Assembly: GCF_001618145.1 (NCBI RefSeq)
Contig: NZ_LQNF01000020.1
Location: 1-64,000 of the forward strand
Reading direction: 5' to 3'
Origin: Oceanobacillus damuensis
GTDB lineage: Bacteria > Bacillota > Bacilli > Bacillales > Amphibacillaceae
Length of the DNA stretch: 64,000 nt
In this document: positions 1 to 64,000 of the stretch, one piece after another
How the letters are laid out: every line of letters begins with the position of its first letter
Position numbering within the stretch: position 1 is the first letter of the stretch
Notes under the pieces: generated by a model
What the model was told of the DNA's origin: nothing
What the model saw: only the letters and a program-made list of their open reading frames with translations
The model's database searches: none
Made by a program: the position numbers and the translations under genes

Positions 1-231
1 CCTTGCTTATGCGTGCGTTTCTGAACAGTCACCTTCGCTTTTGATCGCCCAGCTCCAGCGCCCAGGGACTACCGAGACTTCCTTCGCCTCATGACACGAT
101 AAAGAAGACTTGCCGACTGGCTTTGCCAGAGGCTTAGTCGCACTTATACCCTTGTGGTGAAAGTCAACATCGACTCTCTCCGTTCGTCGTGTTTCCTTTA
201 TCTCCTACGTAGGAATGTTCGACAAGTCGAA
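1..231. repeat. Noncoding GC-rich repeat-like element upstream of the subtilase
   Basis: No credible gene is present. The block is richer in GC than its surroundings and contains nested inverted repeats: ctggc/gccag (117-121 with 125-129) inside cgact/agtcg (114-118 with 136-140), and ttcgac-aa-gtcgaa (218-231). This matches the style of interspersed structured repeats found many times in Bacillaceae genomes. The left edge is cut by the window. Copy number cannot be judged from one window; membership of a family is inference. Confidence 0.45.
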
Positions 232-388
232 CCACCCCACAGTTCGGGGCGCAGTCCGTACGTCCCTAAACGGGCGCTTGCGCTTTTGTACCGAATACAT
301 TCCCCGTCTGCATGTGCCAACTTCACGCCAACCATGCATAATCCAAAACACCTCGGCAAATCCTAGCATAATAAGGAGGCCTTCATCC

Positions 389-2554
389 ATGCGGATATTT
401 ATTCCACTCTTATTTTTAATGTTCATTTTGATTTCCCCGCCATCACAATCAGCACAGGCAGACCTGCAATCCATCATCATCGAAGTGGAGGGCGATCCGA
501 ATGTGCACAAACAATATATCGAAGCATATCATCCATTTATAGATGTCGTTGCAGTCTATGAAAAAGTGTTTAATGGGCTTGCGCTGCAAGGAAGTACTGC
601 CAAATTGGAGAGGATGGAATCACTGGAATTTATTAAACATATTCATGCCGTCCAACAGTATGAAGCTATTGAGTGGAAGAAACCGAAAGCCAGCCAGGAA
701 GAAGCTGCTCAACCATACGCAATCAATTCGACGGAATATACCGGGAAAGGGGTGAAAGTTGGGATAATCGACACTGGTATTGATTACGAGCACCCAGACC
801 TCCAACATAACTATCAATCCGGTTTTGATCTGGTGGATCTGGATGATGATCCAATGGAAAGTCAGCCTGAACAAGGTATGCCTACATCCCATGGTACACA
901 TGTCGCAGGGATTATTGCGGCTGATGGCGAATTGAAAGGCGTCGCCCCCGATGCAGAAATATATGCATATCGCGCGCTTGGTCCAGGGGGGACAGGAACA
1001 TCGGTCCAGGTACTTGCTGCAATGGAGAAAGCGGTGGAAGATGGAGTCGATGTGATTAACCTGTCACTTGGAAATAACGTAAACATTCCGGACTATCCGA
1101 CAAGCATTGCTGTCAATCGTGCGTCAAATTTGGGGATCCCTGTTGTAATCGCAAATGGAAATAGCGGGCCTGATGATTGGACAGTGGGGTCGCCGGCAAC
1201 TGCTGACAAGGCATTGTCCGTAGGCGCTTCAACTGTACCAACGGTTATCCCCTTCTTATATGAATCACTTGAAAAGAAGGCAATCCAGCTCATAGAGATG
1301 GAAGGCTCCCGTTCATGGGACATAACTAGATCGTACGAAGTAGTGAATGCCGATCAGTCAGACGGTTCATACAGAGGAAAAATAGCTCTATTCCAGCGTG
1401 GTGACGTACCTTTTTATGAATTGGCTAAATCAGCAGAGCAAGACGGAGCAGTCGCGGTGATTATTTACAATAGGGAACAAGGAAGTTTTCAAGGCTCCAT
1501 TGAAAATGATCAGAATCCAGTCAACATTCCAGTAGTTGCAGTCTCAAAAGAGGACGGGGAATGGCTATTGGATCTTGCCGAAAAGAAATCCCTTTATATG
1601 GAAACGGGTTATTTGCCTCAGGAAGTTACTACAGCACCGTTCAGTTCCAGAGGCCCTGTCACAGTGAATTGGAATATAAAACCAGATGTTCTTGCACCAG
1701 GTACGGAAATTCTAAGTACGGTTCCTGGAGGCTATGAGCAAATGAGTGGGACAAGTATGGCAGCACCACATGTTGCCGGAGCAGTTGCATTAATAAAAGA
1801 AGCCCACCCTGACTGGACAAGGGACCAGATTATCGGAGCGATTAAAACGACAGCCGGGAGACTGGAGGAGCACTCATCATCAGACCCGACTATACAGGGG
1901 ATGGGTGCAATAAGCCCTGATAAAGCGATTGAAACTACCACTATCATTCATAATCCACAGCTTAATTTTGGAAAGGTGGACAGCTACAGGGGAGAGCTTC
2001 GTTTTGAATTAACCATCGAAAATATATCGGACACTACACAAAATTACGCTTTTGACTATCCTAAAAAGCAAGGTGGACTGGACTGGAAACTGCCACAATC
2101 CTTTACATTAAAGCCAAAGGAGAAAAAAACGATTCCGATCGGCCTTAACATTACGACTGCCCGGCTTGAAGAAGGGGTCCATCAAGGCTGGCTAACATTA
2201 AATAAGGAAAATGAGCAAGACTACCACCTGCCATATATCGTGGTAAATCAAAATGCCGATCAGCCAAAATCGGCAGGGTTTGAATTCTCTTTGAAAAACT
2301 TTTCCGATGATGCATATGAGTTTCGGCTCTATCTGACAGAACCAGCCCGGCGTGCAGAAGTGGATCTCTATCACCCAGAGACCCTAATCCATGAGAGGAA
2401 ACTTTTGGAAGCGCAAGATTTGGAGGAAGGACTCTATCAGGAAGAACTAAGTAAAAAGGATGCAGGTCCTGGAGGATTTTATTTGGCGATTGTAACGGTT
2501 TACCTAGAAAATGGCCAATATGAAAGCAGTCAATCAATCATTCATTTGGAGTGA
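389..2554 (+). CDS. Secreted subtilisin-like serine protease (S8 family, Vpr-like)
   Basis: Encodes a 721-residue exported endopeptidase. A Sec signal peptide occupies residues 1-24 and is followed by an I9-type propeptide. The S8 catalytic domain has Asp128 (in IIDTGID), His168 (in SHGTHVAG) and Ser456 (in SGTSMAAPH). A PA domain is inserted at roughly residues 320-420, the layout of B. subtilis Vpr, and a beta-rich C-terminal extension follows the catalytic domain. The ATG at 389 is chosen because an AAGGAGG ribosome-binding site lies at 373-379 and the signal peptide begins there; the frame is open further upstream, but that extension lies in repeat DNA. All triad residues are present, so it should be active outside the cell. 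The exact family member is uncertain, hence no symbol. Confidence 0.9.
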   Translation: MRIFIPLLFLMFILISPPSQSAQADLQSIIIEVEGDPNVHKQYIEAYHPFIDVVAVYEKVFNGLALQGSTAKLERMESLEFIKHIHAVQQYEAIEWKKPKASQEEAAQPYAINSTEYTGKGVKVGIIDTGIDYEHPDLQHNYQSGFDLVDLDDDPMESQPEQGMPTSHGTHVAGIIAADGELKGVAPDAEIYAYRALGPGGTGTSVQVLAAMEKAVEDGVDVINLSLGNNVNIPDYPTSIAVNRASNLGIPVVIANGNSGPDDWTVGSPATADKALSVGASTVPTVIPFLYESLEKKAIQLIEMEGSRSWDITRSYEVVNADQSDGSYRGKIALFQRGDVPFYELAKSAEQDGAVAVIIYNREQGSFQGSIENDQNPVNIPVVAVSKEDGEWLLDLAEKKSLYMETGYLPQEVTTAPFSSRGPVTVNWNIKPDVLAPGTEILSTVPGGYEQMSGTSMAAPHVAGAVALIKEAHPDWTRDQIIGAIKTTAGRLEEHSSSDPTIQGMGAISPDKAIETTTIIHNPQLNFGKVDSYRGELRFELTIENISDTTQNYAFDYPKKQGGLDWKLPQSFTLKPKEKKTIPIGLNITTARLEEGVHQGWLTLNKENEQDYHLPYIVVNQNADQPKSAGFEFSLKNFSDDAYEFRLYLTEPARRAEVDLYHPETLIHERKLLEAQDLEEGLYQEELSKKDAGPGGFYLAIVTVYLENGQYESSQSIIHLE

Positions 2555-3089
2555 CAATACAGTACAACTCAAACCAAATCGAATAGAAAATAGTCTGTTC
2601 ACAAAAATGTCATATAAAGCGACCCGAATATCATTTATAATGTTATTTGGGTCATTCGCAATATAAAACCACTCGGGTAAATCTCCTGGAAAATCTCCTG
2701 TGTTTACCTGAAAATACCATTTTAAAATCTATCGTAATTTAACTCGGATACTAATTGACAATACTAGTAATGCTATTGTAAACTTGCTTAATGTGAGGTG
2801 GGATGAAATAGGCATTTTTTGAGGTTATTCCATTGAATTGTCGAACTGATTTTTACATACTTCGCCATTTCAATTAATACTGTTTCTCACCTCAGAAAGA
2901 CTTCTGTTACATAAGCCGACTGAATAATAAGAATTGCTAAATAATCTCAGGCTATAATGGGAGCTGCAGTTGCCAAAAATCATGACCGGAAACTTTTCTT
3001 TTGCAGGTATTGAAACCGAATGTAAAGCATTCAATGGCGGATTGGAAATCATGGATCTGAGTTACGGGTTTAGGAGAGTTGAAATAAAT
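2555..3089 (+). promoter_or_regulatory. Leader and candidate promoter region of the ATP synthase operon
   Basis: This 535-base gap holds no convincing gene. A consensus -35 hexamer TTGACA lies at 2755-2760, followed after 16 bases by TGTAAA as a weak -10. A second perfect TATAAT lies at 2953-2958 without a good -35. A GACCC.../...GGGTC inverted repeat near 2620-2655 may end the protease transcript. The upp and glyA genes that precede atpI in B. subtilis are not here. Promoter calls are inference from sequence only. Confidence 0.35.
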
Positions 3090-3479
3090 ATGTTTGATTT
3101 TGACAGTATGGTAACCCGTCAACGTAAATGGATGCTTTATTATCTTGCGCTCATGGTAGTTGGAGCAGGGTTTCTGCCATATAAACAAGTCTTTCTAGGA
3201 TTGATTCTGGGTGGTTTGGTAAGTTTCTATAATTTGTGGTTATTGCAGCACAAAACAGAAGTTCTGGGAGAATCTTTTGCAGGAACCGGTAAGAAACGTG
3301 GAGGGTTAGGCACTTTCACAAGAATGGCCACTGCAATTTTAGCCGTGTTGATCGCACTTCGGTTTGAAGCGTATTTTCATATCATTGCTGTGGTTATCGG
3401 GATAGTTTCCTCTTATATTGTAATTGGTCTGGATATAGCGATACAGATGATTTTACAAAAGAAAAATAAAGAGGATTAA
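3090..3479 (+). CDS. atpI: ATP synthase protein I (assembly factor of the F1Fo complex)
   Basis: A 129-residue membrane protein with four hydrophobic segments, positioned first in the atp operon as in other Bacillaceae. AtpI is thought to help c-ring assembly or stability and is not a subunit of the finished enzyme. The reading frame extends upstream to 2970, but the residues there do not look like a membrane protein; the ATG at 3090 gives the usual family length (about 127) and follows AGGAGAG at 3072-3078. Family identity rests mainly on position, length and hydropathy, because AtpI proteins are poorly conserved. Confidence 0.8.
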   Translation: MFDFDSMVTRQRKWMLYYLALMVVGAGFLPYKQVFLGLILGGLVSFYNLWLLQHKTEVLGESFAGTGKKRGGLGTFTRMATAILAVLIALRFEAYFHIIAVVIGIVSSYIVIGLDIAIQMILQKKNKED

Positions 3480-4268
<789 letters not shown>

Positions 4269-4313
4269 TAAAATCATAAATAAAGGTTTTTAAATAAGAG
4301 GAGGAAATATTAA

Positions 4314-4526
<213 letters not shown>

Positions 4527-4550
4527 TAACGAGTTTATTAGAGAAATTTA

Positions 4551-4586
4551 AATGGCGGGGTTCAGTCGTAGAGAATCTTCGCCATT
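4551..4586 (+). other. Stem-loop between atpE and atpF
   Basis: AATGGCG (4551-4557) pairs with CGCCATT (4580-4586) inside a 135-base spacer. No T-run follows, so it is not a classical terminator. It sits right after the highly expressed c-subunit gene, where mRNA processing or stabilising hairpins are common; that role is inference. Confidence 0.4.
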
Positions 4587-4661
4587 GCTTTATGTAATTT
4601 TCAGGTTGGAAACGCTTGGAAATTGCATAGGTGTGCAGTTATCGTGAAAGGAGTGAAATCA

Positions 4662-5189
4662 GTGCATTCATATTTGGAATATATGACAATCGGGGCAACT
4701 GTAGGTGGACTTAGAGTAGGGGATATGATCACACAACTATTCTTCTTTCTTTTACTGTTATATTTTGTAAAAAAATTCGCTTGGGGTCCCCTCATGAACA
4801 AAATGCAAGAGCGTGAGGAATATGTGGCTGGAGAAATCGAATCAGCAGAACAAAGTCGTCTGGAAGCTGAAAAAGCATCCAAAGAGGCTGCTGCCCAATT
4901 GAGCCAAGTTAAACAAGAGGCACAGAAACTGATTGAAGACGCTAAATCTGCCGGGATTAAGCAGGAGCAGGATATTGTCGATTCAGCCAAAATGGAAGCT
5001 GACCGTATTATCCAAGCAGCTCAAGCGGACATCCAAAACGAAAAAGAAAAAGCAATCCAAGCACTTCAGGATAAAGTTGCATCATTGTCCGTACTTATTG
5101 CAAGTAAAGTGATTGAAAAAGAAATCAGTGCACAGGATCAGGAAAAACTGATCAATGATTATATCAAAGAGGTAGGAGAAGAGCGATGA
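4662..5189 (+). CDS. atpF: F1Fo ATP synthase subunit b (peripheral stalk)
   Basis: A 175-residue protein with one N-terminal membrane helix (about residues 15-35) followed by a long charged, Ala/Glu/Lys-rich coiled coil that forms the peripheral stalk holding F1 against rotation. A GTG start at 4662 is chosen: AAAGGAG (4647-4653) lies 8 bases upstream, and the protein then begins MHSYLEYMTIG. The end overlaps atpH by 4 bases (ATGA), which suggests translational coupling. Confidence 0.95.
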   Translation: MHSYLEYMTIGATVGGLRVGDMITQLFFFLLLLYFVKKFAWGPLMNKMQEREEYVAGEIESAEQSRLEAEKASKEAAAQLSQVKQEAQKLIEDAKSAGIKQEQDIVDSAKMEADRIIQAAQADIQNEKEKAIQALQDKVASLSVLIASKVIEKEISAQDQEKLINDYIKEVGEER

Positions 5190-5731
5190 GTGAACAGGTA
5201 GTTTCCAAACGTTACGCAGAAGCTCTTTTCCAGCTGGGTAAAGAAAAGAACACACAGGATTTGCTTGTGGAAGAATTCCGTGTTGTTCGTGAAGTTTTTA
5301 AAAACAATAAAAAACTGGATACATTCCTGAAGCATCCCAAAATTGATAATGAGAAAAAGAAACAGTTTCTAACTCAAGCGTTTCAAGGAACACAGACAGA
5401 TGTTGTAAACACACTCAAACTTCTTGTTGAGCGGCGACGTACTGCAGCGGTTCCATCCATTATCGATCATTTCATCCAACTGGTGAATGATGCTAAAGGA
5501 ATTGCAGATGCAACGGTATACTCTGTCCGTGAATTGTCCGAAGCTGAAAAACAGCAATTGCAGGTAACCTTCGCAAAGCGAATGGGCAAAGCTGCAATCA
5601 ATCTGGAAAACGTTGTGGATCCATCCATTATCGGCGGTATCAAAATCCGCGTTGGAAACACGATCTATGACGGAACAATAAGCGGAAAATTAAATCGTAT
5701 CTCCAGAAGAATCGTATCTGCAAATAAATGA
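5186..5731 (+). CDS. atpH: F1Fo ATP synthase subunit delta
   Basis: A 181-residue OSCP/delta family protein that joins the b stalk to the top of the alpha3beta3 hexamer. The N-terminal helical domain (VSKRYAEALFQLG) and the C-terminal segment with PSIIGGIKIRVG are typical. Length is the usual one. It starts inside the last codons of atpF and is followed 18 bases later by atpA. Confidence 0.95.
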   Translation: MSEQVVSKRYAEALFQLGKEKNTQDLLVEEFRVVREVFKNNKKLDTFLKHPKIDNEKKKQFLTQAFQGTQTDVVNTLKLLVERRRTAAVPSIIDHFIQLVNDAKGIADATVYSVRELSEAEKQQLQVTFAKRMGKAAINLENVVDPSIIGGIKIRVGNTIYDGTISGKLNRISRRIVSANK

Positions 5732-5743
5732 TGATAGGGGTGA

Positions 5744-7261
<1,518 letters not shown>

Positions 7262-7274
7262 TGAATGAAAGACT

Positions 7275-7304
7275 CTGCCTGAAAGGGTAAAGTCTTTCAG
7301 GCAG
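7275..7304 (+). other. 11-bp stem-loop in the atpA-atpG spacer
   Basis: CTGCCTGAAAG (7275-7285) and CTTTCAGGCAG (7294-7304) form a perfect 11-bp stem with an 8-base loop, followed by TTTACG. The spacer is 138 bases, unusually long for this operon. The short T-run makes full termination unlikely; partial attenuation or mRNA processing that sets subunit stoichiometry is an inference. Confidence 0.5.
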
Positions 7305-7393
7305 TTTACGAAAAGAGAATAATGGTCCGGGAAATTAAGGCAGACACTGAAGCTTTAAGCCCGGCCCCAACCTCTGTCAGGAAAGTGTGGTGA

Positions 7394-8260
<867 letters not shown>

Positions 8261-8285
8261 CTCCTCGACCATGCTTTAAAGTTAG

Positions 8286-9701
<1,416 letters not shown>

Positions 9702-9712
9702 AAGACAAGTGG

Positions 9713-10203
<491 letters not shown>

Positions 10204-10211
10204 TGATTTGA

Positions 10212-10254
10212 AAATAAACCTCTTATAACATCATGTTATAAGAGGTTTATTTTT
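10212..10254 (+). terminator. Rho-independent terminator of the atp operon
   Basis: A perfect 19-bp stem (10212-10230 with 10234-10252) with a 3-base loop ends in TTTAT. It begins 9 bases after the atpC stop codon. Confidence 0.9.
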
Positions 10255-10255
10255 A

Positions 10256-10287
10256 GCAAGTAAGAAAGTTTATACTTTCTTACTTGC
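10256..10287. repeat. Perfect 14-bp inverted repeat after the atp terminator
   Basis: GCAAGTAAGAAAGT (10256-10269) and ACTTTCTTACTTGC (10274-10287) are separated by TTAT. It begins 3 bases after the atp terminator stem and lacks a T-run on the plus strand. It could be a backup terminator, a protein-binding site or the edge of a repeat element. Confidence 0.6.
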
Positions 10288-10824
10288 ATAAGTGCAGCTA
10301 AGGCATTCGCCCAAAGGCTTGGCGTATGCCAAGTTTTCTAATAGTTTAGCTGGCAGGATAGGATTAATACATTTAGCTGCATAAGGGAAACGAAGGCACT
10401 AACCTGAAAGCTTGCCAAGTTATCTAATATTTCTACCTGGCTTGTCGATATTTCCCGGGAAATTAGAGAAACCATCGTGATATAATCTTATGAAACGACT
10501 TTTCTGACGCATGCGCGAAATTTATTGACTTTTAACCATATAAATGTCAAAGTTACATATAGTTCGTGTTCAAGAAGCAGTTGAAAAAGGACCGATAAGT
10601 TCGTTTCGGTGTAGCTCCCTAAAGGGGGTTCCGCAGCGTGTGATAACTACTTTGTTTATTTTAGGCGTGCAAGTTAACGAGCCCAGACAATCGCACGTGG
10701 GAAAAGTGTACTAATTTCCCTTAAATGAACAGAAAAGCAAGTATTCATTCATGCGAAATTGGATATATCCTTTTCCCCTGGATTTTGAACAATCTCATAT
10801 AGCAAACAAACAAGGGTGGTACTT
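10288..10824. repeat. Gene-free spacer with a duplicated segment and a structured element
   Basis: No gene is visible in these 537 bases. Two imperfect direct copies of about 28-30 bases start at 10327 and 10413; both begin TGCCAAGTT(T/A)TCTAAT and end CTGGC. Further on, 10540-10690 contains stacked short hairpins (ACCGA/TCGGT at 10591-10610, then CCCT/AGGG near 10617-10625), which look like a structured interspersed repeat or an RNA element. No convincing promoter was found for it. Confidence 0.4.
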
Positions 10825-11055
10825 ATGTTTTCAATTGGACAAATGGCTTTGATCAGCATGTTTTCCCATTTAATCTTTATTTATATAACGTGGCGTCTTT
10901 TACTCTCGATGAATTATGAGGTAATCATAAAAAAAGGACACACTACGGAAGGAAGAATCTTTCTTCTGTTCATCACGATCGTTATCGGAACCGGTGTAAG
11001 CAGATTTTTCCTTGAGATCCTCCGATGGTCTAATGATATACTATTTCTATTTTAA
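10825..11055 (+). CDS. ywzB: DUF1146 family small membrane protein (YwzB-like)
   Basis: A 76-residue protein with two membrane helices (about residues 4-24 and 48-68). It sits between atpC and ywmB exactly as ywzB does in B. subtilis. The ATG at 10825 is preferred to the GTG at 10816, because AAGGGTGG (10813-10820) is then the ribosome-binding site. The function of this family is unknown. The family call rests on context, length and hydropathy. Confidence 0.75.
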   Translation: MFSIGQMALISMFSHLIFIYITWRLLLSMNYEVIIKKGHTTEGRIFLLFITIVIGTGVSRFFLEILRWSNDILFLF

Positions 11056-11157
11056 TTAGAAATTCTTGTATTCTATCGTTTGTCGTAATTTGTATCGTAT
11101 GTAAATGATTCCTCTTGTCAAAGCTATTACTACTAGTTTAAGACAGGGGGATTTTTT

Positions 11158-11871
11158 ATGCGAAAAACAGCGATTCTATTAATTATGATGGTCTTCATTA
11201 CTGCAAAACCAATGGCATATGGAATGGAAAGAGATGAAATGGTCGACCTGGCGAATTTCACTTTGAAAAATAGCGTGCCAATTGAAAGCTGGCAGGTTAC
11301 GCTTAAAGAGAATCTGACGAGAAAAAAGGCTGAAGAAACCGTAAATAATTTGAAAGATAGTAGTTTAGTCACTGTCAGTGAAGATGAAAATGTAATAAAA
11401 TATCAAGTTAGGGACGTCCATAAACAAGTTGGACTGGACGTATCATATAGTGTGGTTATCCCCAAAAATGAGGCATTTAAGCCCGAAATGAATGCTGTAA
11501 TAGAAGGAACTCAATGGAACGATGAAATTGAGGAGGAGTACTTATCAATCAAACGTTCGATGGAGAAAAAAATCTTTACAAAATCGTTAAAATTATTTGC
11601 TTGTCTGACAACAGAGCCAGGTGGTATAATTGACAGTGATGTTTTTGTTAAACGTATCACAAAATATTTTAATGTAGAACATTTTGCGACACAAACCGAT
11701 ACAATAGAAAATTCGATGCATGAAAAAATCATATACGGGTATACAGACTTATGGAAGCAGGATTTCATAATACAGGGTACCCAAATGAATCTGCAAATAG
11801 CTGTAGTACAAGTCGACGAAACGAACGTGAAATACACGGTAGGAACACCTATCCTAATACATGAATATTAA
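11158..11871 (+). CDS. ywmB: YwmB family secreted protein
   Basis: A 237-residue protein with an N-terminal signal peptide (about residues 1-22) and an alpha/beta region with the TATA-box-binding-like fold described for B. subtilis YwmB. It lies just upstream of murA as in B. subtilis. No enzymatic motif is visible and the function is unknown. An AGGGGGA ribosome-binding site precedes the ATG. Confidence 0.8.
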   Translation: MRKTAILLIMMVFITAKPMAYGMERDEMVDLANFTLKNSVPIESWQVTLKENLTRKKAEETVNNLKDSSLVTVSEDENVIKYQVRDVHKQVGLDVSYSVVIPKNEAFKPEMNAVIEGTQWNDEIEEEYLSIKRSMEKKIFTKSLKLFACLTTEPGGIIDSDVFVKRITKYFNVEHFATQTDTIENSMHEKIIYGYTDLWKQDFIIQGTQMNLQIAVVQVDETNVKYTVGTPILIHEY

Positions 11872-11906
11872 TATAGTGAAATTGGATCTGAAGGAGATTT
11901 AAAAAC

Positions 11907-13241
11907 ATGGAAAAAATCATCGTAAGAGGCGGACACCAATTGAATGGCACCGTTCGGCTTGAAGGTGCCAAAAATGCAGTACTTCCCGTTATCGCTGCCA
12001 GCCTTATCGCAAGCGAAGGAACAAGCATAATTAAAGAAGTACCTGTTTTGGCTGACGTATATACAATCAATGAAGTATTAAGAAATTTAAATGCTGACGT
12101 AGAGTTCAATCCAGAAACAAATACGGTTTATGTGGATGCTTCCAAACAGCTTGAAACAGAAGCTCCATTTGAATATGTCCGGAAAATGCGTGCATCTGTG
12201 CTTGTTTTGGGACCATTATTGGCCCGTTATGGACACGCAAAGGTTGCAATGCCGGGTGGATGTGCAATAGGATCCCGCCCAATCGATCTGCATTTAAAAG
12301 GCTTTGAAGCAATGGGTGCCGACATTCACGTTGGCAATGGCTATGTTGAAGCAAAAGTAGATGGCCGACTTAAAGGGGCTAAAGTCTATTTGGATATGCC
12401 AAGTGTCGGTGCTACTGAAAACATCATGATGGCTGCTGCCCTTGCTGAAGGCAAAACAATCATTGAAAACGCAGCAAAAGAGCCGGAGATTGTTGACCTA
12501 GCTAACTACCTTAATAAAATGGGCGCCAAAATCATCGGTGCCGGTACAGAGACAATCCGCATCCATGGTGTAGAGAAGCTCTCTGGTACAGAACATGCAA
12601 TCATTCCTGATCGTATAGAGGCAGGAACCTTTATGGTGGCTGCAGCTATTACTGGAGGAAATGTGCTCATCGAAAATGCTGTCAGTGAGCATTTGAGTTC
12701 TGTTATATCAAAGCTTGAAGAAATGAATGTAACAGTAGTTGAAGAGAGTAATGGACTTCGTATCATCGGACCAAAAGAACTCAAATCAACAGATATAAAA
12801 ACATTGCCACATCCCGGATTCCCGACAGATATGCAATCTCAGATGATGGCATTAATGCTGCGTGCAAAAGGTACTGGTGTTATTACAGAAACCGTATTTG
12901 AAAACCGTTTTATGCATGTGGAAGAATTCAGACGCATGAATGCCAACATCAAAATTGAAGGGCGCAGCGTTATTATTGAAGGATTATCTGATTTGCAAGG
13001 TGCAGAAGTTGCAGCGACAGATCTCCGCGCAGCTGCAGCACTTATCTTGGCTGGCCTAGTCGGTGAAGGAAACACACGTGTGACAGAACTGAAGCATCTT
13101 GACAGAGGCTATGTTGATATTGTAGGTAAGCTGGCGTCATTAGGTGCGGATATTGAACGTGTCGATGAAAATGGAAGTGTCGTCGTGCCAATGGTAAAAG
13201 TAGATTACAAGAATAGTAGTAGAATAGCAGCTGAATTATAA
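11907..13241 (+). CDS. murA: UDP-N-acetylglucosamine 1-carboxyvinyltransferase
   Basis: A 444-residue cytoplasmic enzyme that transfers enolpyruvate from PEP to UDP-GlcNAc, the first committed step of peptidoglycan synthesis. The catalytic cysteine is Cys119 in the loop [15 protein letters not shown], and Lys-Asn of EGAKNAVLP near the N terminus binds substrate. Cys at the active site predicts fosfomycin sensitivity of the enzyme itself. A single terminator follows. By its position between ywmB and the sporulation genes it is the MurAA copy. Confidence 0.96.
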
Positions 13242-13260
13242 TTGTATATTTTAATAAAGG

Positions 13261-13297
13261 AACAGGTGGAATCATTTTGATTCGCCTGTTTTTTTAT
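13261..13297 (+). terminator. Terminator of murA
   Basis: AACAGGTGGAATC and GATTCGCCTGTT pair with a one-base bulge around a short T-rich loop and are followed by seven or more T residues. Confidence 0.85.
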
Positions 13298-13490
13298 TTG
13301 TCTTCTTAATGTTGGGGAATTAAGTTGCTCACACAAATAAGCGGGAATGGTTATCCACATCTGGATAACTTGATGCATATGGATGGTTACACAACTTTCG
13401 CAGAGTGGAGTTGACATCGAATTAATTGTTAGTTTAAAGTCACATTTGATATAAAGTGCGAAGTAACTGTAGATTTTTCATCGAAATTGT

Positions 13491-13640
13491 GCGCTTGTCG
13501 CCGCCCGGGATCGCTCTGGGCGGATGCGCATCCTTAGGGCACGGCTTCAGCCCCGAAGAGAAAACCACTCTCAGGTTTTCGGACACGTGCTTTTCCCGCA
13601 GGACAAGGAACGCTTCGTCAGCATTCGCATCTTCGTAAGA
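13491..13640. repeat. Interspersed GC-rich structured repeat element 1
   Basis: The segment is GC-rich against an AT-rich background and holds CCGCCC/GGGCGG (13501-13506 with 13518-13523) plus shorter hairpins. It resembles an interspersed element I associate with halophilic Bacillaceae intergenic regions. A 60-codon open frame crosses it but has no ribosome-binding site and no protein-like composition, so it is left out. The family assignment is from memory. Confidence 0.5.
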
Positions 13641-13751
13641 AAATTGGTTTGTATTTTCGAGGAGTCACCGCACGCCGCTCACCCGGACTGGTGAAGCTGT
13701 ATAATTATATTTTTATTACGGATGCAGTTTATTAGTAGCAATCTCAACCAG

Positions 13752-13868
13752 CTCGGGGAAATACACGGAGACTCCAACGGGAGGAAAGGCATAGGTGAGA
13801 CACTGAAATGCGTTAGCATGAAGGGGCTCACCAGCCGCCTTAGGATGCGCGCAGTGTATTTCCCCGAG
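13752..13868. repeat. Bacillaceae structured interspersed repeat element 2
   Basis: A perfect 15-bp terminal inverted repeat, CTCGGGGAAATACAC (13752-13766) with its complement at 13854-13868, encloses an inner GGTGAG/CTCACC pair (13794-13799 with 13827-13832). The interior reads as the GGAGACTCC...GGTGAGAC...GGCTCACCAGCCGCC pattern known from many Bacillus intergenic repeats. It is a long cruciform-forming element with no coding capacity. Confidence 0.65.
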
Positions 13869-14212
13869 CGGTAGCCGAAGTAACTTGCTTCCATTATTAG
13901 TGTCCCAGTTCTAACACAAATAGTAGTTACGTCGTCGTTTACATAAAGTGCGTGGCTTATAAAACAACTAACATTACTAAAAAAAATAGACTTATTTATA
14001 TAAGGTTAGCAAGGTGATAATAAGTGGCACTCAAAGTTTAACACCAATAAACGGTTAAACTTTTTTATTGCTGCCAAAGCTGCGTCAGTTATAATCAATA
14101 ATCTATCCCAGGCAAACCAAAATTCAGATTAATGATAAAAATTAGTCTTCAACTCTATGTTAAAATTAATAGAAAATTAGTAATAATAAAATGACATTGT
14201 AGGTGACAAAAC
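13869..14212 (+). promoter_or_regulatory. dpp operon upstream region with CodY-like box
   Basis: This gene-free stretch leads into dppA. At 14165-14179 the sequence AATTAATAGAAAATT matches 12 of 15 positions of the CodY consensus (AATTTTCWGAAAATT). In B. subtilis the dpp operon is a classical CodY target, repressed when branched-chain amino acids and GTP are plentiful. A TAAAAT -10-like element (14162-14167) overlaps the box. The promoter itself is not clear. Confidence 0.5.
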
Positions 14213-15040
14213 GTGAAGCTATACATATCTGCAGACATGGAAGGAATTACTGGCATACCGGACCATACTTATATTGATTCCAGTAAGCATAACTACGAAC
14301 GAGCAAGAAGAATCATGACGGCCGAGATCAATTACGCGGTAGAGGCCGCATTCAAATTTGGATGTACAGAAGTATTGGTGAACGACAGCCACTTGAAAAT
14401 GAACAATATACTTATTGATGAGCTTCATCCGGATGCTGCACTAATCACAGGAAATGTGAAACCGTATTCAATGATGCAGGGATTGGACGCTACCTATGAG
14501 GCAGTAATGTTTATAGGATACCATGCACGTGCAGGGCAGCCCGGTGTATTGTCCCATTCGATGATACATGCGGTACGTAATTTTTATATTAATGACCATG
14601 CTATCGGGGAAATGGGATTCAATGCCTATGTTGCTGGTCATTTCGGAGTTCCTGTTCTATTGGTTTCAGGAGATGATGAGGCTGCAAAAGAAGCGGAAGA
14701 ATTAATACCAAATGTCACTTCGGTTGTTGTAAAGGAAGCAATCTCAAGGTCTGCAGTCAAAAGCCTGACACCAAAGAAAGCTGGAGAACTGCTGACTGGT
14801 AAAGTAGCGGAAGCATTGGAAAACAGGAGAAAGGTAAAAGCCCTGACTCCTCCGGAAAAACCTGTCCTGAAAATTGAATTCAATAATTATGGACAAGCGG
14901 AATGGGCAAATCTGATGCCTGGTACCGAAATCGAAAAAGGTACAACCATTGTCAGGTATCATGCGGAAAACATCCTTGAAGCGTATAAAGCACTGCTTGT
15001 CATGACTGAGCTTGCGATGCACACAACGTTTTCATCATGA
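14213..15040 (+). CDS. dppA: D-aminopeptidase DppA (M55 family)
   Basis: A 275-residue zinc enzyme that removes N-terminal D-amino acids, preferentially D-Ala, from peptides such as those released from peptidoglycan. The residues that bind the two zinc ions and do the chemistry in B. subtilis DppA fall at identical positions: Asp8 and Glu10 (ADMEG), His60 (NDSHL), His104 (GYHARAG), His115 and Glu133. A GTG start at 14213 follows TAGGTGA. It is the first gene of the dpp-ykf operon. Confidence 0.95.
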   Translation: MKLYISADMEGITGIPDHTYIDSSKHNYERARRIMTAEINYAVEAAFKFGCTEVLVNDSHLKMNNILIDELHPDAALITGNVKPYSMMQGLDATYEAVMFIGYHARAGQPGVLSHSMIHAVRNFYINDHAIGEMGFNAYVAGHFGVPVLLVSGDDEAAKEAEELIPNVTSVVVKEAISRSAVKSLTPKKAGELLTGKVAEALENRRKVKALTPPEKPVLKIEFNNYGQAEWANLMPGTEIEKGTTIVRYHAENILEAYKALLVMTELAMHTTFSS

Positions 15041-15138
15041 CGGAGTGACAGAAAATAAAACTTGGTAACTACTGGACATTTGGGCAAAGGTCCTACCTTG
15101 TCAAGAAGCAGAGTACGTAACATCGGGGGTGTAGAGTC

Positions 15139-16071
15139 ATGCTGAAATACATATCAAAACGCTTTGCAGTAATGTTGGTGACGCTATGGATCATCATAAC
15201 ACTGACTTTCATATTGATGGTCAGTGTGCCTGGTTCCCCATTTAATAGCGATCAGTCGTCCAATGAAACAATCAAGGCAAATTTGGAAGCGCATTATAAT
15301 TTGGATGCTCCATATCACATTCAATATTTCAATTATTTGAAATCGGTTGCAACATTTGATTTTGGCCCCTCAATCAAGCAGCCTAACCAGACAGTCAATG
15401 ATTTGCTTGGGAGAGGTTTTCCGATTTCACTCGAGCTCGGAATCGTAACAATTGTAGTTGCTGTCATATCGGGTATTATTCTCGGAATAATCGCTGCCTT
15501 GAGACACAATGGTTTTATTGACTATATGGCGATGGGATTTGCAGTCTTGGGTATTTCGATACCAAACTTTATATTGGCTACCTTGCTTATCCAGCAATTA
15601 GCAGTAAACTTGGATATTTTGCCTCCCGCTACATGGTCGAGCCCGGCACATATGATCATGCCAGTACTGGCGCTTGCTACAGGACCGATGGCGATCATTG
15701 CCAGGCTCACACGCTCCACAATGCTTGAGGTACTCACACAGGATTACATAAAAATGGCGCGGGCTAAAGGATTATCGCCATGGAAAATTGTCTTTAAACA
15801 CGCACTAAGAAATGCGTTAATGCCAGTGGTTACGATTATGGGTACACTGCTTGCGAGCATATTGACGGGAACGTTTGTAATTGAACAGATTTTTGCGATT
15901 CCTGGTATGGGGAAATATTTTGTGGAAAGTATCAATCAGCGGGATTATCCGGTAATCATGGGGACTACGGTATTTTACAGTGCATTTCTAATTCTGATGC
16001 TGTTCCTGGTCGATATTGCATATGGGCTCTTGGATCCTCGAATCAAATTTCATAAAAAGGGAGGAGAATAG
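15139..16071 (+). CDS. dppB: Dipeptide ABC transporter permease DppB
   Basis: A 310-residue inner-membrane permease of the Opp/Dpp type with six predicted helices. The EAA loop that couples to the ATPases is seen as DYIKMARAKGLSPWKIVFKH (about residues 202-221). It pairs with DppC, which starts 3 bases after its stop, to form the channel for murein-derived and other short peptides. Confidence 0.93.
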   Translation: MLKYISKRFAVMLVTLWIIITLTFILMVSVPGSPFNSDQSSNETIKANLEAHYNLDAPYHIQYFNYLKSVATFDFGPSIKQPNQTVNDLLGRGFPISLELGIVTIVVAVISGIILGIIAALRHNGFIDYMAMGFAVLGISIPNFILATLLIQQLAVNLDILPPATWSSPAHMIMPVLALATGPMAIIARLTRSTMLEVLTQDYIKMARAKGLSPWKIVFKHALRNALMPVVTIMGTLLASILTGTFVIEQIFAIPGMGKYFVESINQRDYPVIMGTTVFYSAFLILMLFLVDIAYGLLDPRIKFHKKGGE

Positions 16072-16073
16072 GA

Positions 16074-17030
16074 ATGAAACCTGCTAATGAAGTAAAGACA
16101 GCACATTCTCCTTCACAAATACCGGATGATTGGTTTAGCTGGAAGGATAAAGATAAAGGGGAGGCAGAAACAGTTGCCAGACCCTCCCTTTCCTACTGGC
16201 AAGATGCCTGGAGACGGCTTGTAAAGAATAAGCTGGCAATGCTTGGATTGGCCTTTTTGGTACTCTTGGGATTGATGGCTATTTTCGGGCCAATATTATC
16301 CCCTTATCAGGTAAATACGCAGAACCTGCCGAACCAATACCAACCACCTTCAGCGGAATACTGGTTTGGTACCGATAGTGCTGGACGGGATGTATTCACG
16401 AGAACATGGTATGGAGCCAGAATCTCACTTTTTGTCGGATTGATGGCGGCACTGATCGATGTGACGATTGGGATTATCTGGGGCGGAATTTCCGGCTATA
16501 AAGGCGGACGCACAGATAACATCATGATGCGTATTATCGAAATCTTGTATGGGCTGCCGTATTTGCTGGTCGTCATATTACTGCTCGTTGTACTGGGGCC
16601 AAGTCTTTCCACAATCATCATTGCCTTGACCGTCACAGGCTGGGTCGGAATGGCACGAATTGTAAGGGGACAAGTTTTGCAGATCAAGAACTATGAATTT
16701 GTGCTCGCTTCGAAATCATTCGGTACAAAATCATCGAGGATCATCAGGAAAAATTTGCTTCCTAACTCGATGGGACCGATTATTGTACAGATGACATTGA
16801 CCGTTCCATCGGCAATTTTTGCAGAAGCGTTCCTGAGTTTTATCGGTTTGGGAATACAAGCACCATATGCAAGCTGGGGTGTAATGGCCAATGATTCATT
16901 GGGCGCAATTCTTTCCGGTAATTGGTGGACACTGTTTTTCCCGGCATTCTTCATCTCATTTACAATGTTTGCCTTCAATGTCCTCGGAGATGGTCTGCAG
17001 GATGCACTTGATCCGAAATTAAGGAAGTAG
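16074..17030 (+). CDS. dppC: Dipeptide ABC transporter permease DppC
   Basis: A 318-residue permease with a cytoplasmic N-terminal extension (about 55 residues) and six membrane helices, as usual for the C component. The coupling loop reads NYEFVLASKSFGTKSSRIIR. A GGGAGGAG ribosome-binding site overlaps the end of dppB, and dppD begins 9 bases downstream. Confidence 0.93.
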   Translation: MKPANEVKTAHSPSQIPDDWFSWKDKDKGEAETVARPSLSYWQDAWRRLVKNKLAMLGLAFLVLLGLMAIFGPILSPYQVNTQNLPNQYQPPSAEYWFGTDSAGRDVFTRTWYGARISLFVGLMAALIDVTIGIIWGGISGYKGGRTDNIMMRIIEILYGLPYLLVVILLLVVLGPSLSTIIIALTVTGWVGMARIVRGQVLQIKNYEFVLASKSFGTKSSRIIRKNLLPNSMGPIIVQMTLTVPSAIFAEAFLSFIGLGIQAPYASWGVMANDSLGAILSGNWWTLFFPAFFISFTMFAFNVLGDGLQDALDPKLRK

Positions 17031-17038
17031 GTGACAAC

Positions 17039-18037
17039 ATGGAAAAAATTCTTGAAGTGGAAAATCTCCACGTTACTTTTAATACATACGGCGGAACAGT
17101 ACAGGCTGTCCGTGGCGTTGACTTTCATCTCAATAAAGGTGAAACATTGGCCATTGTCGGGGAGTCTGGCTGCGGGAAGAGCGTTACCTCCAATGCAATT
17201 ATGCGGCTGATTCCTGACCCGCCGGGGAAAATCACAAACGGTGCCATTTTGTTTAAGGGAAAGGATCTCGCCAAGTATTCGGAAAAGAAAATGCGTTCCA
17301 TTCGAGGCGTCGATATCTCCATGATTTTTCAGGATCCTATGACAGCTTTGAATCCAACACTGACTATTGGAACCCAGCTGATGGAAGGGCTGCGTGCACA
17401 TCGTAAAGTGTCAGGAAATAAAGCAAAGGAGAAAGCGATAGAGATGATGGATTTGGTAGGAATTTCAAATCCAGAGGAAAGACTGAAGCAATATCCGCAC
17501 CAGTTCAGTGGGGGAATGCGGCAGCGGATTGTCATTGCAATTGCCTTGATTTGTGAACCTGATCTGCTGATCGCTGACGAACCGACAACCGCACTGGATG
17601 TAACAATCCAGGCGCAAATCCTTGAGCTGTTTGAAAAAATTCAGGAGTCAACAGGGGTTTCCATTATCCTGATTACCCATGACCTTGGTGTCGTAGCTAA
17701 AATTGCCGACCGGATTGCAGTAATGTACGCTGGTAAGATCATTGAAACAGGGACGAAGCGGGAAATATTTTATGACCCGCAGCACCCATATACGAAAGGT
17801 TTGCTGAATTCCGTTCCACGTTTGGATCTGAAAGAAGAAAGACTGACTCCAATCGATGGAACACCACCAGATTTATTCTCACCTCCCGCAGGCTGTCCTT
17901 TTACAGCAAGATGTCCATTTGCAATGGAGGTGTGTAATAAAGTTTATCCCGCAGATAGTGAAATCACAGGATCACACAAAGTGAACTGCTGGCTTCAGGA
18001 TGAACGGGCTAAACAGCTTTTAGCAACAATAATTTAA
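17039..18037 (+). CDS. dppD: Dipeptide ABC transporter ATP-binding protein DppD
   Basis: A 332-residue ABC ATPase. The Walker A motif is GESGCGKS, the signature FSGGMRQR, and Walker B LLIADEPTTALD. The C-terminal oligopeptide-transporter extension holds the cysteine-rich CPFTARCPFAMEVC segment expected for an Fe-S-binding or structural motif in DppD/OppD proteins. Its partner ATPase is likely ykfD at the operon's far end. Confidence 0.94.
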   Translation: MEKILEVENLHVTFNTYGGTVQAVRGVDFHLNKGETLAIVGESGCGKSVTSNAIMRLIPDPPGKITNGAILFKGKDLAKYSEKKMRSIRGVDISMIFQDPMTALNPTLTIGTQLMEGLRAHRKVSGNKAKEKAIEMMDLVGISNPEERLKQYPHQFSGGMRQRIVIAIALICEPDLLIADEPTTALDVTIQAQILELFEKIQESTGVSIILITHDLGVVAKIADRIAVMYAGKIIETGTKREIFYDPQHPYTKGLLNSVPRLDLKEERLTPIDGTPPDLFSPPAGCPFTARCPFAMEVCNKVYPADSEITGSHKVNCWLQDERAKQLLATII

Positions 18038-18053
18038 AAAAGGGGGAAAAAGA

Positions 18054-19700
18054 ATGAAGAGGTTACTATTATTTTTACTTGCTTTAGCTACCGTAGCTGT
18101 ACTTGCTGCATGTACCGCTAATGAAGATGCTGGTCAGGACCCGGAAAATGATGTGGAGGCTGAAGAACCCGAATCTACAGATGGCGAATCAGAGGAAGAG
18201 GGGACAGAGACAGAAACCAATGAAAAGGTACTTCGTCTGAATAATGGAGTCGAACCAACTTCACTTGATCCATCGATCGGTTTTGATGCCGTATCATGGG
18301 ATCCGCTTAACAACCTAATGGAAGGTCTTACTCGTCTTGATCAGGACTCCGTTGCTGGCCCAGGTGTTGCAGAAGATTGGGATCTCTCTGAGGATGGACT
18401 GACATATACGTTCTATCTCGACCCTGTTGTTGCTGAAGACTTTGTCTATGCATGGAAATACATGCTTGACCCGGACAATGCCTCTGCCGCAGCATTCCTG
18501 GCTTATTTCATTGAAGGTGGGGAAGCATTCAACACTGGTGAGGGCTCGGCCGAAGATGTTGCTGTGACAGCTGTCGATGATAAAACATTGGAAGTCGTGC
18601 TGGAAGCTCCAACAGGTTTCTTTCTTGATGTGCTAACAAACCCTGCGTTTTTCCCAGTAAACCATAAGGTAGCAGAAGAAAATCCGAACTGGCATGCAGA
18701 AGCAGACAGTTTTGTAGCCAATGGACCATTTATGCTGGAATCATGGGATCATGACAGTGAAATGGTATTCGTCAAAAACCCGGAATATTGGGATGCAGAT
18801 ACTGTGAAACTGGATAAAATTCACTGGGCAATGGTAAACGATACAAATACACAATATCAAATGTTTGAAACGGGAGACCTTGACACTGCAAGTATTCCAC
18901 CAGAGCTTTCCGATCAGTTGATTGAATCGGACAATGTATATATTGGCGATTATGGTGGACTGGAATTCTACCGTTTTAACACAACAATGGAGCCTTTCCA
19001 AAACAAAAAAATCAGACAGGCTTTCTCTTATGCACTAAATAGAGCGGATATCGCGGAATATATCGTTAAAAACGGAGTAGAACCTGCTTATGGGTTCGTT
19101 TCACCTGGTTTTACAACTCCAGACGGGCGTGATTTCCGTGATGAAAATGGAGACTTAGTATCCTTGGATCCGGAACTTGCGAAACAGCTTCTGGCTGAAG
19201 GCATGGAAGAAGAAGGATATGATGAATTGCCGGAGGTAGTACTAAGCTATAGTACAAGTGATGTAAACAAAGCTGTTGCTGAAACAATGCAAAGCATGAT
19301 CAGTGATAACCTTGGTGTAGACGTATCATTGGAAAATCAGGAGTGGAACGTGTTTGCTGAAGCACAGCAAAATCTGGAGCTTCAATTCTCACGTAGTTCA
19401 TTCATCAATGACTACAGTGACCCAGTCAACTTCCTTGAAAGCTTTGTAACAGATTCATATATGAACCGTACAGGCTGGTCTAATGCGGAATATGATGAAT
19501 TGATTGCTAACGGCAAATCGGAAACAGATGAAGAACAGCGTTATGAGTACCTGTATGAAGCAGAAAGAATGCTGGCAGAAGAAATGATTGCAACGCCGAT
19601 CCGTTACTATAACACCGTAGTACTTGAAGCAGACGGAGTGGAAGGTATTCTCCGCCACGCAGTAGGTTACTTCGACCTGAAATACGCGGATAAGAACTGA
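18054..19700 (+). CDS. dppE: Peptide-binding lipoprotein DppE, with an apparent internal deletion
   Basis: A 548-residue extracellular solute-binding protein (SBP_bac_5 family). Residues 1-20 form a lipoprotein signal ending in LAAC, so Cys20 is the lipidated residue; an acidic linker follows. The conserved beta segment that normally reads TF-x-LR-x-A-x-WSNG-DPV is shortened: here TFYL (to about nt 18417) joins directly to DPVVAEDF. Some 8-9 residues, including the usually conserved Trp and Asn-Gly, are missing without a frameshift. The rest is full length and intact. It may still fold with altered peptide binding. Confidence 0.88.
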   Translation: MKRLLLFLLALATVAVLAACTANEDAGQDPENDVEAEEPESTDGESEEEGTETETNEKVLRLNNGVEPTSLDPSIGFDAVSWDPLNNLMEGLTRLDQDSVAGPGVAEDWDLSEDGLTYTFYLDPVVAEDFVYAWKYMLDPDNASAAAFLAYFIEGGEAFNTGEGSAEDVAVTAVDDKTLEVVLEAPTGFFLDVLTNPAFFPVNHKVAEENPNWHAEADSFVANGPFMLESWDHDSEMVFVKNPEYWDADTVKLDKIHWAMVNDTNTQYQMFETGDLDTASIPPELSDQLIESDNVYIGDYGGLEFYRFNTTMEPFQNKKIRQAFSYALNRADIAEYIVKNGVEPAYGFVSPGFTTPDGRDFRDENGDLVSLDPELAKQLLAEGMEEEGYDELPEVVLSYSTSDVNKAVAETMQSMISDNLGVDVSLENQEWNVFAEAQQNLELQFSRSSFINDYSDPVNFLESFVTDSYMNRTGWSNAEYDELIANGKSETDEEQRYEYLYEAERMLAEEMIATPIRYYNTVVLEADGVEGILRHAVGYFDLKYADKN

Positions 19701-19785
19701 TAGCCAAGGAGTGGACCCTTGTCACCGCTACAGATACAATGGCGGGGGTACTCCTATGTGGCTTAGGATTCAAATGAATAGTAAT

Positions 19786-19835
19786 AGGGTGGCTCATTTA
19801 CATTTTGTATGTGTATGTGAGCCTCTCCCTTTTTC
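19786..19835 (+). terminator. Terminator-like stem-loop between dppE and ykfA
   Basis: AGGGTGGCTCA pairs imperfectly with TGAGCCTCTCCCT across a short loop and is followed by TTTTTC. Within an otherwise co-directional operon it probably lowers or separates ykf expression from dpp expression. Confidence 0.6.
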
Positions 19836-19911
19836 AATACATATAATTGCTTTTTAATCATACTTAATAACTTTACGCACTATTTATCATATAAGAAACA
19901 GGAAAGCAGGG

Positions 19912-20835
19912 ATGCGAATGATCTATCCAGCTCGATTGAAAAAAGGAGATACAATCGGGGTTACCGCTCCAGCCGGACCACCAAGCATCGAAAAAATAAA
20001 GCAGGCGATCCCCTTTTTTGAACAGATGGGTCTCCGTATCAAATTAGGAAAGAGCATCAAAGAGGTCCGCGGATATTTGGCTGGCACAGATAAAGAGCGC
20101 CTGGAAGATTTTCACGAAATGATTGCCGATAGAAAAATAAAAGCAATCATTTTTGCCAGGGGTGGTTATGGAACGGGGCGATTCGCAGACAAAATCGATT
20201 ATGAGTTAATCAACAGGAACCCAAAGATAATCTGGGGATACAGCGATATTACGTATCTGCATACAGCTATCCGTCAAAAGGCAGATCTGATTACATTTCA
20301 CGGACCAATGCTTGCTTCAGATGTGGCAAAAGATGAATTTGACGATTTTTCAGGACATATGTTTAAACAACTCTTTGAACCTACCAAACTGTATTATTCC
20401 GAAAAAGTTTCCAAATTGGTACAATACGCTCCCGGAGAGGCAGAGGGTCCATTGGTTGGCGGGAATCTATCGTTATTGGTCAGTACGCTGGGAACACCAT
20501 ATGAAATTGACACAAAAGATAAACTGGTGCTTCTGGAGGATATAGGGGAAGAGTCATACCGTGTGGACAGCATGCTCAATCAGTTAAGGCTGGCGGGCAA
20601 ACTGTCAGATGCGTCAGGAATCATTATTGGCGATTTTGCCGATGCTGAACCGAATGTGGACCCATCACTTACACTCAACCAAGTATTCGCAGACTATTTT
20701 ACAGATTTTAAAGGACCCGTACTTGGTGGATTCAAAATTGGTCATTGCTTCCCCCATTTTTCCGTTCCGCTTGGGGTGAATGCGAAGCTATCAACCGAAT
20801 TAAAGGTGTTGGAGATTGAACCAGGAGTGAGATAG
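19912..20835 (+). CDS. ykfA: LD-carboxypeptidase (S66 family), murein peptide recycling
   Basis: A 307-residue cytoplasmic serine peptidase of the MccF/LdcA family. The nucleophile is Ser111 in WGYSDITYL; the Glu and His partners lie in the LLLEDIGEE and GGFKIGHCFPH segments. It would cleave the L,D-bond of tetrapeptides from peptidoglycan or related peptides after import by Dpp. An alternative ATG lies two codons downstream. Gene order ykfA-B-C-D after dppE is that of B. subtilis. Confidence 0.93.
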   Translation: MRMIYPARLKKGDTIGVTAPAGPPSIEKIKQAIPFFEQMGLRIKLGKSIKEVRGYLAGTDKERLEDFHEMIADRKIKAIIFARGGYGTGRFADKIDYELINRNPKIIWGYSDITYLHTAIRQKADLITFHGPMLASDVAKDEFDDFSGHMFKQLFEPTKLYYSEKVSKLVQYAPGEAEGPLVGGNLSLLVSTLGTPYEIDTKDKLVLLEDIGEESYRVDSMLNQLRLAGKLSDASGIIIGDFADAEPNVDPSLTLNQVFADYFTDFKGPVLGGFKIGHCFPHFSVPLGVNAKLSTELKVLEIEPGVR

Positions 20836-20955
20836 AGTTTAAGGATTACTTGCGATTCATTGGGTAGCGGCAATTCTTCCGGAGAGATGAATTAATCCAT
20901 AACAGCAAATATTCTCGCAAACAAACGGTCAACACAAAATTCAGGAGGTGAGCGC

Positions 20956-22053
20956 ATGAAAATCACGTCAATTGAAACCTTTCAGGGAGCCATTCCATTA
21001 CATACCCCATTTAAAACGGCTCTGCGAACGGTAACTGTTGCAGAAACCATTATAGTGAAACTTACTTGTGAAGACGGTACGGTAGGCTGGGGGGAAGCTC
21101 CGCCCACCCATGTAATCACCGGCGATAGCCTTGCTAGCATTCAATATGCAATTCATTCTATTTTTAAACCACTCCTAATTGGAGAGTCACTTTCTGCACG
21201 CGAACGGTTATTTGAAAAAATGGAGAAAAGCATCGTTCGCAATACAAGCGCAAAAGCTGCAATTGATATGGCGCTCTATGACAGTATTGCGCAGCAGGCA
21301 AATATGCCACTTCACCGGTTCCTTGGTGGCTTTCATGAAAGCCTTGAGACCGACTATACGGTTAGTGTAAATAGACCGGAAGTAATGGCGCAGGATGCGA
21401 GAAAATATATTAATGATGGATTTTCCGTGTTAAAAATTAAAGTCGGCAAGGATGAAATTGCTGAAGATATACGACGAATCCAGGCAATCCGGGAAGAAGC
21501 AGGCTCAGATATTTTGATAAGGCTTGACGCAAACCAAGGTTGGAAAGCAAAAGAAGCAGTCCGCGCAATCCGGAAGATGGAAGACCTTGGACTTCATATA
21601 GAATTAATTGAACAACCCGTTAAAGCACATGATTTCGAAGGCTTGAAGACTGTTACCAAAAATACGGAAACCCCAATCATGGCTGATGAAAGCGTGTTTT
21701 CCCCACATGATGCGAAGCAAATCCTGGAAATGGGTGCCGCTGATCTAATAAATATTAAATTAATGAAGGCTGGCGGCATTCACCAGGCAATTAAAATAGC
21801 AAAACTAGCCCATATCTATGGAGTCGAATGCATGGTCGGCAGCATGATTGAAACAAAAATAGGCATCACTGCAGCAGCCCACTTTGCAGCGAGCCAGTCT
21901 AATGTAACCCGCTATGACTTCGATGCCCCGCTTATGCTGACAGGTGATCTGGCAAATGGGGGCATTACGTATAATGGGAGAGTTATAGAGCTTGGCAACG
22001 AGGCAGGATTAGGTATTAAGGCGATTGATGAGAGGTATATAGTAGAAACGTAG
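20956..22053 (+). CDS. ykfB: L-Ala-D/L-Glu epimerase (enolase superfamily)
   Basis: A 365-residue enolase-superfamily enzyme. The catalytic lysine pair is in SVLKIKVGKD and NIKLMKAGG, and the metal ligands are in RLDANQGW, ELIEQPV and MADESV. It converts L-Ala-D-Glu to L-Ala-L-Glu so that the dipeptide can be hydrolysed by ordinary peptidases. A strong AGGAGGTGA ribosome-binding site precedes the ATG. Confidence 0.94.
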   Translation: MKITSIETFQGAIPLHTPFKTALRTVTVAETIIVKLTCEDGTVGWGEAPPTHVITGDSLASIQYAIHSIFKPLLIGESLSARERLFEKMEKSIVRNTSAKAAIDMALYDSIAQQANMPLHRFLGGFHESLETDYTVSVNRPEVMAQDARKYINDGFSVLKIKVGKDEIAEDIRRIQAIREEAGSDILIRLDANQGWKAKEAVRAIRKMEDLGLHIELIEQPVKAHDFEGLKTVTKNTETPIMADESVFSPHDAKQILEMGAADLINIKLMKAGGIHQAIKIAKLAHIYGVECMVGSMIETKIGITAAAHFAASQSNVTRYDFDAPLMLTGDLANGGITYNGRVIELGNEAGLGIKAIDERYIVET

Positions 22054-22103
22054 AATAGTGATGGGACGCCGGTTTTTATCGTGTAGAGAAGTGGCACAGT
22101 TGC

Positions 22104-22334
22104 TGCACGGAAATGATGTTGAGTGTTGAACTGTCAAAGCAGATCGGTGAGCCCGCAAAGCTGAACACTGGGCAGTCTAAATCGACTGGAAAGAACGTGG
22201 AGTCGAGTGCCGAGCAGTTCATGCCGAGTGAAGAGGCTGCAAGATTCAACGCTGAGCAAATCCAAGTCAAACCCGAATTCCACTTGAATTCGAACGACAG
22301 CGGATCAGCCAAAAGCAACCAAACGCGATCATCA
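22104..22334. repeat. Degenerate 21-bp tandem array F (between ykfB and ykfC)
   Basis: About 11 consecutive 21-bp units can be laid out without indels (unit boundaries every 21 bases, e.g. 22146, 22167, 22188, 22209, 22230, 22251, 22272, 22293). The shared pattern is roughly nnnGAGCAnnnCnAGTCGAnt, with G-A-G at unit positions 4-6 nearly constant. Because 21 is a multiple of three, long open frames arise, but none has coding character. It interrupts an operon whose B. subtilis counterpart has no such spacer. Confidence 0.65.
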
Positions 22335-22379
22335 GATAAGCACAACTAAAAAATTCTCATCCGAGAAAGGAGCTCCAAA

Positions 22380-23345
22380 ATGCCTAAACAAACGTTTGAT
22401 CAATACCCGGAAGAGATTTGGGTTACAGCTGTACAGGTGGCAACGGTTTGGACAAACCCAGAGTCAGTAAGGGAAATGGATGTCGATGGAACGGCCAATC
22501 CAACGAATATCGATAACTGGGTCGAGAGTCTGTCATATGAGGCAAGCTTGGCCTTATGCAACGAAAACAGGGTGCAATCCCAGATATTATATGGAGAACC
22601 CGTGCTTGTTACCGAAGTGAAAGACAATTGGGCACATGTCATTATCCCTTCCCAGCCATCAAGTAAAGATGAACGCGGATATCCGGGCTGGGTGCCTGTA
22701 AATCAGCTTGCCCAGGTACCCAAAGATGAGTGGTTCACATCGCAAACCGCGGCTGTCATCAAAGACAAAGCATGGCTGGAAGCAGAGGATGGGGCAAAGG
22801 TTATGAAGCTTAGCTATATGACACTTTTGCCGGTAAAAGGAATAGAAGCTTACAGAGTGAAAGTTGCTACACCACATGGCGATAAATTTTTACCGGAAGA
22901 AGCGGTTCATATTTTTTCCTCTAAAGAAGGAATGGATAAGGGTTGTGGCCTGGATATTGTAAAAGCGGGAGAAGCCTATATAGGTCTCGGTTATTTCTGG
23001 GGCGGGATGAGTTCCTTTGGCTATGACTGCTCAGGCCTGGCGTATACGGCACATAAAGCAAATGGATACCAAATTGCCCGTGACGCCGGTGATCAGGCAG
23101 CTGCAGGCGAGAAAGTGGAATTTGATCAGCTTCAGCCGGGTGACCTCCTCTTTTTCGCATATGAAGAAGGTAAGGGGAGACTTCACCATGTAGGAATTTA
23201 TTATGGGGACGGAAAAATGCTTCACTCGCCCCAAACGGGAAAAGGGATTGAGATTATTTCTCTTGCCGGAACAAAATATGAAAAAGAACTTTGTGCAGCA
23301 AGGCGATACTGGCAAACAGCAAAGGAGAAAAGAAATGGAAGATAA
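22380..23345 (+). CDS. ykfC: Gamma-D-glutamyl-L-diamino acid endopeptidase (NlpC/P60)
   Basis: A 321-residue enzyme with N-terminal SH3-like domains (about residues 10-180) and a C-terminal NlpC/P60 cysteine peptidase domain. The catalytic residues are Cys217 (in YDCSGL), His270 (in HHVGIYYG) and His282 (in MLHSP). It releases L-Ala-D-Glu from imported murein peptides, the substrate of YkfB. No signal peptide is visible, consistent with a cytoplasmic recycling enzyme. AAAGGAG precedes the ATG. Confidence 0.94.
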
Positions 23346-24342
23346 AATATTGGAAGTCAAAAATCTGAAGAAATATTTTGATATGGGCAAGGGCAATCTG
23401 CTTCAGGCTGTAAATGATGTGAGCTTCCATGTAAACAGAGGGGAAACTTTTGGGTTGGTCGGCGAATCCGGGTGCGGAAAATCTACTATCGGGCGCACGA
23501 TTCTCGGGCTTTACGACAAAACCGCTGGAGATGTCATTTTTGAACATGAAAATGTCCATGGTTTGAATGAAAAAGAACGATTCAAATTTTATCGAAAGAT
23601 GCAGATGATTTTCCAGGATCCTTATGCATCCTTGAATCCAAGGTCAACGGTAAGGGAAGTTATTTCAGAGCCGATGGAGGTCCATGGGTTATATAAAAGC
23701 AAAAAAGAAATGTACGAAAGGGTTTATGAGCTGCTGGAAGAAGTCGGTCTGAATCGCGAACATGCCAATCGCTATCCCCATGAATTCAGTGGTGGTCAGC
23801 GCCAGCGGATTGGTATCGCCCGTGCACTGGCATTGAATCCGGATTTTATTATTGCTGATGAGCCAATATCGGCACTGGATGTATCCGTCCAGGCGCAGGT
23901 AGTCAATCTGATGAAACAGCTGCAGGAGGATAAAGGGCTGACATTTTTGTTTATCGCCCATGATTTGTCGATGGTGAAACAGTTTTCCGACCGAATTGGT
24001 GTCATGTATTTAGGGAATATGGTCGAATTAACCGAAAGCGCCCTGCTCTATGACAAACCACTGCATCCATACACACAGGCATTGCTCTCAGCCATTCCTA
24101 TCCCAGACCCGGATATTGAAGAACAGCGGGAACGGATTATTTTGGAAGGTGAACTGCCAAGCCCGGTTAATCCGCCAAGCGGATGTGTTTTCCGCACACG
24201 CTGTCCAATGGCAATGGAAGTTTGCTCCCAAATCCGTCCCGTCTGGCAGGAAGTCGAACAGGAGCATTTTGTAGCCTGTCACCTGTATGATAAATCCATT
24301 AAAAATAAAGAGCCGATTAAGAAACGGACGGAGACGGTATAA
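23335..24342 (+). CDS. ykfD: Oligopeptide/dipeptide ABC transporter ATP-binding protein
   Basis: A 335-residue ABC ATPase with Walker A GESGCGKS, signature FSGGQRQR and Walker [13 protein letters not shown], and a cysteine-containing C-terminal extension ([14 protein letters not shown]). The ATG at 23335 follows AAAGGAGAAA and gives the family length; the longer open frame overlaps the ykfC coding sequence. With this start it still overlaps the ykfC end by 11 bases. It probably forms the ATPase heterodimer with DppD. Confidence 0.92.
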
Positions 24343-24469
24343 AACAGCAATAAGCCTTCCCTGAAATTGGCGTTTGAAAAAATGAAGGTCTATTTTTGCT
24401 CCCGAATGTATAAATTGATTAGTAGGGAAGATAGATGACCCTATTTACTCGCTGCAAAGGGGGAAGGCC

Positions 24470-25657
24470 GTGAAAAAACACAATCCAGTACCAAAAGCAT
24501 GGAAAAAGAAAAAATCCTCATTAAAAAAACAGCTAATGAAAAGCCAGCAGATGAAATTAAAACAAAAGCACACGATTGAACAGACAGCACAAATCCGGAA
24601 AATAATTCCCTTGAAAAACAGAAAAACCCTATATTTCAAAAATCGGAGTAGTCGTCCGTGGAAAGTACAACTCGCTTTGAGCTTTTTTGTTTTGCTTATG
24701 TTTATCCTGGCAATCCCTGCCATGATTGTTGCATTCTTTGGAGGAAATTTAGAAACAGATATTGCAGCGGTGGAAAGGGAGAGGGATACAACAGTGGAAA
24801 TTGGTGCTTCACCGTTTTCAGTGGCTGTCATGCGATCTACTGTAGACACGGTGGAGGATATTCCTCTTGAAACCTATGTAGCTGGAGTGGTAGCCTCAGA
24901 GATGCCTGCTGAGTTCGAGCTGGAAGCCTTAAAAGCACAGGCACTGGCAGCCAGAACATTTACCGTGAACCATCTGCTTCACGGCGAAGATGCATCCAGT
25001 TATGATTTAACCGATACCGTCCAGCATCAGGTTTATAAAAATGAACAAGAGCTGCAAAAACAATGGGGCACTGAATATACCGAAAAAATGAACAAAATAA
25101 AAGAAGCAGTAAACGCCACAAAAGGGCAAATACTTACCCATAATGACGCACCGATCACCGCAGCATTTTTTTCAACAAGTAATGGATACACCGAAAACTC
25201 AGAGGATTACTGGGAAAATGAACTTTCCTATTTAAGAAGTGTCGAAAGTCCCTGGGATACAGAGTCACCAAAATACCTCGGACAGCATACATTTACCATT
25301 TCCCAGATAGAAGAAGCACTTGAAGTGGAGCTGCCAAATGATTCTCCCCTGTTTATCGAACTTGAACGCACCGGAAGCGACCGTGTAAGTGAAATAGGAA
25401 TTGAAGGCTATACCTTTACAGGAAGAGATATCCGTGAAAAGCTGGATCTGCAATCAAGTGACTTTGAGATCAAACAAAATAATGGCCATCTCATATTTAC
25501 AACAGAAGGTTACGGACATGGCATTGGAATGAGCCAATACGGAGCCAACGGAATGGCTAAAGAAGGTAAAACATACGAAGAAATCGTTAAATACTATTAC
25601 CAGGATATAGATATCACCACCATCAACGAAGCAGTACCAGCCCTCGTCTCCAGGTAG
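24470..25657 (+). CDS. spoIID: Stage II sporulation protein D (lytic transglycosylase)
   Basis: A 395-residue protein with a Lys-rich cytoplasmic N terminus, one membrane helix (about residues 67-90) and an extracytoplasmic SpoIID domain. The catalytic Glu is Glu144 in VASEMPAEFELEALKAQA, and the C-terminal GYGHGIGMSQYGANGMA motif is characteristic. It cuts glycan strands so that the mother-cell membrane can engulf the forespore, together with SpoIIM and SpoIIP. The N-terminal extension is longer than in B. subtilis (343 residues there). A GTG start at 24470 follows AAGGGGGAAGG. Confidence 0.95.
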   Translation: MKKHNPVPKAWKKKKSSLKKQLMKSQQMKLKQKHTIEQTAQIRKIIPLKNRKTLYFKNRSSRPWKVQLALSFFVLLMFILAIPAMIVAFFGGNLETDIAAVERERDTTVEIGASPFSVAVMRSTVDTVEDIPLETYVAGVVASEMPAEFELEALKAQALAARTFTVNHLLHGEDASSYDLTDTVQHQVYKNEQELQKQWGTEYTEKMNKIKEAVNATKGQILTHNDAPITAAFFSTSNGYTENSEDYWENELSYLRSVESPWDTESPKYLGQHTFTISQIEEALEVELPNDSPLFIELERTGSDRVSEIGIEGYTFTGRDIREKLDLQSSDFEIKQNNGHLIFTTEGYGHGIGMSQYGANGMAKEGKTYEEIVKYYYQDIDITTINEAVPALVSR

Positions 25658-25669
25658 ACGGGGGTTTTT
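25641..25669 (+). terminator. Terminator overlapping the end of spoIID
   Basis: CCCTCGTCT pairs with AGACGGGGG (one G:T pair), followed by TTTTTA. The stem includes the last spoIID codons and the TAG stop, so array A downstream lies outside the main transcript. Confidence 0.75.
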
Positions 25670-25683
25670 AATGATCTGGCCAT

Positions 25684-25995
25684 ATGGGAGAGGGGCGGTG
25701 CAAGTTGGGAGAGCTCGGCCTCAAGTCGGGAGAGTGTCGGCACGAGTTGGACGACAGTAATCTCAAGTTGGGAGAGCGCCGGTGCACGCCGGGAGCAAGC
25801 ACCCTCAAGTCGAGAGAGGACCGGCACAGCCCGGGAGAGCGCCGGTGCACCCGGGCGACAGCGCCCTCAAGTCGGGAGGGGACCGGCGCAACTCGGGCTA
25901 CAGCATCTTCAACTCGGGAGAGCCCCAGTGCACGCCGGGCGACAGCGCCCTCAACTCGGTAGAGCCCCGCCGCATCCCAGCCAGCATCCCCAACT
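25684..25995. repeat. Degenerate 21-bp tandem array A, with 42-bp alternation
   Basis: Fourteen units of 21 bp (one of 20) run from 25684 to 25976, and a decayed tail follows. The core is TCGGGAGAG. Units alternate between one ending GCGCCGGTGCACG and one reading GGGCGACAGCGCCCTCAAG, giving a 42-bp higher-order repeat. GC content is far above the neighbours. Open frames exist on both strands only because the period is divisible by three; translations show a 7-residue rhythm. Confidence 0.8.
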
Positions 25996-26113
25996 CGGAC
26001 GACCTCCCAGTCCAAAAGTAAGTTCCAAAACCCACCCCAACCCCCATCCAACCCCTTAACTTCCCCCATTCCGATAAAAAAATCCGCAAAATAATAATTT
26101 TTTAATTCTGAAT

Positions 26114-26143
26114 GTATATATTTTGATTTTTCTGCTCACAATG
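26114..26143 (+). promoter_or_regulatory. Sigma-F-like promoter of spoIIQ
   Basis: GTATA (26114-26118), a 15-base spacer and GCTCACAATG (26134-26143) fit the sigma-F pattern GYATA-N15-GGNNANANTR with one mismatch. spoIIQ is a forespore sigma-F gene in B. subtilis, which supports the call. Confidence 0.6.
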
Positions 26144-26161
26144 TTGCAGAGGTGATTAATT

Positions 26162-27016
26162 ATGAGTGAAGAGTTTAAAGGCGGTCCAAAAAATAAATGG
26201 AGTCGCATTTACAGGAAGAAATGGTTTTTCCCAGCTGTATATTTGACGATTGCAGCAATTTTACTATCGGTTGTCGTGTGGTATCAAAATCTGGATAATC
26301 AAATCCCTGATGCTACAGATGATCAAGACTTTCTTTCGGAGGATTACGTTCCAGTAATCAATGAAGAAGATGCAGAGCCAGTAATGGAGCAGCAGGAGTT
26401 AATTCAAATGCCGGTGGTAGACCTGGATCAAGCTGAAATCGTAACTAAATTTTTCGACTACAACGCAGAACAAGTTGATCGCGAGAATGCTTTGGTACTC
26501 TATAATAATAGATTCTATCAAAGCACAGGGGTTGATATTGCATCTGCCAGCGCAGAGACATTTGAGGTTATCGCAGCTTTGAGTGGTACAGTGGAAGAAG
26601 TGAAGGAAGATCCATTATTAGGTAATGTTGTCGTTTTGGCACATGAAGATGATGTAAAAACGTATTATGCAAGTCTTGATGAAGTCAATGTTTCTGCAGG
26701 ATCCAAGTTGAAACAAGGTGACACAGTAGGAACTGCTGGTAAAAACCTATTTGGAAAAGACAACGGAATACACGTACACTTTGAAATCAGAAAAGACGGG
26801 AAAGAAATGAACCCGGAAAGCTATTTCGATCAGCCAGTAAGCAGCTTGGGAAGTGATTCTGAGGATGCTGAAGAAAATTCGGAAGTAAGCGAAGAAATAA
26901 ACTCTCCGGATGAAGCTGAACCGGAAGCAGATGGTGAAGACACACCGGAAGATGATTCTGAAGAAACTGAAGAAGATCCAACAGAAGACACTGACGAAGA
27001 AGAAGATAATGCTTAA
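26162..27016 (+). CDS. spoIIQ: Stage II sporulation protein Q (degenerate M23/LytM protein)
   Basis: A 284-residue forespore membrane protein: one helix at about residues 21-41, then a LytM-like domain that meets SpoIIIAH across the intermembrane space and helps engulfment. The second zinc motif is intact (His204 and His206 in IHVHFEIR). The first motif reads STGVDIA, so the usual zinc-binding His before x-G-x-D is lost, and no peptidase activity is expected. A strongly acidic tail of about 60 residues follows the domain. Confidence 0.92.
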   Translation: MSEEFKGGPKNKWSRIYRKKWFFPAVYLTIAAILLSVVVWYQNLDNQIPDATDDQDFLSEDYVPVINEEDAEPVMEQQELIQMPVVDLDQAEIVTKFFDYNAEQVDRENALVLYNNRFYQSTGVDIASASAETFEVIAALSGTVEEVKEDPLLGNVVVLAHEDDVKTYYASLDEVNVSAGSKLKQGDTVGTAGKNLFGKDNGIHVHFEIRKDGKEMNPESYFDQPVSSLGSDSEDAEENSEVSEEINSPDEAEPEADGEDTPEDDSEETEEDPTEDTDEEEDNA

Positions 27017-27022
27017 TGGAGA

Positions 27023-27066
27023 AAAATGCCCTGGTACATTTTATTGTGTACCGGGGTATTTTTTCT
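27023..27066 (+). terminator. Terminator of spoIIQ
   Basis: AAATGCCCTGGTACA pairs with TGTACCGGGGTATTT (two G:T pairs) and ends in TTTTTTC. Confidence 0.85.
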
Positions 27067-27115
27067 GATTGCGGGAAAAAACAGCCATTAGATGTAATAT
27101 TCACTCATGCGCAAA

Positions 27116-27144
27116 TTGTCGAACGATAATATATTTTTTATACA
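27116..27144 (+). promoter_or_regulatory. Candidate sigma-A promoter of the AimR-like gene
   Basis: TTGTCG (27116-27121), 17 bases, TATACA (27139-27144). The match is four of six at each element with ideal spacing, about 75 bases before the ribosome-binding site. Confidence 0.4.
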
Positions 27145-27224
27145 ATAAAATATGGTACTATATTAATGTTCCGAAAAAAGAGAGAGTGAGTTTTCCGTAA
27201 ACAGGAAAAGGGGGTATAAAAGTA

Positions 27225-28250
27225 ATGCTGGCAAAATTTATGGCAGTCGAATCGGAACTGACAATGACGGAAATTGTAACTATAATGAAACAGGAGAATA
27301 GTGGCGAGTCGTTCACAAACATGATGAAGAACATCTGTCTGCAATCGCCTTCAAAGGATATCCAGAAAAAAGGCATGGAATATTTATATATGCAAGGATT
27401 CCATAAAGAGCTAGAACTATTGATTGAGAAGAATCTGGAGTCTGATAATACTTCCAATAGGCTATGGGGTTCTATTTATCGTATCATGCTTGATCAGACT
27501 TCAAGGAAGGATCATCCACGCGTAACACTTCAGAAAATAAAGCAGTTAACGAATAGATACTCAACCAATGAGCCTGAGCTCTTGTTTCTAATAGAACTGA
27601 TAAAGGAAAAGGCCTATCAGATTTTGTGCCAATTTGACCGAATAGGCAATCTTATGGTGACATATCAGCGATACTTTTCAAACATAGAAGAAAGGCTGCT
27701 GATCAACTATTTTAAAATTAGAGTCTATAATATTAATATTATCTATCACATGGTGAGAAATGAGCTAATTATGGCGAGAAAATATGCATATCGGACGATT
27801 AATATGACAGACAGCCTGCCAATTCTTGCTTCCATCCACACTTATCTAGGCTTGTCCTATACATTTGATACGTATGAAAAAGGAATGCTTCACCTGAAAA
27901 AAGCACTGGCATTTTCAAAAGAGGGGAACATTCATTATCTGGTCGATATCCTTGAAAACTATAACATACCATTTTTATCGGCTCATTTCAAAATGGTGGA
28001 CAACATTACAACCTCTGATATAGGTGAGCAAGCCCATCTAGAAATTGCTAAAGGAAATAATGATAAAGCGATCCAGCTTCTCAATGAATTGCCTAATAAA
28101 AACCCTTTTCACCTTTATTATTTAGGGAAAGCGAAAGAGGACAGAAGTATATTAAGTGAAGCCTATAACCATTTTATTGAAAAAAGAAGTGATTATTTCT
28201 TCAGCAGACTTCCATTGAATGCCATAAGGACATATGATTTTTTCACTTGA
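27225..28250 (+). CDS. AimR-like (arbitrium receptor family) helical-repeat protein
   Basis: A 341-residue all-helical protein. From about residue 60 onward it has the helix pattern of tetratricopeptide-type peptide receptors. The last 90 residues (IGEQAHLEIAKGNNDKAIQL, then HLYYLGKAKEDRS and FFSRLPL) resemble the C-terminal half of phage AimR lysogeny regulators. The N-terminal region before this is only about 30-60 residues, and a helix-turn-helix is not obvious. AAAAGGGGG precedes the ATG. It sits between spoIIQ and spoIIID, not in a prophage. No AimP-like secreted peptide gene is visible downstream. Similarity was judged by eye, so a more distant RRNPP-type regulator is possible. Confidence 0.6.
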   Translation: MLAKFMAVESELTMTEIVTIMKQENSGESFTNMMKNICLQSPSKDIQKKGMEYLYMQGFHKELELLIEKNLESDNTSNRLWGSIYRIMLDQTSRKDHPRVTLQKIKQLTNRYSTNEPELLFLIELIKEKAYQILCQFDRIGNLMVTYQRYFSNIEERLLINYFKIRVYNINIIYHMVRNELIMARKYAYRTINMTDSLPILASIHTYLGLSYTFDTYEKGMLHLKKALAFSKEGNIHYLVDILENYNIPFLSAHFKMVDNITTSDIGEQAHLEIAKGNNDKAIQLLNELPNKNPFHLYYLGKAKEDRSILSEAYNHFIEKRSDYFFSRLPLNAIRTYDFFT

Positions 28251-28819
28251 GAAAAGCGTAGTGACTACCCTGGAACCAGGGTAGCTAAGCAAGTGACGGG
28301 AAGGCCCCTGTTGTTCCAGGTTTGGAATGTGCTTCACTTTTGAAAGGAGCTTCCAGTGACCGATTCCTGCCACTGCCGCCTATGTCTTTAATATCCACAT
28401 TCAATGCCTTTCTGAAAATTTCCCAGACAAGAAGCTGCTGATTTGCCATCCTAAACGACAATCCAGCAGCTCCTTTGTCCCCAATTTACGAGCAATCAAT
28501 CAAATTTCCATCCTTAAAATGAAAATACACCTTGTCCTCCTTAGGAATTGTACAAATTTAATCATAAAGCATGCACAATTCTAATAAGATGTTACAAACC
28601 ATGCAATCGAATTGTCTGAGGTGAGAGCTTGTGTTACGTCCCAATATTCTTCTTTCTGCTTGCCCCACATGGAATATTCACCCCATTGCCGTTTTCACTT
28701 TTCTGCGGTGATACATACCAATATTCTTCTTGCAGCGTAGTTCATTGAATGATCATAACCGTATTAACGCCATGTCTCGACCCACACCTCGGAATCAAAC
28801 AACTAGGGAGGCGAACGGT
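28251..28819. repeat. Gene-free spacer with inverted and direct repeats before spoIIID
   Basis: No gene over 20 codons with a ribosome-binding site was found. Visible are TACCCTGG-AA-CCAGGGTA just after the AimR-like gene, an imperfect inverted repeat of about 15 bp (AAGCTGCTG/CAGCAGCT with matching GACAA/TTTGTC flanks, near 28427-28481), and two direct copies of a 24-bp segment at 28631-28654 and 28708-28731. Both copies contain CCAATATTCTTCTT and match at 20 of 24 positions. The direct copies lie in the spoIIID promoter region and could be operator sites. Confidence 0.45.
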
Positions 28820-29101
28820 GTGCATGATTACATCAAAGATAGGACAATCAGGATAGGAAGGCATGTCGTAGAGACAAAGAAAACTGTCCGAACGATAGCG
28901 AAAGAATTTGGTGTCTCCAAAAGCACAGTCCATAAAGACCTGACAGAACGCTTGCCGGAAATAAATCCTGAGCTTGCTATTCAGGTCAAGGAAGTCCTAG
29001 AATACCATAAGGCAATCCGCCATTTAAGAGGAGGGGAAGCAACAAGGCAAAAATATAAAATAGACGGCAAAAAAGAACCACAGGAAAAACCCGCCGGCTG
29101 A
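28820..29101 (+). CDS. spoIIID: Stage III sporulation protein D (DNA-binding regulator)
   Basis: A 93-residue helix-turn-helix regulator that adjusts mother-cell sigma-E and sigma-K genes. The HTH is TIAKEFGVSKSTVHKDLTER, followed by the conserved RHLRGGEAT basic region. The GTG at 28820 gives the family N terminus MHDYIKDRT and follows GGGAGGCGAA; the open frame extends further upstream, but that part does not match the family. Order spoIIID-mbl is as in B. subtilis. Confidence 0.96.
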   Translation: MHDYIKDRTIRIGRHVVETKKTVRTIAKEFGVSKSTVHKDLTERLPEINPELAIQVKEVLEYHKAIRHLRGGEATRQKYKIDGKKEPQEKPAG

Positions 29102-29542
29102 CAAGTCATGAGTGACAGATCAGGATTCGGTCAGAGTTCAGCAGCCTGCAAGTTGGCGGGATATGGATCAACCCGTCCAGGTGGTGATGGGTCCGGTTAG
29201 CGTTCCTAATCTTTGCTGGAAAATAATTTCGACAATCCATCAATATGAAACTTCAAAAAATCTCCACTCATAAAACAAAATACAGCAGCAGCTCTGCCCG
29301 GTTTCATAGGCTAAGCCTGTTGCTGTATTTTTCGTTTACCTTAAACACCCTCTAGTTGTCAGACAAACCAAGATTCGACATAAATCGAGTATTTCCTGTC
29401 ATTTAAAAAAGAAAATCATTAATTTTTACTTAAAAAGTATAGAAAGTGCAGTTAATTGTAATAATTTGTGGTAAAATATTATACTAGTAGCATTATGTCT
29501 AAATGACAGTGCAAGATAGTAACGCTGGGAGGATCTAGATAC
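29102..29542 (+). promoter_or_regulatory. spoIIID terminator and mbl upstream region
   Basis: A terminator lies at 29277-29332: AAAATACAGCA pairs with TGCTGTATTTT and a T-run follows. Bases 29102-29276 show nothing recognisable. Ahead of mbl, TTGTAA (near 29456) and TATACT about 18 bases later are a possible sigma-A promoter. The mbl ribosome-binding site is GGGAGGA near 29527. Confidence 0.5.
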
Positions 29543-30544
29543 ATGTTTTCTAGAGATATTGGAATCGACCTTGGAACTGCCAATGTACTGATTCACGTAA
29601 AAGGTAAAGGTATCGTATTAAATGAACCATCCGTTGTAGCAATGGATCGGAACACTGGAAAAGTGCTTGAGGTCGGAGAAGATGCACGACGTATGGTTGG
29701 ACGTACACCAGGAAATATCGAAGCAATCCGCCCATTAAAGGATGGGGTTATTGCTGACTTCGATGTGACAGAAGCAATGTTAAGACATTTTATAAATAAA
29801 ATCAATGTAAAAGGGATTGTATCCAAGCCACGAATGCTTATTTGCTGTCCGACAAACATTACTAAAGTAGAACAAAAGGCAATCAAGGAAGCAGCGGAAA
29901 AATCCGGTGGTAAGAAGATTTATCTTGAAGAAGAGCCAAAAGTAGCCGCAATCGGAGCTGGAATGGAAATTTATCAGCCAAGCGGAAACATGGTCGTTGA
30001 TATCGGTGGCGGAACGACGGATGTAGCTGTTCTGTCCATGGGTGGCATTGTAACATCTGAATCCATCAAGATGGCCGGCGACAAATTTGATGTTGAAATT
30101 CTCCAATACATCAAGAAAAAGTATAAGCTTCTGATCGGAGAGCGCACATCAGAAGAAATTAAAATCAATGTTGCGACAGTATTCAAGGGCTCCCGTTCTG
30201 AATCGATGGATATTCGCGGTCGTGACATGGTATCTGGACTTCCTCGCACCATCACAATTGGTTCCGAAGAAATCCAAGAAGCACTCAGCGAATCCGTGGC
30301 ATTAATCGTACAAGCGGCTAAATCCGTTCTTGAACGCACACCGCCTGAATTATCCGCGGATATCATTGACCGTGGCGTGATTTTGACTGGCGGTGGGGCT
30401 CTGCTTCACGGCATCGACCAGCTATTGGCTGAAGAATTGAAAGTTCCTGTATTTATTGCTGAAGATCCAATGGATTGTGTAGCAAAAGGAACCGGAATTA
30501 TGCTAGAGAATATTGATAAAGTCGAACGCAAAAAGATTGTCTGA
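29543..30544 (+). CDS. mbl: MreB-like cell-shape actin Mbl
   Basis: A 333-residue bacterial actin. Its phosphate-binding loops are GIDLGTANVLIHVKGKGI at the N terminus and VVDIGGGTTDVAVLS in the middle, and TGGGALLHGI closes the nucleotide site. It polymerises on the inner membrane and guides peptidoglycan synthesis along the lateral wall. The assignment to Mbl rather than MreB or MreBH rests on position between spoIIID and flhO. Confidence 0.93.
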   Translation: MFSRDIGIDLGTANVLIHVKGKGIVLNEPSVVAMDRNTGKVLEVGEDARRMVGRTPGNIEAIRPLKDGVIADFDVTEAMLRHFINKINVKGIVSKPRMLICCPTNITKVEQKAIKEAAEKSGGKKIYLEEEPKVAAIGAGMEIYQPSGNMVVDIGGGTTDVAVLSMGGIVTSESIKMAGDKFDVEILQYIKKKYKLLIGERTSEEIKINVATVFKGSRSESMDIRGRDMVSGLPRTITIGSEEIQEALSESVALIVQAAKSVLERTPPELSADIIDRGVILTGGGALLHGIDQLLAEELKVPVFIAEDPMDCVAKGTGIMLENIDKVERKKIV

Positions 30545-30588
30545 GCCCATTCAATAGGTTTCCTGCCAAAGATAGTTGCTTTTGAACC

Positions 30589-30615
30589 TTTACATTTTTA
30601 GCTTATACCCGATAT
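30589..30615 (+). promoter_or_regulatory. Sigma-D-like promoter of flhO-flhP
   Basis: CCCGATAT (30608-30615) matches the sigma-D -10 (GCCGATAT) at 7 of 8 positions. The -35 position, 15 bases upstream, reads TTTA instead of TAAA. flhOP is sigma-D dependent in B. subtilis, which supports the call. Confidence 0.45.
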
Positions 30616-30666
30616 AAATAAGTAGTAAACCTATTTTTCTAAAAACAGTTGAAGGGAGAGAGTCTA

Positions 30667-31476
30667 TTGTTAAGAGGATTTTATACAGCTGCCAGCGGAA
30701 TGATCACCCAGCAGCGTCAGCAGGAAGCATTGTCCAATAATATTGCCAATGCAAATACGCCAGGTTACAAAGCAGACCAGACGGCGATACGGGCTTTTCC
30801 TGAAATGCTGCTAAGTCAAATGGGGTCTTCGAAAAACATTCCAACATCACAGGGTGGTTTCAATCTTCCTGTTCACAATACAATCGGTTCCATTAACACA
30901 GGTGTTTATGTTCAGGAATTAGCTCCGAACTTCAAGCAGGGTGATGTAAGAGAAACCGGGATAACCACAGATCTTGCTATCGTAAATGGAACACTGCCGG
31001 ATGAAGAAGGATTTTTGTTTTTCGCCGTACAAAACGATGCAGGTGATGTCAGGTATACAAGAAACGGAAATTTCACTGTGGATGGACAAGGTTTTCTGGT
31101 TACGAATCAGGGCTATTATGTACTTGATGAAGCGGGGAACCCAATTCAAACAGATGGAATGGAATATACGGTAACTCCCGAGGGTGCTTTACAAACCCCG
31201 GAGCAGACGACCCAGCTCGGAATTTCTTATATAGCTGACGTAAACACACTTGCCAAAGAAGGAAATGACATTTATGCAGGTGAAGCAGGTGCTGTCCCGG
31301 ATGGCGCGACATTTACCGTTCAGCAGGGTATTCTGGAACAATCCAATGTAGATTCACTACAGTCAATGACAGATATGATGAACGCTTATCGTATGTTTGA
31401 AACGAACCAGCGTGTTTTGAGAGCATATGACGAAAGCTTAGGGAAAGCCGTTTCGGAAATCGGCCGTATTGGCTAA
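30667..31476 (+). CDS. flhO: Flagellar hook-basal body rod protein FlhO
   Basis: A 269-residue FlgF/FlgG-like rod protein. The N-terminal LSNNIANANTPGYK signature and the C-terminal helix with MMNAYRMFETNQRVLRAYD form the coiled-coil D0 core that packs into the rod. The TTG at 30667 follows GAAGGGAGAGAG and gives the N terminus MLRGFYTAASGM. It is located after mbl and before flhP, away from the main fla/che operon, as in B. subtilis. Confidence 0.92.
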   Translation: MLRGFYTAASGMITQQRQQEALSNNIANANTPGYKADQTAIRAFPEMLLSQMGSSKNIPTSQGGFNLPVHNTIGSINTGVYVQELAPNFKQGDVRETGITTDLAIVNGTLPDEEGFLFFAVQNDAGDVRYTRNGNFTVDGQGFLVTNQGYYVLDEAGNPIQTDGMEYTVTPEGALQTPEQTTQLGISYIADVNTLAKEGNDIYAGEAGAVPDGATFTVQQGILEQSNVDSLQSMTDMMNAYRMFETNQRVLRAYDESLGKAVSEIGRIG

Positions 31477-31509
31477 TATGGCGATATCCTTTTTAGAGGA
31501 GGGACAATC

Positions 31510-32343
31510 ATGTCTCAAATGATGATTCAGGCAGCTGTAACAATGAACCAGCTGCAGCAGAAACTCGATTTAATCGGAAATAATATGGCGAATAGCCAGA
31601 CTACTGGATATAAGACCCGTCAAGCAGATTTTTCCTCCCTGCTTTTTCAGCAGGTAAATAATCTGTCTGATCCAGCAAACGCAGAGGGTCGCGCAACTCC
31701 TGATGGCATACGAATCGGTTCCGGGGCGAAATTAGGTTCCACCAACATAGATTTGAAATTAGGTTCGATTGTAGAAACAGGAAGGGTGCTTGACGCTGCA
31801 TTGCTTCAGGATAATCATCTTTTTCAAATCCAGGTGAATGAAAATGGGCAGGAAGAAACCTTATTTACGAGAGACGGCTCATTCTTTCTTAATCCTGTGA
31901 ATAACAATGAGGACCTGATGCTGACAACGGGTGACGGTAACCCTGTACTTGGACAAAATGGTCCGATTGTAATTGCAGAAGGGTTCGAATCAATCGATAT
32001 CCGTGAAAACGGAGAAGTCATTGTAACTCGCGGAGGCCAGACAGCTGTCGAAGCTCAGCTCGCAGTAGTGGAAGCAGTACGTCCTAGGTTACTTGAGGCT
32101 GCCGGGCAAAACCTGTTCCGATTGCCTGATATGGAAGACCTTGGCTTTGAGGCTGGAGAAGTCATACAGGCGACTGACCCGAATGCAGATATTTTGCAGA
32201 ATGGTGCCCTGGAGCAATCCAATGTCGATATCTCCCAGCAAATGGCGGATTTAATTTTGACACAGCGCTCCTATCAGTTCAATTCGAGAACAATTTCCAT
32301 GGGCGACCAAATGGCGGGGCTTGTAAACCAGCTCCGATCGTAA
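31510..32343 (+). CDS. flhP: Flagellar hook-basal body rod protein FlhP
   Basis: A 277-residue distal-rod-type protein with the motif LIGNNMANSQTTGYKTRQAD near the N terminus and the C-terminal ISQQMADLILTQRSYQFNSR helix. With FlhO it forms part of the flagellar rod that crosses the cell wall. It follows flhO by 33 bases with an AGAGGAGGGA ribosome-binding site and is surely co-transcribed. Confidence 0.92.
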   Translation: MSQMMIQAAVTMNQLQQKLDLIGNNMANSQTTGYKTRQADFSSLLFQQVNNLSDPANAEGRATPDGIRIGSGAKLGSTNIDLKLGSIVETGRVLDAALLQDNHLFQIQVNENGQEETLFTRDGSFFLNPVNNNEDLMLTTGDGNPVLGQNGPIVIAEGFESIDIRENGEVIVTRGGQTAVEAQLAVVEAVRPRLLEAAGQNLFRLPDMEDLGFEAGEVIQATDPNADILQNGALEQSNVDISQQMADLILTQRSYQFNSRTISMGDQMAGLVNQLRS

Positions 32344-32446
32344 TAGTTTTGGTCAGAGAAATTAAATACTATGTAATCACAAATCGTTATGTTAAACTTC
32401 AACTATAAAAGTGTCGTGATTTGTAAGGAATAAGGAGCAACAAACT

Positions 32447-32800
32447 ATGTCAACAAACCAATCAGAAAAACAGTCAAGAAGGGCTTTGAAGGAAGGTAAA
32501 AGTACTGCAAAGAAAACTTCAGCACCCTCCAAGTCCCAAAAAACTGGTTCAAGCGCTGACAAACAGTCCAGGAAGCAGCAGAAAATCAAACAACAAGAAG
32601 AAAAACGGGAAAATAAAAAGCCGAGGCGCCGTATTTTTCCAATTTGGCTTCGGATCATTGTTGTATTAATTATAGCTGCAGCTGCACTGGTTGCCGGATT
32701 GATGATTGGCTATGGTGTCATAGGTGACGGTGTTCCAACTGACGCCCTGAAAAAAGAGACATGGCAGCATATTATTGATATTGTAACTAAAGTTGAGTAA
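32447..32800 (+). CDS. EpuA-like small membrane protein
   Basis: A 117-residue protein. The N-terminal 65 residues are highly charged and probably disordered (Lys/Gln/Glu/Ser). A PRRRIFPIWLR membrane-proximal motif, one membrane helix (about residues 68-90) and a short conserved extracellular tail (KKETWQHIIDIV) follow. This is the pattern of the family that databases often mislabel as RNA polymerase subunit beta and that Pfam calls EpuA. The function is unknown. It precedes fabZ in the conserved neighbourhood. Confidence 0.75.
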   Translation: MSTNQSEKQSRRALKEGKSTAKKTSAPSKSQKTGSSADKQSRKQQKIKQQEEKRENKKPRRRIFPIWLRIIVVLIIAAAALVAGLMIGYGVIGDGVPTDALKKETWQHIIDIVTKVE

Positions 32801-32819
32801 AAAGCGAATGCCTCGCTAC

Positions 32820-32866
32820 GAAAAAGCATTTCATCTCATAGGAAAATGAAGATGAAATGCTTTTTC
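32820..32866. terminator. Bidirectional terminator after the EpuA-like gene
   Basis: A perfect 17-bp stem (32820-32836 with 32850-32866) with A-run and T-run ends. It can serve the plus-strand gene and also the small minus-strand gene at 32885-33031. Confidence 0.88.
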
Positions 32867-32884
32867 ATGTTTAATTATGTTAAA

Positions 32885-33031
32885 CTATGGTGCCTTTCTG
32901 CCGGTAACAAGGTTGATAATCAAAACAATCAATGCAATGACCAGCAATAAGTGAATCAACCCACCGCCAATTTCAAATCCAAATCCAAGTGCCCATAAAA
33001 CTAAAAGTATGATCAGGATTGTCCAAAGCAT
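32885..33031 (-). CDS. Lmo0937-family small hydrophobic protein
   Basis: A 48-residue, very hydrophobic protein: MLWTILIILLVLWALGF, a Gly-rich turn FEIGGGLIH, a second hydrophobic stretch and the C terminus NLVTGRKAP. This is the pattern of the Lmo0937/YqaE-like small membrane proteins common in Firmicutes, often stress-induced, of unknown function. A GGAGGG ribosome-binding site lies 5-6 bases before the ATG. It is the only gene of its size here with such a clear start signal. Confidence 0.8.
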   Translation of the reverse strand: MLWTILIILLVLWALGFGFEIGGGLIHLLLVIALIVLIINLVTGRKAP

Positions 33032-33177
33032 TGTAGTCCCTCCTTCTGTATTGCAGATTTCTTGAATACTACATAGTTGATTATTGCTTATGACTAACTA
33101 ATACCTCATTTTACTTTTTTTGAAACATTTCTTTCTATATAATGAGAGCAAGTACGAATAATAAAGGAGAACAAATT

Positions 33178-33600
33178 ATGTTGGATATTGAACAAATTAA
33201 AGAAATCATACCACATCGCTATCCGTTTTTATTAGTGGACAAGGTGACAGAAATGGAAGAAGGAAAGCGTGTAGCCGGAATTAAAAATGTAACGATCAAT
33301 GAGCCATTTTTCCAAGGTCACTTTCCGGATTATCCAGTAATGCCAGGAGTATTAATTATTGAAGCTCTAGCACAGGTGGGTGCGATTGCAGTTTTGAGTA
33401 TCGAAGGAAACAAAGGGAAGATTGGCTTCCTGGCAGGCGTTGATAAATGCCGTTTCAAACGTCAGGTTAAACCTGGTGACCAATTAAAACTCGAAGTGGA
33501 AATCCTTCGCATGAAAGGCCCAGTCGGCAAAGGAAAAGGTATTGCAACAGTCGATGGCGAACTGGCATGTGAAGCAGAAATTACGTTTGCGATCAAATAG
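33178..33600 (+). CDS. fabZ: 3-hydroxyacyl-[ACP] dehydratase FabZ
   Basis: A 140-residue hot-dog-fold enzyme that dehydrates beta-hydroxyacyl-ACP in fatty acid elongation. The catalytic His lies in [20 protein letters not shown] and the catalytic Glu in the same helix. The ATG at 33178 follows AAAGGAGA and yields the usual length; an in-frame ATG at 33142 has no ribosome-binding site. Its position after flhP corresponds to ywpB of B. subtilis. Confidence 0.95.
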
Positions 33601-33731
33601 GTAAGGGTAAGTGGACGGAAACGGTACGGTGCGGCAATAAATTTTTCTTTTCATTGGAAAAAAGCGTATTTCTTCCTTAAAGATGGTTAAGCTAATTGCG
33701 ATAGCGAACATTACTAAGGAGGAATCTTATC

Positions 33732-33938
33732 ATGAAACGCAAATTGCTTATAAAATTAGGTGCACCAATGTTGGCAATTTCCCTTGTCGCAGCTTGTGGA
33801 ACCGGGAATGAACAGGATCCGGCCGAAAATGAAGCGCCATTAAACCAGGAAGAAGATGGCGGTATGATGGAAGATGACGGTCAGAACGGCGATATGAATC
33901 AACAACAGCCGGAAGATAATTTAAACGAAGAAGAATAA
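33732..33938 (+). CDS. Small acidic lipoprotein
   Basis: A 68-residue protein with a lipoprotein signal (lipobox LVAAC, so Cys22 would be lipidated) and a short disordered tail rich in Glu, Asp, Asn and Gln. AAGGAGG precedes the ATG. No domain is recognised. The lipidated Asp/Glu tail would be displayed on the outer face of the membrane. Function unknown. Confidence 0.7.
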   Translation: MKRKLLIKLGAPMLAISLVAACGTGNEQDPAENEAPLNQEEDGGMMEDDGQNGDMNQQQPEDNLNEEE

Positions 33939-34020
33939 GCTTTCGGGAATACATTGAGCAGGAGTTTAATGCAACTGCTTTTGTATTCTGATTAGTACGT
34001 CACGTAATAATTCTACCTAA

Positions 34021-34059
34021 AAAAGCAGAACAGCCCTGATTTCAAGGTGTTCTGCTTTT
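34021..34059. terminator. Bidirectional terminator between the lipoprotein and YjfB-like genes
   Basis: AAAAGCAGAACA (34021-34032) and TGTTCTGCTTTT (34048-34059) form a 12-bp stem with A/T-rich ends, placed where two convergent genes end. Confidence 0.8.
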
Positions 34060-34069
34060 GCTCAAACAA

Positions 34070-34252
34070 TCATAATTTAACATCTATCTGATTACCCAAT
34101 GTTGGGTGTGCGGGAACGGTTTCCTGCATCATTTCCATTAATTGTAAACCTTGTTGTTCGGCAACATCCATCACATTATCCATCACAGCAAGACTTGCAC
34201 TTGAGCGAACCTGGCTGTTGGACATAACCACTGACAATCCAGCAATATCGAT
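34070..34252 (-). CDS. YjfB-like motility-associated small protein with an ATC start codon
   Basis: A 60-residue protein that reads, apart from its first codon, like the YjfB family of putative motility proteins: DIAGLSVVMSNSQVRSSASL at the start, a central AVMDNVMDVAEQQG helix and the C terminus GNQIDVKL. The codon where the family has Met is ATC (34250-34252). An AGGGGGTG ribosome-binding site (34260-34267) is spaced 7 bases from it. No ATG, GTG or TTG exists in this frame between the upstream stop and this point. It is either a rare ATC start or a gene whose start was lost. Confidence 0.65.
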   Translation of the reverse strand: MDIAGLSVVMSNSQVRSSASLAVMDNVMDVAEQQGLQLMEMMQETVPAHPTLGNQIDVKL

Positions 34253-34437
34253 GATATAGCACCCCCTGAATATCTTCTAGTTACAGAAAGTATATCACTC
34301 TATATTGGGAAAAGCTATGCGATTAGCAAACTTTAGTTGCACTTATTCAGGTTGGTAAGTGTGTTGTGTACTTTCCAATCTGCTAAAAAAATACAAGCAT
34401 CGATTTTCATCGAATACTTATACTTTGTAAAAAAACG

Positions 34438-34572
34438 CTATTCATCATCATCCTCTTTTTCCTCTTCATTTCCCTGTGCTTTTTCCATTTTATTGGACTG
34501 CAGCTGTGCCCCTTTTTCAGTATCTTGATCATCTTGTTGAATTTTTCTTTCTTTATTTTTTTCAGTCATCAT
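34438..34572 (-). CDS. Small charged protein of unknown function
   Basis: A 44-residue hydrophilic protein (MMTEKNKERKIQQDDQDTEK..., ending EEEKEDDDE) with no hydrophobic segment, probably disordered. The ATG at 34572 follows AAGGAGG with good spacing, which is the main support; the open frame continues upstream without a start signal. No family is recognised. It could be one of the small stress- or sporulation-linked peptides of Bacillaceae. Confidence 0.55.
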   Translation of the reverse strand: MMTEKNKERKIQQDDQDTEKGAQLQSNKMEKAQGNEEEKEDDDE

Positions 34573-34674
34573 ATAGCCTCCTTGAAAGTTTAAATCTTCT
34601 CCTATATGTTTTATGTACCCGCATAGAATTAAATAAAAACAAATCTTCACCTGACTCACACTGATAAAAGAGAA

Positions 34675-34769
34675 CCACGGGGACAGGAACCCTGGACCAC
34701 TTTTAAAACTTTACGGGCTTGCGTAATTAGTCCCCATTTTTAAATGGTCCGAGGTTCCTGTCCCCGTGG
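34675..34769. repeat. REP-like inverted-repeat element
   Basis: CCACGGGGACAGGAACC (34675-34691) and its perfect 17-bp complement at 34753-34769 enclose an imperfectly paired interior (GGACCACTTTTAAAA with TTTTAAATGGTCC). This GGGGACAGGAACC palindrome type recurs in many Bacillus genomes and is reminiscent of REP elements moved by REP-associated tyrosine transposases. No transposase lies here. Confidence 0.7.
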
Positions 34770-34779
34770 ACCTTTTGGC

Positions 34780-34853
34780 TTGTTATGGCCATTACTCTCA
34801 TATATAATAAAGCAGTATAATTCCGTATTTTAATGACTGACCGGTAAGTCATT
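34780..34853 (+). promoter_or_regulatory. Promoter and palindromic operator of the tetR-RND efflux operon
   Basis: TTGTTA (34780-34785), 17 bases, TATAAT (34803-34808) form a promoter. Downstream, the 22-bp palindrome AATGACTGACCGGTAAGTCA+TT (34832-34853) has 10 of 11 pairs matched. It would overlap the transcription start region, the usual arrangement for autorepression by a TetR-family protein. Confidence 0.65.
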
Positions 34854-34987
34854 CTGTGGAAAAGAGATCTTTACCAAGAGTAAAACTCAATCAGATAGGT
34901 CTTCTGCCAGTTACATGCGGAATAATTTAAATAAATGAAACGAATGGATTGTTTTAAACGTATCTACAGAAGAGATGGGGGATTTTT

Positions 34988-35866
34988 TTGCACGAAAAGA
35001 AAAGAAAACTGATTGAATCAGGGTTGAAGTTATTCTCGGCAAAAGGGTATCATCAGACGTCAATTCAGGAAATAGCGTCTGCGGCAGGTGTTTCGAAAGG
35101 TTCATTTTACATATACTTTGATTCGAAAGAACAATTTATTGCAACAGCGATCCAGCATTTTTATATGCAAATGAATGACAGGATGAAGCAAATAAGAGAA
35201 GCGACCGTTGACCCACGGGAAAGCTTTGAAAGACAGATTAATGCAATGATCGAATATATTTTCACATATAAAGACTTTATCATGATGCACTTTCGGGAAA
35301 ACATTTCACTGGGTGAACAAGCCGATAAATTGATGGAGCATGTGAAAATATCCAGCTTTCAAAGCCTGCGGGAAAACGTCCTCCATATTTATGGTGAAAA
35401 AATAAACGATATCGCCGTTGATGTCGTCATTCAAATTGATGGTCTGATTAACGCTTATTCCAAATGGATTGTTATCGATGAAATACAAATGGAAAGGGAA
35501 AAGGTTGGCCCATTTCTCGTTCGAAGGCTGGATGACATTGTTAATGGAATGCTCATGCAGAAGGAATCCCCATTAACCTTTATCCCGGATAAATTCAAAT
35601 ACATACTCGATAACGGGGAATCACCAGACGAATCCTTAAAAATCATTTCGACAATGAAGGAAAAAGTTTTGGCAATGGATAGCCCAGGAACAGAAAACGC
35701 GAAACGGCTAATGGATACGGTTAATCTGCTGGAAGAGGAACTTTCCAAAGAGATACAGCAGCCGATTATTATCCAAGGATTGCTTGCCCATTTTAGAGAC
35801 ATACCGGAATTAAAGTTGGAATGTGAACAATTGGCAAAAACATTAAAAATAAATTTATTAAACTAA
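34988..35866 (+). CDS. TetR/AcrR family transcriptional regulator
   Basis: A 292-residue regulator. The N-terminal DNA-binding domain is typical: GLKLFSAKGYHQTSIQEIAS, then AAGVSKGSFYIYFDSKE. The C-terminal ligand domain is long for the family. A TTG start at 34988 follows GATGGGGGA. It is the first gene of an operon with the RND adaptor and pump, so it most likely represses that operon until a pump substrate binds. The operator candidate is the palindrome at 34832-34853. Confidence 0.9.
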   Translation: MHEKKRKLIESGLKLFSAKGYHQTSIQEIASAAGVSKGSFYIYFDSKEQFIATAIQHFYMQMNDRMKQIREATVDPRESFERQINAMIEYIFTYKDFIMMHFRENISLGEQADKLMEHVKISSFQSLRENVLHIYGEKINDIAVDVVIQIDGLINAYSKWIVIDEIQMEREKVGPFLVRRLDDIVNGMLMQKESPLTFIPDKFKYILDNGESPDESLKIISTMKEKVLAMDSPGTENAKRLMDTVNLLEEELSKEIQQPIIIQGLLAHFRDIPELKLECEQLAKTLKINLLN

Positions 35867-35882
35867 GTGAGGAGCACGACGC

Positions 35883-36737
35883 ATGAAGAAGATGCTATTA
35901 GGAGCAGTCATTTTAATGATTGGATTGCTTGCAGCTTGTAATGACGATGAGGAAACGCCAGAAGAAGTGCAGGAAAGGGTTGTTCCTGTGGAAACGGCTG
36001 AGGCGGAATCAGGTGATCTTATCATTGAAAAAATATTAATCGGCCGAACAGCACCCGGAAGTACGACACCGGTTATAATTCAGTCGCCAGGGGAAGTGGA
36101 TTCATTAGAAGCTGAAAATGGTGCACAGGTCGAAGAAGATGATTTGATTGCAATAATCCGAACAACGAATGGCAATCAAAATGTACATGCACCAAAAAGC
36201 GGACAAGTTTTGCAAATACAGGCTGAAGAAGGTGACATGGCAACAAATGAAGAACCATTCGCTATCATTGCAGATATGGACGAAATAAAACTGCAATTAT
36301 CGGTCACTGCGGATGTAAGGTCTCTCCTCCATGTTGACGATACATATACTGCTGTAATCGATGATGAGGAGTACGAAGCTGCCATAACAGATGTGGGCGC
36401 ATTGCCGGATGATACTGGATTATATCCGGTTGAAGCGACGGTTGAAAACCCAGAGAAAGCCATTATTGCTGGGATGATCGCAGAACTGAGCATACCGGAA
36501 ACAACGGTAGAAGATACGATTCTTGTTCCGACAGCTGCGATTGTCCGGGAAGATGATCGATCATATGTTTATATCGTAAAAAATGATACCGCCGAAAAAG
36601 TGGAAGTTTCAATTTTGGAAACACAATCCGATAAAACTGCAATAGAAGCCGACGTCCAGACTGGAGACCAAGTGGTGATCACCGGTCAGCTGACACTTTC
36701 AGATGGTGCACACGTGGATGATACGAAAGGGGAATAA
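35883..36737 (+). CDS. RND efflux adaptor (membrane fusion) lipoprotein
   Basis: A 284-residue lipoprotein (lipobox LLAAC, Cys19) with the barrel-sandwich/lipoyl and beta-barrel modules of HlyD/MFP adaptors; the coiled-coil hairpin is very short. It is followed 3 bases later by the RND pump. In a Gram-positive cell without an outer membrane it would act on the outer face of the membrane as a pump accessory rather than as a bridge to an outer-membrane channel. Confidence 0.88.
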   Translation: MKKMLLGAVILMIGLLAACNDDEETPEEVQERVVPVETAEAESGDLIIEKILIGRTAPGSTTPVIIQSPGEVDSLEAENGAQVEEDDLIAIIRTTNGNQNVHAPKSGQVLQIQAEEGDMATNEEPFAIIADMDEIKLQLSVTADVRSLLHVDDTYTAVIDDEEYEAAITDVGALPDDTGLYPVEATVENPEKAIIAGMIAELSIPETTVEDTILVPTAAIVREDDRSYVYIVKNDTAEKVEVSILETQSDKTAIEADVQTGDQVVITGQLTLSDGAHVDDTKGE

Positions 36738-36740
36738 GTT

Positions 36741-39700
36741 TTGAAGCTTGTAAATACGTCCGTTAAACGTCCTGTAGGGGTCATTATGATTGTCCTTGCC
36801 GTCTTGGCTTTAGGATTTGTTTCCGTAAAAAATCTGGCGGTTGACTTGTTCCCGAAAATCGACTTACCAATTGCAGTAGTGGCAACAAATTATCAGGATG
36901 CCGCTCCTGAAGATGTGGAAAACCTGATCAGCAGGCCGATTGAGTCCTCCGTCAGTTCCGTGGAAGGAATCGACACAGTCCAGTCCCAATCACAGGCAGG
37001 ATCATCACTAGTGATGATGATGTTTAAAAACGGAACAGATCTTGATCAGGCACTGCTGGATGTCCGTGAAAAAGTGGATCAGGTAAAAGGCTATCTGCCT
37101 GATCAAGCCGGCGAACCCAATATTTTACGCTTCAGTCCTGATGCAATGCCGGTTGTATTTCTTGGCCTGACTGGCAGCGATACAGCCAAATTGACTGAGA
37201 TTGCCGATGAGCAAGTCGTTCCTTACCTGGAGCGTCAGGGCGGTGTAGCTTCCGTAACTGTTGAAGGCGGGCAAGTGCGGGAAATCCAAATCGAACTGGA
37301 TCAGGCAAAAATGCAGCAATATGGTGTAACTGCCCAAGGAATGATGCAAGTGTTGAGTAGCACAAATAGCTCAGCCTCTGTCGGAACAGTTGAAAAAGGC
37401 AACCAGGATCTTCAGCTGAGGGTAACTGGTGAATTTGAATCTTTGCAAGATATTGAGGAGACGATTATTCAGACAGAAACAGGCGCAACAATCCTTGTGG
37501 AAGACGTTGCAGAAGTAAAAGATGCATTTAAGGAGGAGAGCACAACAACACTGGTCAATGGGGAACCATCCCTTGTCTTGTCGATAATGAAACAGACCGA
37601 TGCTAACACGGTGGAAGTAGCATCCAATATCCAGGATGGCATCGCCGAAATAAATGCCAATCTTCCTGAAGATGTCAACCTGGAAACCGTAATCGATACA
37701 TCTGAATACATCCAGATGTCCATTGATTCTGTGGTAAGTAATATTTTAATCGGTGGAGCAATCGCGATATTTATTTTGCTTCTATTCTTGAAAAGCATTC
37801 GGGCAACGATTGTTATTGGCCTATCTATCCCGATCGCGCTGATATCGACATTCATTCTTATGTATTTTACCGGTCAGACGCTAAATGTACTGACACTTGG
37901 TGGATTGGCTCTCGGAATAGGAATGGTGGTGGATAGTTCCATCGTAATTCTTGAAAATATCTATTCCTACCGTAAGAAAGGCTACAGTCTGTTTGATTCG
38001 GCGACTAAAGGTGCCTCCGAGCTCGCTCCAGCTGTAATCGCATCAACCACAACGACATTGGTTGTATTTTTGCCGATTATCTTTGTAGAAGGTCTGGCAT
38101 CAGATCTCTTTACTCCATTAGCATTAGCTGTATCATTCTCGCTGATTGCCTCCCTTGTCGTGGCAGTCACACTGGTGCCAATGCTTTCATCCAAATTGCT
38201 TTCCAAAGCGATGGAAAACAATGGGCGCAGATACTGGTTTGACCGTTTTCTCGATTGGCTTCGTAATAAATATGGTGGCGGATTAAAGCGGGTCATCAAA
38301 TTCCGTAAGACAACTGTTTTGGTTACAGTGCTTGCCATTGTCGGAAGCTTGGCATTGATCCCAATGATCGGTGCAGAACTGATTCCAAGCTCTGACCAGG
38401 GACAGGCGCAAATAACTATAGAAACAGAACCAGGAAGCAGTCTGGAATATATTGAAGGAATCGTGGAGCAAACCAATGAAATTATTAATGAATACACTGA
38501 TGTCATTGAGGTCAGCTATGTAACCATCGGAGGAGTTGGTCTTGGTGCTGCCAATAATGAGGCAAACTATACCGTGCAATTAATACCTGTAACGGAGCGG
38601 AGCCAAACAACGCAACAAATCATCAAGGAAATGGATGAAAAATTCCAGCACATTTCAGGGGCGGAAATTACGGCCAGTGTGCTTGATGGTGGAATGGAAA
38701 TGGGTGATCCGATTTCCATCCAGATAAACGGTCCTGAACATGAAGTGCTGCATGAAATTTCCAATCAGATAACAGCTGAAATATCAACCATCGATGGTGT
38801 ATTCAACCCAATATCTGCAGCTTCAGAGGGTATTCCGCAGATGACGATTACAATCGATGAAGGAAGGGCAGCAGCCTATGGAATGACCCAGGAACAGATT
38901 ACAGGAAAAATCCAAATGCAGTTTACTGGCCAAGTTGCAACCCAATTCCGTGAAGAAGGTCAGGAAGTGGATGTTACGCTGCTTTATCCAGAAGATCAGC
39001 GAAGCACCATCAATGATTTGCAGGATATGAAAATCCAATCGCCAACAGGTGCACTGCTGCCACTTGATGAAGTAGCTGACTTTGTCGAAATACAAGGACC
39101 AGTGGCATTACAAAGAGAAAACCAGCAACCGCAAATAAACGTGACAAGCGATGTTGTGGATCGAGATCTGGCAAGTGTTGTAGCAGATATTGAAACGAAG
39201 CTGGAAGCTATGAATCTTCCGGAAGGGTACAGCTACGCTATGGGCGGTCAGGCACAGGATATGGCCGAATCATTTGCAGACCTGGCTATCGCTTTGATTT
39301 TCTCCATTTTCCTTGTATATGCAGTTATGGCCGTACAGTTTGAGAACTTCCTGCATCCATTTATCATTATGTTCGCATTACCGACAACAATCATTGGGGT
39401 AATTGGAGGATTATTCATTACAGGAATGCCTTTGAGCGTTCCAGGGTTTATCGGAATCATCATGCTCGCCGGAATTGTCGTAAATAACTCGATTGTACTC
39501 GTAGACTATATTAATATTCTGAGAGGAAGGGGAATGGCAAGGTTCGATGCCATCATGGAGGCAGGCCGCAACCGACTGCGTCCGATCATGATGACCACAT
39601 TGACCACCGTTCTCGCGATGGTGCCACTCGGACTTGGGCTTGGCGAAGGTGCTGAAATCCAGCAGCCACTTGCCGTTACAATTATCTTTGGCCTCACTGT

Positions 39701-39803
39701 CTCCAGTGTATTCACATTGTTCTTTGTACCAGTTATTTACACATTTTTTGATGACCTAAGCGCAAAATTTACAGGCAGAAAAAAGAAGAAAAAAGAAGCA
39801 TAA
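36741..39803 (+). CDS. RND family efflux pump (SwrC/AcrB-like)
   Basis: A 1020-residue inner-membrane proton-driven transporter with 12 predicted helices and two large extracytoplasmic loops. TM4 keeps the proton-relay acidic residue in GMVVDSSIVILEN. The N terminus SVKRPVGVIMIVLAVLALGF is typical. The nearest familiar protein is B. subtilis SwrC (YerP), which confers surfactin resistance and aids swarming; the substrate here cannot be read from sequence. It starts with TTG at 36741 behind AAAGGGGAA. Confidence 0.9.
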   Translation: MKLVNTSVKRPVGVIMIVLAVLALGFVSVKNLAVDLFPKIDLPIAVVATNYQDAAPEDVENLISRPIESSVSSVEGIDTVQSQSQAGSSLVMMMFKNGTDLDQALLDVREKVDQVKGYLPDQAGEPNILRFSPDAMPVVFLGLTGSDTAKLTEIADEQVVPYLERQGGVASVTVEGGQVREIQIELDQAKMQQYGVTAQGMMQVLSSTNSSASVGTVEKGNQDLQLRVTGEFESLQDIEETIIQTETGATILVEDVAEVKDAFKEESTTTLVNGEPSLVLSIMKQTDANTVEVASNIQDGIAEINANLPEDVNLETVIDTSEYIQMSIDSVVSNILIGGAIAIFILLLFLKSIRATIVIGLSIPIALISTFILMYFTGQTLNVLTLGGLALGIGMVVDSSIVILENIYSYRKKGYSLFDSATKGASELAPAVIASTTTTLVVFLPIIFVEGLASDLFTPLALAVSFSLIASLVVAVTLVPMLSSKLLSKAMENNGRRYWFDRFLDWLRNKYGGGLKRVIKFRKTTVLVTVLAIVGSLALIPMIGAELIPSSDQGQAQITIETEPGSSLEYIEGIVEQTNEIINEYTDVIEVSYVTIGGVGLGAANNEANYTVQLIPVTERSQTTQQIIKEMDEKFQHISGAEITASVLDGGMEMGDPISIQINGPEHEVLHEISNQITAEISTIDGVFNPISAASEGIPQMTITIDEGRAAAYGMTQEQITGKIQMQFTGQVATQFREEGQEVDVTLLYPEDQRSTINDLQDMKIQSPTGALLPLDEVADFVEIQGPVALQRENQQPQINVTSDVVDRDLASVVADIETKLEAMNLPEGYSYAMGGQAQDMAESFADLAIALIFSIFLVYAVMAVQFENFLHPFIIMFALPTTIIGVIGGLFITGMPLSVPGFIGIIMLAGIVVNNSIVLVDYINILRGRGMARFDAIMEAGRNRLRPIMMTTLTTVLAMVPLGLGLGEGAEIQQPLAVTIIFGLTVSSVFTLFFVPVIYTFFDDLSAKFTGRKKKKKEA

Positions 39804-39808
39804 AAAGT

Positions 39809-39839
39809 AAGGCTCTCCTGGTTAAGGGGAGCCTTTTTT
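39809..39839 (+). terminator. Terminator of the tetR-RND operon
   Basis: AAGGCTCTCC pairs with GGGGAGCCTT (one G:T pair) and is followed by TTTTC, starting 6 bases after the pump's stop codon. Confidence 0.88.
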
Positions 39840-39931
39840 CATATCAATGTGTCATTTCATAGGAAACTGGGAATATTAAAAACAGAAATCATCTAAGTTA
39901 ATATGAAAATTTATAGTAGGAGGCGTCACAT

Positions 39932-40234
39932 TTGTCGATATCACGAATTCTAAAATGGATAACAGGAATATTTGAAGCACTGCTGGGCTTTCCCATCCTC
40001 GGAGGCATGTATGTCCTTGCGAATGCATGGACACCACTGCTTGTCATGCTCGTACTTCATATTGTTACATTGATTTTCACAAAAAAAGTCAACGGCTCCA
40101 TTGTAGGGAGTGTATTTGGCATCATCACATCCCTTATCGCATGGATTCCGATTGTAGGGATGATCATGCATATAATAACCGCCATTATCCTGCTACTGTC
40201 CGCAGCTAGACCGGAGAGGAAACAGTTTGTTTGA
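39932..40234 (+). CDS. Small multi-spanning membrane protein
   Basis: A 100-residue hydrophobic protein with three to four predicted helices and a basic C terminus (ARPERKQFV). It starts with TTG at 39932 behind a clear TAGGAGG. No family is recognised with certainty. It stands alone between the RND terminator and repeat array B. Function unknown. Confidence 0.65.
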   Translation: MSISRILKWITGIFEALLGFPILGGMYVLANAWTPLLVMLVLHIVTLIFTKKVNGSIVGSVFGIITSLIAWIPIVGMIMHIITAIILLLSAARPERKQFV

Positions 40235-40310
40235 TGGAGATGGGGGGAGCGGTTAGCTTGCGGTCGCCCTTAATTGAGTTTAAGTGGAGGGGGCACTTGG
40301 GCTAGGGGGC

Positions 40311-40568
40311 TCTCCCAGGCTGATGAGCGCGTCTCCCGTTTAAGTGATGTTCTGTCCCGAGTAGGCGAGTGATTCTCCCGATGCATCAGTTCTCAGTCCC
40401 GAGTAGGCGAGCGCCTTTCCCGATTCACCGATGCTCAGTCCCGAGTTGATGAGCGTCTCTCCCGTCTCAGTGAAGTCCCCTCCCGAGCAGACGAGCGCCT
40501 CTCCCGATTCATCGACGTTCGCTCCCGAACAGGCAAGCGTCCCTCCCATCCAAGCAGTACCCTCTCCC
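40311..40568. repeat. Degenerate 21-bp tandem array B, with 42-bp alternation
   Basis: Twelve units of exactly 21 bp start every 21 bases from 40311 to 40542. Each carries TCCCGA or a near match (the reverse complement of the TCGGGA core of array A). Odd units continue with GAGTAGGCGAGCGCC-like sequence and even units with TTCATCGATGTTC-like sequence, a 42-bp alternation. The minus-strand frame through it has a 14-residue repeat but no other sign of being a gene. Confidence 0.8.
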
Positions 40569-40582
40569 ACCAACCTAAATAA

Positions 40583-40617
40583 AAACACCAGCACAGGATT
40601 TGAATGTGCTGGTGTTT
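40583..40617 (-). terminator. Terminator of the zwf-cyclase operon
   Basis: AAACACCAGCACA (40583-40595) and TGTGCTGGTGTTT (40605-40617) form a perfect 13-bp stem; on the minus strand it is followed by TTTTTATTTAG. Confidence 0.88.
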
Positions 40618-40626
40618 CCCAATTTA

Positions 40627-41247
40627 TCAAACAGATAGTCCATCAAAGAGCAATACTCTTGCTGGAGCTGCGTCTGTTCCTTGAATTTTCAGTGGAGCGG
40701 CGACCATGAAGTATTCGCCTTCTGGTACGTCTGCAAGGCGCAGGCCTTCCATTACAATGACATTTGCCTTAAACAGTGTACGGTGTGTTGGGTGGCCTTC
40801 CTGGGCACGTTCGATTCCAAGGCCGTCCACGCCGACTCCTTTGATACCTTTTTCGGCAAGATATGCTGCGGCATCTTTAGCCACAAAAATAAATTCAAAG
40901 TTGAATTCATCCTCCAAGGAATTTTTTGTTTTAAACAGAACAAAATCATCTTTGCCAATATCAAAGCTAGCAATGTCCTCTTTCTTAATGCGATCTTCCA
41001 CATGTGTCAGGTCAAACAGCTTAACTTTACCTACGAGATCCTCAATTTTTATTGTCTCCATTGTATCTCCATCGTTGATCATATGGAGAGGGGAGTCGAC
41101 ATGTGTTCCAGTGTGAAGATCCAATTCCACCCGTGTCTCCGTAACATGTCCGTTTGTTACGGTATTTAATTTCGGCTGCTTTTCTTCCTTATTTTTATAA
41201 ACCGACATTCCTTCAAAAATAGCTGTTGTCACATCATATAACTTCAT
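40627..41247 (-). CDS. Cyclase/kynurenine formamidase-like metal-dependent hydrolase
   Basis: A 206-residue protein of the cyclase (KynB-like) family. The metal-binding motif appears as HTGTHVDSPLH at about residues 45-55, with further family segments GVGVDGLGIE and HRTLFKANVIVMEGL. Members hydrolyse N-formylkynurenine or related amides and isatin-type rings, but no tryptophan-degradation gene is nearby. It lies 35 bases downstream of zwf on the same strand, so co-transcription is likely. The true substrate is unknown. Confidence 0.85.
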   Translation of the reverse strand: MKLYDVTTAIFEGMSVYKNKEEKQPKLNTVTNGHVTETRVELDLHTGTHVDSPLHMINDGDTMETIKIEDLVGKVKLFDLTHVEDRIKKEDIASFDIGKDDFVLFKTKNSLEDEFNFEFIFVAKDAAAYLAEKGIKGVGVDGLGIERAQEGHPTHRTLFKANVIVMEGLRLADVPEGEYFMVAAPLKIQGTDAAPARVLLFDGLSV

Positions 41248-41282
41248 TTTATCACTCCTTAAAATATTATTTCCTTATCTTC

Positions 41283-42758
41283 TTAAAAAGACCACCAGTG
41301 GAATCTATCTTTTGCAAGCAGTTCGTCGGCCGCATCAGGGCCCATGGATCCTGATTCGTAATTAGGAAAGTTGGCAACATTCTTGGACCATACATCCAAA
41401 AGCGTGTCAACGAACTTCCATGAAAGTGCAACTTCATCCCAATGGGTAAAGTTGGTCGCATCTCCAACCATGCAGTCATATAATAGTTTTTCATATGCTT
41501 CAGGGGTATTGATGCCTGAAACCGCATTATGGTTGTATGCGAGCTGGATTGGTTCCGCAAGTGCTCCAGTGCCTGATTTTTTCGCATTCAGGCAAAGGGT
41601 TATCCCCTCATTAGGCTGGATGTTGATAATCAATAGGTTCGGATGTTTGTCCTTATCTTGTTGATAATACAGGTTCATCGGAAGGTTTTTAAATTCAATA
41701 ACAATTTTGGTCGACTTCTCAGCTAAACGTTTACCGGTCCGAATATAAATCGGAACGCCCGCCCAGCGGTAATTATCGATCAATATTTTTCCGGCTACAA
41801 ATGTTTCCGTGTTGGAATCCTTCAATTCATCTGCTTCATCACGGTATGCTGGAACCGATTTCCCTTTCATATCACCGCTGTCGTATTGACCGCGAACAAA
41901 GAAATCATCAACCTTTTCCGGCTTCATATTACGGATTGCCCGCAACACTTTAATTTTTTCAGAGCGAATCTCCTCTGTAGTCAAACTGATCGGAGGCTCC
42001 ATCGCAAGCAGCGCGACCATCTGCAGCATATGATTCTGTACCATATCTCTTGTGGCACCAGAATGATCGTAATAGCGTGCCCGCTCCTCCACCCCGAGTG
42101 TCTCACTGGAAGTAATTTGAATATTGGAGATGAAACGGTTATTCCACAAATGCTCGAAAATTCCATTGGCAAAACGGATAACCTCAATATTCTGGATCAT
42201 TTCTTTTCCTAAATAATGATCAATACGATAGATCTGTTCCTCATCAAATGCAGCACGCAGCTCTTTATTCAATTTCTTAGCTGATTCCAGATCGACACCA
42301 AAAGGTTTTTCGATCACCAGACGTGACCAGCCGCCAGAGTCCTTCAGCCCATATTGCTTCAGTTTATTGGCAATCGTACCGAAAAATTCTGGTGCCATTG
42401 CCAGGTAAAATACGCGATTGCCCTCTGTGTTGTATGTACCTTCCAAATCATTAATTAACATATTTAATCCGCTGTAAGAAGACTCATCGGTAACATCAAA
42501 TGACTGGTAATAGAAATGGGAGGTGAATTCCTCTAAATCCTCTTCCGGAGAGAGAGCTTCATCAATTGACTTTGCCACATTTTCACGTAAAATTTCGTTT
42601 GTCCAAGGACGCCTTGCCAAACCGACAACGGCAAAGTCTTTGCTCAGTTTACCGCTCTTGTACAGGCGATAGATAGACGGAAATAATTTACGCTTAGCCA
42701 AATCTCCCGTTGCTCCGAATATTGTTATGACTACTTTAGGTTGTAGCTGATTATTCAT
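41283..42758 (-). CDS. zwf: Glucose-6-phosphate 1-dehydrogenase
   Basis: A 491-residue enzyme for the first step of the oxidative pentose phosphate pathway. The nucleotide-binding motif is GATGDLAKRKLFPS near the N terminus, and the catalytic motif RIDHYLGKEM is at about residues 176-185. The ATG at 42758 (MNNQLQPK) follows GAGGAAA; a GTG 5 codons upstream overlaps that ribosome-binding site. gnd is not adjacent. Confidence 0.95.
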   Translation of the reverse strand: MNNQLQPKVVITIFGATGDLAKRKLFPSIYRLYKSGKLSKDFAVVGLARRPWTNEILRENVAKSIDEALSPEEDLEEFTSHFYYQSFDVTDESSYSGLNMLINDLEGTYNTEGNRVFYLAMAPEFFGTIANKLKQYGLKDSGGWSRLVIEKPFGVDLESAKKLNKELRAAFDEEQIYRIDHYLGKEMIQNIEVIRFANGIFEHLWNNRFISNIQITSSETLGVEERARYYDHSGATRDMVQNHMLQMVALLAMEPPISLTTEEIRSEKIKVLRAIRNMKPEKVDDFFVRGQYDSGDMKGKSVPAYRDEADELKDSNTETFVAGKILIDNYRWAGVPIYIRTGKRLAEKSTKIVIEFKNLPMNLYYQQDKDKHPNLLIINIQPNEGITLCLNAKKSGTGALAEPIQLAYNHNAVSGINTPEAYEKLLYDCMVGDATNFTHWDEVALSWKFVDTLLDVWSKNVANFPNYESGSMGPDAADELLAKDRFHWWSF

Positions 42759-43016
42759 GATGGTTTTCCTCACTTTTTCTGAAAATATAGTTCTATTCTA
42801 TATGAAAAATTTAATTAATCAAATTATACTGATTGGAAGGGTTTCCAGTGATTTCCCCAGGTAGCGTGTAAACATGCAGCGTAATCGGGAACGCTTGCAA
42901 TTTTTTTGTTAAAGGTGGAAATATCGTGTGATGTGATAGTTAAGGTTGCAAAATTGAGCGGTACCAGCATTCCAATCCGTCCTTTTAATTATTGTAAAGC
43001 AGATAAAACTTATGAA

Positions 43017-43195
43017 CAGGACAGAAACCCGCAAGACGGTAGAGACACGCACCGAAACGGGAGAGAAACCCGAACGAACGGGCCAGAAACTTACCAAATG
43101 GGAGAGAATCCCGCAAAGACGGGACAGACACGCACCGAAGCGGGAGAGACCCCGGCACAAACGGGCCAGAAACCCGCAAGACAGGACAAGCCCAG
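43017..43195. repeat. Degenerate 20-21-bp tandem array C
   Basis: Nine units with cores (CGGGAGAG, CGGGACAG or CGGGCCAG) start at 43017, 43037, 43058, 43079, 43099, 43120, 43141, 43162 and 43182, so spacing is 20 or 21 bases throughout. Each core is followed by AAACCCGCAA- or ACACGCACCGAA-like sequence. It lies between zwf and the exporter genes, both on the minus strand, and shares the CGGGAGAG core with arrays A and B. Confidence 0.78.
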
Positions 43196-43324
43196 CCCCA
43201 AAATCGAGCAGCACCCCCTCCAATTCACCCGTTTCAGCCCACCAAGTCGCACGGGAAACTCACAAAAGTAATACTCCCCAGCATGACACACCCCTCCCAA
43301 AGAAACCGCACAACCCCCAAACAA

Positions 43325-43762
43325 CTACCTTCCAACTGCCCCAATTTTCCTCATAACCTGATTAACAACCTCCGAAAACATCAAGCCGATTGCGATGCCC
43401 CCGGCAAGCAGCATCACCTGGGTAGACAGCTGGATGGCAGTATTATAGTCATTCTCAACGAAATGTCGCATCGCATTGTAGGCCACTCCTCCGGGTACGA
43501 GTGGAATGATGCCGGAAACATTAAAAATGATAATTGGCATTTTATAGTATTTGGAACAGCTATGACTGAGCACAGCGACAAGCATCGCTGCGATAGTTGT
43601 GGCAGGAACGACATCCATGCCACGTTCAACAAGCAGGTAATATAATATCCAGCCGAGCATTCCGACAAAGCCGCACTGTATCAAGGCATTACGCGGGGCG
43701 TTAAACAATACCCCAAACGCGGAAGATGCGATGAAACTTGTTATAAGTTGTGTAATGATCAT
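43325..43762 (-). CDS. ThrE-family exporter, C-terminal half (YjjB-like)
   Basis: A 145-residue membrane protein with about five helices, the ThrE_2 type half of the split threonine/serine exporter. It follows the larger ThrE half by 24 bases on the same strand, the usual YjjP-YjjB pair; both halves are needed for export. The motif VPGGVAYNAM near residue 80 and a C-terminal MFSEVVNQVMRK are visible. The substrate is not certain; homologues export threonine, serine or succinate. Confidence 0.82.
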   Translation of the reverse strand: MIITQLITSFIASSAFGVLFNAPRNALIQCGFVGMLGWILYYLLVERGMDVVPATTIAAMLVAVLSHSCSKYYKMPIIIFNVSGIIPLVPGGVAYNAMRHFVENDYNTAIQLSTQVMLLAGGIAIGLMFSEVVNQVMRKIGAVGR

Positions 43763-43786
43763 AATTATTCCTCCCGAACCGAACCC

Positions 43787-44548
43787 CTATACAAATGAGT
43801 AAATGACAGCTACTCCAGCTCCGATGGCAAAGGCGGTTAACACGGCTTCGACACCTTTCGAAAGACCTGAGACCAGGTGACCGGACATCAGATCACGGAC
43901 CGCATTCGTAATATGAAGTCCCGGTACGAGCGGCATCACACCACCAATTATTACCATATTTATCAAATTTCCGAATCCCATACGAAAAAAAAGATAAGCA
44001 GAGGCACCGACAAGAAATGCACCGAAAAATTCGGCAAGAAACCGGATTTCCACTACGCGTTCAAATGAAAGCAGTCCGGTAAAGCCTATTGCACCTGCAA
44101 AGAAAGCAGGAAGGAAATCGCCCCAGGTTCCGCCATACATTATCGTGAAGCCTCCACTGGCAAGTCCAGCGGCCAAAATTTGCACCCATGCCGGATAGGC
44201 TGTGTTTTCGCGATCAATCTCTTTGAGCTGTCTGAACGCTTCGGTGATGGTAATTTCTCCGCCAGCTATTTTTCGGGAGACAATATTTACTTTATCTATT
44301 TTATGTAAATCGGTCGATCGCCTGATAATTCGAAGCGAGTTTGTTGTGGCAGCAACATCGACGGAAAAATTTATCCCGGTAGGTGTAGCATAGCTTTGCG
44401 GGTTTTCAATACCAAAAGAAGAGGCGATCCGGTTCATTGTATCCTCCACCCGATTCGTCTCCGCTCCGCTCACAAGCATAATCTTCCCGGCCAACATACA
44501 TATTTTTTCAATTGCAACCGTTTCTTCCAAGATGACACCAGCTCTCAA
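43787..44548 (-). CDS. ThrE-family exporter, N-terminal half (YjjP-like)
   Basis: A 253-residue protein with an N-terminal hydrophilic domain (about residues 1-115) that holds the GAETNRVEDTMNRIASSFG motif, and then about five membrane helices with MPLVPGLHITNAVRDLMSG. It pairs with the downstream YjjB-like gene to form an amino acid or dicarboxylate exporter. The start is uncertain: TTG at 44548 opens the frame, and a second TTG seven codons on is also possible. No strong ribosome-binding site distinguishes them. Confidence 0.82.
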   Translation of the reverse strand: MRAGVILEETVAIEKICMLAGKIMLVSGAETNRVEDTMNRIASSFGIENPQSYATPTGINFSVDVAATTNSLRIIRRSTDLHKIDKVNIVSRKIAGGEITITEAFRQLKEIDRENTAYPAWVQILAAGLASGGFTIMYGGTWGDFLPAFFAGAIGFTGLLSFERVVEIRFLAEFFGAFLVGASAYLFFRMGFGNLINMVIIGGVMPLVPGLHITNAVRDLMSGHLVSGLSKGVEAVLTAFAIGAGVAVIYSFV

Positions 44549-44593
44549 AATCGATTATCTATTATTATAAGCCGTGCATGACTCGAATGAAAG

Positions 44594-44622
44594 GAAAAAT
44601 GCTCCCTTTACGAGGAGCATTA
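44594..44622 (-). terminator. Terminator of the tandem c-subunit-like gene
   Basis: AATGCTCC pairs with GGAGCATT around an 8-base loop, and on the minus strand TTTTTCC follows, 9 bases beyond the stop codon. Confidence 0.8.
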
Positions 44623-44630
44623 GTAAAAGC

Positions 44631-45032
44631 TTAAGCAGCTTGGCCGAACATAAGGACCAAAGCAATAATCGGAATGGCATTTACAAGGCCCAACACAATG
44701 AATGAAAAAGTGGTTATGCTTTGTTTCTGGCTATCCTCCACGTCAACCTTCCTTTGGAGAAAAATAAAAAACGCCGCAATAACCATCAGCATAATCACGA
44801 TACTTGCCGGAACATAAAGATCTTCAACTGGTACTGGTTCTGCATTGATGAGCGCAAAAAAAATCATTATAATTGGAATGCTTTCACTGATTGCAGCGCC
44901 GATAAAAAAGTTAGTCTGTGCTTTTGCAACCTGATCAGGGTTTTCTTTAATCCGATCCATGTTAATCTTAAAAAAGATAATGATACCAATAACTGCGATA
45001 GCCGCTGCAGCAGCAAGAACATAGGCAAACAT
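44631..45032 (-). CDS. Protein made of two F-type c-subunit-like hairpins
   Basis: A 133-residue protein with four membrane helices forming two hairpins. The first resembles AtpE: loop KENPDQVAKAQT, then FFIGAAISESIPIIMIFFAL with Glu50 at the place of the ion-carrying carboxylate. The second repeats the outer helix as FSFIVLGLVNAIPIIALVLM with Asn118 instead. The glycine motif of helix 1 in true c subunits is absent. It stands alone with its own AAAGGAGTG ribosome-binding site and terminator, 35 kb from the atp operon. It may be a membrane regulator or stress protein rather than a rotor subunit. Function unknown. Confidence 0.75.
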   Translation of the reverse strand: MFAYVLAAAAAIAVIGIIIFFKINMDRIKENPDQVAKAQTNFFIGAAISESIPIIMIFFALINAEPVPVEDLYVPASIVIMLMVIAAFFIFLQRKVDVEDSQKQSITTFSFIVLGLVNAIPIIALVLMFGQAA

Positions 45033-45213
45033 AAGCTCACTCCTTTCCTTTTATCAGAATAATCTTGAATCTGGTTTAATGTTACCATAGGAATTAAGAG
45101 GTGTCATGAGCTTTAGTAAATCCGATATAAATATATGCAAATGAAAATGATTTGCTATATTACAACATACTTCGATATAATCAAATGGAACAACTACTTT
45201 ATAGGAGAATATT

Positions 45214-46320
45214 ATGTCTAATTTTATAGATTTATCGATTGCTTTTCTTGTAGCATTGATTGCATCATTGCTCTTAACATATCCGGTAAAAACATTTGCG
45301 ATAAAAATTGGTGCAGTAGATAAACCCAATCATCGTAAAATTCATACTAAAATCACACCAAGAATAGGTGGAATTGCTATTTTCCTTGGAGCACTACTTG
45401 GTGGATTATATTTAAATCCAAGCCACCCGCAGTTAATACCTATACTAATAGGAGCGATTATAATTGTAGTAACTGGTTTACTGGATGATTTATATAATCT
45501 TAAACCGATTGTAAAATTAACCGGTCAACTAGCTGCAGCTACAATATTAGTAGGTTCAGGTATAATTATTGAAAAAATTACATTACCTCTATTGGGAGCC
45601 ATTGAACTTGGATTTTTCAGTGTATTTATAACTGTTATATGGGTTGTTGGCATAACAAATGCAATTAATCTAATTGACGGCCTGGATGGGCTTGCTACAG
45701 GGGTTTCCACTATCGCTTTAATAAGCATTTTTATCATCGCAATGATTGATGCCGAATCACTCGTAGCGTATTTATCAATTGTTTTAATAGGTGCAAATCT
45801 TGGATTTTTATATCATAACTTTTATCCAGCTAAAATTTATATGGGTGATGCAGGTTCTAACTTTTTGGGTTTTATGGTAGCGGTAATTTCTATTCTTGGA
45901 TTATTTAAAAACCATACACTGTTTAGCTTTATCATTCCTATCATCGTCCTGGCTGTACCGATCTTTGATACGCTCTCCGCAATGGTAAGACGTGCTTATA
46001 ATAATGAAGGTATTATGACTGCTGATAAAAAACACTTGCATTATCAACTGATAGAACATGGATATAGCCATCGGAAAACAGTTTTAGTTATTTACTTGTT
46101 CAGTGCACTTTTCGGAGGACTTGCTGTAGTATTCTCGATTATAGATACCAATATATCAACATCACTTCTAATCACTGTTATTGTATTATTTATACTCCAT
46201 GTTTTCGCTGAGCTTGCCGGACTTGTAAAGGGCGGCAAACGTCCAGTCGTCGGAACACTAAGGAAACTGAAAAAGAAATTGAAAAAGAAAATGAGTCGTT
46301 CTGAAAAAAAGAGATCTTAA
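45214..46320 (+). CDS. tagO: Undecaprenyl-phosphate N-acetylglucosaminyl 1-phosphate transferase
   Basis: A 368-residue MraY/WecA-family integral membrane enzyme that starts wall teichoic acid (and similar polymer) synthesis by moving GlcNAc-1-P onto undecaprenyl phosphate. Family motifs are VTGLLDDLYNLKP, NLIDGLDGLATG, YMGDAGSNFLGF and the cytoplasmic HLHYQLIEHG. The C terminus is strongly basic. It is more AT-rich than its neighbours. The transcript apparently runs through array D to the terminator at 46564. Confidence 0.9.
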   Translation: MSNFIDLSIAFLVALIASLLLTYPVKTFAIKIGAVDKPNHRKIHTKITPRIGGIAIFLGALLGGLYLNPSHPQLIPILIGAIIIVVTGLLDDLYNLKPIVKLTGQLAAATILVGSGIIIEKITLPLLGAIELGFFSVFITVIWVVGITNAINLIDGLDGLATGVSTIALISIFIIAMIDAESLVAYLSIVLIGANLGFLYHNFYPAKIYMGDAGSNFLGFMVAVISILGLFKNHTLFSFIIPIIVLAVPIFDTLSAMVRRAYNNEGIMTADKKHLHYQLIEHGYSHRKTVLVIYLFSALFGGLAVVFSIIDTNISTSLLITVIVLFILHVFAELAGLVKGGKRPVVGTLRKLKKKLKKKMSRSEKKRS

Positions 46321-46382
46321 TGCCCATGCCCTGCCTGATTTCAACGTGGAAACTATTGCACGGTTACGTGAAATGCAACGAT

Positions 46383-46487
46383 TTGTCGGATAGTTGATGG
46401 CAATTGCTGAATGCACGATGACAATTGTCGGATTCCGGCGGAGAATTGTCCGATAGCCCGGTGTTTTCATCGGATTCTCCATATTAT
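46383..46487. repeat. Degenerate 21-bp tandem array D (3' untranslated region of tagO)
   Basis: Five units start exactly 21 bases apart at 46383, 46404, 46425, 46446 and 46467 with cores TTGTCGGAT, TTGCTGAAT, TTGTCGGAT, TTGTCCGAT and TCATCGGAT. It lies between the tagO stop and its terminator, so it should be transcribed. The unit differs from arrays A-C although TCGG is shared. Confidence 0.65.
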
Positions 46488-46563
46488 TTCCTGGATTCGG
46501 ATCGCCAACGCCCCGTCATCTCGCCCCGGCAAAAGGCAAAAGTTTCTATACGCCCAAAGACTC

Positions 46564-46601
46564 AATAAGACTTCCTTCAAATAGGAAGTCTTATTTTTTT
46601 C
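46564..46601 (+). terminator. Terminator downstream of tagO
   Basis: AATAAGACTTCCT (46564-46576) and AGGAAGTCTTATT (46583-46595) form a perfect 13-bp stem followed by a run of T residues. It is 244 bases after the tagO stop codon. Confidence 0.88.
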
Positions 46602-46776
46602 GACAAATTTCGGGGAGTGACAGGCACCTCTTTTGACCTATGTCTTATTACACTGTTTTACTGGGAAAATTTTCTATATTATAATAATATATCTGAATAT
46701 TAAGTCTCATAGAGTTCAGACATAGAATACTTTCTATTCAGGGGAATGCAATCTATTAAAATTTAGGGGGAAGGTT
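46602..46776. repeat. REP-like half element and promoter region of the second subtilase
   Basis: GGGGAGTGACAGGCACCTC at about 46613-46631 resembles one arm of the GGGGACAGGAACC-type palindrome seen complete at 34675-34769; no matching second arm is present. The rest is AT-rich and must hold the promoter of the protease gene, but no confident -35/-10 pair was chosen. The ribosome-binding site is AGGGGGAAGG at 46765-46774. Confidence 0.4.
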
Positions 46777-49700
46777 ATGCAGAAAAGAGTGGGAGTCTTA
46801 CTAGTAGCGATTCTATTGGTTTTTAGTAATTTCTCTTTTGCTGGTGCAATGGTAACAAACGCACCACTGCAGAAGAAAGAAAATCTGGTTACTGAAGAGA
46901 TAAAGGAAACAACAGATCCCAATGAAAAATTGCGGGTTATCGTCGAGATGAATGAAGAAGCTCCAGTAGAGAAAGCGACCAAAAAAGGCGTAAAATATGA
47001 CAAAATGGAAAAAGCAGAAAAGATGCGGCTAGAAAGAGCGGCAAAAGCTCAGCAGAAAGCAGTTAAAGATCAAATGAAAGGCAAAAAAGTGGAAGCGGAA
47101 TATCTGGAAGAATTTACGGCGGTAGTGAACGCCTTTAGTGCCGAAGTAAAACAGGGGGATATTGAAGTAATCGAATCCATCCCTGAAGTAAAAGGTGTTT
47201 ATCCTGTAAACCAATACGAACGCCCGATTGCCGAACCGAATATGAAGTACAGTAAAGAGCTTGTAGAAGCCCAGCAAGCTTGGCGTGACTATGGCTATAA
47301 AGGGGAAGGCATGGTAGTCGGAATCATCGATACTGGTATTGACCCTGCCCACCGCGATATGGTTCTTACAGACAATGGTACAGGTGAACTTACGGAAGAA
47401 GAAGTGAATCAAATTGTCGGTGAGGAAGAACTTCCAGGCCAGTTTTATACGGAAAAAGTCCCGTATGGCTACAACTATATGGATGATAATGACGAAATCC
47501 GTGAAATCCACTCTGCGGCAAACTATCATGGTATGCATGTTGGTGGAACGGTTGCAGCAAATGGTGATGAAGAAAATGGCGGTATTTTAGGGATCGCACC
47601 GGAAGCACAACTTTTGGCATTGAAAGTATTCGGAAATGATCCAGAAATGCAGTACACGTATGGCGATATCTATATTAAAGCCATTGATGATGCCATGAAA
47701 CTTGGAGCAGATGTGCTGAACATGAGCCTTGGTTCAGCATCAGGATTTGTCGATCCAGAATCGCCAGAACAGGTGGCAGTTGCCAATGCAGTGGATAATG
47801 GCGTATTAATGTCCATCTCTGCTGGTAACTCTGCATTGTTTGCCGATGGATACTTTTATCCGTATGCATCCAATCCTGATTACGGGGTAAGTGGTTCACC
47901 AGGTGTATCCTATGAATCACTGCAAGTAGCTTCTTATGAAAATACGTTTATGGAAGCGGATGCAGTTGAATATGCAATCGATGGAGAAACAGGAGTGGCT
48001 GCATTCCTTTCTGCAAGCAGCACACATCCGAATGATATCGAACAGAAATCCTTTGAAGTGGTAGAAGCAGGCCTAGGATATCCAGAAGACTTTGAAGGAC
48101 TTGATATAGAGGGAAAATATGCCCTAATCCAGCGTGGCGCAATACCTTTCGTTGATAAAACACTCAACGCTCAAGATGCCGGTGCAGCAGGTGTAATCAT
48201 CTATAACAATACAGATGGTCTGGTAAGCATGGCAACAGATTCAGCAATTACGATTCCACAGCTGTTTATGCTAAAAAGCGATGGTGAAGCACTTGCAGCA
48301 GCGATTCAGGATGGACAGGCAGTGACATTGGAATTTGCTGGGGATCAAACAACAATCACCAATCCTGAAGCTGGAAAAATGAGTAGCTTCACCTCATGGG
48401 GGTTGACACCAAACCTTGATTTCAAACCGGAAATCACAGCACCGGGCGGACAGATCCTCTCCACACTAAATGATGATCAGTACGGACTGATGAGCGGTAC
48501 ATCAATGGCTGCTCCACACGTTTCAGGTGGTGGTACATTAGTATTGCAACGTGTCGATGAAGAGTTCGGCTATGAAAATGCGGATCGCGTTAACCTGACT
48601 AAAAATCTATTGATGAATACTGCAGATCAGGTAGAATTTGATGGGGCGCTCGTATCGCCACGACGCCAAGGTGCCGGTATGATGCAAATTCATGCAGCAT
48701 TATCAACGCCAGTAGTCGTTACAGAGTCATCAACAAATGAAGCAAAAGTAGCTTTAAAAGAAGTAACCGATAACGAAGTGACATTTGAGCTTACTGCAGA
48801 AAATTTTTCCGATGAAGCAGTTACTTATGACGTACAAGCTAATGCGCAGACAGATACCCCGGTTAACGCAGGGATAATGGTAAGTGCCCCGAATTTATTT
48901 GGAGCATTAGATTTAGTTGATGTTGCAACCATAAACGGTGAATCTGTAAGCACTGTCGAAGTGCCGGCAAACGGGACAACATCATTCGAAGTAAGCCTCG
49001 ATGTCAGTGACTGGGATGCTGACCTGAACAGCATATTCACAAACGGATACTGGCTGGAAGGTTTTGTAACGCTGACAGATCCATCTGATACAAATCCAAA
49101 ACTGACCGTTCCATATGTTGGCTTCAAAGGCGCATGGGACGCTGCACCAATTTTTGATACACCAATGTGGGATCCGAATACGTTTTATGGCATGACAGGC
49201 GTAGGGACATCTCTTGGCGGAGACAACTATGGGTTCCTAGGTTATGATGAAGCAGCAGAAGCCTATGATCCTTCGAAAATAGCAATCTCTCCAAATGGAG
49301 ACGGTGTGCAGGATGATTCACTGTTAATTCTGTCATTCCTGAGAAATGCGAAGGAAGCTAATTTCAATGTCCTCGATGAAAATGAAAACGTCGTTGAGAT
49401 GATAGCAAACGAGGAGTTTTTGAGAAAAGACTATTACGATTCTGGTAGTGCAAGCTACTATAAACTGGATCCCGATTGGACGTGGGATGGAACAATCGAT
49501 GGTCAACCGGCCCGAGAAGGACAGTATTACCTCGAGGTGGAAGCGGTAATCGACTTTAAAGGGGCGGAATGGCAGTCATTCCAATTACCGGTATTGGTCG
49601 ATACCACAGCACCGGTAGTAGAAGCTGAGATTAACCGTGAACAACAAGAGGTTTATTTGCAAGTAACGGATGAAGCTGGAAGCGGAATTGTTTCATGGCA

Positions 49701-49887
49701 AGTATTTGTGGATGGTGAACCTATTTCCGAAGAGGCGATTATTAATGAATATGAAATGGAACTGACGGATATCCATCCAAGTCAGACTGTAAGGGTACAA
49801 GTTATTGACTATGCAGGTAATCTGACAATGGAAACAGTTCAGGGTCCCAAGGGAAAAGGAAAAAGTGAGAAAAAAGGCAATAACTAA
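46777..49887 (+). CDS. Large secreted subtilisin-like protease with C-terminal Ig-like domains
   Basis: A 1036-residue exported protease. A signal peptide (about residues 1-24) and a long charged I9-type propeptide (to about 170) precede the S8 domain with Asp185 (IIDTGID), His251 (YHGMHVGG) and Ser576 (SGTSMAAPH). A PA domain is inserted at about residues 430-525. Fn3-like and FlgD-Ig-like modules follow (ISPNGDGVQDD at about residue 839 opens one), and the tail is basic (KGKGKSEKKGNN). The catalytic His motif reads HGMH rather than HGTH, as in lactocepin-like enzymes. It is a second, larger relative of the protease at 389-2554. Confidence 0.92.
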   Translation: MQKRVGVLLVAILLVFSNFSFAGAMVTNAPLQKKENLVTEEIKETTDPNEKLRVIVEMNEEAPVEKATKKGVKYDKMEKAEKMRLERAAKAQQKAVKDQMKGKKVEAEYLEEFTAVVNAFSAEVKQGDIEVIESIPEVKGVYPVNQYERPIAEPNMKYSKELVEAQQAWRDYGYKGEGMVVGIIDTGIDPAHRDMVLTDNGTGELTEEEVNQIVGEEELPGQFYTEKVPYGYNYMDDNDEIREIHSAANYHGMHVGGTVAANGDEENGGILGIAPEAQLLALKVFGNDPEMQYTYGDIYIKAIDDAMKLGADVLNMSLGSASGFVDPESPEQVAVANAVDNGVLMSISAGNSALFADGYFYPYASNPDYGVSGSPGVSYESLQVASYENTFMEADAVEYAIDGETGVAAFLSASSTHPNDIEQKSFEVVEAGLGYPEDFEGLDIEGKYALIQRGAIPFVDKTLNAQDAGAAGVIIYNNTDGLVSMATDSAITIPQLFMLKSDGEALAAAIQDGQAVTLEFAGDQTTITNPEAGKMSSFTSWGLTPNLDFKPEITAPGGQILSTLNDDQYGLMSGTSMAAPHVSGGGTLVLQRVDEEFGYENADRVNLTKNLLMNTADQVEFDGALVSPRRQGAGMMQIHAALSTPVVVTESSTNEAKVALKEVTDNEVTFELTAENFSDEAVTYDVQANAQTDTPVNAGIMVSAPNLFGALDLVDVATINGESVSTVEVPANGTTSFEVSLDVSDWDADLNSIFTNGYWLEGFVTLTDPSDTNPKLTVPYVGFKGAWDAAPIFDTPMWDPNTFYGMTGVGTSLGGDNYGFLGYDEAAEAYDPSKIAISPNGDGVQDDSLLILSFLRNAKEANFNVLDENENVVEMIANEEFLRKDYYDSGSASYYKLDPDWTWDGTIDGQPAREGQYYLEVEAVIDFKGAEWQSFQLPVLVDTTAPVVEAEINREQQEVYLQVTDEAGSGIVSWQVFVDGEPISEEAIINEYEMELTDIHPSQTVRVQVIDYAGNLTMETVQGPKGKGKSEKKGNN

Positions 49888-49897
49888 GCAAGTTACA

Positions 49898-49936
49898 AAC
49901 AGCCGGTGCTCCCAAAAAGTACCGGCTGTTTTTTTT
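49898..49936 (+). terminator. Terminator of the second subtilase gene
   Basis: AACAGCCGGT (49898-49907) and ACCGGCTGTT (49921-49930) form a perfect 10-bp stem followed by TTTTTT. Confidence 0.9.
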
Positions 49937-50049
49937 CAAGATGTTCAATATCTTTTTGCTGTACTAATGGGTAAAGAACCAAATTTACTGTATTTAAAAG
50001 CAGAGCTGAAAATTTATTTATAATTTTCGGATAAGTCTAGACATTGGCT

Positions 50050-50061
50050 ATTGAATCCAAT
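50050..50061. promoter_or_regulatory. Operator-like site 1 for the cluster's GntR regulator
   Basis: ATTGAATCCAAT, 36 bases before the MmgE/PrpD gene, is two mismatches from ATTGTATACAAT, a palindrome of the kind bound by FCD-class GntR regulators. A near-identical site lies at 52278-52289. Confidence 0.5.
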
Positions 50062-50096
50062 ATACTAAATTTATATATTCATAAAGGAGTGATTCA

Positions 50097-51464
50097 ATGA
50101 ACCTTAGTGAAAAATTAGCGGATTATATCATACAGACCGATTATGAGGCTCTTCCCGAAGAAGTCATCGAGTTCACAAAGCTGTGCATTCTGGACTATTT
50201 CGGTTCAGCGATTGCGGGTTCGACAAAGGAACCAATTAAAAAAATCGATGCGCTCGTAAATGAAATGGGTGGCTCCCCACAGGCGTCTATAATCACCGGT
50301 GGCAAGTCTTCCGCCATGCAGGCTGCCTTACTAAATGGTTCTGCAAGTCACATGGTAGAGCAGGACGATATTCATAAAGCGTCCATTATCCACGCAGCAA
50401 CAGTTGTGATTCCAGCTGCACTCGCTGTTTCTGAATGGAAGAAGTTAACCGGTAAAGAGCTGATCACAGCTGTAATCGCAGGATATGAAGTATGCTATCG
50501 AATAGGAGAGGCAGTGACACCATCACACTACTATTACTGGCACAATACTGCGACATGCGGTACTTTTGGAGCAGCAGCGGCAGTAGCCAAACTTTTGAAC
50601 CTTACAAAGGAACAAATTGTCCATGCATTAGGCAGTGCGGGGACTCAAGCTGCAGGTCTATGGGAATTTATTGAAGATGGAGCAATGTCAAAACAATTGC
50701 ATCCAGGGAAAGCAGCAATGAATGGTGTAATCAGTGCACTATTAGCCGAAAAAGACTTTACAGCAGCAAGCCAAATATTGGAAGGCAAAAGAGGCTTTTT
50801 TGAGGCGATGAGTGAAACCTATGATATATCAAAAGTGACTGAAGGCATTGGTAGTACGTATAAAATTATGGAAAACTCCTTTAAAGTACATGCTTCCTGT
50901 CGACATACCCATCATGCGATGGACTTGATGATTGAAGTTTCCAGACAGGCAGATGTAAAAGCTTCTGATATTGAAGTGGTTACAGTTAAGACATACCAAG
51001 TTGCGATTGACATTACAGATAATGACAATCCACAAACCGAATATGCTGCTAAATTTAGTTTGCAATATTGTACAGCACTTGCCCTTATAAAAGGGGAAGG
51101 TGGACTTCATGCTTTTAATGAAGATAGCTTATGGGATCATGAAATTCGTGATCTGATGAAACGAGTGAAAGTGGAGGTTGGAGCCGATATCCAACAGGCA
51201 TATCCAGAAAAATGGGGAGCAAAAGTAGAAATCCGTTTAAAAGATGGGGAGATCATTGAAGTTGAAACAGATTTTCCAAGAGGTGACCCGGAGAACCCGG
51301 TAACAAAAGCGGATTTACTTGAAAAGTTTCATCGCTTAGCTTTACCTTGGTCTGAAGTGGATCGCGACGGTTTAGCAGGAAAAATTATGGAACTTGAAAG
51401 CCAGTCAAACTTAAACGAACTATTTGCAGGAACAGAGGCAACCACGACAAGTAATCATTCATAA
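50097..51464 (+). CDS. MmgE/PrpD family protein
   Basis: A 455-residue member of the MmgE/PrpD family. Typical segments are DYFGSAIAGS near the N terminus, the lid region HWHNTATCGTFGAAAAVAK, and KVHASCRHTHHAMD in the C-terminal half. Known members dehydrate 2-methylcitrate or decarboxylate cis-aconitate to itaconate; other activities exist. No methylcitrate synthase or lyase is nearby, so a role in handling a branched C5 or C6 acid together with the following genes is inferred. AAAGGAG precedes the ATG. It is the first gene of the catabolic cluster. Confidence 0.85.
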   Translation: MNLSEKLADYIIQTDYEALPEEVIEFTKLCILDYFGSAIAGSTKEPIKKIDALVNEMGGSPQASIITGGKSSAMQAALLNGSASHMVEQDDIHKASIIHAATVVIPAALAVSEWKKLTGKELITAVIAGYEVCYRIGEAVTPSHYYYWHNTATCGTFGAAAAVAKLLNLTKEQIVHALGSAGTQAAGLWEFIEDGAMSKQLHPGKAAMNGVISALLAEKDFTAASQILEGKRGFFEAMSETYDISKVTEGIGSTYKIMENSFKVHASCRHTHHAMDLMIEVSRQADVKASDIEVVTVKTYQVAIDITDNDNPQTEYAAKFSLQYCTALALIKGEGGLHAFNEDSLWDHEIRDLMKRVKVEVGADIQQAYPEKWGAKVEIRLKDGEIIEVETDFPRGDPENPVTKADLLEKFHRLALPWSEVDRDGLAGKIMELESQSNLNELFAGTEATTTSNHS

Positions 51465-51503
51465 CAAACGTAGACAGAAACAAACGGGAATGGAGTAATT
51501 AAT

Positions 51504-52169
51504 ATGGCAGAAGAGATGAATTTACGATTAGGAAACAGAGAAATGCTGCCGAATTCGGTGAGCAGTATTTTACGGCAAGCCATTCTGAAGGGTGTTTTTA
51601 AACCTGGAGAAAGACTTGTTCAAACAGAACTCGCAGAACAAATTGGCGTCAGCAGAATGCCAGTACGGGAAGCATTAAAAACACTGGAATTAGAGGGACT
51701 CGTTACATTGGAACCTCATAAGGGGGCTGTGGTAAGGTCCATAACTGTTGAGGATGTTGAAGAAATATATGAATTGCGTTCTGTAATTGAATCGCTCGTG
51801 TTGAAAAAAAGCATTCCGAATTTAAATGAGGAAAATGTTAGAGCTTTAAACGAAATGCATATTCAAATGTTAAAGACAACAGATAAAGAAACATATGTGG
51901 ATTTGAATCGTCGTTTTCACTCTTTGTTATATAGTGGATGTGATAGTGATCGACTAAAAAGTTTCATGGAGACGATTTCCCATGGGCTCGCACAAGATAC
52001 GCCCCATATTATTCCCGGGCAGATAGAGAAATCAAATATGGAACACGAAAAAATTCTGGAAGCAATAAGCAGCAAGAATATTAAAAAGGCAAGGGAAGAA
52101 CTGGAGTACCATATAAAAAGAACAGGCAAGGAACTAATCAAGTTTATGAAGGAAGAAAACAAGGGTTAG
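51504..52169 (+). CDS. GntR family (FCD-domain) transcriptional regulator
   Basis: A 221-residue regulator with an N-terminal winged helix (LAEQIGVSRMPVREALKTLE) and a C-terminal all-helical FCD domain that usually binds a carboxylic acid through a metal held by Asp and His residues (for example in DLNRRFHSLLY). It follows the PrpD-like gene by 40 bases and precedes the lyase gene. It probably senses the cluster's substrate and binds the ATTGNATCCAAT sites at 50050 and 52278. Confidence 0.9.
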   Translation: MAEEMNLRLGNREMLPNSVSSILRQAILKGVFKPGERLVQTELAEQIGVSRMPVREALKTLELEGLVTLEPHKGAVVRSITVEDVEEIYELRSVIESLVLKKSIPNLNEENVRALNEMHIQMLKTTDKETYVDLNRRFHSLLYSGCDSDRLKSFMETISHGLAQDTPHIIPGQIEKSNMEHEKILEAISSKNIKKAREELEYHIKRTGKELIKFMKEENKG

Positions 52170-52275
52170 AACGCTACTTTCATAAACTGATCGCATGTAA
52201 TTTATTCAGAAAAAATAAAACAAATAAATTAATTGAAATATTTAGTTTACAAATTAATGTGAATCTATTAAGATA

Positions 52276-52298
52276 ATATTGTATCCAATCTACAATAT
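52276..52298. promoter_or_regulatory. Operator-like site 2 for the GntR regulator
   Basis: ATATTGTA and TACAATAT (8-bp arms, 7-base spacer) enclose ATTGTATCCAAT (52278-52289), one mismatch from ATTGTATACAAT. It lies in the 243-base gap between the regulator and the lyase gene, which holds no gene but presumably a second promoter. Confidence 0.55.
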
Positions 52299-52412
52299 CC
52301 ATTATTAGGGGGACGTGTTAAAAACCCCTCCCATAGACAAGTAAAATGCATAAACCTTTCTTGCTTCCATATGTGCAACTGGCATTTCAAGTTTTCAAAA
52401 AGGAGGTCTTCC

Positions 52413-53264
52413 ATGAATCGAACATGGATTTTCATACCTGGAAATCAAACGAAACATATCGATAAAGCACCGACACTGTCAGCAGATAACATTATTTTTG
52501 ATCTAGAAGACAGTGTGGCTTCTGAAGAAAAAGAAGGGGCACGTCATAAAATTAAAAAAGCGATTAATGAATTAGAAACAAAGGCAAGGAAATTTGTCCG
52601 TGTAAACGAGATAAACAGTCCATACTTCCTGGATGACATCTCAGCTGTTGTATCGCAAAAGCTGGATGGTCTGGTCATTCCTAAAGTGAATGGTAAAGAG
52701 GATATTCAGCTTGTGGACTACTTGATAGCACAGTTCGAAGCAAGGAATGACGTAAAGGCTGGTAGCATTTCGCTAATCCCCTTGATTGAAACCGGAAAAG
52801 GTATGCATCATGCATATGAAATTGCCAAAGCGAGTGACCGAATTGAAGCACTGGCATTCGGAGCGGAAGACTTCATGCTGGATATGAGTATTCCTAAAGA
52901 CGAAGGGAATGCACTTCTGATGGCACGCTCGAATCTGGTAATGTTCTCAAACGCAGCAGGGATTCAGCCGCCGATTGATGGGGTGTATACAGATATCCAT
53001 CATCAGGATGGACTTCAAAAGGCTACGAATGTAGCAAAAAGTCTAGGGTTTCAAGGAAAACTGATTATCCACCCAAAACAGTTGGAAGCTGTAAACAATA
53101 TATTTTTACCTACCGAATCAGAGCTACGTAAAGCAAGAAAAATTGTCGAAGCATACGAAGCATCGCAGCAGAATGGGATTGGGGCCATTCAGGTAGATGG
53201 AAAGATGATTGACGTCCCTGTGGCAGAGCGTGCCAAAAGATTACTAGAAAATGTAAGCGTTTAA
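52413..53264 (+). CDS. CitE-like acyl-CoA lyase (HpcH/HpaI aldolase family)
   Basis: A 283-residue TIM-barrel protein. RTWIFIPGNQTKHI, IIFDLEDSV and FGAEDFMLDMSIP (acidic residues that hold Mg2+) are the CitE hallmarks. Stand-alone CitE-like proteins cleave malyl-CoA, beta-methylmalyl-CoA or citramalyl-CoA rather than act in citrate lyase, and no citD or citF is present. With the CoA transferase and MaoC hydratase beside it, citramalyl-CoA or methylmalyl-CoA lyase activity is the best inference. The ATG at 52413 follows AAAAGGAGG. Confidence 0.88.
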   Translation: MNRTWIFIPGNQTKHIDKAPTLSADNIIFDLEDSVASEEKEGARHKIKKAINELETKARKFVRVNEINSPYFLDDISAVVSQKLDGLVIPKVNGKEDIQLVDYLIAQFEARNDVKAGSISLIPLIETGKGMHHAYEIAKASDRIEALAFGAEDFMLDMSIPKDEGNALLMARSNLVMFSNAAGIQPPIDGVYTDIHHQDGLQKATNVAKSLGFQGKLIIHPKQLEAVNNIFLPTESELRKARKIVEAYEASQQNGIGAIQVDGKMIDVPVAERAKRLLENVSV

Positions 53265-53265
53265 A
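53252..53265 (+). promoter_or_regulatory. cre-like site 1 at the end of the lyase gene
   Basis: TGTAAGCGTTTAAA matches the catabolite-responsive element TGWAARCGYTWNCW at 13 of 14 positions. It overlaps the lyase stop codon and precedes the CoA-transferase gene. CcpA repression (roadblock) of the downstream genes is inferred. Confidence 0.5.
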
Positions 53266-53285
53266 TATAGTGGAGGAGGGATCGT

Positions 53286-54443
53286 TTGTTACCTTTAGAA
53301 GGAGTGACAGTCGTATCTTTAGAGCAAGCCATTGCCGTGCCATTTGCAACAAGGCAGCTTGCGGACTTAGGTGCACGCGTAATTAAAGTCGAACGACCAG
53401 GTGCTGGAGACTTTGCAAGAGATTATGATACAACGGTCAACGGGTTATCCAGTCACTTTGTATGGTGTAACAGATCAAAAGAATCGATTGCATTGGATCT
53501 GAAATCAGAGGATGGCAAAAGAGCATTGCGTCGTTTGCTGGAAAAGGCAGATGTATTCGTACAAAACTTGGCACCTGGGGCATTAGAAAGAATGGGGTTT
53601 ATACCAGAAGAGTTAGTTGAAAAACATCCCAAATTAATTGTCTGCAGCCTTTCTGGATATGGAAAGGGTGGACCATACGAACAGAAGAAAGCGTATGATC
53701 TCCTTGTCCAATGTGAAGCAGGTCTCGTATCCATCACCGGAACAGAAGAAACACCATCAAAAGCTGGAATTTCCATTGCAGATATTGCAGCAGGGATGTA
53801 CACCTACACTGGAATATTAACGGCAATCATGAATCGTTCAAAAACTGGTAAAGGAACAGTCATGGAAGTTTCCATGCTTGAAGCATTAGGAGAGTGGATG
53901 GGTTACCCAGCCTATTATGCGGCATATGGAGGAAACGAACCAAAGCGTGCAGGTGCAAGTCATTCGACCATCTATCCATATGGACCATTTCAATGTGGAG
54001 ATGGAAAAACCGTATTCATTGGTCTGCAGAATGAAAGGGAATGGAAACATTTTTGCGAGAACGTACTAAAAAATCCATCCCTTGCAACAGATTCTCGTTT
54101 TGAAAGTAATTCCAAGCGTTCTGAAAACCGCCGGGAACTAAAACAGATAATAGAAGCACAATTCGCTTCACTCACATCTGATGAAGTCATCGAGAGAGTA
54201 GAATCTTCTAAAATCGCAAATGCGCGTTTAAACACGATGAAAGACTTTTTCGACCATCCTCAATTAAAAGCAAGAAACCGTTGGAAGAAAATTGCTACGC
54301 CAGCAGGTGAAATTCAGGCACTCAAGCCTCCTGTAACAATGGCAGGCGTTGAGAATGTAATGAATCCTGTACCAGCACTTGGAGAGCACACAAATCAAAT
54401 TTTAAAAGAAATAGGTATGGAAGTAAGTACCATAAACAAATAG
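53286..54443 (+). CDS. Class III (CaiB/BaiF) CoA transferase
   Basis: A 385-residue family III CoA transferase. The catalytic Asp lies in KKAYDLLVQCEAGLVSITG at about residue 138. ATRQLADLGARVIKVERPGAGDFARD and VMEVSMLEALGEW are conserved. It would activate the imported dicarboxylate by moving CoA from succinyl-CoA or acetyl-CoA. A TTG start at 53286 follows GGAGGAGGG. The MaoC gene begins 10 bases after its stop. Confidence 0.92.
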   Translation: MLPLEGVTVVSLEQAIAVPFATRQLADLGARVIKVERPGAGDFARDYDTTVNGLSSHFVWCNRSKESIALDLKSEDGKRALRRLLEKADVFVQNLAPGALERMGFIPEELVEKHPKLIVCSLSGYGKGGPYEQKKAYDLLVQCEAGLVSITGTEETPSKAGISIADIAAGMYTYTGILTAIMNRSKTGKGTVMEVSMLEALGEWMGYPAYYAAYGGNEPKRAGASHSTIYPYGPFQCGDGKTVFIGLQNEREWKHFCENVLKNPSLATDSRFESNSKRSENRRELKQIIEAQFASLTSDEVIERVESSKIANARLNTMKDFFDHPQLKARNRWKKIATPAGEIQALKPPVTMAGVENVMNPVPALGEHTNQILKEIGMEVSTINK

Positions 54444-54453
54444 GAGGAAAATG

Positions 54454-54978
54454 ATGAGTATTCGAGAAGGCTGGGTAGGCCGTTTTTATGAGGATTTTGA
54501 AATGGGAGATATATATTCGCATCCACTAGGAAGAACGGTTACGAAGACGGATAACATCTATATGACACTGCTGACACAAAATACCAATCCAATACACTTT
54601 GACAGTTATTATTCAGAGCAGACCGAATTCGGGCAGCCATTAGTGGATTCGACGTTCACAATTGCACTTGTTACCGGGCAGTCTGTTTCAGATCTATCAC
54701 AAAATGCGATGGCAAACCTTGGCTGGGATGAGGTTCGATTGCCAAATCCTGTATTTGAAGGGGATACCATTTACTCTTATTCAGAGGTATTGGAAAAACG
54801 GGAATCCAAATCACGACCAATCGTTGGGATTGTAAAAGTAAAGACATCTGGCTATAACCAAAAAGGAGATATAGTCATAACGTTTAAACGTACATTCATG
54901 ATTTATAAAAAGGATCATGCACCAAAAGAAAAAAATACATTACTTGAAAAAGTGCTTGAGAAAGAAAATTCAAGGTAA
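54454..54978 (+). CDS. MaoC family hydratase, mesaconyl-/itaconyl-CoA hydratase-like
   Basis: A 174-residue single hot-dog protein. The hydratase motif is TQNTNPIHFDSYY: the catalytic His is present, but the Asp that usually precedes NPIH by two residues is Asn. The N terminus GRTVTKTDNIYMTLLTQNT resembles MaoC proteins that hydrate mesaconyl-CoA-type dicarboxylic thioesters rather than (R)-specific enoyl-CoA hydratases. The second of two adjacent ATGs is chosen from spacing to AGGAGG. It is embedded between the CoA transferase and the hydratase subunits. Confidence 0.82.
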   Translation: MSIREGWVGRFYEDFEMGDIYSHPLGRTVTKTDNIYMTLLTQNTNPIHFDSYYSEQTEFGQPLVDSTFTIALVTGQSVSDLSQNAMANLGWDEVRLPNPVFEGDTIYSYSEVLEKRESKSRPIVGIVKVKTSGYNQKGDIVITFKRTFMIYKKDHAPKEKNTLLEKVLEKENSR

Positions 54979-54992
54979 GTGAGGATGGTGGC

Positions 54993-55835
54993 ATGAAACA
55001 AATAACCTACGAAAAGATCGTCGAGGAAGTGGCAAGGCTTTGCCAGGAAGCTAACTATGACCTTGGTCAAGATGTGATCCAGGCATTTGAGGATTCTGTG
55101 AAAACAGAAACATCTGAGGCTGGGAAAAGTATTCTGAATCAGTTAATTGACAATGCAAATATTGCGACCGCAAACAGGGTGCCAATGTGTCAGGATACAG
55201 GTGTATCGGTATTTATCGTTAAACTCGGTCAGGATTGTCATATCACTGGCGGCTCCCTTCAGGATGCAATTAACGAGGGAGTAAGAACAGGGTATGAAGA
55301 AGGTTATTTAAGATACTCGATTGTTGATGACCCAATCAATCGCAAAAATACAGGTGACAACACACCATCCGTAATCCATGTTGAATTAGTGGAAGGTGAA
55401 GATTTAGAAATACAAATGACCGCTAAAGGCGGTGGTGCGGAGAATATGAGCGCACTGAAAATGCTCACTCCAAGCGATGGGTTGGAAGGGGTTAAGGAGT
55501 TCATCTTAAACACGGTGAGGGAAGCTGGGCCAAACGCATGTCCACCACTTGTCGTTGGGGTGGGTATTGGAGGAAACTTTGAGTCCTGTGCATACTTAGC
55601 AAAAAAATCTCTCTTCCGTCCAGTTGGTGAAAGGCATGTGCAGCCTGATATAGCAGCATTGGAAGAAGAAATGATCATAGAGATAAATAAATTGGGAATC
55701 GGGCCACAAGGAATGGGTGGGACCACGACAGCACTGGATATCAAGATTGAAACAGCCCCATGCCATATTGCAGCATTACCTGTAGCGGTCAATCTGAACT
55801 GTCATGCCAGCCGTCATAAGCATGTGAGATTGTAA
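54993..55835 (+). CDS. Class I fumarase-type hydro-lyase, alpha subunit
   Basis: A 280-residue subunit of an oxygen-sensitive [4Fe-4S] hydratase (TtdA/fumarase N-terminal domain family). The three cluster cysteines lie in MCQDTG, GPNACPPLV and FESCAYLAKK. Two-subunit members act on fumarate, tartrate or mesaconate. Because it is flanked by the MaoC and acyl-CoA dehydrogenase genes, mesaconate/citramalate interconversion (mesaconase) is as plausible as fumarase. It cannot be settled from sequence alone. Confidence 0.92.
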   Translation: MKQITYEKIVEEVARLCQEANYDLGQDVIQAFEDSVKTETSEAGKSILNQLIDNANIATANRVPMCQDTGVSVFIVKLGQDCHITGGSLQDAINEGVRTGYEEGYLRYSIVDDPINRKNTGDNTPSVIHVELVEGEDLEIQMTAKGGGAENMSALKMLTPSDGLEGVKEFILNTVREAGPNACPPLVVGVGIGGNFESCAYLAKKSLFRPVGERHVQPDIAALEEEMIIEINKLGIGPQGMGGTTTALDIKIETAPCHIAALPVAVNLNCHASRHKHVRL

Positions 55836-55846
55836 GGAGGTCTAAC

Positions 55847-56401
55847 ATGGCTCAACATTATATACGTGTCCCTTTTGAAGATGGGGTGGAACTGGAATTA
55901 CGTGCTGGCGATCAAGTATTTTTAACTGGAACGATTTTTACGGCAAGGGATGCCGCCCATAAGCGGATGGTAGAACAGCTGGAAAAAGGGGAAGCACTCC
56001 CGATTGATCTAACAAACCAAGCGATATACTACGTCGGTCCAACGCCAGCGAAGCCGGGGGCGGTTATTGGATCTGCCGGTCCGACAACAAGCAGCCGGAT
56101 GGATAAATATACACCAAGACTTCTGCAGGAAGGCTTAAAAGGAATGATTGGTAAAGGGTATCGAAGCAAGAAGGTCATTGACTCGATTGCCGAAAATAAC
56201 GCCGTCTATTTCGCTGCGATTGGTGGATCAGGAGCGCTTCTTGCCCAAAAGATAAAATCCTCGGAGCTTATTGCATATGAAGACCTTGGAACAGAGGCAA
56301 TACGTAAAATAGAAGTGGAAAATTTCCCTTGTATTGTGGTGAATGATCATAAAGGAGGAGATTGGTATAAGGAATCACAAGCAAACTTCAAGCAAAGTTA
56401 A
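55847..56401 (+). CDS. Class I fumarase-type hydro-lyase, beta subunit
   Basis: A 184-residue partner of the preceding gene (fumarase C-terminal domain family), starting 11 bases after it behind AAGGAGG. The substrate-binding segment GAVIGSAGPTTSSRMDKYTP and GMIGKGYRSKKV are typical. Together the two chains make the active enzyme. Confidence 0.92.
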   Translation: MAQHYIRVPFEDGVELELRAGDQVFLTGTIFTARDAAHKRMVEQLEKGEALPIDLTNQAIYYVGPTPAKPGAVIGSAGPTTSSRMDKYTPRLLQEGLKGMIGKGYRSKKVIDSIAENNAVYFAAIGGSGALLAQKIKSSELIAYEDLGTEAIRKIEVENFPCIVVNDHKGGDWYKESQANFKQS

Positions 56402-56443
56402 TAATTGGGCTATAAAAATCATATAAAGGTAGGGAGAGGTATC

Positions 56444-57643
56444 ATGAATAGACTGCAACCTGTAAAGGGACCAATTACATTAAGTGAGGAAGAAAGAGAA
56501 GGGTTGAGACAAGAAATCCGAGCATTGTGTAATTCCTTTGGTAATGACTATTGGAGACGACTCGATCCGGGCCGAGAATATCCCCATGGGTTTGTTGACG
56601 CGTTAACCGAAGCTGGTTATTTATCTGTACTCATTCCTGAAGAATATGGTGGAAAAGGCTATGGACTGACAGAAGCAACAATCATCTTAGAAGAAATTCA
56701 CCGTTCTGGAGGACACGCAGCAGCATGTCACGCACAGATGTATACGATGGGATCGCTTTTACGGCACGGAAGTGAAGAGCAAAAGCAAAAATATTTACCT
56801 GGCATTGCCAACGGAGAGATTCGATTACAGGCATTTTCCATAACAGAGCCCGATGCCGGCTCCAATACAACAGCAATCAGCACATTTGCGGAAAATACAA
56901 AGAGTGGCTATGTTGTAAATGGTCATAAAAACTGGACAAGCCGAATTCAACAATCCGATTTATTATTGCTGCTGGCACGTACAACACCTTTTGAAGAAGT
57001 GGAGAAAAAATCCCAAGGTATTACATTATTCCTCGTAGATTTACGTGAGATTCGCAAAAATCAACCCGACTCATTGGTTGTCGAACCCGTTCGTACGATG
57101 TTTAACTATGCTACAAATAAGATTTGGTACAAAGATATGGAAATACCTGAAGACAGTGTTATTGGGGAAGAAGGAAAAGGATTTAAATATGTATTGGACG
57201 GAATGAATGCCGAACGGATTCTGCTTGCAGCTGAAACAATCGGAGACGGATATTTCTTTATCGACCGTGCAGTTGAGTATGCAAGCAACCGGGAAGTTTT
57301 TAATCGGAAAATTGGTCAAAATCAAGGGGTACAATTTCCGATTGCACAAGCCTATACAAAAGTAAAAGCGGCAGATCTCCTGCGCTACGAAGCTGCGAAA
57401 AAGTTTGATACAGGCGAAAATTGTGGAGAAGAAGCAAACACTGCAAAGTTTCTATCCAGCGAAGCAAGCTGGGAAGCAGGGAATGCCTGTATAAATACGT
57501 ATGGCGGAAACGGATTTGTCGATCAGTATGATATTGAACGTAAATTTCGCGAAACCCGCATGTATCAGGTTGCACCTGTAAACAACAATTTAATCTTATC
57601 CTACATTGGGGAGCATGTGCTAAAAATGCCACGTTCCTATTAA
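56444..57643 (+). CDS. Acyl-CoA dehydrogenase
   Basis: A 399-residue FAD flavoprotein with the usual three-part fold. The flavin-contact segment is FSITEPDAGSNTTAIS. The position of the usual C-terminal catalytic Glu reads YQVAPVNNN and has no Glu. Glu257 in NAERILLAAETIG occupies the helix-G position used by isovaleryl-CoA and long-chain dehydrogenases, so it is the probable base. Together with its neighbours this suggests a branched or dicarboxylic thioester such as methylsuccinyl-CoA, although known methylsuccinyl-CoA dehydrogenases are longer. The ATG at 56444 follows GGGAGAGG. Confidence 0.9.
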   Translation: MNRLQPVKGPITLSEEEREGLRQEIRALCNSFGNDYWRRLDPGREYPHGFVDALTEAGYLSVLIPEEYGGKGYGLTEATIILEEIHRSGGHAAACHAQMYTMGSLLRHGSEEQKQKYLPGIANGEIRLQAFSITEPDAGSNTTAISTFAENTKSGYVVNGHKNWTSRIQQSDLLLLLARTTPFEEVEKKSQGITLFLVDLREIRKNQPDSLVVEPVRTMFNYATNKIWYKDMEIPEDSVIGEEGKGFKYVLDGMNAERILLAAETIGDGYFFIDRAVEYASNREVFNRKIGQNQGVQFPIAQAYTKVKAADLLRYEAAKKFDTGENCGEEANTAKFLSSEASWEAGNACINTYGGNGFVDQYDIERKFRETRMYQVAPVNNNLILSYIGEHVLKMPRSY

Positions 57644-57657
57644 TGAAAGCGTTTAAA
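57644..57657 (+). promoter_or_regulatory. cre-like site 2 before the TRAP transporter genes
   Basis: TGAAAGCGTTTAAA matches TGWAARCGYTWNCW at 13 of 14 positions and shares AAGCGTTTAAATA with cre-like site 1. It begins directly after the dehydrogenase stop codon, 39 bases before the TAXI receptor gene. Confidence 0.5.
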
Positions 57658-57695
57658 TAAAAATATTGATTTAAATTTTACGAGGAGGAAAGACG

Positions 57696-58736
57696 ATGAA
57701 AAAATATTGGTTTCTTATAATGGCAGCACTTTTTCTAGGGTTACTTACGGCATGTGGCGGTGGAGATGAAAATTCTTCCGATGCTGAATCAGGAGATTTC
57801 CAAGAAGATGAATACCCAAGCACAGTCACAATCGGAACAGCATCACAAGGTGGAACCTATTATATTTGGGGTGGCGGCTTTGCGAACATGCTGGAAGAAC
57901 ATTTAGATATCACATCCAATGTTGAAGTAACAGGGGGACCTGTCCACAATATCCAATTGCTTGACCAAGGTGATATCCAATTAGGAATGGTGACGGAAGG
58001 GCCGCTTTACGAGGGATATAATGCATCAGGAGACTGGGCAGAGAAGGAATATAAAGACATTCGAGTGATTTTCCCGATGTACAACACACCTTTTAACTGG
58101 TGGTCACTGGCATCTACAGGTGTTACAAGTATCGAAGAACATGAAGGAGAACGTGTTGGTGTAGGGCCTTCCGGTGGGACTCCTGGAACATATAACCCAC
58201 TTATTTATAAAACATTAGGGATTGAAACAGGAGACCAGGTGCAAGCGGGTGCGAGTGATATGGTTTCGCAAATGCTCGATGGTCAATTAAAACATATCGG
58301 ATTCTCAGCGGGTATTCCAATATCGGCAGTAGTTGAAGTTGAAACACAAGAAGACATCAATATTTACGGGATTGACGGCGAAAACCGCGATAAGGTAATC
58401 GAAGAGCTTCCATATTTCCAGGAATTTGTGATTCCTGATGGAACGTACCAGCAGCAAGAGGGCGATATCGAAACGATTGCACAATTTAACTTTGGTGTGG
58501 TCCAAAAAGAAGCAAATACCGACTTTGTATATGACTTTGTGAAAATGTACCACGAAAATATTGATCAAATGATTAACACACATGCATCTGCTGAAGAAGC
58601 GAAAGATCCAGAAGCGATATTGAAAAATACCCAGTTCCCATTGCACCCAGGGGCAATCCGTTACTACGAGGAAATAGGCATTGATATTCCTGAAGAATTA
58701 TATCCAGAAGAGTATGAAGCGGAAGCAAGCGAGTAA
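57696..58736 (+). CDS. TAXI-type TRAP transporter solute-binding lipoprotein
   Basis: A 346-residue lipoprotein (lipobox LLTAC, Cys20) of the TAXI family, recognised by TIGTASQGGTYYIWGGGFANML and GPSGGTPGTYNPLIYKTLGI. It would capture a carboxylate outside the cell and deliver it to the fused TRAP permease downstream. GAGGAGG precedes the ATG. It is the first transport gene of the catabolic cluster. Confidence 0.92.
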   Translation: MKKYWFLIMAALFLGLLTACGGGDENSSDAESGDFQEDEYPSTVTIGTASQGGTYYIWGGGFANMLEEHLDITSNVEVTGGPVHNIQLLDQGDIQLGMVTEGPLYEGYNASGDWAEKEYKDIRVIFPMYNTPFNWWSLASTGVTSIEEHEGERVGVGPSGGTPGTYNPLIYKTLGIETGDQVQAGASDMVSQMLDGQLKHIGFSAGIPISAVVEVETQEDINIYGIDGENRDKVIEELPYFQEFVIPDGTYQQQEGDIETIAQFNFGVVQKEANTDFVYDFVKMYHENIDQMINTHASAEEAKDPEAILKNTQFPLHPGAIRYYEEIGIDIPEELYPEEYEAEASE

Positions 58737-58763
58737 GCGTTGCAGATAGAAGGGGGATGTTTC

Positions 58764-58803
58764 AAAGTTGAATAGATTCTCCTTCAGGAATCTATTCAAC
58801 TTT
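58764..58803 (+). other. Perfect 16-bp stem-loop between TRAP receptor and permease genes
   Basis: AAAGTTGAATAGATTC (58764-58779) and GAATCTATTCAACTTT (58788-58803) with the loop TCCTTCAG. There is no T-run. It lies in the spacer after a binding-protein gene, where such hairpins commonly protect the upstream mRNA or limit permease expression; the role is inferred. Confidence 0.7.
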
Positions 58804-58831
58804 AGATTTGATTTCATCGGGAGGATAAAAC

Positions 58832-60859
58832 ATGTCGAACAAAGAAAATAACTCCAAAAGAGTGGCTGACAATAATAGGGCAGAAGAACATGTGAAAGAA
58901 CCGAAAGTGAATAGAGATGGAAAAATTGATACGACAGTGAATGAGGATGCACTGGAAGCGTCACCCAACACTAGAAATCTGTCAGGCTGGATGCGATATA
59001 CGTTTATGACCATTGCGGTTGTCGGGGCATTGTATCATCTATACATCTTGAATTTAAACCCTATCGATCCATGGATATTCAGAAGTACTCATCTGCTCTT
59101 TGGAACGGTACTGGCATTATTGCTCTATAAAGGGTGGAAAACAGATTCGAATAAAATTACTATCCTGGACTGGATTTTTATTTTCGCGGCGATTTTTGTC
59201 GGTTATTATATTTATGCCAATTTAAATCAATTGGTTTTCCGCTTTGGTGTAGCACCGACAACAATGGACGTTATTGTAGCAACACTAGGCTTATTGCTGG
59301 TATTGGAGATTACTAGAAGAACAAGCGGCTGGATTCTCCCGATTCTAGCGTTCATCTTCTCTGCCTATGTGTTTTTAGGACCTTGGCTGCCAGGTTTTCT
59401 GAACCATAATGGATATTCTTTTGAACGCTTTGTAACGTATATCTATGGACTGGACGGGGTGTTCGGTGTAACAACGGATGTATCCTCTAAATACATTATT
59501 CTCTTCATTATTTTTGGTGCCTTTCTGCAAATGTCTGGTGTAGGGCAATACTTTATGAATGTAGCCTTCCGGGTGGCAGGTGGAATGCGTGGTGGTCCTG
59601 CCAAAGTAGCGGTTTTCTCATCAGGGCTTATGGGAATGATCAATGGTACCTCAGCAGGAAATGTTGTTGCGACTGGTTCTTTAACAATCCCACTGATGAA
59701 AAAGACAGGCTATAACCCGCGTTTTGCGGCAGCGACAGAAGCGACAGCGTCCGCAGGTGGTCAGTTATTGCCTCCAATCATGGGTGCGGGTGCCTTTCTT
59801 ATGGCCGAGATTACGGGAATGCCGTATTCAGAAATCATTTTAGCTGCAACCATTCCCGCGTTGTTATATTTCATTTCCATCTATTTCATGATTGATTTTA
59901 AAGCAATCAAAGAGGGACTAAAAGGATTGAAAAGGGAGCAGCTGCCAGACCTGAAATATATCCTGAAAAAGCTTTACCTGTTTATACCGATTTTATTGCT
60001 TATCGGACTATTGGTAAGCGGATTTAGCGTCATTTATGCTGGTACAATCGGTATCATTGCATGCTTCGTTATCAGCTTATTCAGTAAAGAAACACGCATG
60101 AGTTTCAAAAATATCCTGGAAGCATTGGAACTGGGGATGAAGAATGCTTTGCAGCTAATTGCAATTGTTGCTTGTGCTGGTTTTATCGTAGGCGTAATTG
60201 CACTTACAGGGGTAGGCCAACGATTCAGCTCGATGCTGCTTTCCATTGCAGATAATAATATGTTTTTAGCATTGCTGTTTGCGATGGCATTATCCATTAT
60301 TCTGGGGATGGGAATGCCTACAACTGCCGCATATGCTGTAGCAGCATCTGTTGTCGCTCCTGGATTAGTCGGTATGGGAATGGAGCCAATCCTGGCGCAT
60401 ATGTTTGTATTCTACTATGCAGTAATCTCAGCAATCACGCCACCAGTTGCATTGGCGGCCTTTGCAGCGGCAGGCATAACGGGAACCAATCCGATGAAAA
60501 CAAGTGTAACAGCATTCCAAATTGGCCTTGCAGCGTTTATCGTTCCATTTATGTTCTTCTACAGTCCGGAATTACTCCTGTTAAGCGATTCTGCGGTTGC
60601 GATTGGTCTTGCAGTTGTTACAGCACTTGTAGGTATCTATCTGCTGGCAGCATCTGTACAAGGCTGGTTTTTTGGAAGAAAAGCACCAATCTATGTGCGT
60701 GCCATTCTTTTAATAGGAGCACTTTTCTTTATGGTGTCAGGTTTAGCATCTGATTTTGCAGGGATTACAGTTATTATCATCGCAATGGTCATCCAAAAGT
60801 TTTTGAAGAAATCGGATCCTCCTCAAAATGTGACACAGCAAGAAGTCAGTTCGATGTAG
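58832..60859 (+). CDS. TRAP transporter permease, fused small and large subunits
   Basis: A 675-residue membrane protein. A hydrophilic N-terminal stretch (about 45 residues) leads to four helices of the DctQ type and then about twelve helices of the DctM type. Conserved DctM segments are GLMGMINGTSAGNVVATGSLTIP, TEATASAGGQLLPPIMGAGAF and ILGMGMPTTAAYAVAASVVAP. Such 4TM/12TM fusions pair with TAXI receptors. It imports its substrate using a sodium or proton gradient. GGGAGGA precedes the ATG. Confidence 0.93.
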   Translation: MSNKENNSKRVADNNRAEEHVKEPKVNRDGKIDTTVNEDALEASPNTRNLSGWMRYTFMTIAVVGALYHLYILNLNPIDPWIFRSTHLLFGTVLALLLYKGWKTDSNKITILDWIFIFAAIFVGYYIYANLNQLVFRFGVAPTTMDVIVATLGLLLVLEITRRTSGWILPILAFIFSAYVFLGPWLPGFLNHNGYSFERFVTYIYGLDGVFGVTTDVSSKYIILFIIFGAFLQMSGVGQYFMNVAFRVAGGMRGGPAKVAVFSSGLMGMINGTSAGNVVATGSLTIPLMKKTGYNPRFAAATEATASAGGQLLPPIMGAGAFLMAEITGMPYSEIILAATIPALLYFISIYFMIDFKAIKEGLKGLKREQLPDLKYILKKLYLFIPILLLIGLLVSGFSVIYAGTIGIIACFVISLFSKETRMSFKNILEALELGMKNALQLIAIVACAGFIVGVIALTGVGQRFSSMLLSIADNNMFLALLFAMALSIILGMGMPTTAAYAVAASVVAPGLVGMGMEPILAHMFVFYYAVISAITPPVALAAFAAAGITGTNPMKTSVTAFQIGLAAFIVPFMFFYSPELLLLSDSAVAIGLAVVTALVGIYLLAASVQGWFFGRKAPIYVRAILLIGALFFMVSGLASDFAGITVIIIAMVIQKFLKKSDPPQNVTQQEVSSM

Positions 60860-60941
60860 ATTCAGGAATACAGCATAATTTAATTGTGCTGTATTTCCAT
60901 TTATATGCGTATGTATCATATTGCTGAAGAAGGTTATGAAA

Positions 60942-62369
60942 ATGTATAGAAGGAAAAAGCTAAAAAAATTAATTTCCAATCAAATGGTTATCATGCTCTG
61001 CGCCACAATTCTGTTGATTTCCATTATCTATTTTTTGCCGGAGCAAGTGAGCTGGGGAGCGAGAACGACAATCGGAATTATGATGTTTGGTCTTATTTTA
61101 TGGGCATTTGTGCCAATACCGATTGGCATGACTTCACTGCTTGTCCTCGTATTATTGATCTTATTGCAATCTGTAGAGATGGAAGTGGCACTTAGCGGAT
61201 TTGCATCACCGGCAGTACTTCTGATTATTGCAGGAATGATGATAGCAACAGGCGTCAATCAGACAAATTTAATGGACCGCCTTACATATCGTTTACTGTC
61301 AAAATGGGGGAAATCCGCCAAAGGAATCTTTCTCTCGCTATTTTCACTAATGCAAGTGCAAGCATTTTTTATCCCTTCCACTGCCGTAAGAACATCACTG
61401 ATGATGCCACTTGTTTCTTCTGCACTGGATGCAGTCGGTGCAAAAAAAGAAACCAATTTCAGCAAATTGCTGCTCCTCAGTACAGCTTTCGGAGGGAATG
61501 TCAGTGGTGTTGCTATCTTGACAGCTGCAGTTGGAAATATATTGACGGTAGAGATTCTCCGGCTATATTTGGGTACAACCCTTACCTATGTACAATGGTT
61601 TATATATGCATTACCGATATGGTTATTGCTGATGCTCGTTGTCCCAATTATTTTATGGAAACTATTCCCGCCAGAGAGTTTTTCATTTAATATGCTTCAA
61701 AAAGAGATGGACGAAAATTTGCAAAAGATAGGACCGTATACAATAGAGGACAAGAAATGCTTGGGAATTCTCGGATTTACGATTTTGATATGGGTCACAG
61801 AGCCATTCCATGGATATCACCCTACATTCGGAGCATTACTAGCGGTTGTTTTAATGACAATGCCTGGCATCGGATTTGTGCAATGGAAAAAAATGATCGA
61901 TGTGAATTTTGATATGGTGCTATTGATTGGCGCTACCTTATCCTTAGGATTTGCACTGATTGAGTCAGGTGCAATCGATCTCCTGGAGGTTCTCGTGACA
62001 CCTGATTTTGTGTTAGAAGTCTTTTCCAACCCTTGGCTGGCAATTCCAATGGCAGTCATTGTTTCCCAAATCTACCATTTAGGAGTAACCAACGTATCAA
62101 CTGCAGTTGTAACAATCATGCCCGTGCTAATCAGTCTATCGCAACAAGCTGGTCTTGACCCAGTAGTTATAAGCTTCGCGGCATCCGTGACTATTCTGCT
62201 TGGTTATATTCTTATCGTAGAAACCATGTCAAATGTGGTTGTCTATAGCAGTGGTAAAATCAGTCAGCGAGACTTCTTATTACCGGGAATATATTCAACG
62301 ATAGCAAGCACAGTTATTACAATACTCGTTGCTTTCACTTGGTGGAGATGGCTTGGATTTTGGCCGTAA
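60942..62369 (+). CDS. DASS/SLC13-type sodium:carboxylate (anion) symporter
   Basis: A 475-residue protein with a basic N terminus and about eleven hydrophobic segments. The paired hairpin motifs expected in the DASS/ArsB-like fold are visible as FFIPSTAVRTSLMMPLVS and YHLGVTNVSTAVVTIMPVL. It follows the TRAP permease by 82 bases and probably gives a second route for dicarboxylate uptake or exchange. The start is uncertain: ATG 60942 is chosen from spacing to AGAAGG, but ATG 60936 and TTG 60921 are in frame. Confidence 0.8.
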   Translation: MYRRKKLKKLISNQMVIMLCATILLISIIYFLPEQVSWGARTTIGIMMFGLILWAFVPIPIGMTSLLVLVLLILLQSVEMEVALSGFASPAVLLIIAGMMIATGVNQTNLMDRLTYRLLSKWGKSAKGIFLSLFSLMQVQAFFIPSTAVRTSLMMPLVSSALDAVGAKKETNFSKLLLLSTAFGGNVSGVAILTAAVGNILTVEILRLYLGTTLTYVQWFIYALPIWLLLMLVVPIILWKLFPPESFSFNMLQKEMDENLQKIGPYTIEDKKCLGILGFTILIWVTEPFHGYHPTFGALLAVVLMTMPGIGFVQWKKMIDVNFDMVLLIGATLSLGFALIESGAIDLLEVLVTPDFVLEVFSNPWLAIPMAVIVSQIYHLGVTNVSTAVVTIMPVLISLSQQAGLDPVVISFAASVTILLGYILIVETMSNVVVYSSGKISQRDFLLPGIYSTIASTVITILVAFTWWRWLGFWP

Positions 62370-62384
62370 CATATAGTTGGTGCG

Positions 62385-62505
62385 AAACTGGAATTAGGCA
62401 CTCCCAAACTAAGCTAAGGCGCTCAACCTAGGTCTTCCAAAATCGAACTAAGAGATTGAAAACTGAACTAGGGGTCAGCCCCAGCCACTAAGCGATCTCT
62501 GAAAA
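62385..62505. repeat. Degenerate 20-bp tandem array E after the symporter gene
   Basis: Units built on AAACTGAACTAAGG-like sequence recur. Anchoring on the central T of CTA(A/G)G gives positions 62395, 62415, 62429, 62449, 62469 and 62489, so spacing is 20 except for one interval of 14. The sequence is weaker and shorter than arrays A-C and unrelated in core, but similar in period and intergenic position. Confidence 0.5.
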
Positions 62506-62627
62506 GCAGCATAGACGTTCAACCTATCAATGTTCTTAATCAAAAAATTACAAAAACACAACAACCAGTTTACATCCCTCCTGTAACATTACTATTAAAT
62601 ACCATAGAAAATAGGAGGGATTACATA

Positions 62628-64000
62628 ATGACGTTTAAAAAGAAGATCATTACGGGCGCTACAGCAACTGTTCTATTTACAGGTACCATCCCATTCAACG
62701 TCTTTGCGGAACAACCACCTCTTTTTCAATTTTCCGGTGAGGATTTGACAGCTTCACAGGTAGGACAATATGATAGCGGCCTGGGTGAAGGCGGTACGGA
62801 AATCATGGCCTATGATCCTGAATTGCAGCGGGCTTTCGTTACAAATGGGGCAGCAGCTGGATTTGATATTCTATCATTTAAAAAGCTTAAATCTGGTAAA
62901 TTCTCTGAAGTTACATCTGAAAAACGTATTTTACTGGAGAACTTCGGGATTGAGGGGATTGACGATATTACAAGTATCGCATCACATCCATACAAGGATT
63001 TGATAGCAATTTCCGTAGTCAGCAATCCGAAAACAGACCCAGGCTACATCGTATTTGCTACAAAAGATGGAGAATATGTAAACCATGTACAAGTTGGCTC
63101 ATTACCTGACATGGTCACATTTACCCCGGATGGTACAAAAGCAGTTGTCGCAAACGAAGGGGAACCTGACGAAGATTACTCTGTGGACCCGGAAGGCTCG
63201 ATTTCCATAATCGATGTAACAGGTGATCCAGCTGAGTTTACAGCTAACAACCTGACCTTTGAGGGGGTGGAACTGGATGACAAAGTAAGGATCGGCTCAG
63301 AAGGGACAACTTTACAGCAGCTGGAACCGGAATATGCAGCTGTTACCGATGACAGTACAACAGCATACATATCTCTGCAGGAAAACAATGCCATTGCAAC
63401 GGTAGATTTGGTAAATGAAGAAATCCTCGATGTGAAAGGCTTGGGCGTGAAAGATCATTCCGTTCCGGGAAATGAACTGGATGCAAAAGACAATAATGAA
63501 ACAAAAATTGAAAAACAGCCACTTCTAGGCTTCTATATGCCTGATGCCATCGATACATTCACCGCAGATGGCAAAACATACATCCTGACGCCAAACGAAG
63601 GGGATGCACGTGATTATGATGCATACTCGGAAGAAGCGAGCATCAAGGATATAAAAGGCCAGATCCAGCTGAATGCCGACCACTATGAAGGATATACACA
63701 GAAAGAGCTTGATGAGGCTGTTGCAGGTGGGCTTCTGGATGAGCTGGGCAAAACAGATATTACATTGGAAGACGGTAAAAATGATGAAGGCATTTATGAA
63801 TCACTGCACACATACGGCGGTCGCAGCTTTTCTATTTTTGACGCGGATACGGTGGAGCTTGTTTATGACAGTGGCAGTGATTTTGAAAAAATTACAGCAG
63901 AAGCACTTCCCGAGCACTTCAATACAAATAATGATGAATTGAAATATGATGGCAGAAGTGATGCCAAGGGACCCGAGCCGGAAACTGTCGTAAGCGGTGA
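62628..64000 (+). CDS. Secreted choice-of-anchor-I family protein (partial, runs off the window)
   Basis: At least 457 residues, open to the window's last base. A signal peptide covers about residues 1-27 (TGTIPFNVFAEQ at the end). The beta-propeller-like body has the family segments LPDMVTFTPDGTKAVVANEG, LEPEYAAVTDDSTTAYISLQ, KDHSVPGNELDA and YILTPNEGDARDYDAYSEE. Such proteins are exported, often large, and sometimes joined to phosphatase or S-layer domains, which would lie beyond the window. TAGGAGGG precedes the ATG. Function is not established. Confidence 0.85.
   Translation, partial: MTFKKKIITGATATVLFTGTIPFNVFAEQPPLFQFSGEDLTASQVGQYDSGLGEGGTEIMAYDPELQRAFVTNGAAAGFDILSFKKLKSGKFSEVTSEKRILLENFGIEGIDDITSIASHPYKDLIAISVVSNPKTDPGYIVFATKDGEYVNHVQVGSLPDMVTFTPDGTKAVVANEGEPDEDYSVDPEGSISIIDVTGDPAEFTANNLTFEGVELDDKVRIGSEGTTLQQLEPEYAAVTDDSTTAYISLQENNAIATVDLVNEEILDVKGLGVKDHSVPGNELDAKDNNETKIEKQPLLGFYMPDAIDTFTADGKTYILTPNEGDARDYDAYSEEASIKDIKGQIQLNADHYEGYTQKELDEAVAGGLLDELGKTDITLEDGKNDEGIYESLHTYGGRSFSIFDADTVELVYDSGSDFEKITAEALPEHFNTNNDELKYDGRSDAKGPEPETVVSG

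Follow-up and report, generated by a model that had tools for sequence, protein, structure and literature searches.

The tandem arrays of the window, by which we mean the whole 64,000-nucleotide stretch of Oceanobacillus DNA analysed here, belong to the noncoding 20–21-nt bacterial satellites published by Subirana and Messeguer (2021; PMC8161180), as that class is described in the accessible part of their paper, and they comprise a family with the core CGGGAGAG and at least one other. In two relatives, O. halophilus and O. senegalensis, the cores of all such arrays tested lie on the leading strand of replication, an orientation that is new and was not met in the literature searched. Our best reading, held tentatively and at slightly less than even confidence, is that these are oriented arrays of putative protein-binding sites at a spacing of two helical turns, copied between loci and soon replaced.

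The 20–21-nt and 52-nt satellites of Bacillus and its relatives have been described as enigmatic: size is constant in them and sequence is not. No function is known to us, and neither is any property reported earlier that would connect them with a process in the cell; should orientation with replication be borne out in further genomes, it would be the first such property. It would leave the replication fork, segregation and strand-directed translocation as the fields to consider, and would speak against regulation of neighbouring genes. The available text of PMC8161180 describes noncoding Bacillus repeats of a constant 20–21 or 52 nt with species-specific sequence, and already points to the two-turn spacing and to a role in the nucleoid as a possibility. 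An earlier sequence-only reading of the window knew of no named family of this kind; given that description, this statement falls, and the window arrays are new members of the class.

Periodic arrays in the intergenic gaps of the window

That reading had placed tandem units of 20–21 bp in six gaps, here called arrays A to F. At lags 20–22, the match rate exceeds every one of 2,000 dinucleotide shuffles in four of them: array B (25684..25995; 0.488 vs a null of 0.307), array C (40311..40568; 0.494 vs 0.292), array D (43017..43195; 0.487 vs 0.347) and array E (46383..46487; 0.536 vs 0.296). The same four came back from a window-wide scan at lags 8–69, which returned one further match, at lag 24 within an M23 peptidase gene, and returned neither A (which fell under the scan threshold) nor F. 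Tandem Repeats Finder (TRF) at a score of 40 recovered B, C and D out of the six and did not find the other three. Array A (22104..22334, no strand assigned) reaches 0.367 vs 0.285 in the same shuffle test (p=0.0025), with 42, 21 and 63 as its top three lags; its 21-bp periodicity is probably real but very worn. Array F (62385..62505, no strand assigned) is doubtful: its match rate is 0.386 vs 0.296 (p=0.009), its best lag is 54 with only a weak excess at 20, there is no significant excess at lags 40–43 (p=0.13), and a clean register, looked for by core spacing, was not found. As a 20–21-bp array, F is not established.

Core spacing, measured with up to two mismatches allowed, shows a register in B to E and none in A or F. 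Array C carries 11 cores at 10 of 10 intervals of exactly 21 bp, reading CGGGAGAG on the minus strand and CTCTCCCG on the plus strand, and array D carries 8 plus-strand cores (CGGGAGAG/CGGGACAG) spaced by 20 or 21 bp. In array B, built of 20–21-bp and 42-bp units with CGGGAGAG on the plus strand, 13 core matches (one of them a spurious extra) lie mostly 20–21 bp apart, with two double steps of 42. Array E, a short 21-bp array with no strand assigned, has a core unlike that of B, C and D (TTGTCGGAT in plus-strand letters) and 4 matches at intervals of 42, 21 and 21. Repeat size is constant at 20–21 nt in arrays B to E. B, C and D each hold four or more repeats, mostly equal in length, and E has its four core matches.

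All of these arrays lie between genes, as claimed, by an ORF layout in which gene calls are heuristic only, and by the same calls none of the six occupies a divergent gap. Array A has an MR_MLE-family (enolase-like) gene on one side and an NlpC/P60 gene on the other. A terminator-like stem of a SpoIID-family gene (25646–25665) directly precedes array B, which is followed by an M23 peptidase gene. Array C sits in the convergent gap between an AcrB-type gene and a Cyclase-family gene, and array D between a G6PD gene and ThrE-family genes; a glycosyltransferase-4 gene precedes array E, and a terminator-like stem (46564–46595) follows it.

A conserved core with a looser spacer

Read by eye, the core that had been attributed to A, B and C is present in B, C and D and absent from A. 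The common period with differing unit sequences stands, and so does the view that spacing matters rather than one exact sequence, but the description of the sequences as locus-specific does not: B, C and D form one dispersed family with the core CGGGAGAG, which recurs on further contigs of the same genome, and the idea of locus-specific seeds was therefore dropped. Arrays of this kind occur in other stretches of the genome and in relatives, so that the second refuting condition set by the earlier reading, that they be absent elsewhere, does not hold either. The window's genome holds several families of equal unit size (CGGGAGAG, CGCCGATAAAT and that of array E), with 52-nt arrays beside them. 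Among its chained cores, where chaining permits intervals of 19–23 and 39–45, 59 intervals are of 21, 8 of 20, 13 of 42 and 4 of 41, and no other lengths occur.

To contrast core and spacer, we aligned whole units to a 20–21-nt consensus and obtained p values by shuffling mismatches within units. In O. halophilus (18 arrays, 361 units), the core CGGTTGATAG is kept at 94–99% per position vs 40–86% in the spacer, and in O. senegalensis (13 arrays, 256 units), GA..GC-GATAAA is kept at 92–100%, with its C/T position at 70%, vs 39–76% elsewhere (p=0.0005 in each). The window's genome (12 arrays, 115 units) gives 80–95% for CGGGAGAG vs 39–77% for the spacer (p=0.0005), figures that are somewhat favoured because period, or the core itself, served to find these 12 arrays. 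In array D alone the contrast is not significant (p=0.11). A characteristic short sequence is thus conserved among the repeats of a species, while the consensus differs in most relatives: the cores CGGGAGAG, GCYGATAAA, CGGTTGATAG and CCGATATA are mutually unrelated. Units of different species nevertheless have 136 7-mers in common vs 50.9 in shuffles (sd 8.6; 0 of 300 as high), in a test of 37 hand-picked units, one per species and family, with several weak consensus rows omitted, two units (O. massiliensis 1 and L. sediminis) read off printed arrays by eye, and a shuffle that preserves base composition only and ignores kinship.

Within one genome, units are shared between loci, and in relatives 20-bp units are as common as 21-bp units. 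At the G6PD locus, non-coding arrays with z of at least 7 occur in 20 of 79 loci, a patchy distribution among relatives at one locus; these tallies leave out locus L039, which is from the same genome as G024. In one set of 20 stretches surveyed, four had been chosen owing to matches already known there.

Orientation relative to replication

GC skew allowed 20 O. halophilus arrays to be tested, and in every one the core is on the leading strand (344 copies to 0); they spread over 13 contig blocks, and on one contig skew and orientation flip together. This count leaves out a contig of 675 bp with no array (L251) and contig C36 (L252, 3.6 kb, one array, skew +0.022), because skew is not judgeable over 3.6 kb; taken at face value the C36 array is discordant, which would give 20/21. 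With arms set by dnaA, all 27 O. senegalensis array segments have a leading-strand core (364 copies to 0); nearly all come from one arm (25 right, and 2, from one place, left), and four pairs on contig C3 were not placed. These arrays lie 0.24–0.95 Mb from dnaA, and none was found in the terminus half in the sampled stretches. Of the 47 arrays of the two species, 22 are flanked on one side or both by a gene that runs against the fork. The leading strand is purine-rich in 93 of 127 array-free gaps of at least 200 bp in O. halophilus, vs 20/20 arrays (Fisher p=0.004), and in 206 of 283 such gaps in O. senegalensis, vs 27/27 segments (Fisher p=0.0006).

Elsewhere the picture is mixed. Polarity counts required at least three core matches per array; in genome G028, 4 of 4 arrays are concordant, and one more (L244), with two matches and also concordant, was left uncounted. 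In the window's own genome the ratio is 8:4 and not significant (p=0.39); one array (C2:46.7 kb) appeared lagging on a 3-kb piece, and the skew of +0.085 over the 20-kb stretch L265 changed 7:5 to 8:4. Arrays C and D, 2.5 kb apart, are oriented oppositely. Cerasibacillus terrae gives 8:3 by array and 11:4 by chain, on one contig with positive skew throughout, two chains overlapping opposite-strand arrays with a near-palindromic core. In genome G033 the arrays reverse direction midway (by eye), and that genome was excluded from the count for this reason. Of the 9 arrays usable at the G6PD loci, 7 match local skew, a sample that includes two O. halophilus arrays and one C. terrae array and so adds little. 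The 52-nt arrays of the window's genome are suggestive only, with a purine-rich leading strand in 4 of 4 (p=0.125). Three features lie outside the window and were missed by the earlier reading: the genome-wide contrast of core and spacer, the 52-nt companion arrays, and the replication orientation of two relatives.

Interpretation of the arrays

The reading as oriented binding arrays is based on one short core that recurs about every two helical turns, the spacer between being looser, on a family dispersed across numerous intergenic sites in a single genome, on a core that differs in most relatives, and on the leading-strand position of the core in every array tested in O. halophilus and O. 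senegalensis. The core would be the binding site of a protein, and the array would permit a protein associated with the chromosome to bind cooperatively, on a single face of the DNA and with a direction; new arrays would be seeded by copying from other loci and would drift afterwards, those of the window representing an ageing generation. Against this stand the turnover of cores from species to species, with which any binding protein would need to keep pace, the ratios in the window's genome (8:4) and C. terrae (8:3), the opposite orientation of the nearby arrays C and D, the mid-array reversal in G033, the near one-armed evidence from O. senegalensis and the lack of a significant core/spacer contrast in array D. 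A more far-reaching version, which we regard as doubtful, is a fast-evolving, replication-oriented address system in Oceanobacillus and its kin, in which a species-specific core of 8–10 bp at two-turn spacing would always run with the fork and a putative protein would change together with the core; if true, bacteria would have a counterpart of centromeric satellites and the proteins bound to them. A partner protein or a copying mechanism could be looked for directly in the clean species, O. halophilus and O. senegalensis.

A close rival, which we consider plausible though somewhat less probable than the binding-array reading, is a selfish or neutral satellite: slippage or template switching at the fork would duplicate units in one orientation only, surviving arrays would therefore all be co-oriented with replication, the copying machinery would set the period, and the cell would derive no function. 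Rapid turnover of unit sequence between species, the patchiness at the G6PD locus, the units common to several loci of one genome and an orientation set by replication and not by gene all fit this account, as does the strand bias towards A per replichore of Borg tandem repeats in the accessible text of PMC9879509. Slippage and neutral drift should, however, erode all positions equally, so the retention of a 94–99% core while the spacers of the same units vary counts against it, unless copying needs the core; the 20–21 spacing also persists in even very worn arrays.

It looks quite unlikely that the arrays give rise to small or 3' RNAs, the role that Subirana and Messeguer proposed. The 52-nt repeats of B. 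coagulans are reported as transcribed in the available parts of PMC8161180 and PMC8625621, and divergent gaps are avoided (2 of 22 placed arrays vs 64 of 195 array-free gaps; Fisher p=0.026). Orientation nonetheless tracks replication despite the neighbouring genes that run against the fork, array B comes after a terminator-like stem, and Rfam 15 has no match at gathering score in the window. A shared RNA fold was rejected, since B and C show no folding beyond that of shuffles (z -1.15 and 0.25).

That the arrays act as SRS- or KOPS-like guides for the SpoIIIE or SftA gamma domain is already disfavoured and very improbable. With SRS and KOPS they share purine-rich cores, tandem placement and, in O. 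halophilus and O. senegalensis, orientation with replication, and the accessible text of PMC5869595 has the gamma domain reading SRS orientation-specifically. Yet in the two paralogues of seven genomes the gamma domains are near-identical within each paralogue group while the cores are unrelated, which speaks against this reading; the SRS octamer GAGAAGGG, as given in the part of that paper available, is none of the four cores; and the O. senegalensis arrays sampled lie on the dnaA side. Decayed coding repeats of seven residues can hardly be the explanation: although 21 is divisible by 3, several arrays are stop-free in some frame and real coding repeats with this period exist (e.g. L017 3941–4348, GFPGGP), 20-bp units are as common as 21-bp units in relatives, array D mixes the two, the ORFs over B and D have no Pfam match, and homogenised cores run either way relative to flanking genes.

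Comparison with known systems

The STAR elements of staphylococci resemble the arrays as interspersed intergenic direct repeats of Firmicutes with a short core and spacers, and differ in that their spacers are longer and more variable. The TAACTGA direct repeats of Beggiatoaceae, as described in the accessible text of PMC4679880, also form many intergenic sets with a sporadic distribution; unlike the arrays, they are heptamers, mostly facing start codons, with a proposed post-transcriptional role. Borg tandem repeats (PMC9879509, available text) share many scattered arrays, fast turnover and a nucleotide bias on one strand per replichore, but have perfect units, occur in genes as well as between them and reside on archaeal extrachromosomal elements; no constant size of 20–21 nt was found in that text. 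SRS and KOPS, the guide sequences of SpoIIIE and FtsK, are replication-oriented and purine-rich; in PMC5869595 the form of SRS that is recognised is a tandem of 8-bp repeats. Their leading-strand skew has a counterpart in O. halophilus and O. senegalensis, with a non-significant 8:4 in the window's genome; in contrast to them, the Oceanobacillus arrays are long and regular, with cores that vary between species when the reader domain does not, and in the O. senegalensis samples they lie on the origin side and not the terminus side. As for the Bacillus repeats of PMC8161180, most window arrays are more worn than the typical arrays there, and the terms Oceanobacillus, orientation and leading strand each occur zero times in its accessible text. 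The likeness to these repeats, as that text describes them, lies in the constant 20–21 nt, the variable and species-specific sequence, several families per genome, a conserved short sequence within the units, noncoding placement and a companion 52-nt class.

Periodicity and distribution of the arrays

Matches at lags 20-22 in six intergenic gaps of the window were scored against 2000 dinucleotide shuffles. Arrays B (25684-25995), C (40311-40568), D (43017-43195) and E (46383-46487) lie above every shuffle, so that four of the six tandem 20-21-bp arrays proposed by the sequence-only reading are sound. The signal is weaker in array A (22104-22334; p=0.0025, top three lags 42, 21 and 63), and array F (62385-62505; p=0.009, top lag 54, without clean register) is not established as a 20-21-bp array. 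A scan of the full window at lags 8-69 recovered B, C, D and E together with a single lag-24 match within a gene. The core CGGGAGAG is common to B, C and D (on the minus strand in C), and array C retains 11 cores, every interval exactly 21 bp, despite worn spacers. Ordinary genes flank each of the four strong arrays: B has a SpoIID-family and an M23 peptidase gene as its neighbours, C an AcrB-type transporter and a Cyclase-family gene, D a G6PD and a ThrE gene, and E a glycosyltransferase-4 and a subtilase gene. A terminator-like stem immediately precedes array B, and another lies beyond the end of array E. Further intergenic repeats, built from GGGGACAGG, GGTGCCTGT and TGACAGGCACC words and unlike the 21-bp arrays, occur at ~46600-46640 of the window and at 1141-1316 of the sampled stretch L021.

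The exact pattern GGGAGAG-N13..15-GGGAGAG has 20 matches in this genome (a 4.1-Mb draft assembly of 73 contigs), on contigs C2, C4, C8, C16, C17 and C18, and its reversed control has 0; intervals between chained cores are 21 (n=59), 20 (n=8), 42 (n=13) and 41 (n=4). In 36 stretches of 20 kb, picked without known matches, we found five noncoding arrays of the class (in L011, L151 and L161, and two in L012), or ~7 per Mb; with four arrays over its 64 kb, the window is rich by comparison. A second family, with core CGCCGATAAAT, is present at L151 6876 and, by eye, at L166 18796. There are also 52-nt arrays (L009 4621-5543; L160 5291-5913 and 7841-8333; L167 3431-4244), which have words such as TGAAGATCA and AAGATCTTCAT in common and a purine-rich leading strand in 4/4. 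A coding repeat at L017 3937-4497, encoding a GFPGGP protein, also has a 21-nt period, so this period by itself is no proof of a noncoding satellite.

The class extends to relatives as well as to other stretches of the genome; its absence there would have counted against the sequence-only reading. The window's G6PD is 89% identical to that of Oceanobacillus rekensis and 87% to that of O. massiliensis, which places the window in Oceanobacillus. At the G6PD loci of 80 named species arrays of 20-21-bp period are common, with unit sequences that vary by species; 26 noncoding arrays with z of at least 7 were found in 20 of 79 loci (L039 left out). Where both neighbours were called (22 arrays), 10 gaps are convergent, 10 tandem and 2 divergent; among 195 array-free gaps of at least 250 bp, 60 are convergent, 71 tandem and 64 divergent, making arrays rarer in divergent gaps (2/22 vs 64/195, Fisher p=0.026). 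In a set of 58 genomes that includes the window's own, the CGGGAGAG pair pattern is present in 8; its reversed control also matches in three of the 58 (G017, G028 and G043), where the counts are thus not specific. When each family in 24 species is represented by a single unit, units have 136 7-mers in common between species, compared with 50.9 in 300 letter shuffles (sd 8.6, maximum 76); words such as GCCGATA, GCGCGA and GATAAAT recur, an excess that is a lead only because the units were hand-picked.

Conservation of the core

To compare core and spacer, whole units from three species were aligned to a 20-21-nt consensus. Core positions are kept at 94-99% in O. halophilus (361 units; spacer 40-86%) and at 80-95% in the window's genome (115 units; spacer 39-77%), while in O. 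senegalensis (256 units) the GA..GC-GATAAA positions, the C/T position excepted, stand at 92-100% against 39-76% elsewhere (p=0.0005 in each species). Taken singly, the window arrays give p=0.024 (B), p=0.0045 (C) and p=0.11 (D).

Polarity with respect to replication

The core pair TTATCGGC-N11..13-TTATCGGC occurs 219 times on one strand of the genome taken to be that of O. senegalensis and 11 times on the other. Here dnaA lies at 3.53 Mb; to the right of it most of the GC skew is positive, to the left most is negative. Sampling 46 stretches of 20 kb yielded 27 array segments (at least 3 cores), of which 25 belong to the right arm and the other 2, flanking one gap, to the left; GC(C/T)GATAA is on the leading strand in 27/27 (364 copies vs 0), although many segments are two edges of one assembly gap, so that independent arrays number fewer than 27. 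Among the matches listed, arrays crowd 0.24-0.48 Mb right of dnaA (contig C4, 3.767-4.005 Mb), others lie at ~0.76 and 0.95 Mb right and one at -0.59 Mb, and the sampled part of the terminus half has none; the sampled left arm is nearly free of arrays. Identical gene stretches flank array gaps in L190, L192 (e.g. 14841-15160 and 17691-18010), L195/L196 and L168, apparently assembly duplications due to the arrays.

For the O. halophilus core CGGTTGATAG, five contigs were scored first and further places later, their strands being listed before the GC-skew DNA was obtained, with no prediction written down beforehand. Cores are on the leading strand in 20/20 arrays on 12 contigs, in 13 blocks (344 copies vs 0; one array on a 3.6-kb contig, too short to judge, is omitted), with a chance by block, sign free, of 2 x 0.5^13 = 0.0002. 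On contig C50 the skew flips at 60-64 kb, and array strand is opposite on either side. A second family (core GCGCCTATAAA, 20-bp unit; L238 18501-18901, L239 1416-1736) is on the leading strand in 2/2. Arrays of another relative, G028, follow the leading strand in 4/4.

Across O. halophilus and O. senegalensis, at least one neighbour runs against the fork in 22 of 47 arrays or segments (both neighbours in one only), so polarity is not due to genes. Base composition alone is likewise insufficient, since array-free gaps of at least 200 bp in these species have a purine-rich leading strand in only 93/127 and 206/283.

Species thus differ in polarity, some holding to it strictly and others loosely or not at all, as mixed results elsewhere indicate. 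The window's genome has 8 arrays leading and 4 lagging, a bias short of significance, and array C is opposite in orientation to array D, 2.5 kb away. One contig of Cerasibacillus terrae gives 8 vs 3, with a nearly palindromic core and positive skew in nine of nine sampled stretches. Orientation switches mid-array in Virgibacillus indicus (L036 4586-4903) and, by eye, in arrays of the relative G033 (L131, L136, L142 and L144), whose halves face each other; in both, GGGAGA or GAGAG units are followed by their reverse complement. Strict polarity accompanies fresh, purine-skewed units.

Possible function and relation to known repeats

We favour reading the arrays as oriented rows of putative protein-binding sites: selection would spare the core as the site, two-turn spacing would set sites on one DNA face, array direction would run with the replication fork, and arrays may be copied between loci, then quickly replaced between species. 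A strong rival is a functionless satellite whose copying works in one orientation only, which accounts more simply for polarity and turnover but more poorly for the spared core, which slippage and neutral drift would wear too. SpoIIIE and SftA seem not to be readers of the putative sites, because their DNA-reading gamma domains are near-identical within each of two paralogue groups across seven genomes while cores differ. RNA folding of arrays B and C and an Rfam search of the window found nothing.

The words "leading strand", "orientation" and "Oceanobacillus" are absent from the available text of PMC8161180 and PMC6749651. No report of replication polarity in such repeats was found in the literature searched, though the 2020 J. 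Bacteriol. paper of Subirana and Messeguer may say more; polarity in relatives is the aspect worth following. The class itself is already known, contrary to the earlier impression that no family of this kind had been named, and Oceanobacillus is an additional host. As far as the available part of their article goes, Subirana and Messeguer described tandem repeats in 176 Bacillus genomes, 781 with units of 20-21 nt and 1886 with units of 51-53 nt. These repeats are constant in size and species-specific in sequence, a genome can hold several families, and the units contain a short conserved stretch; the authors remarked on the two helical turns and proposed nucleoid proteins or small RNAs (PMC8161180). 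Every feature of those 20-21-nt repeats that we tested, from that part of the article, is also found in the Oceanobacillus arrays.
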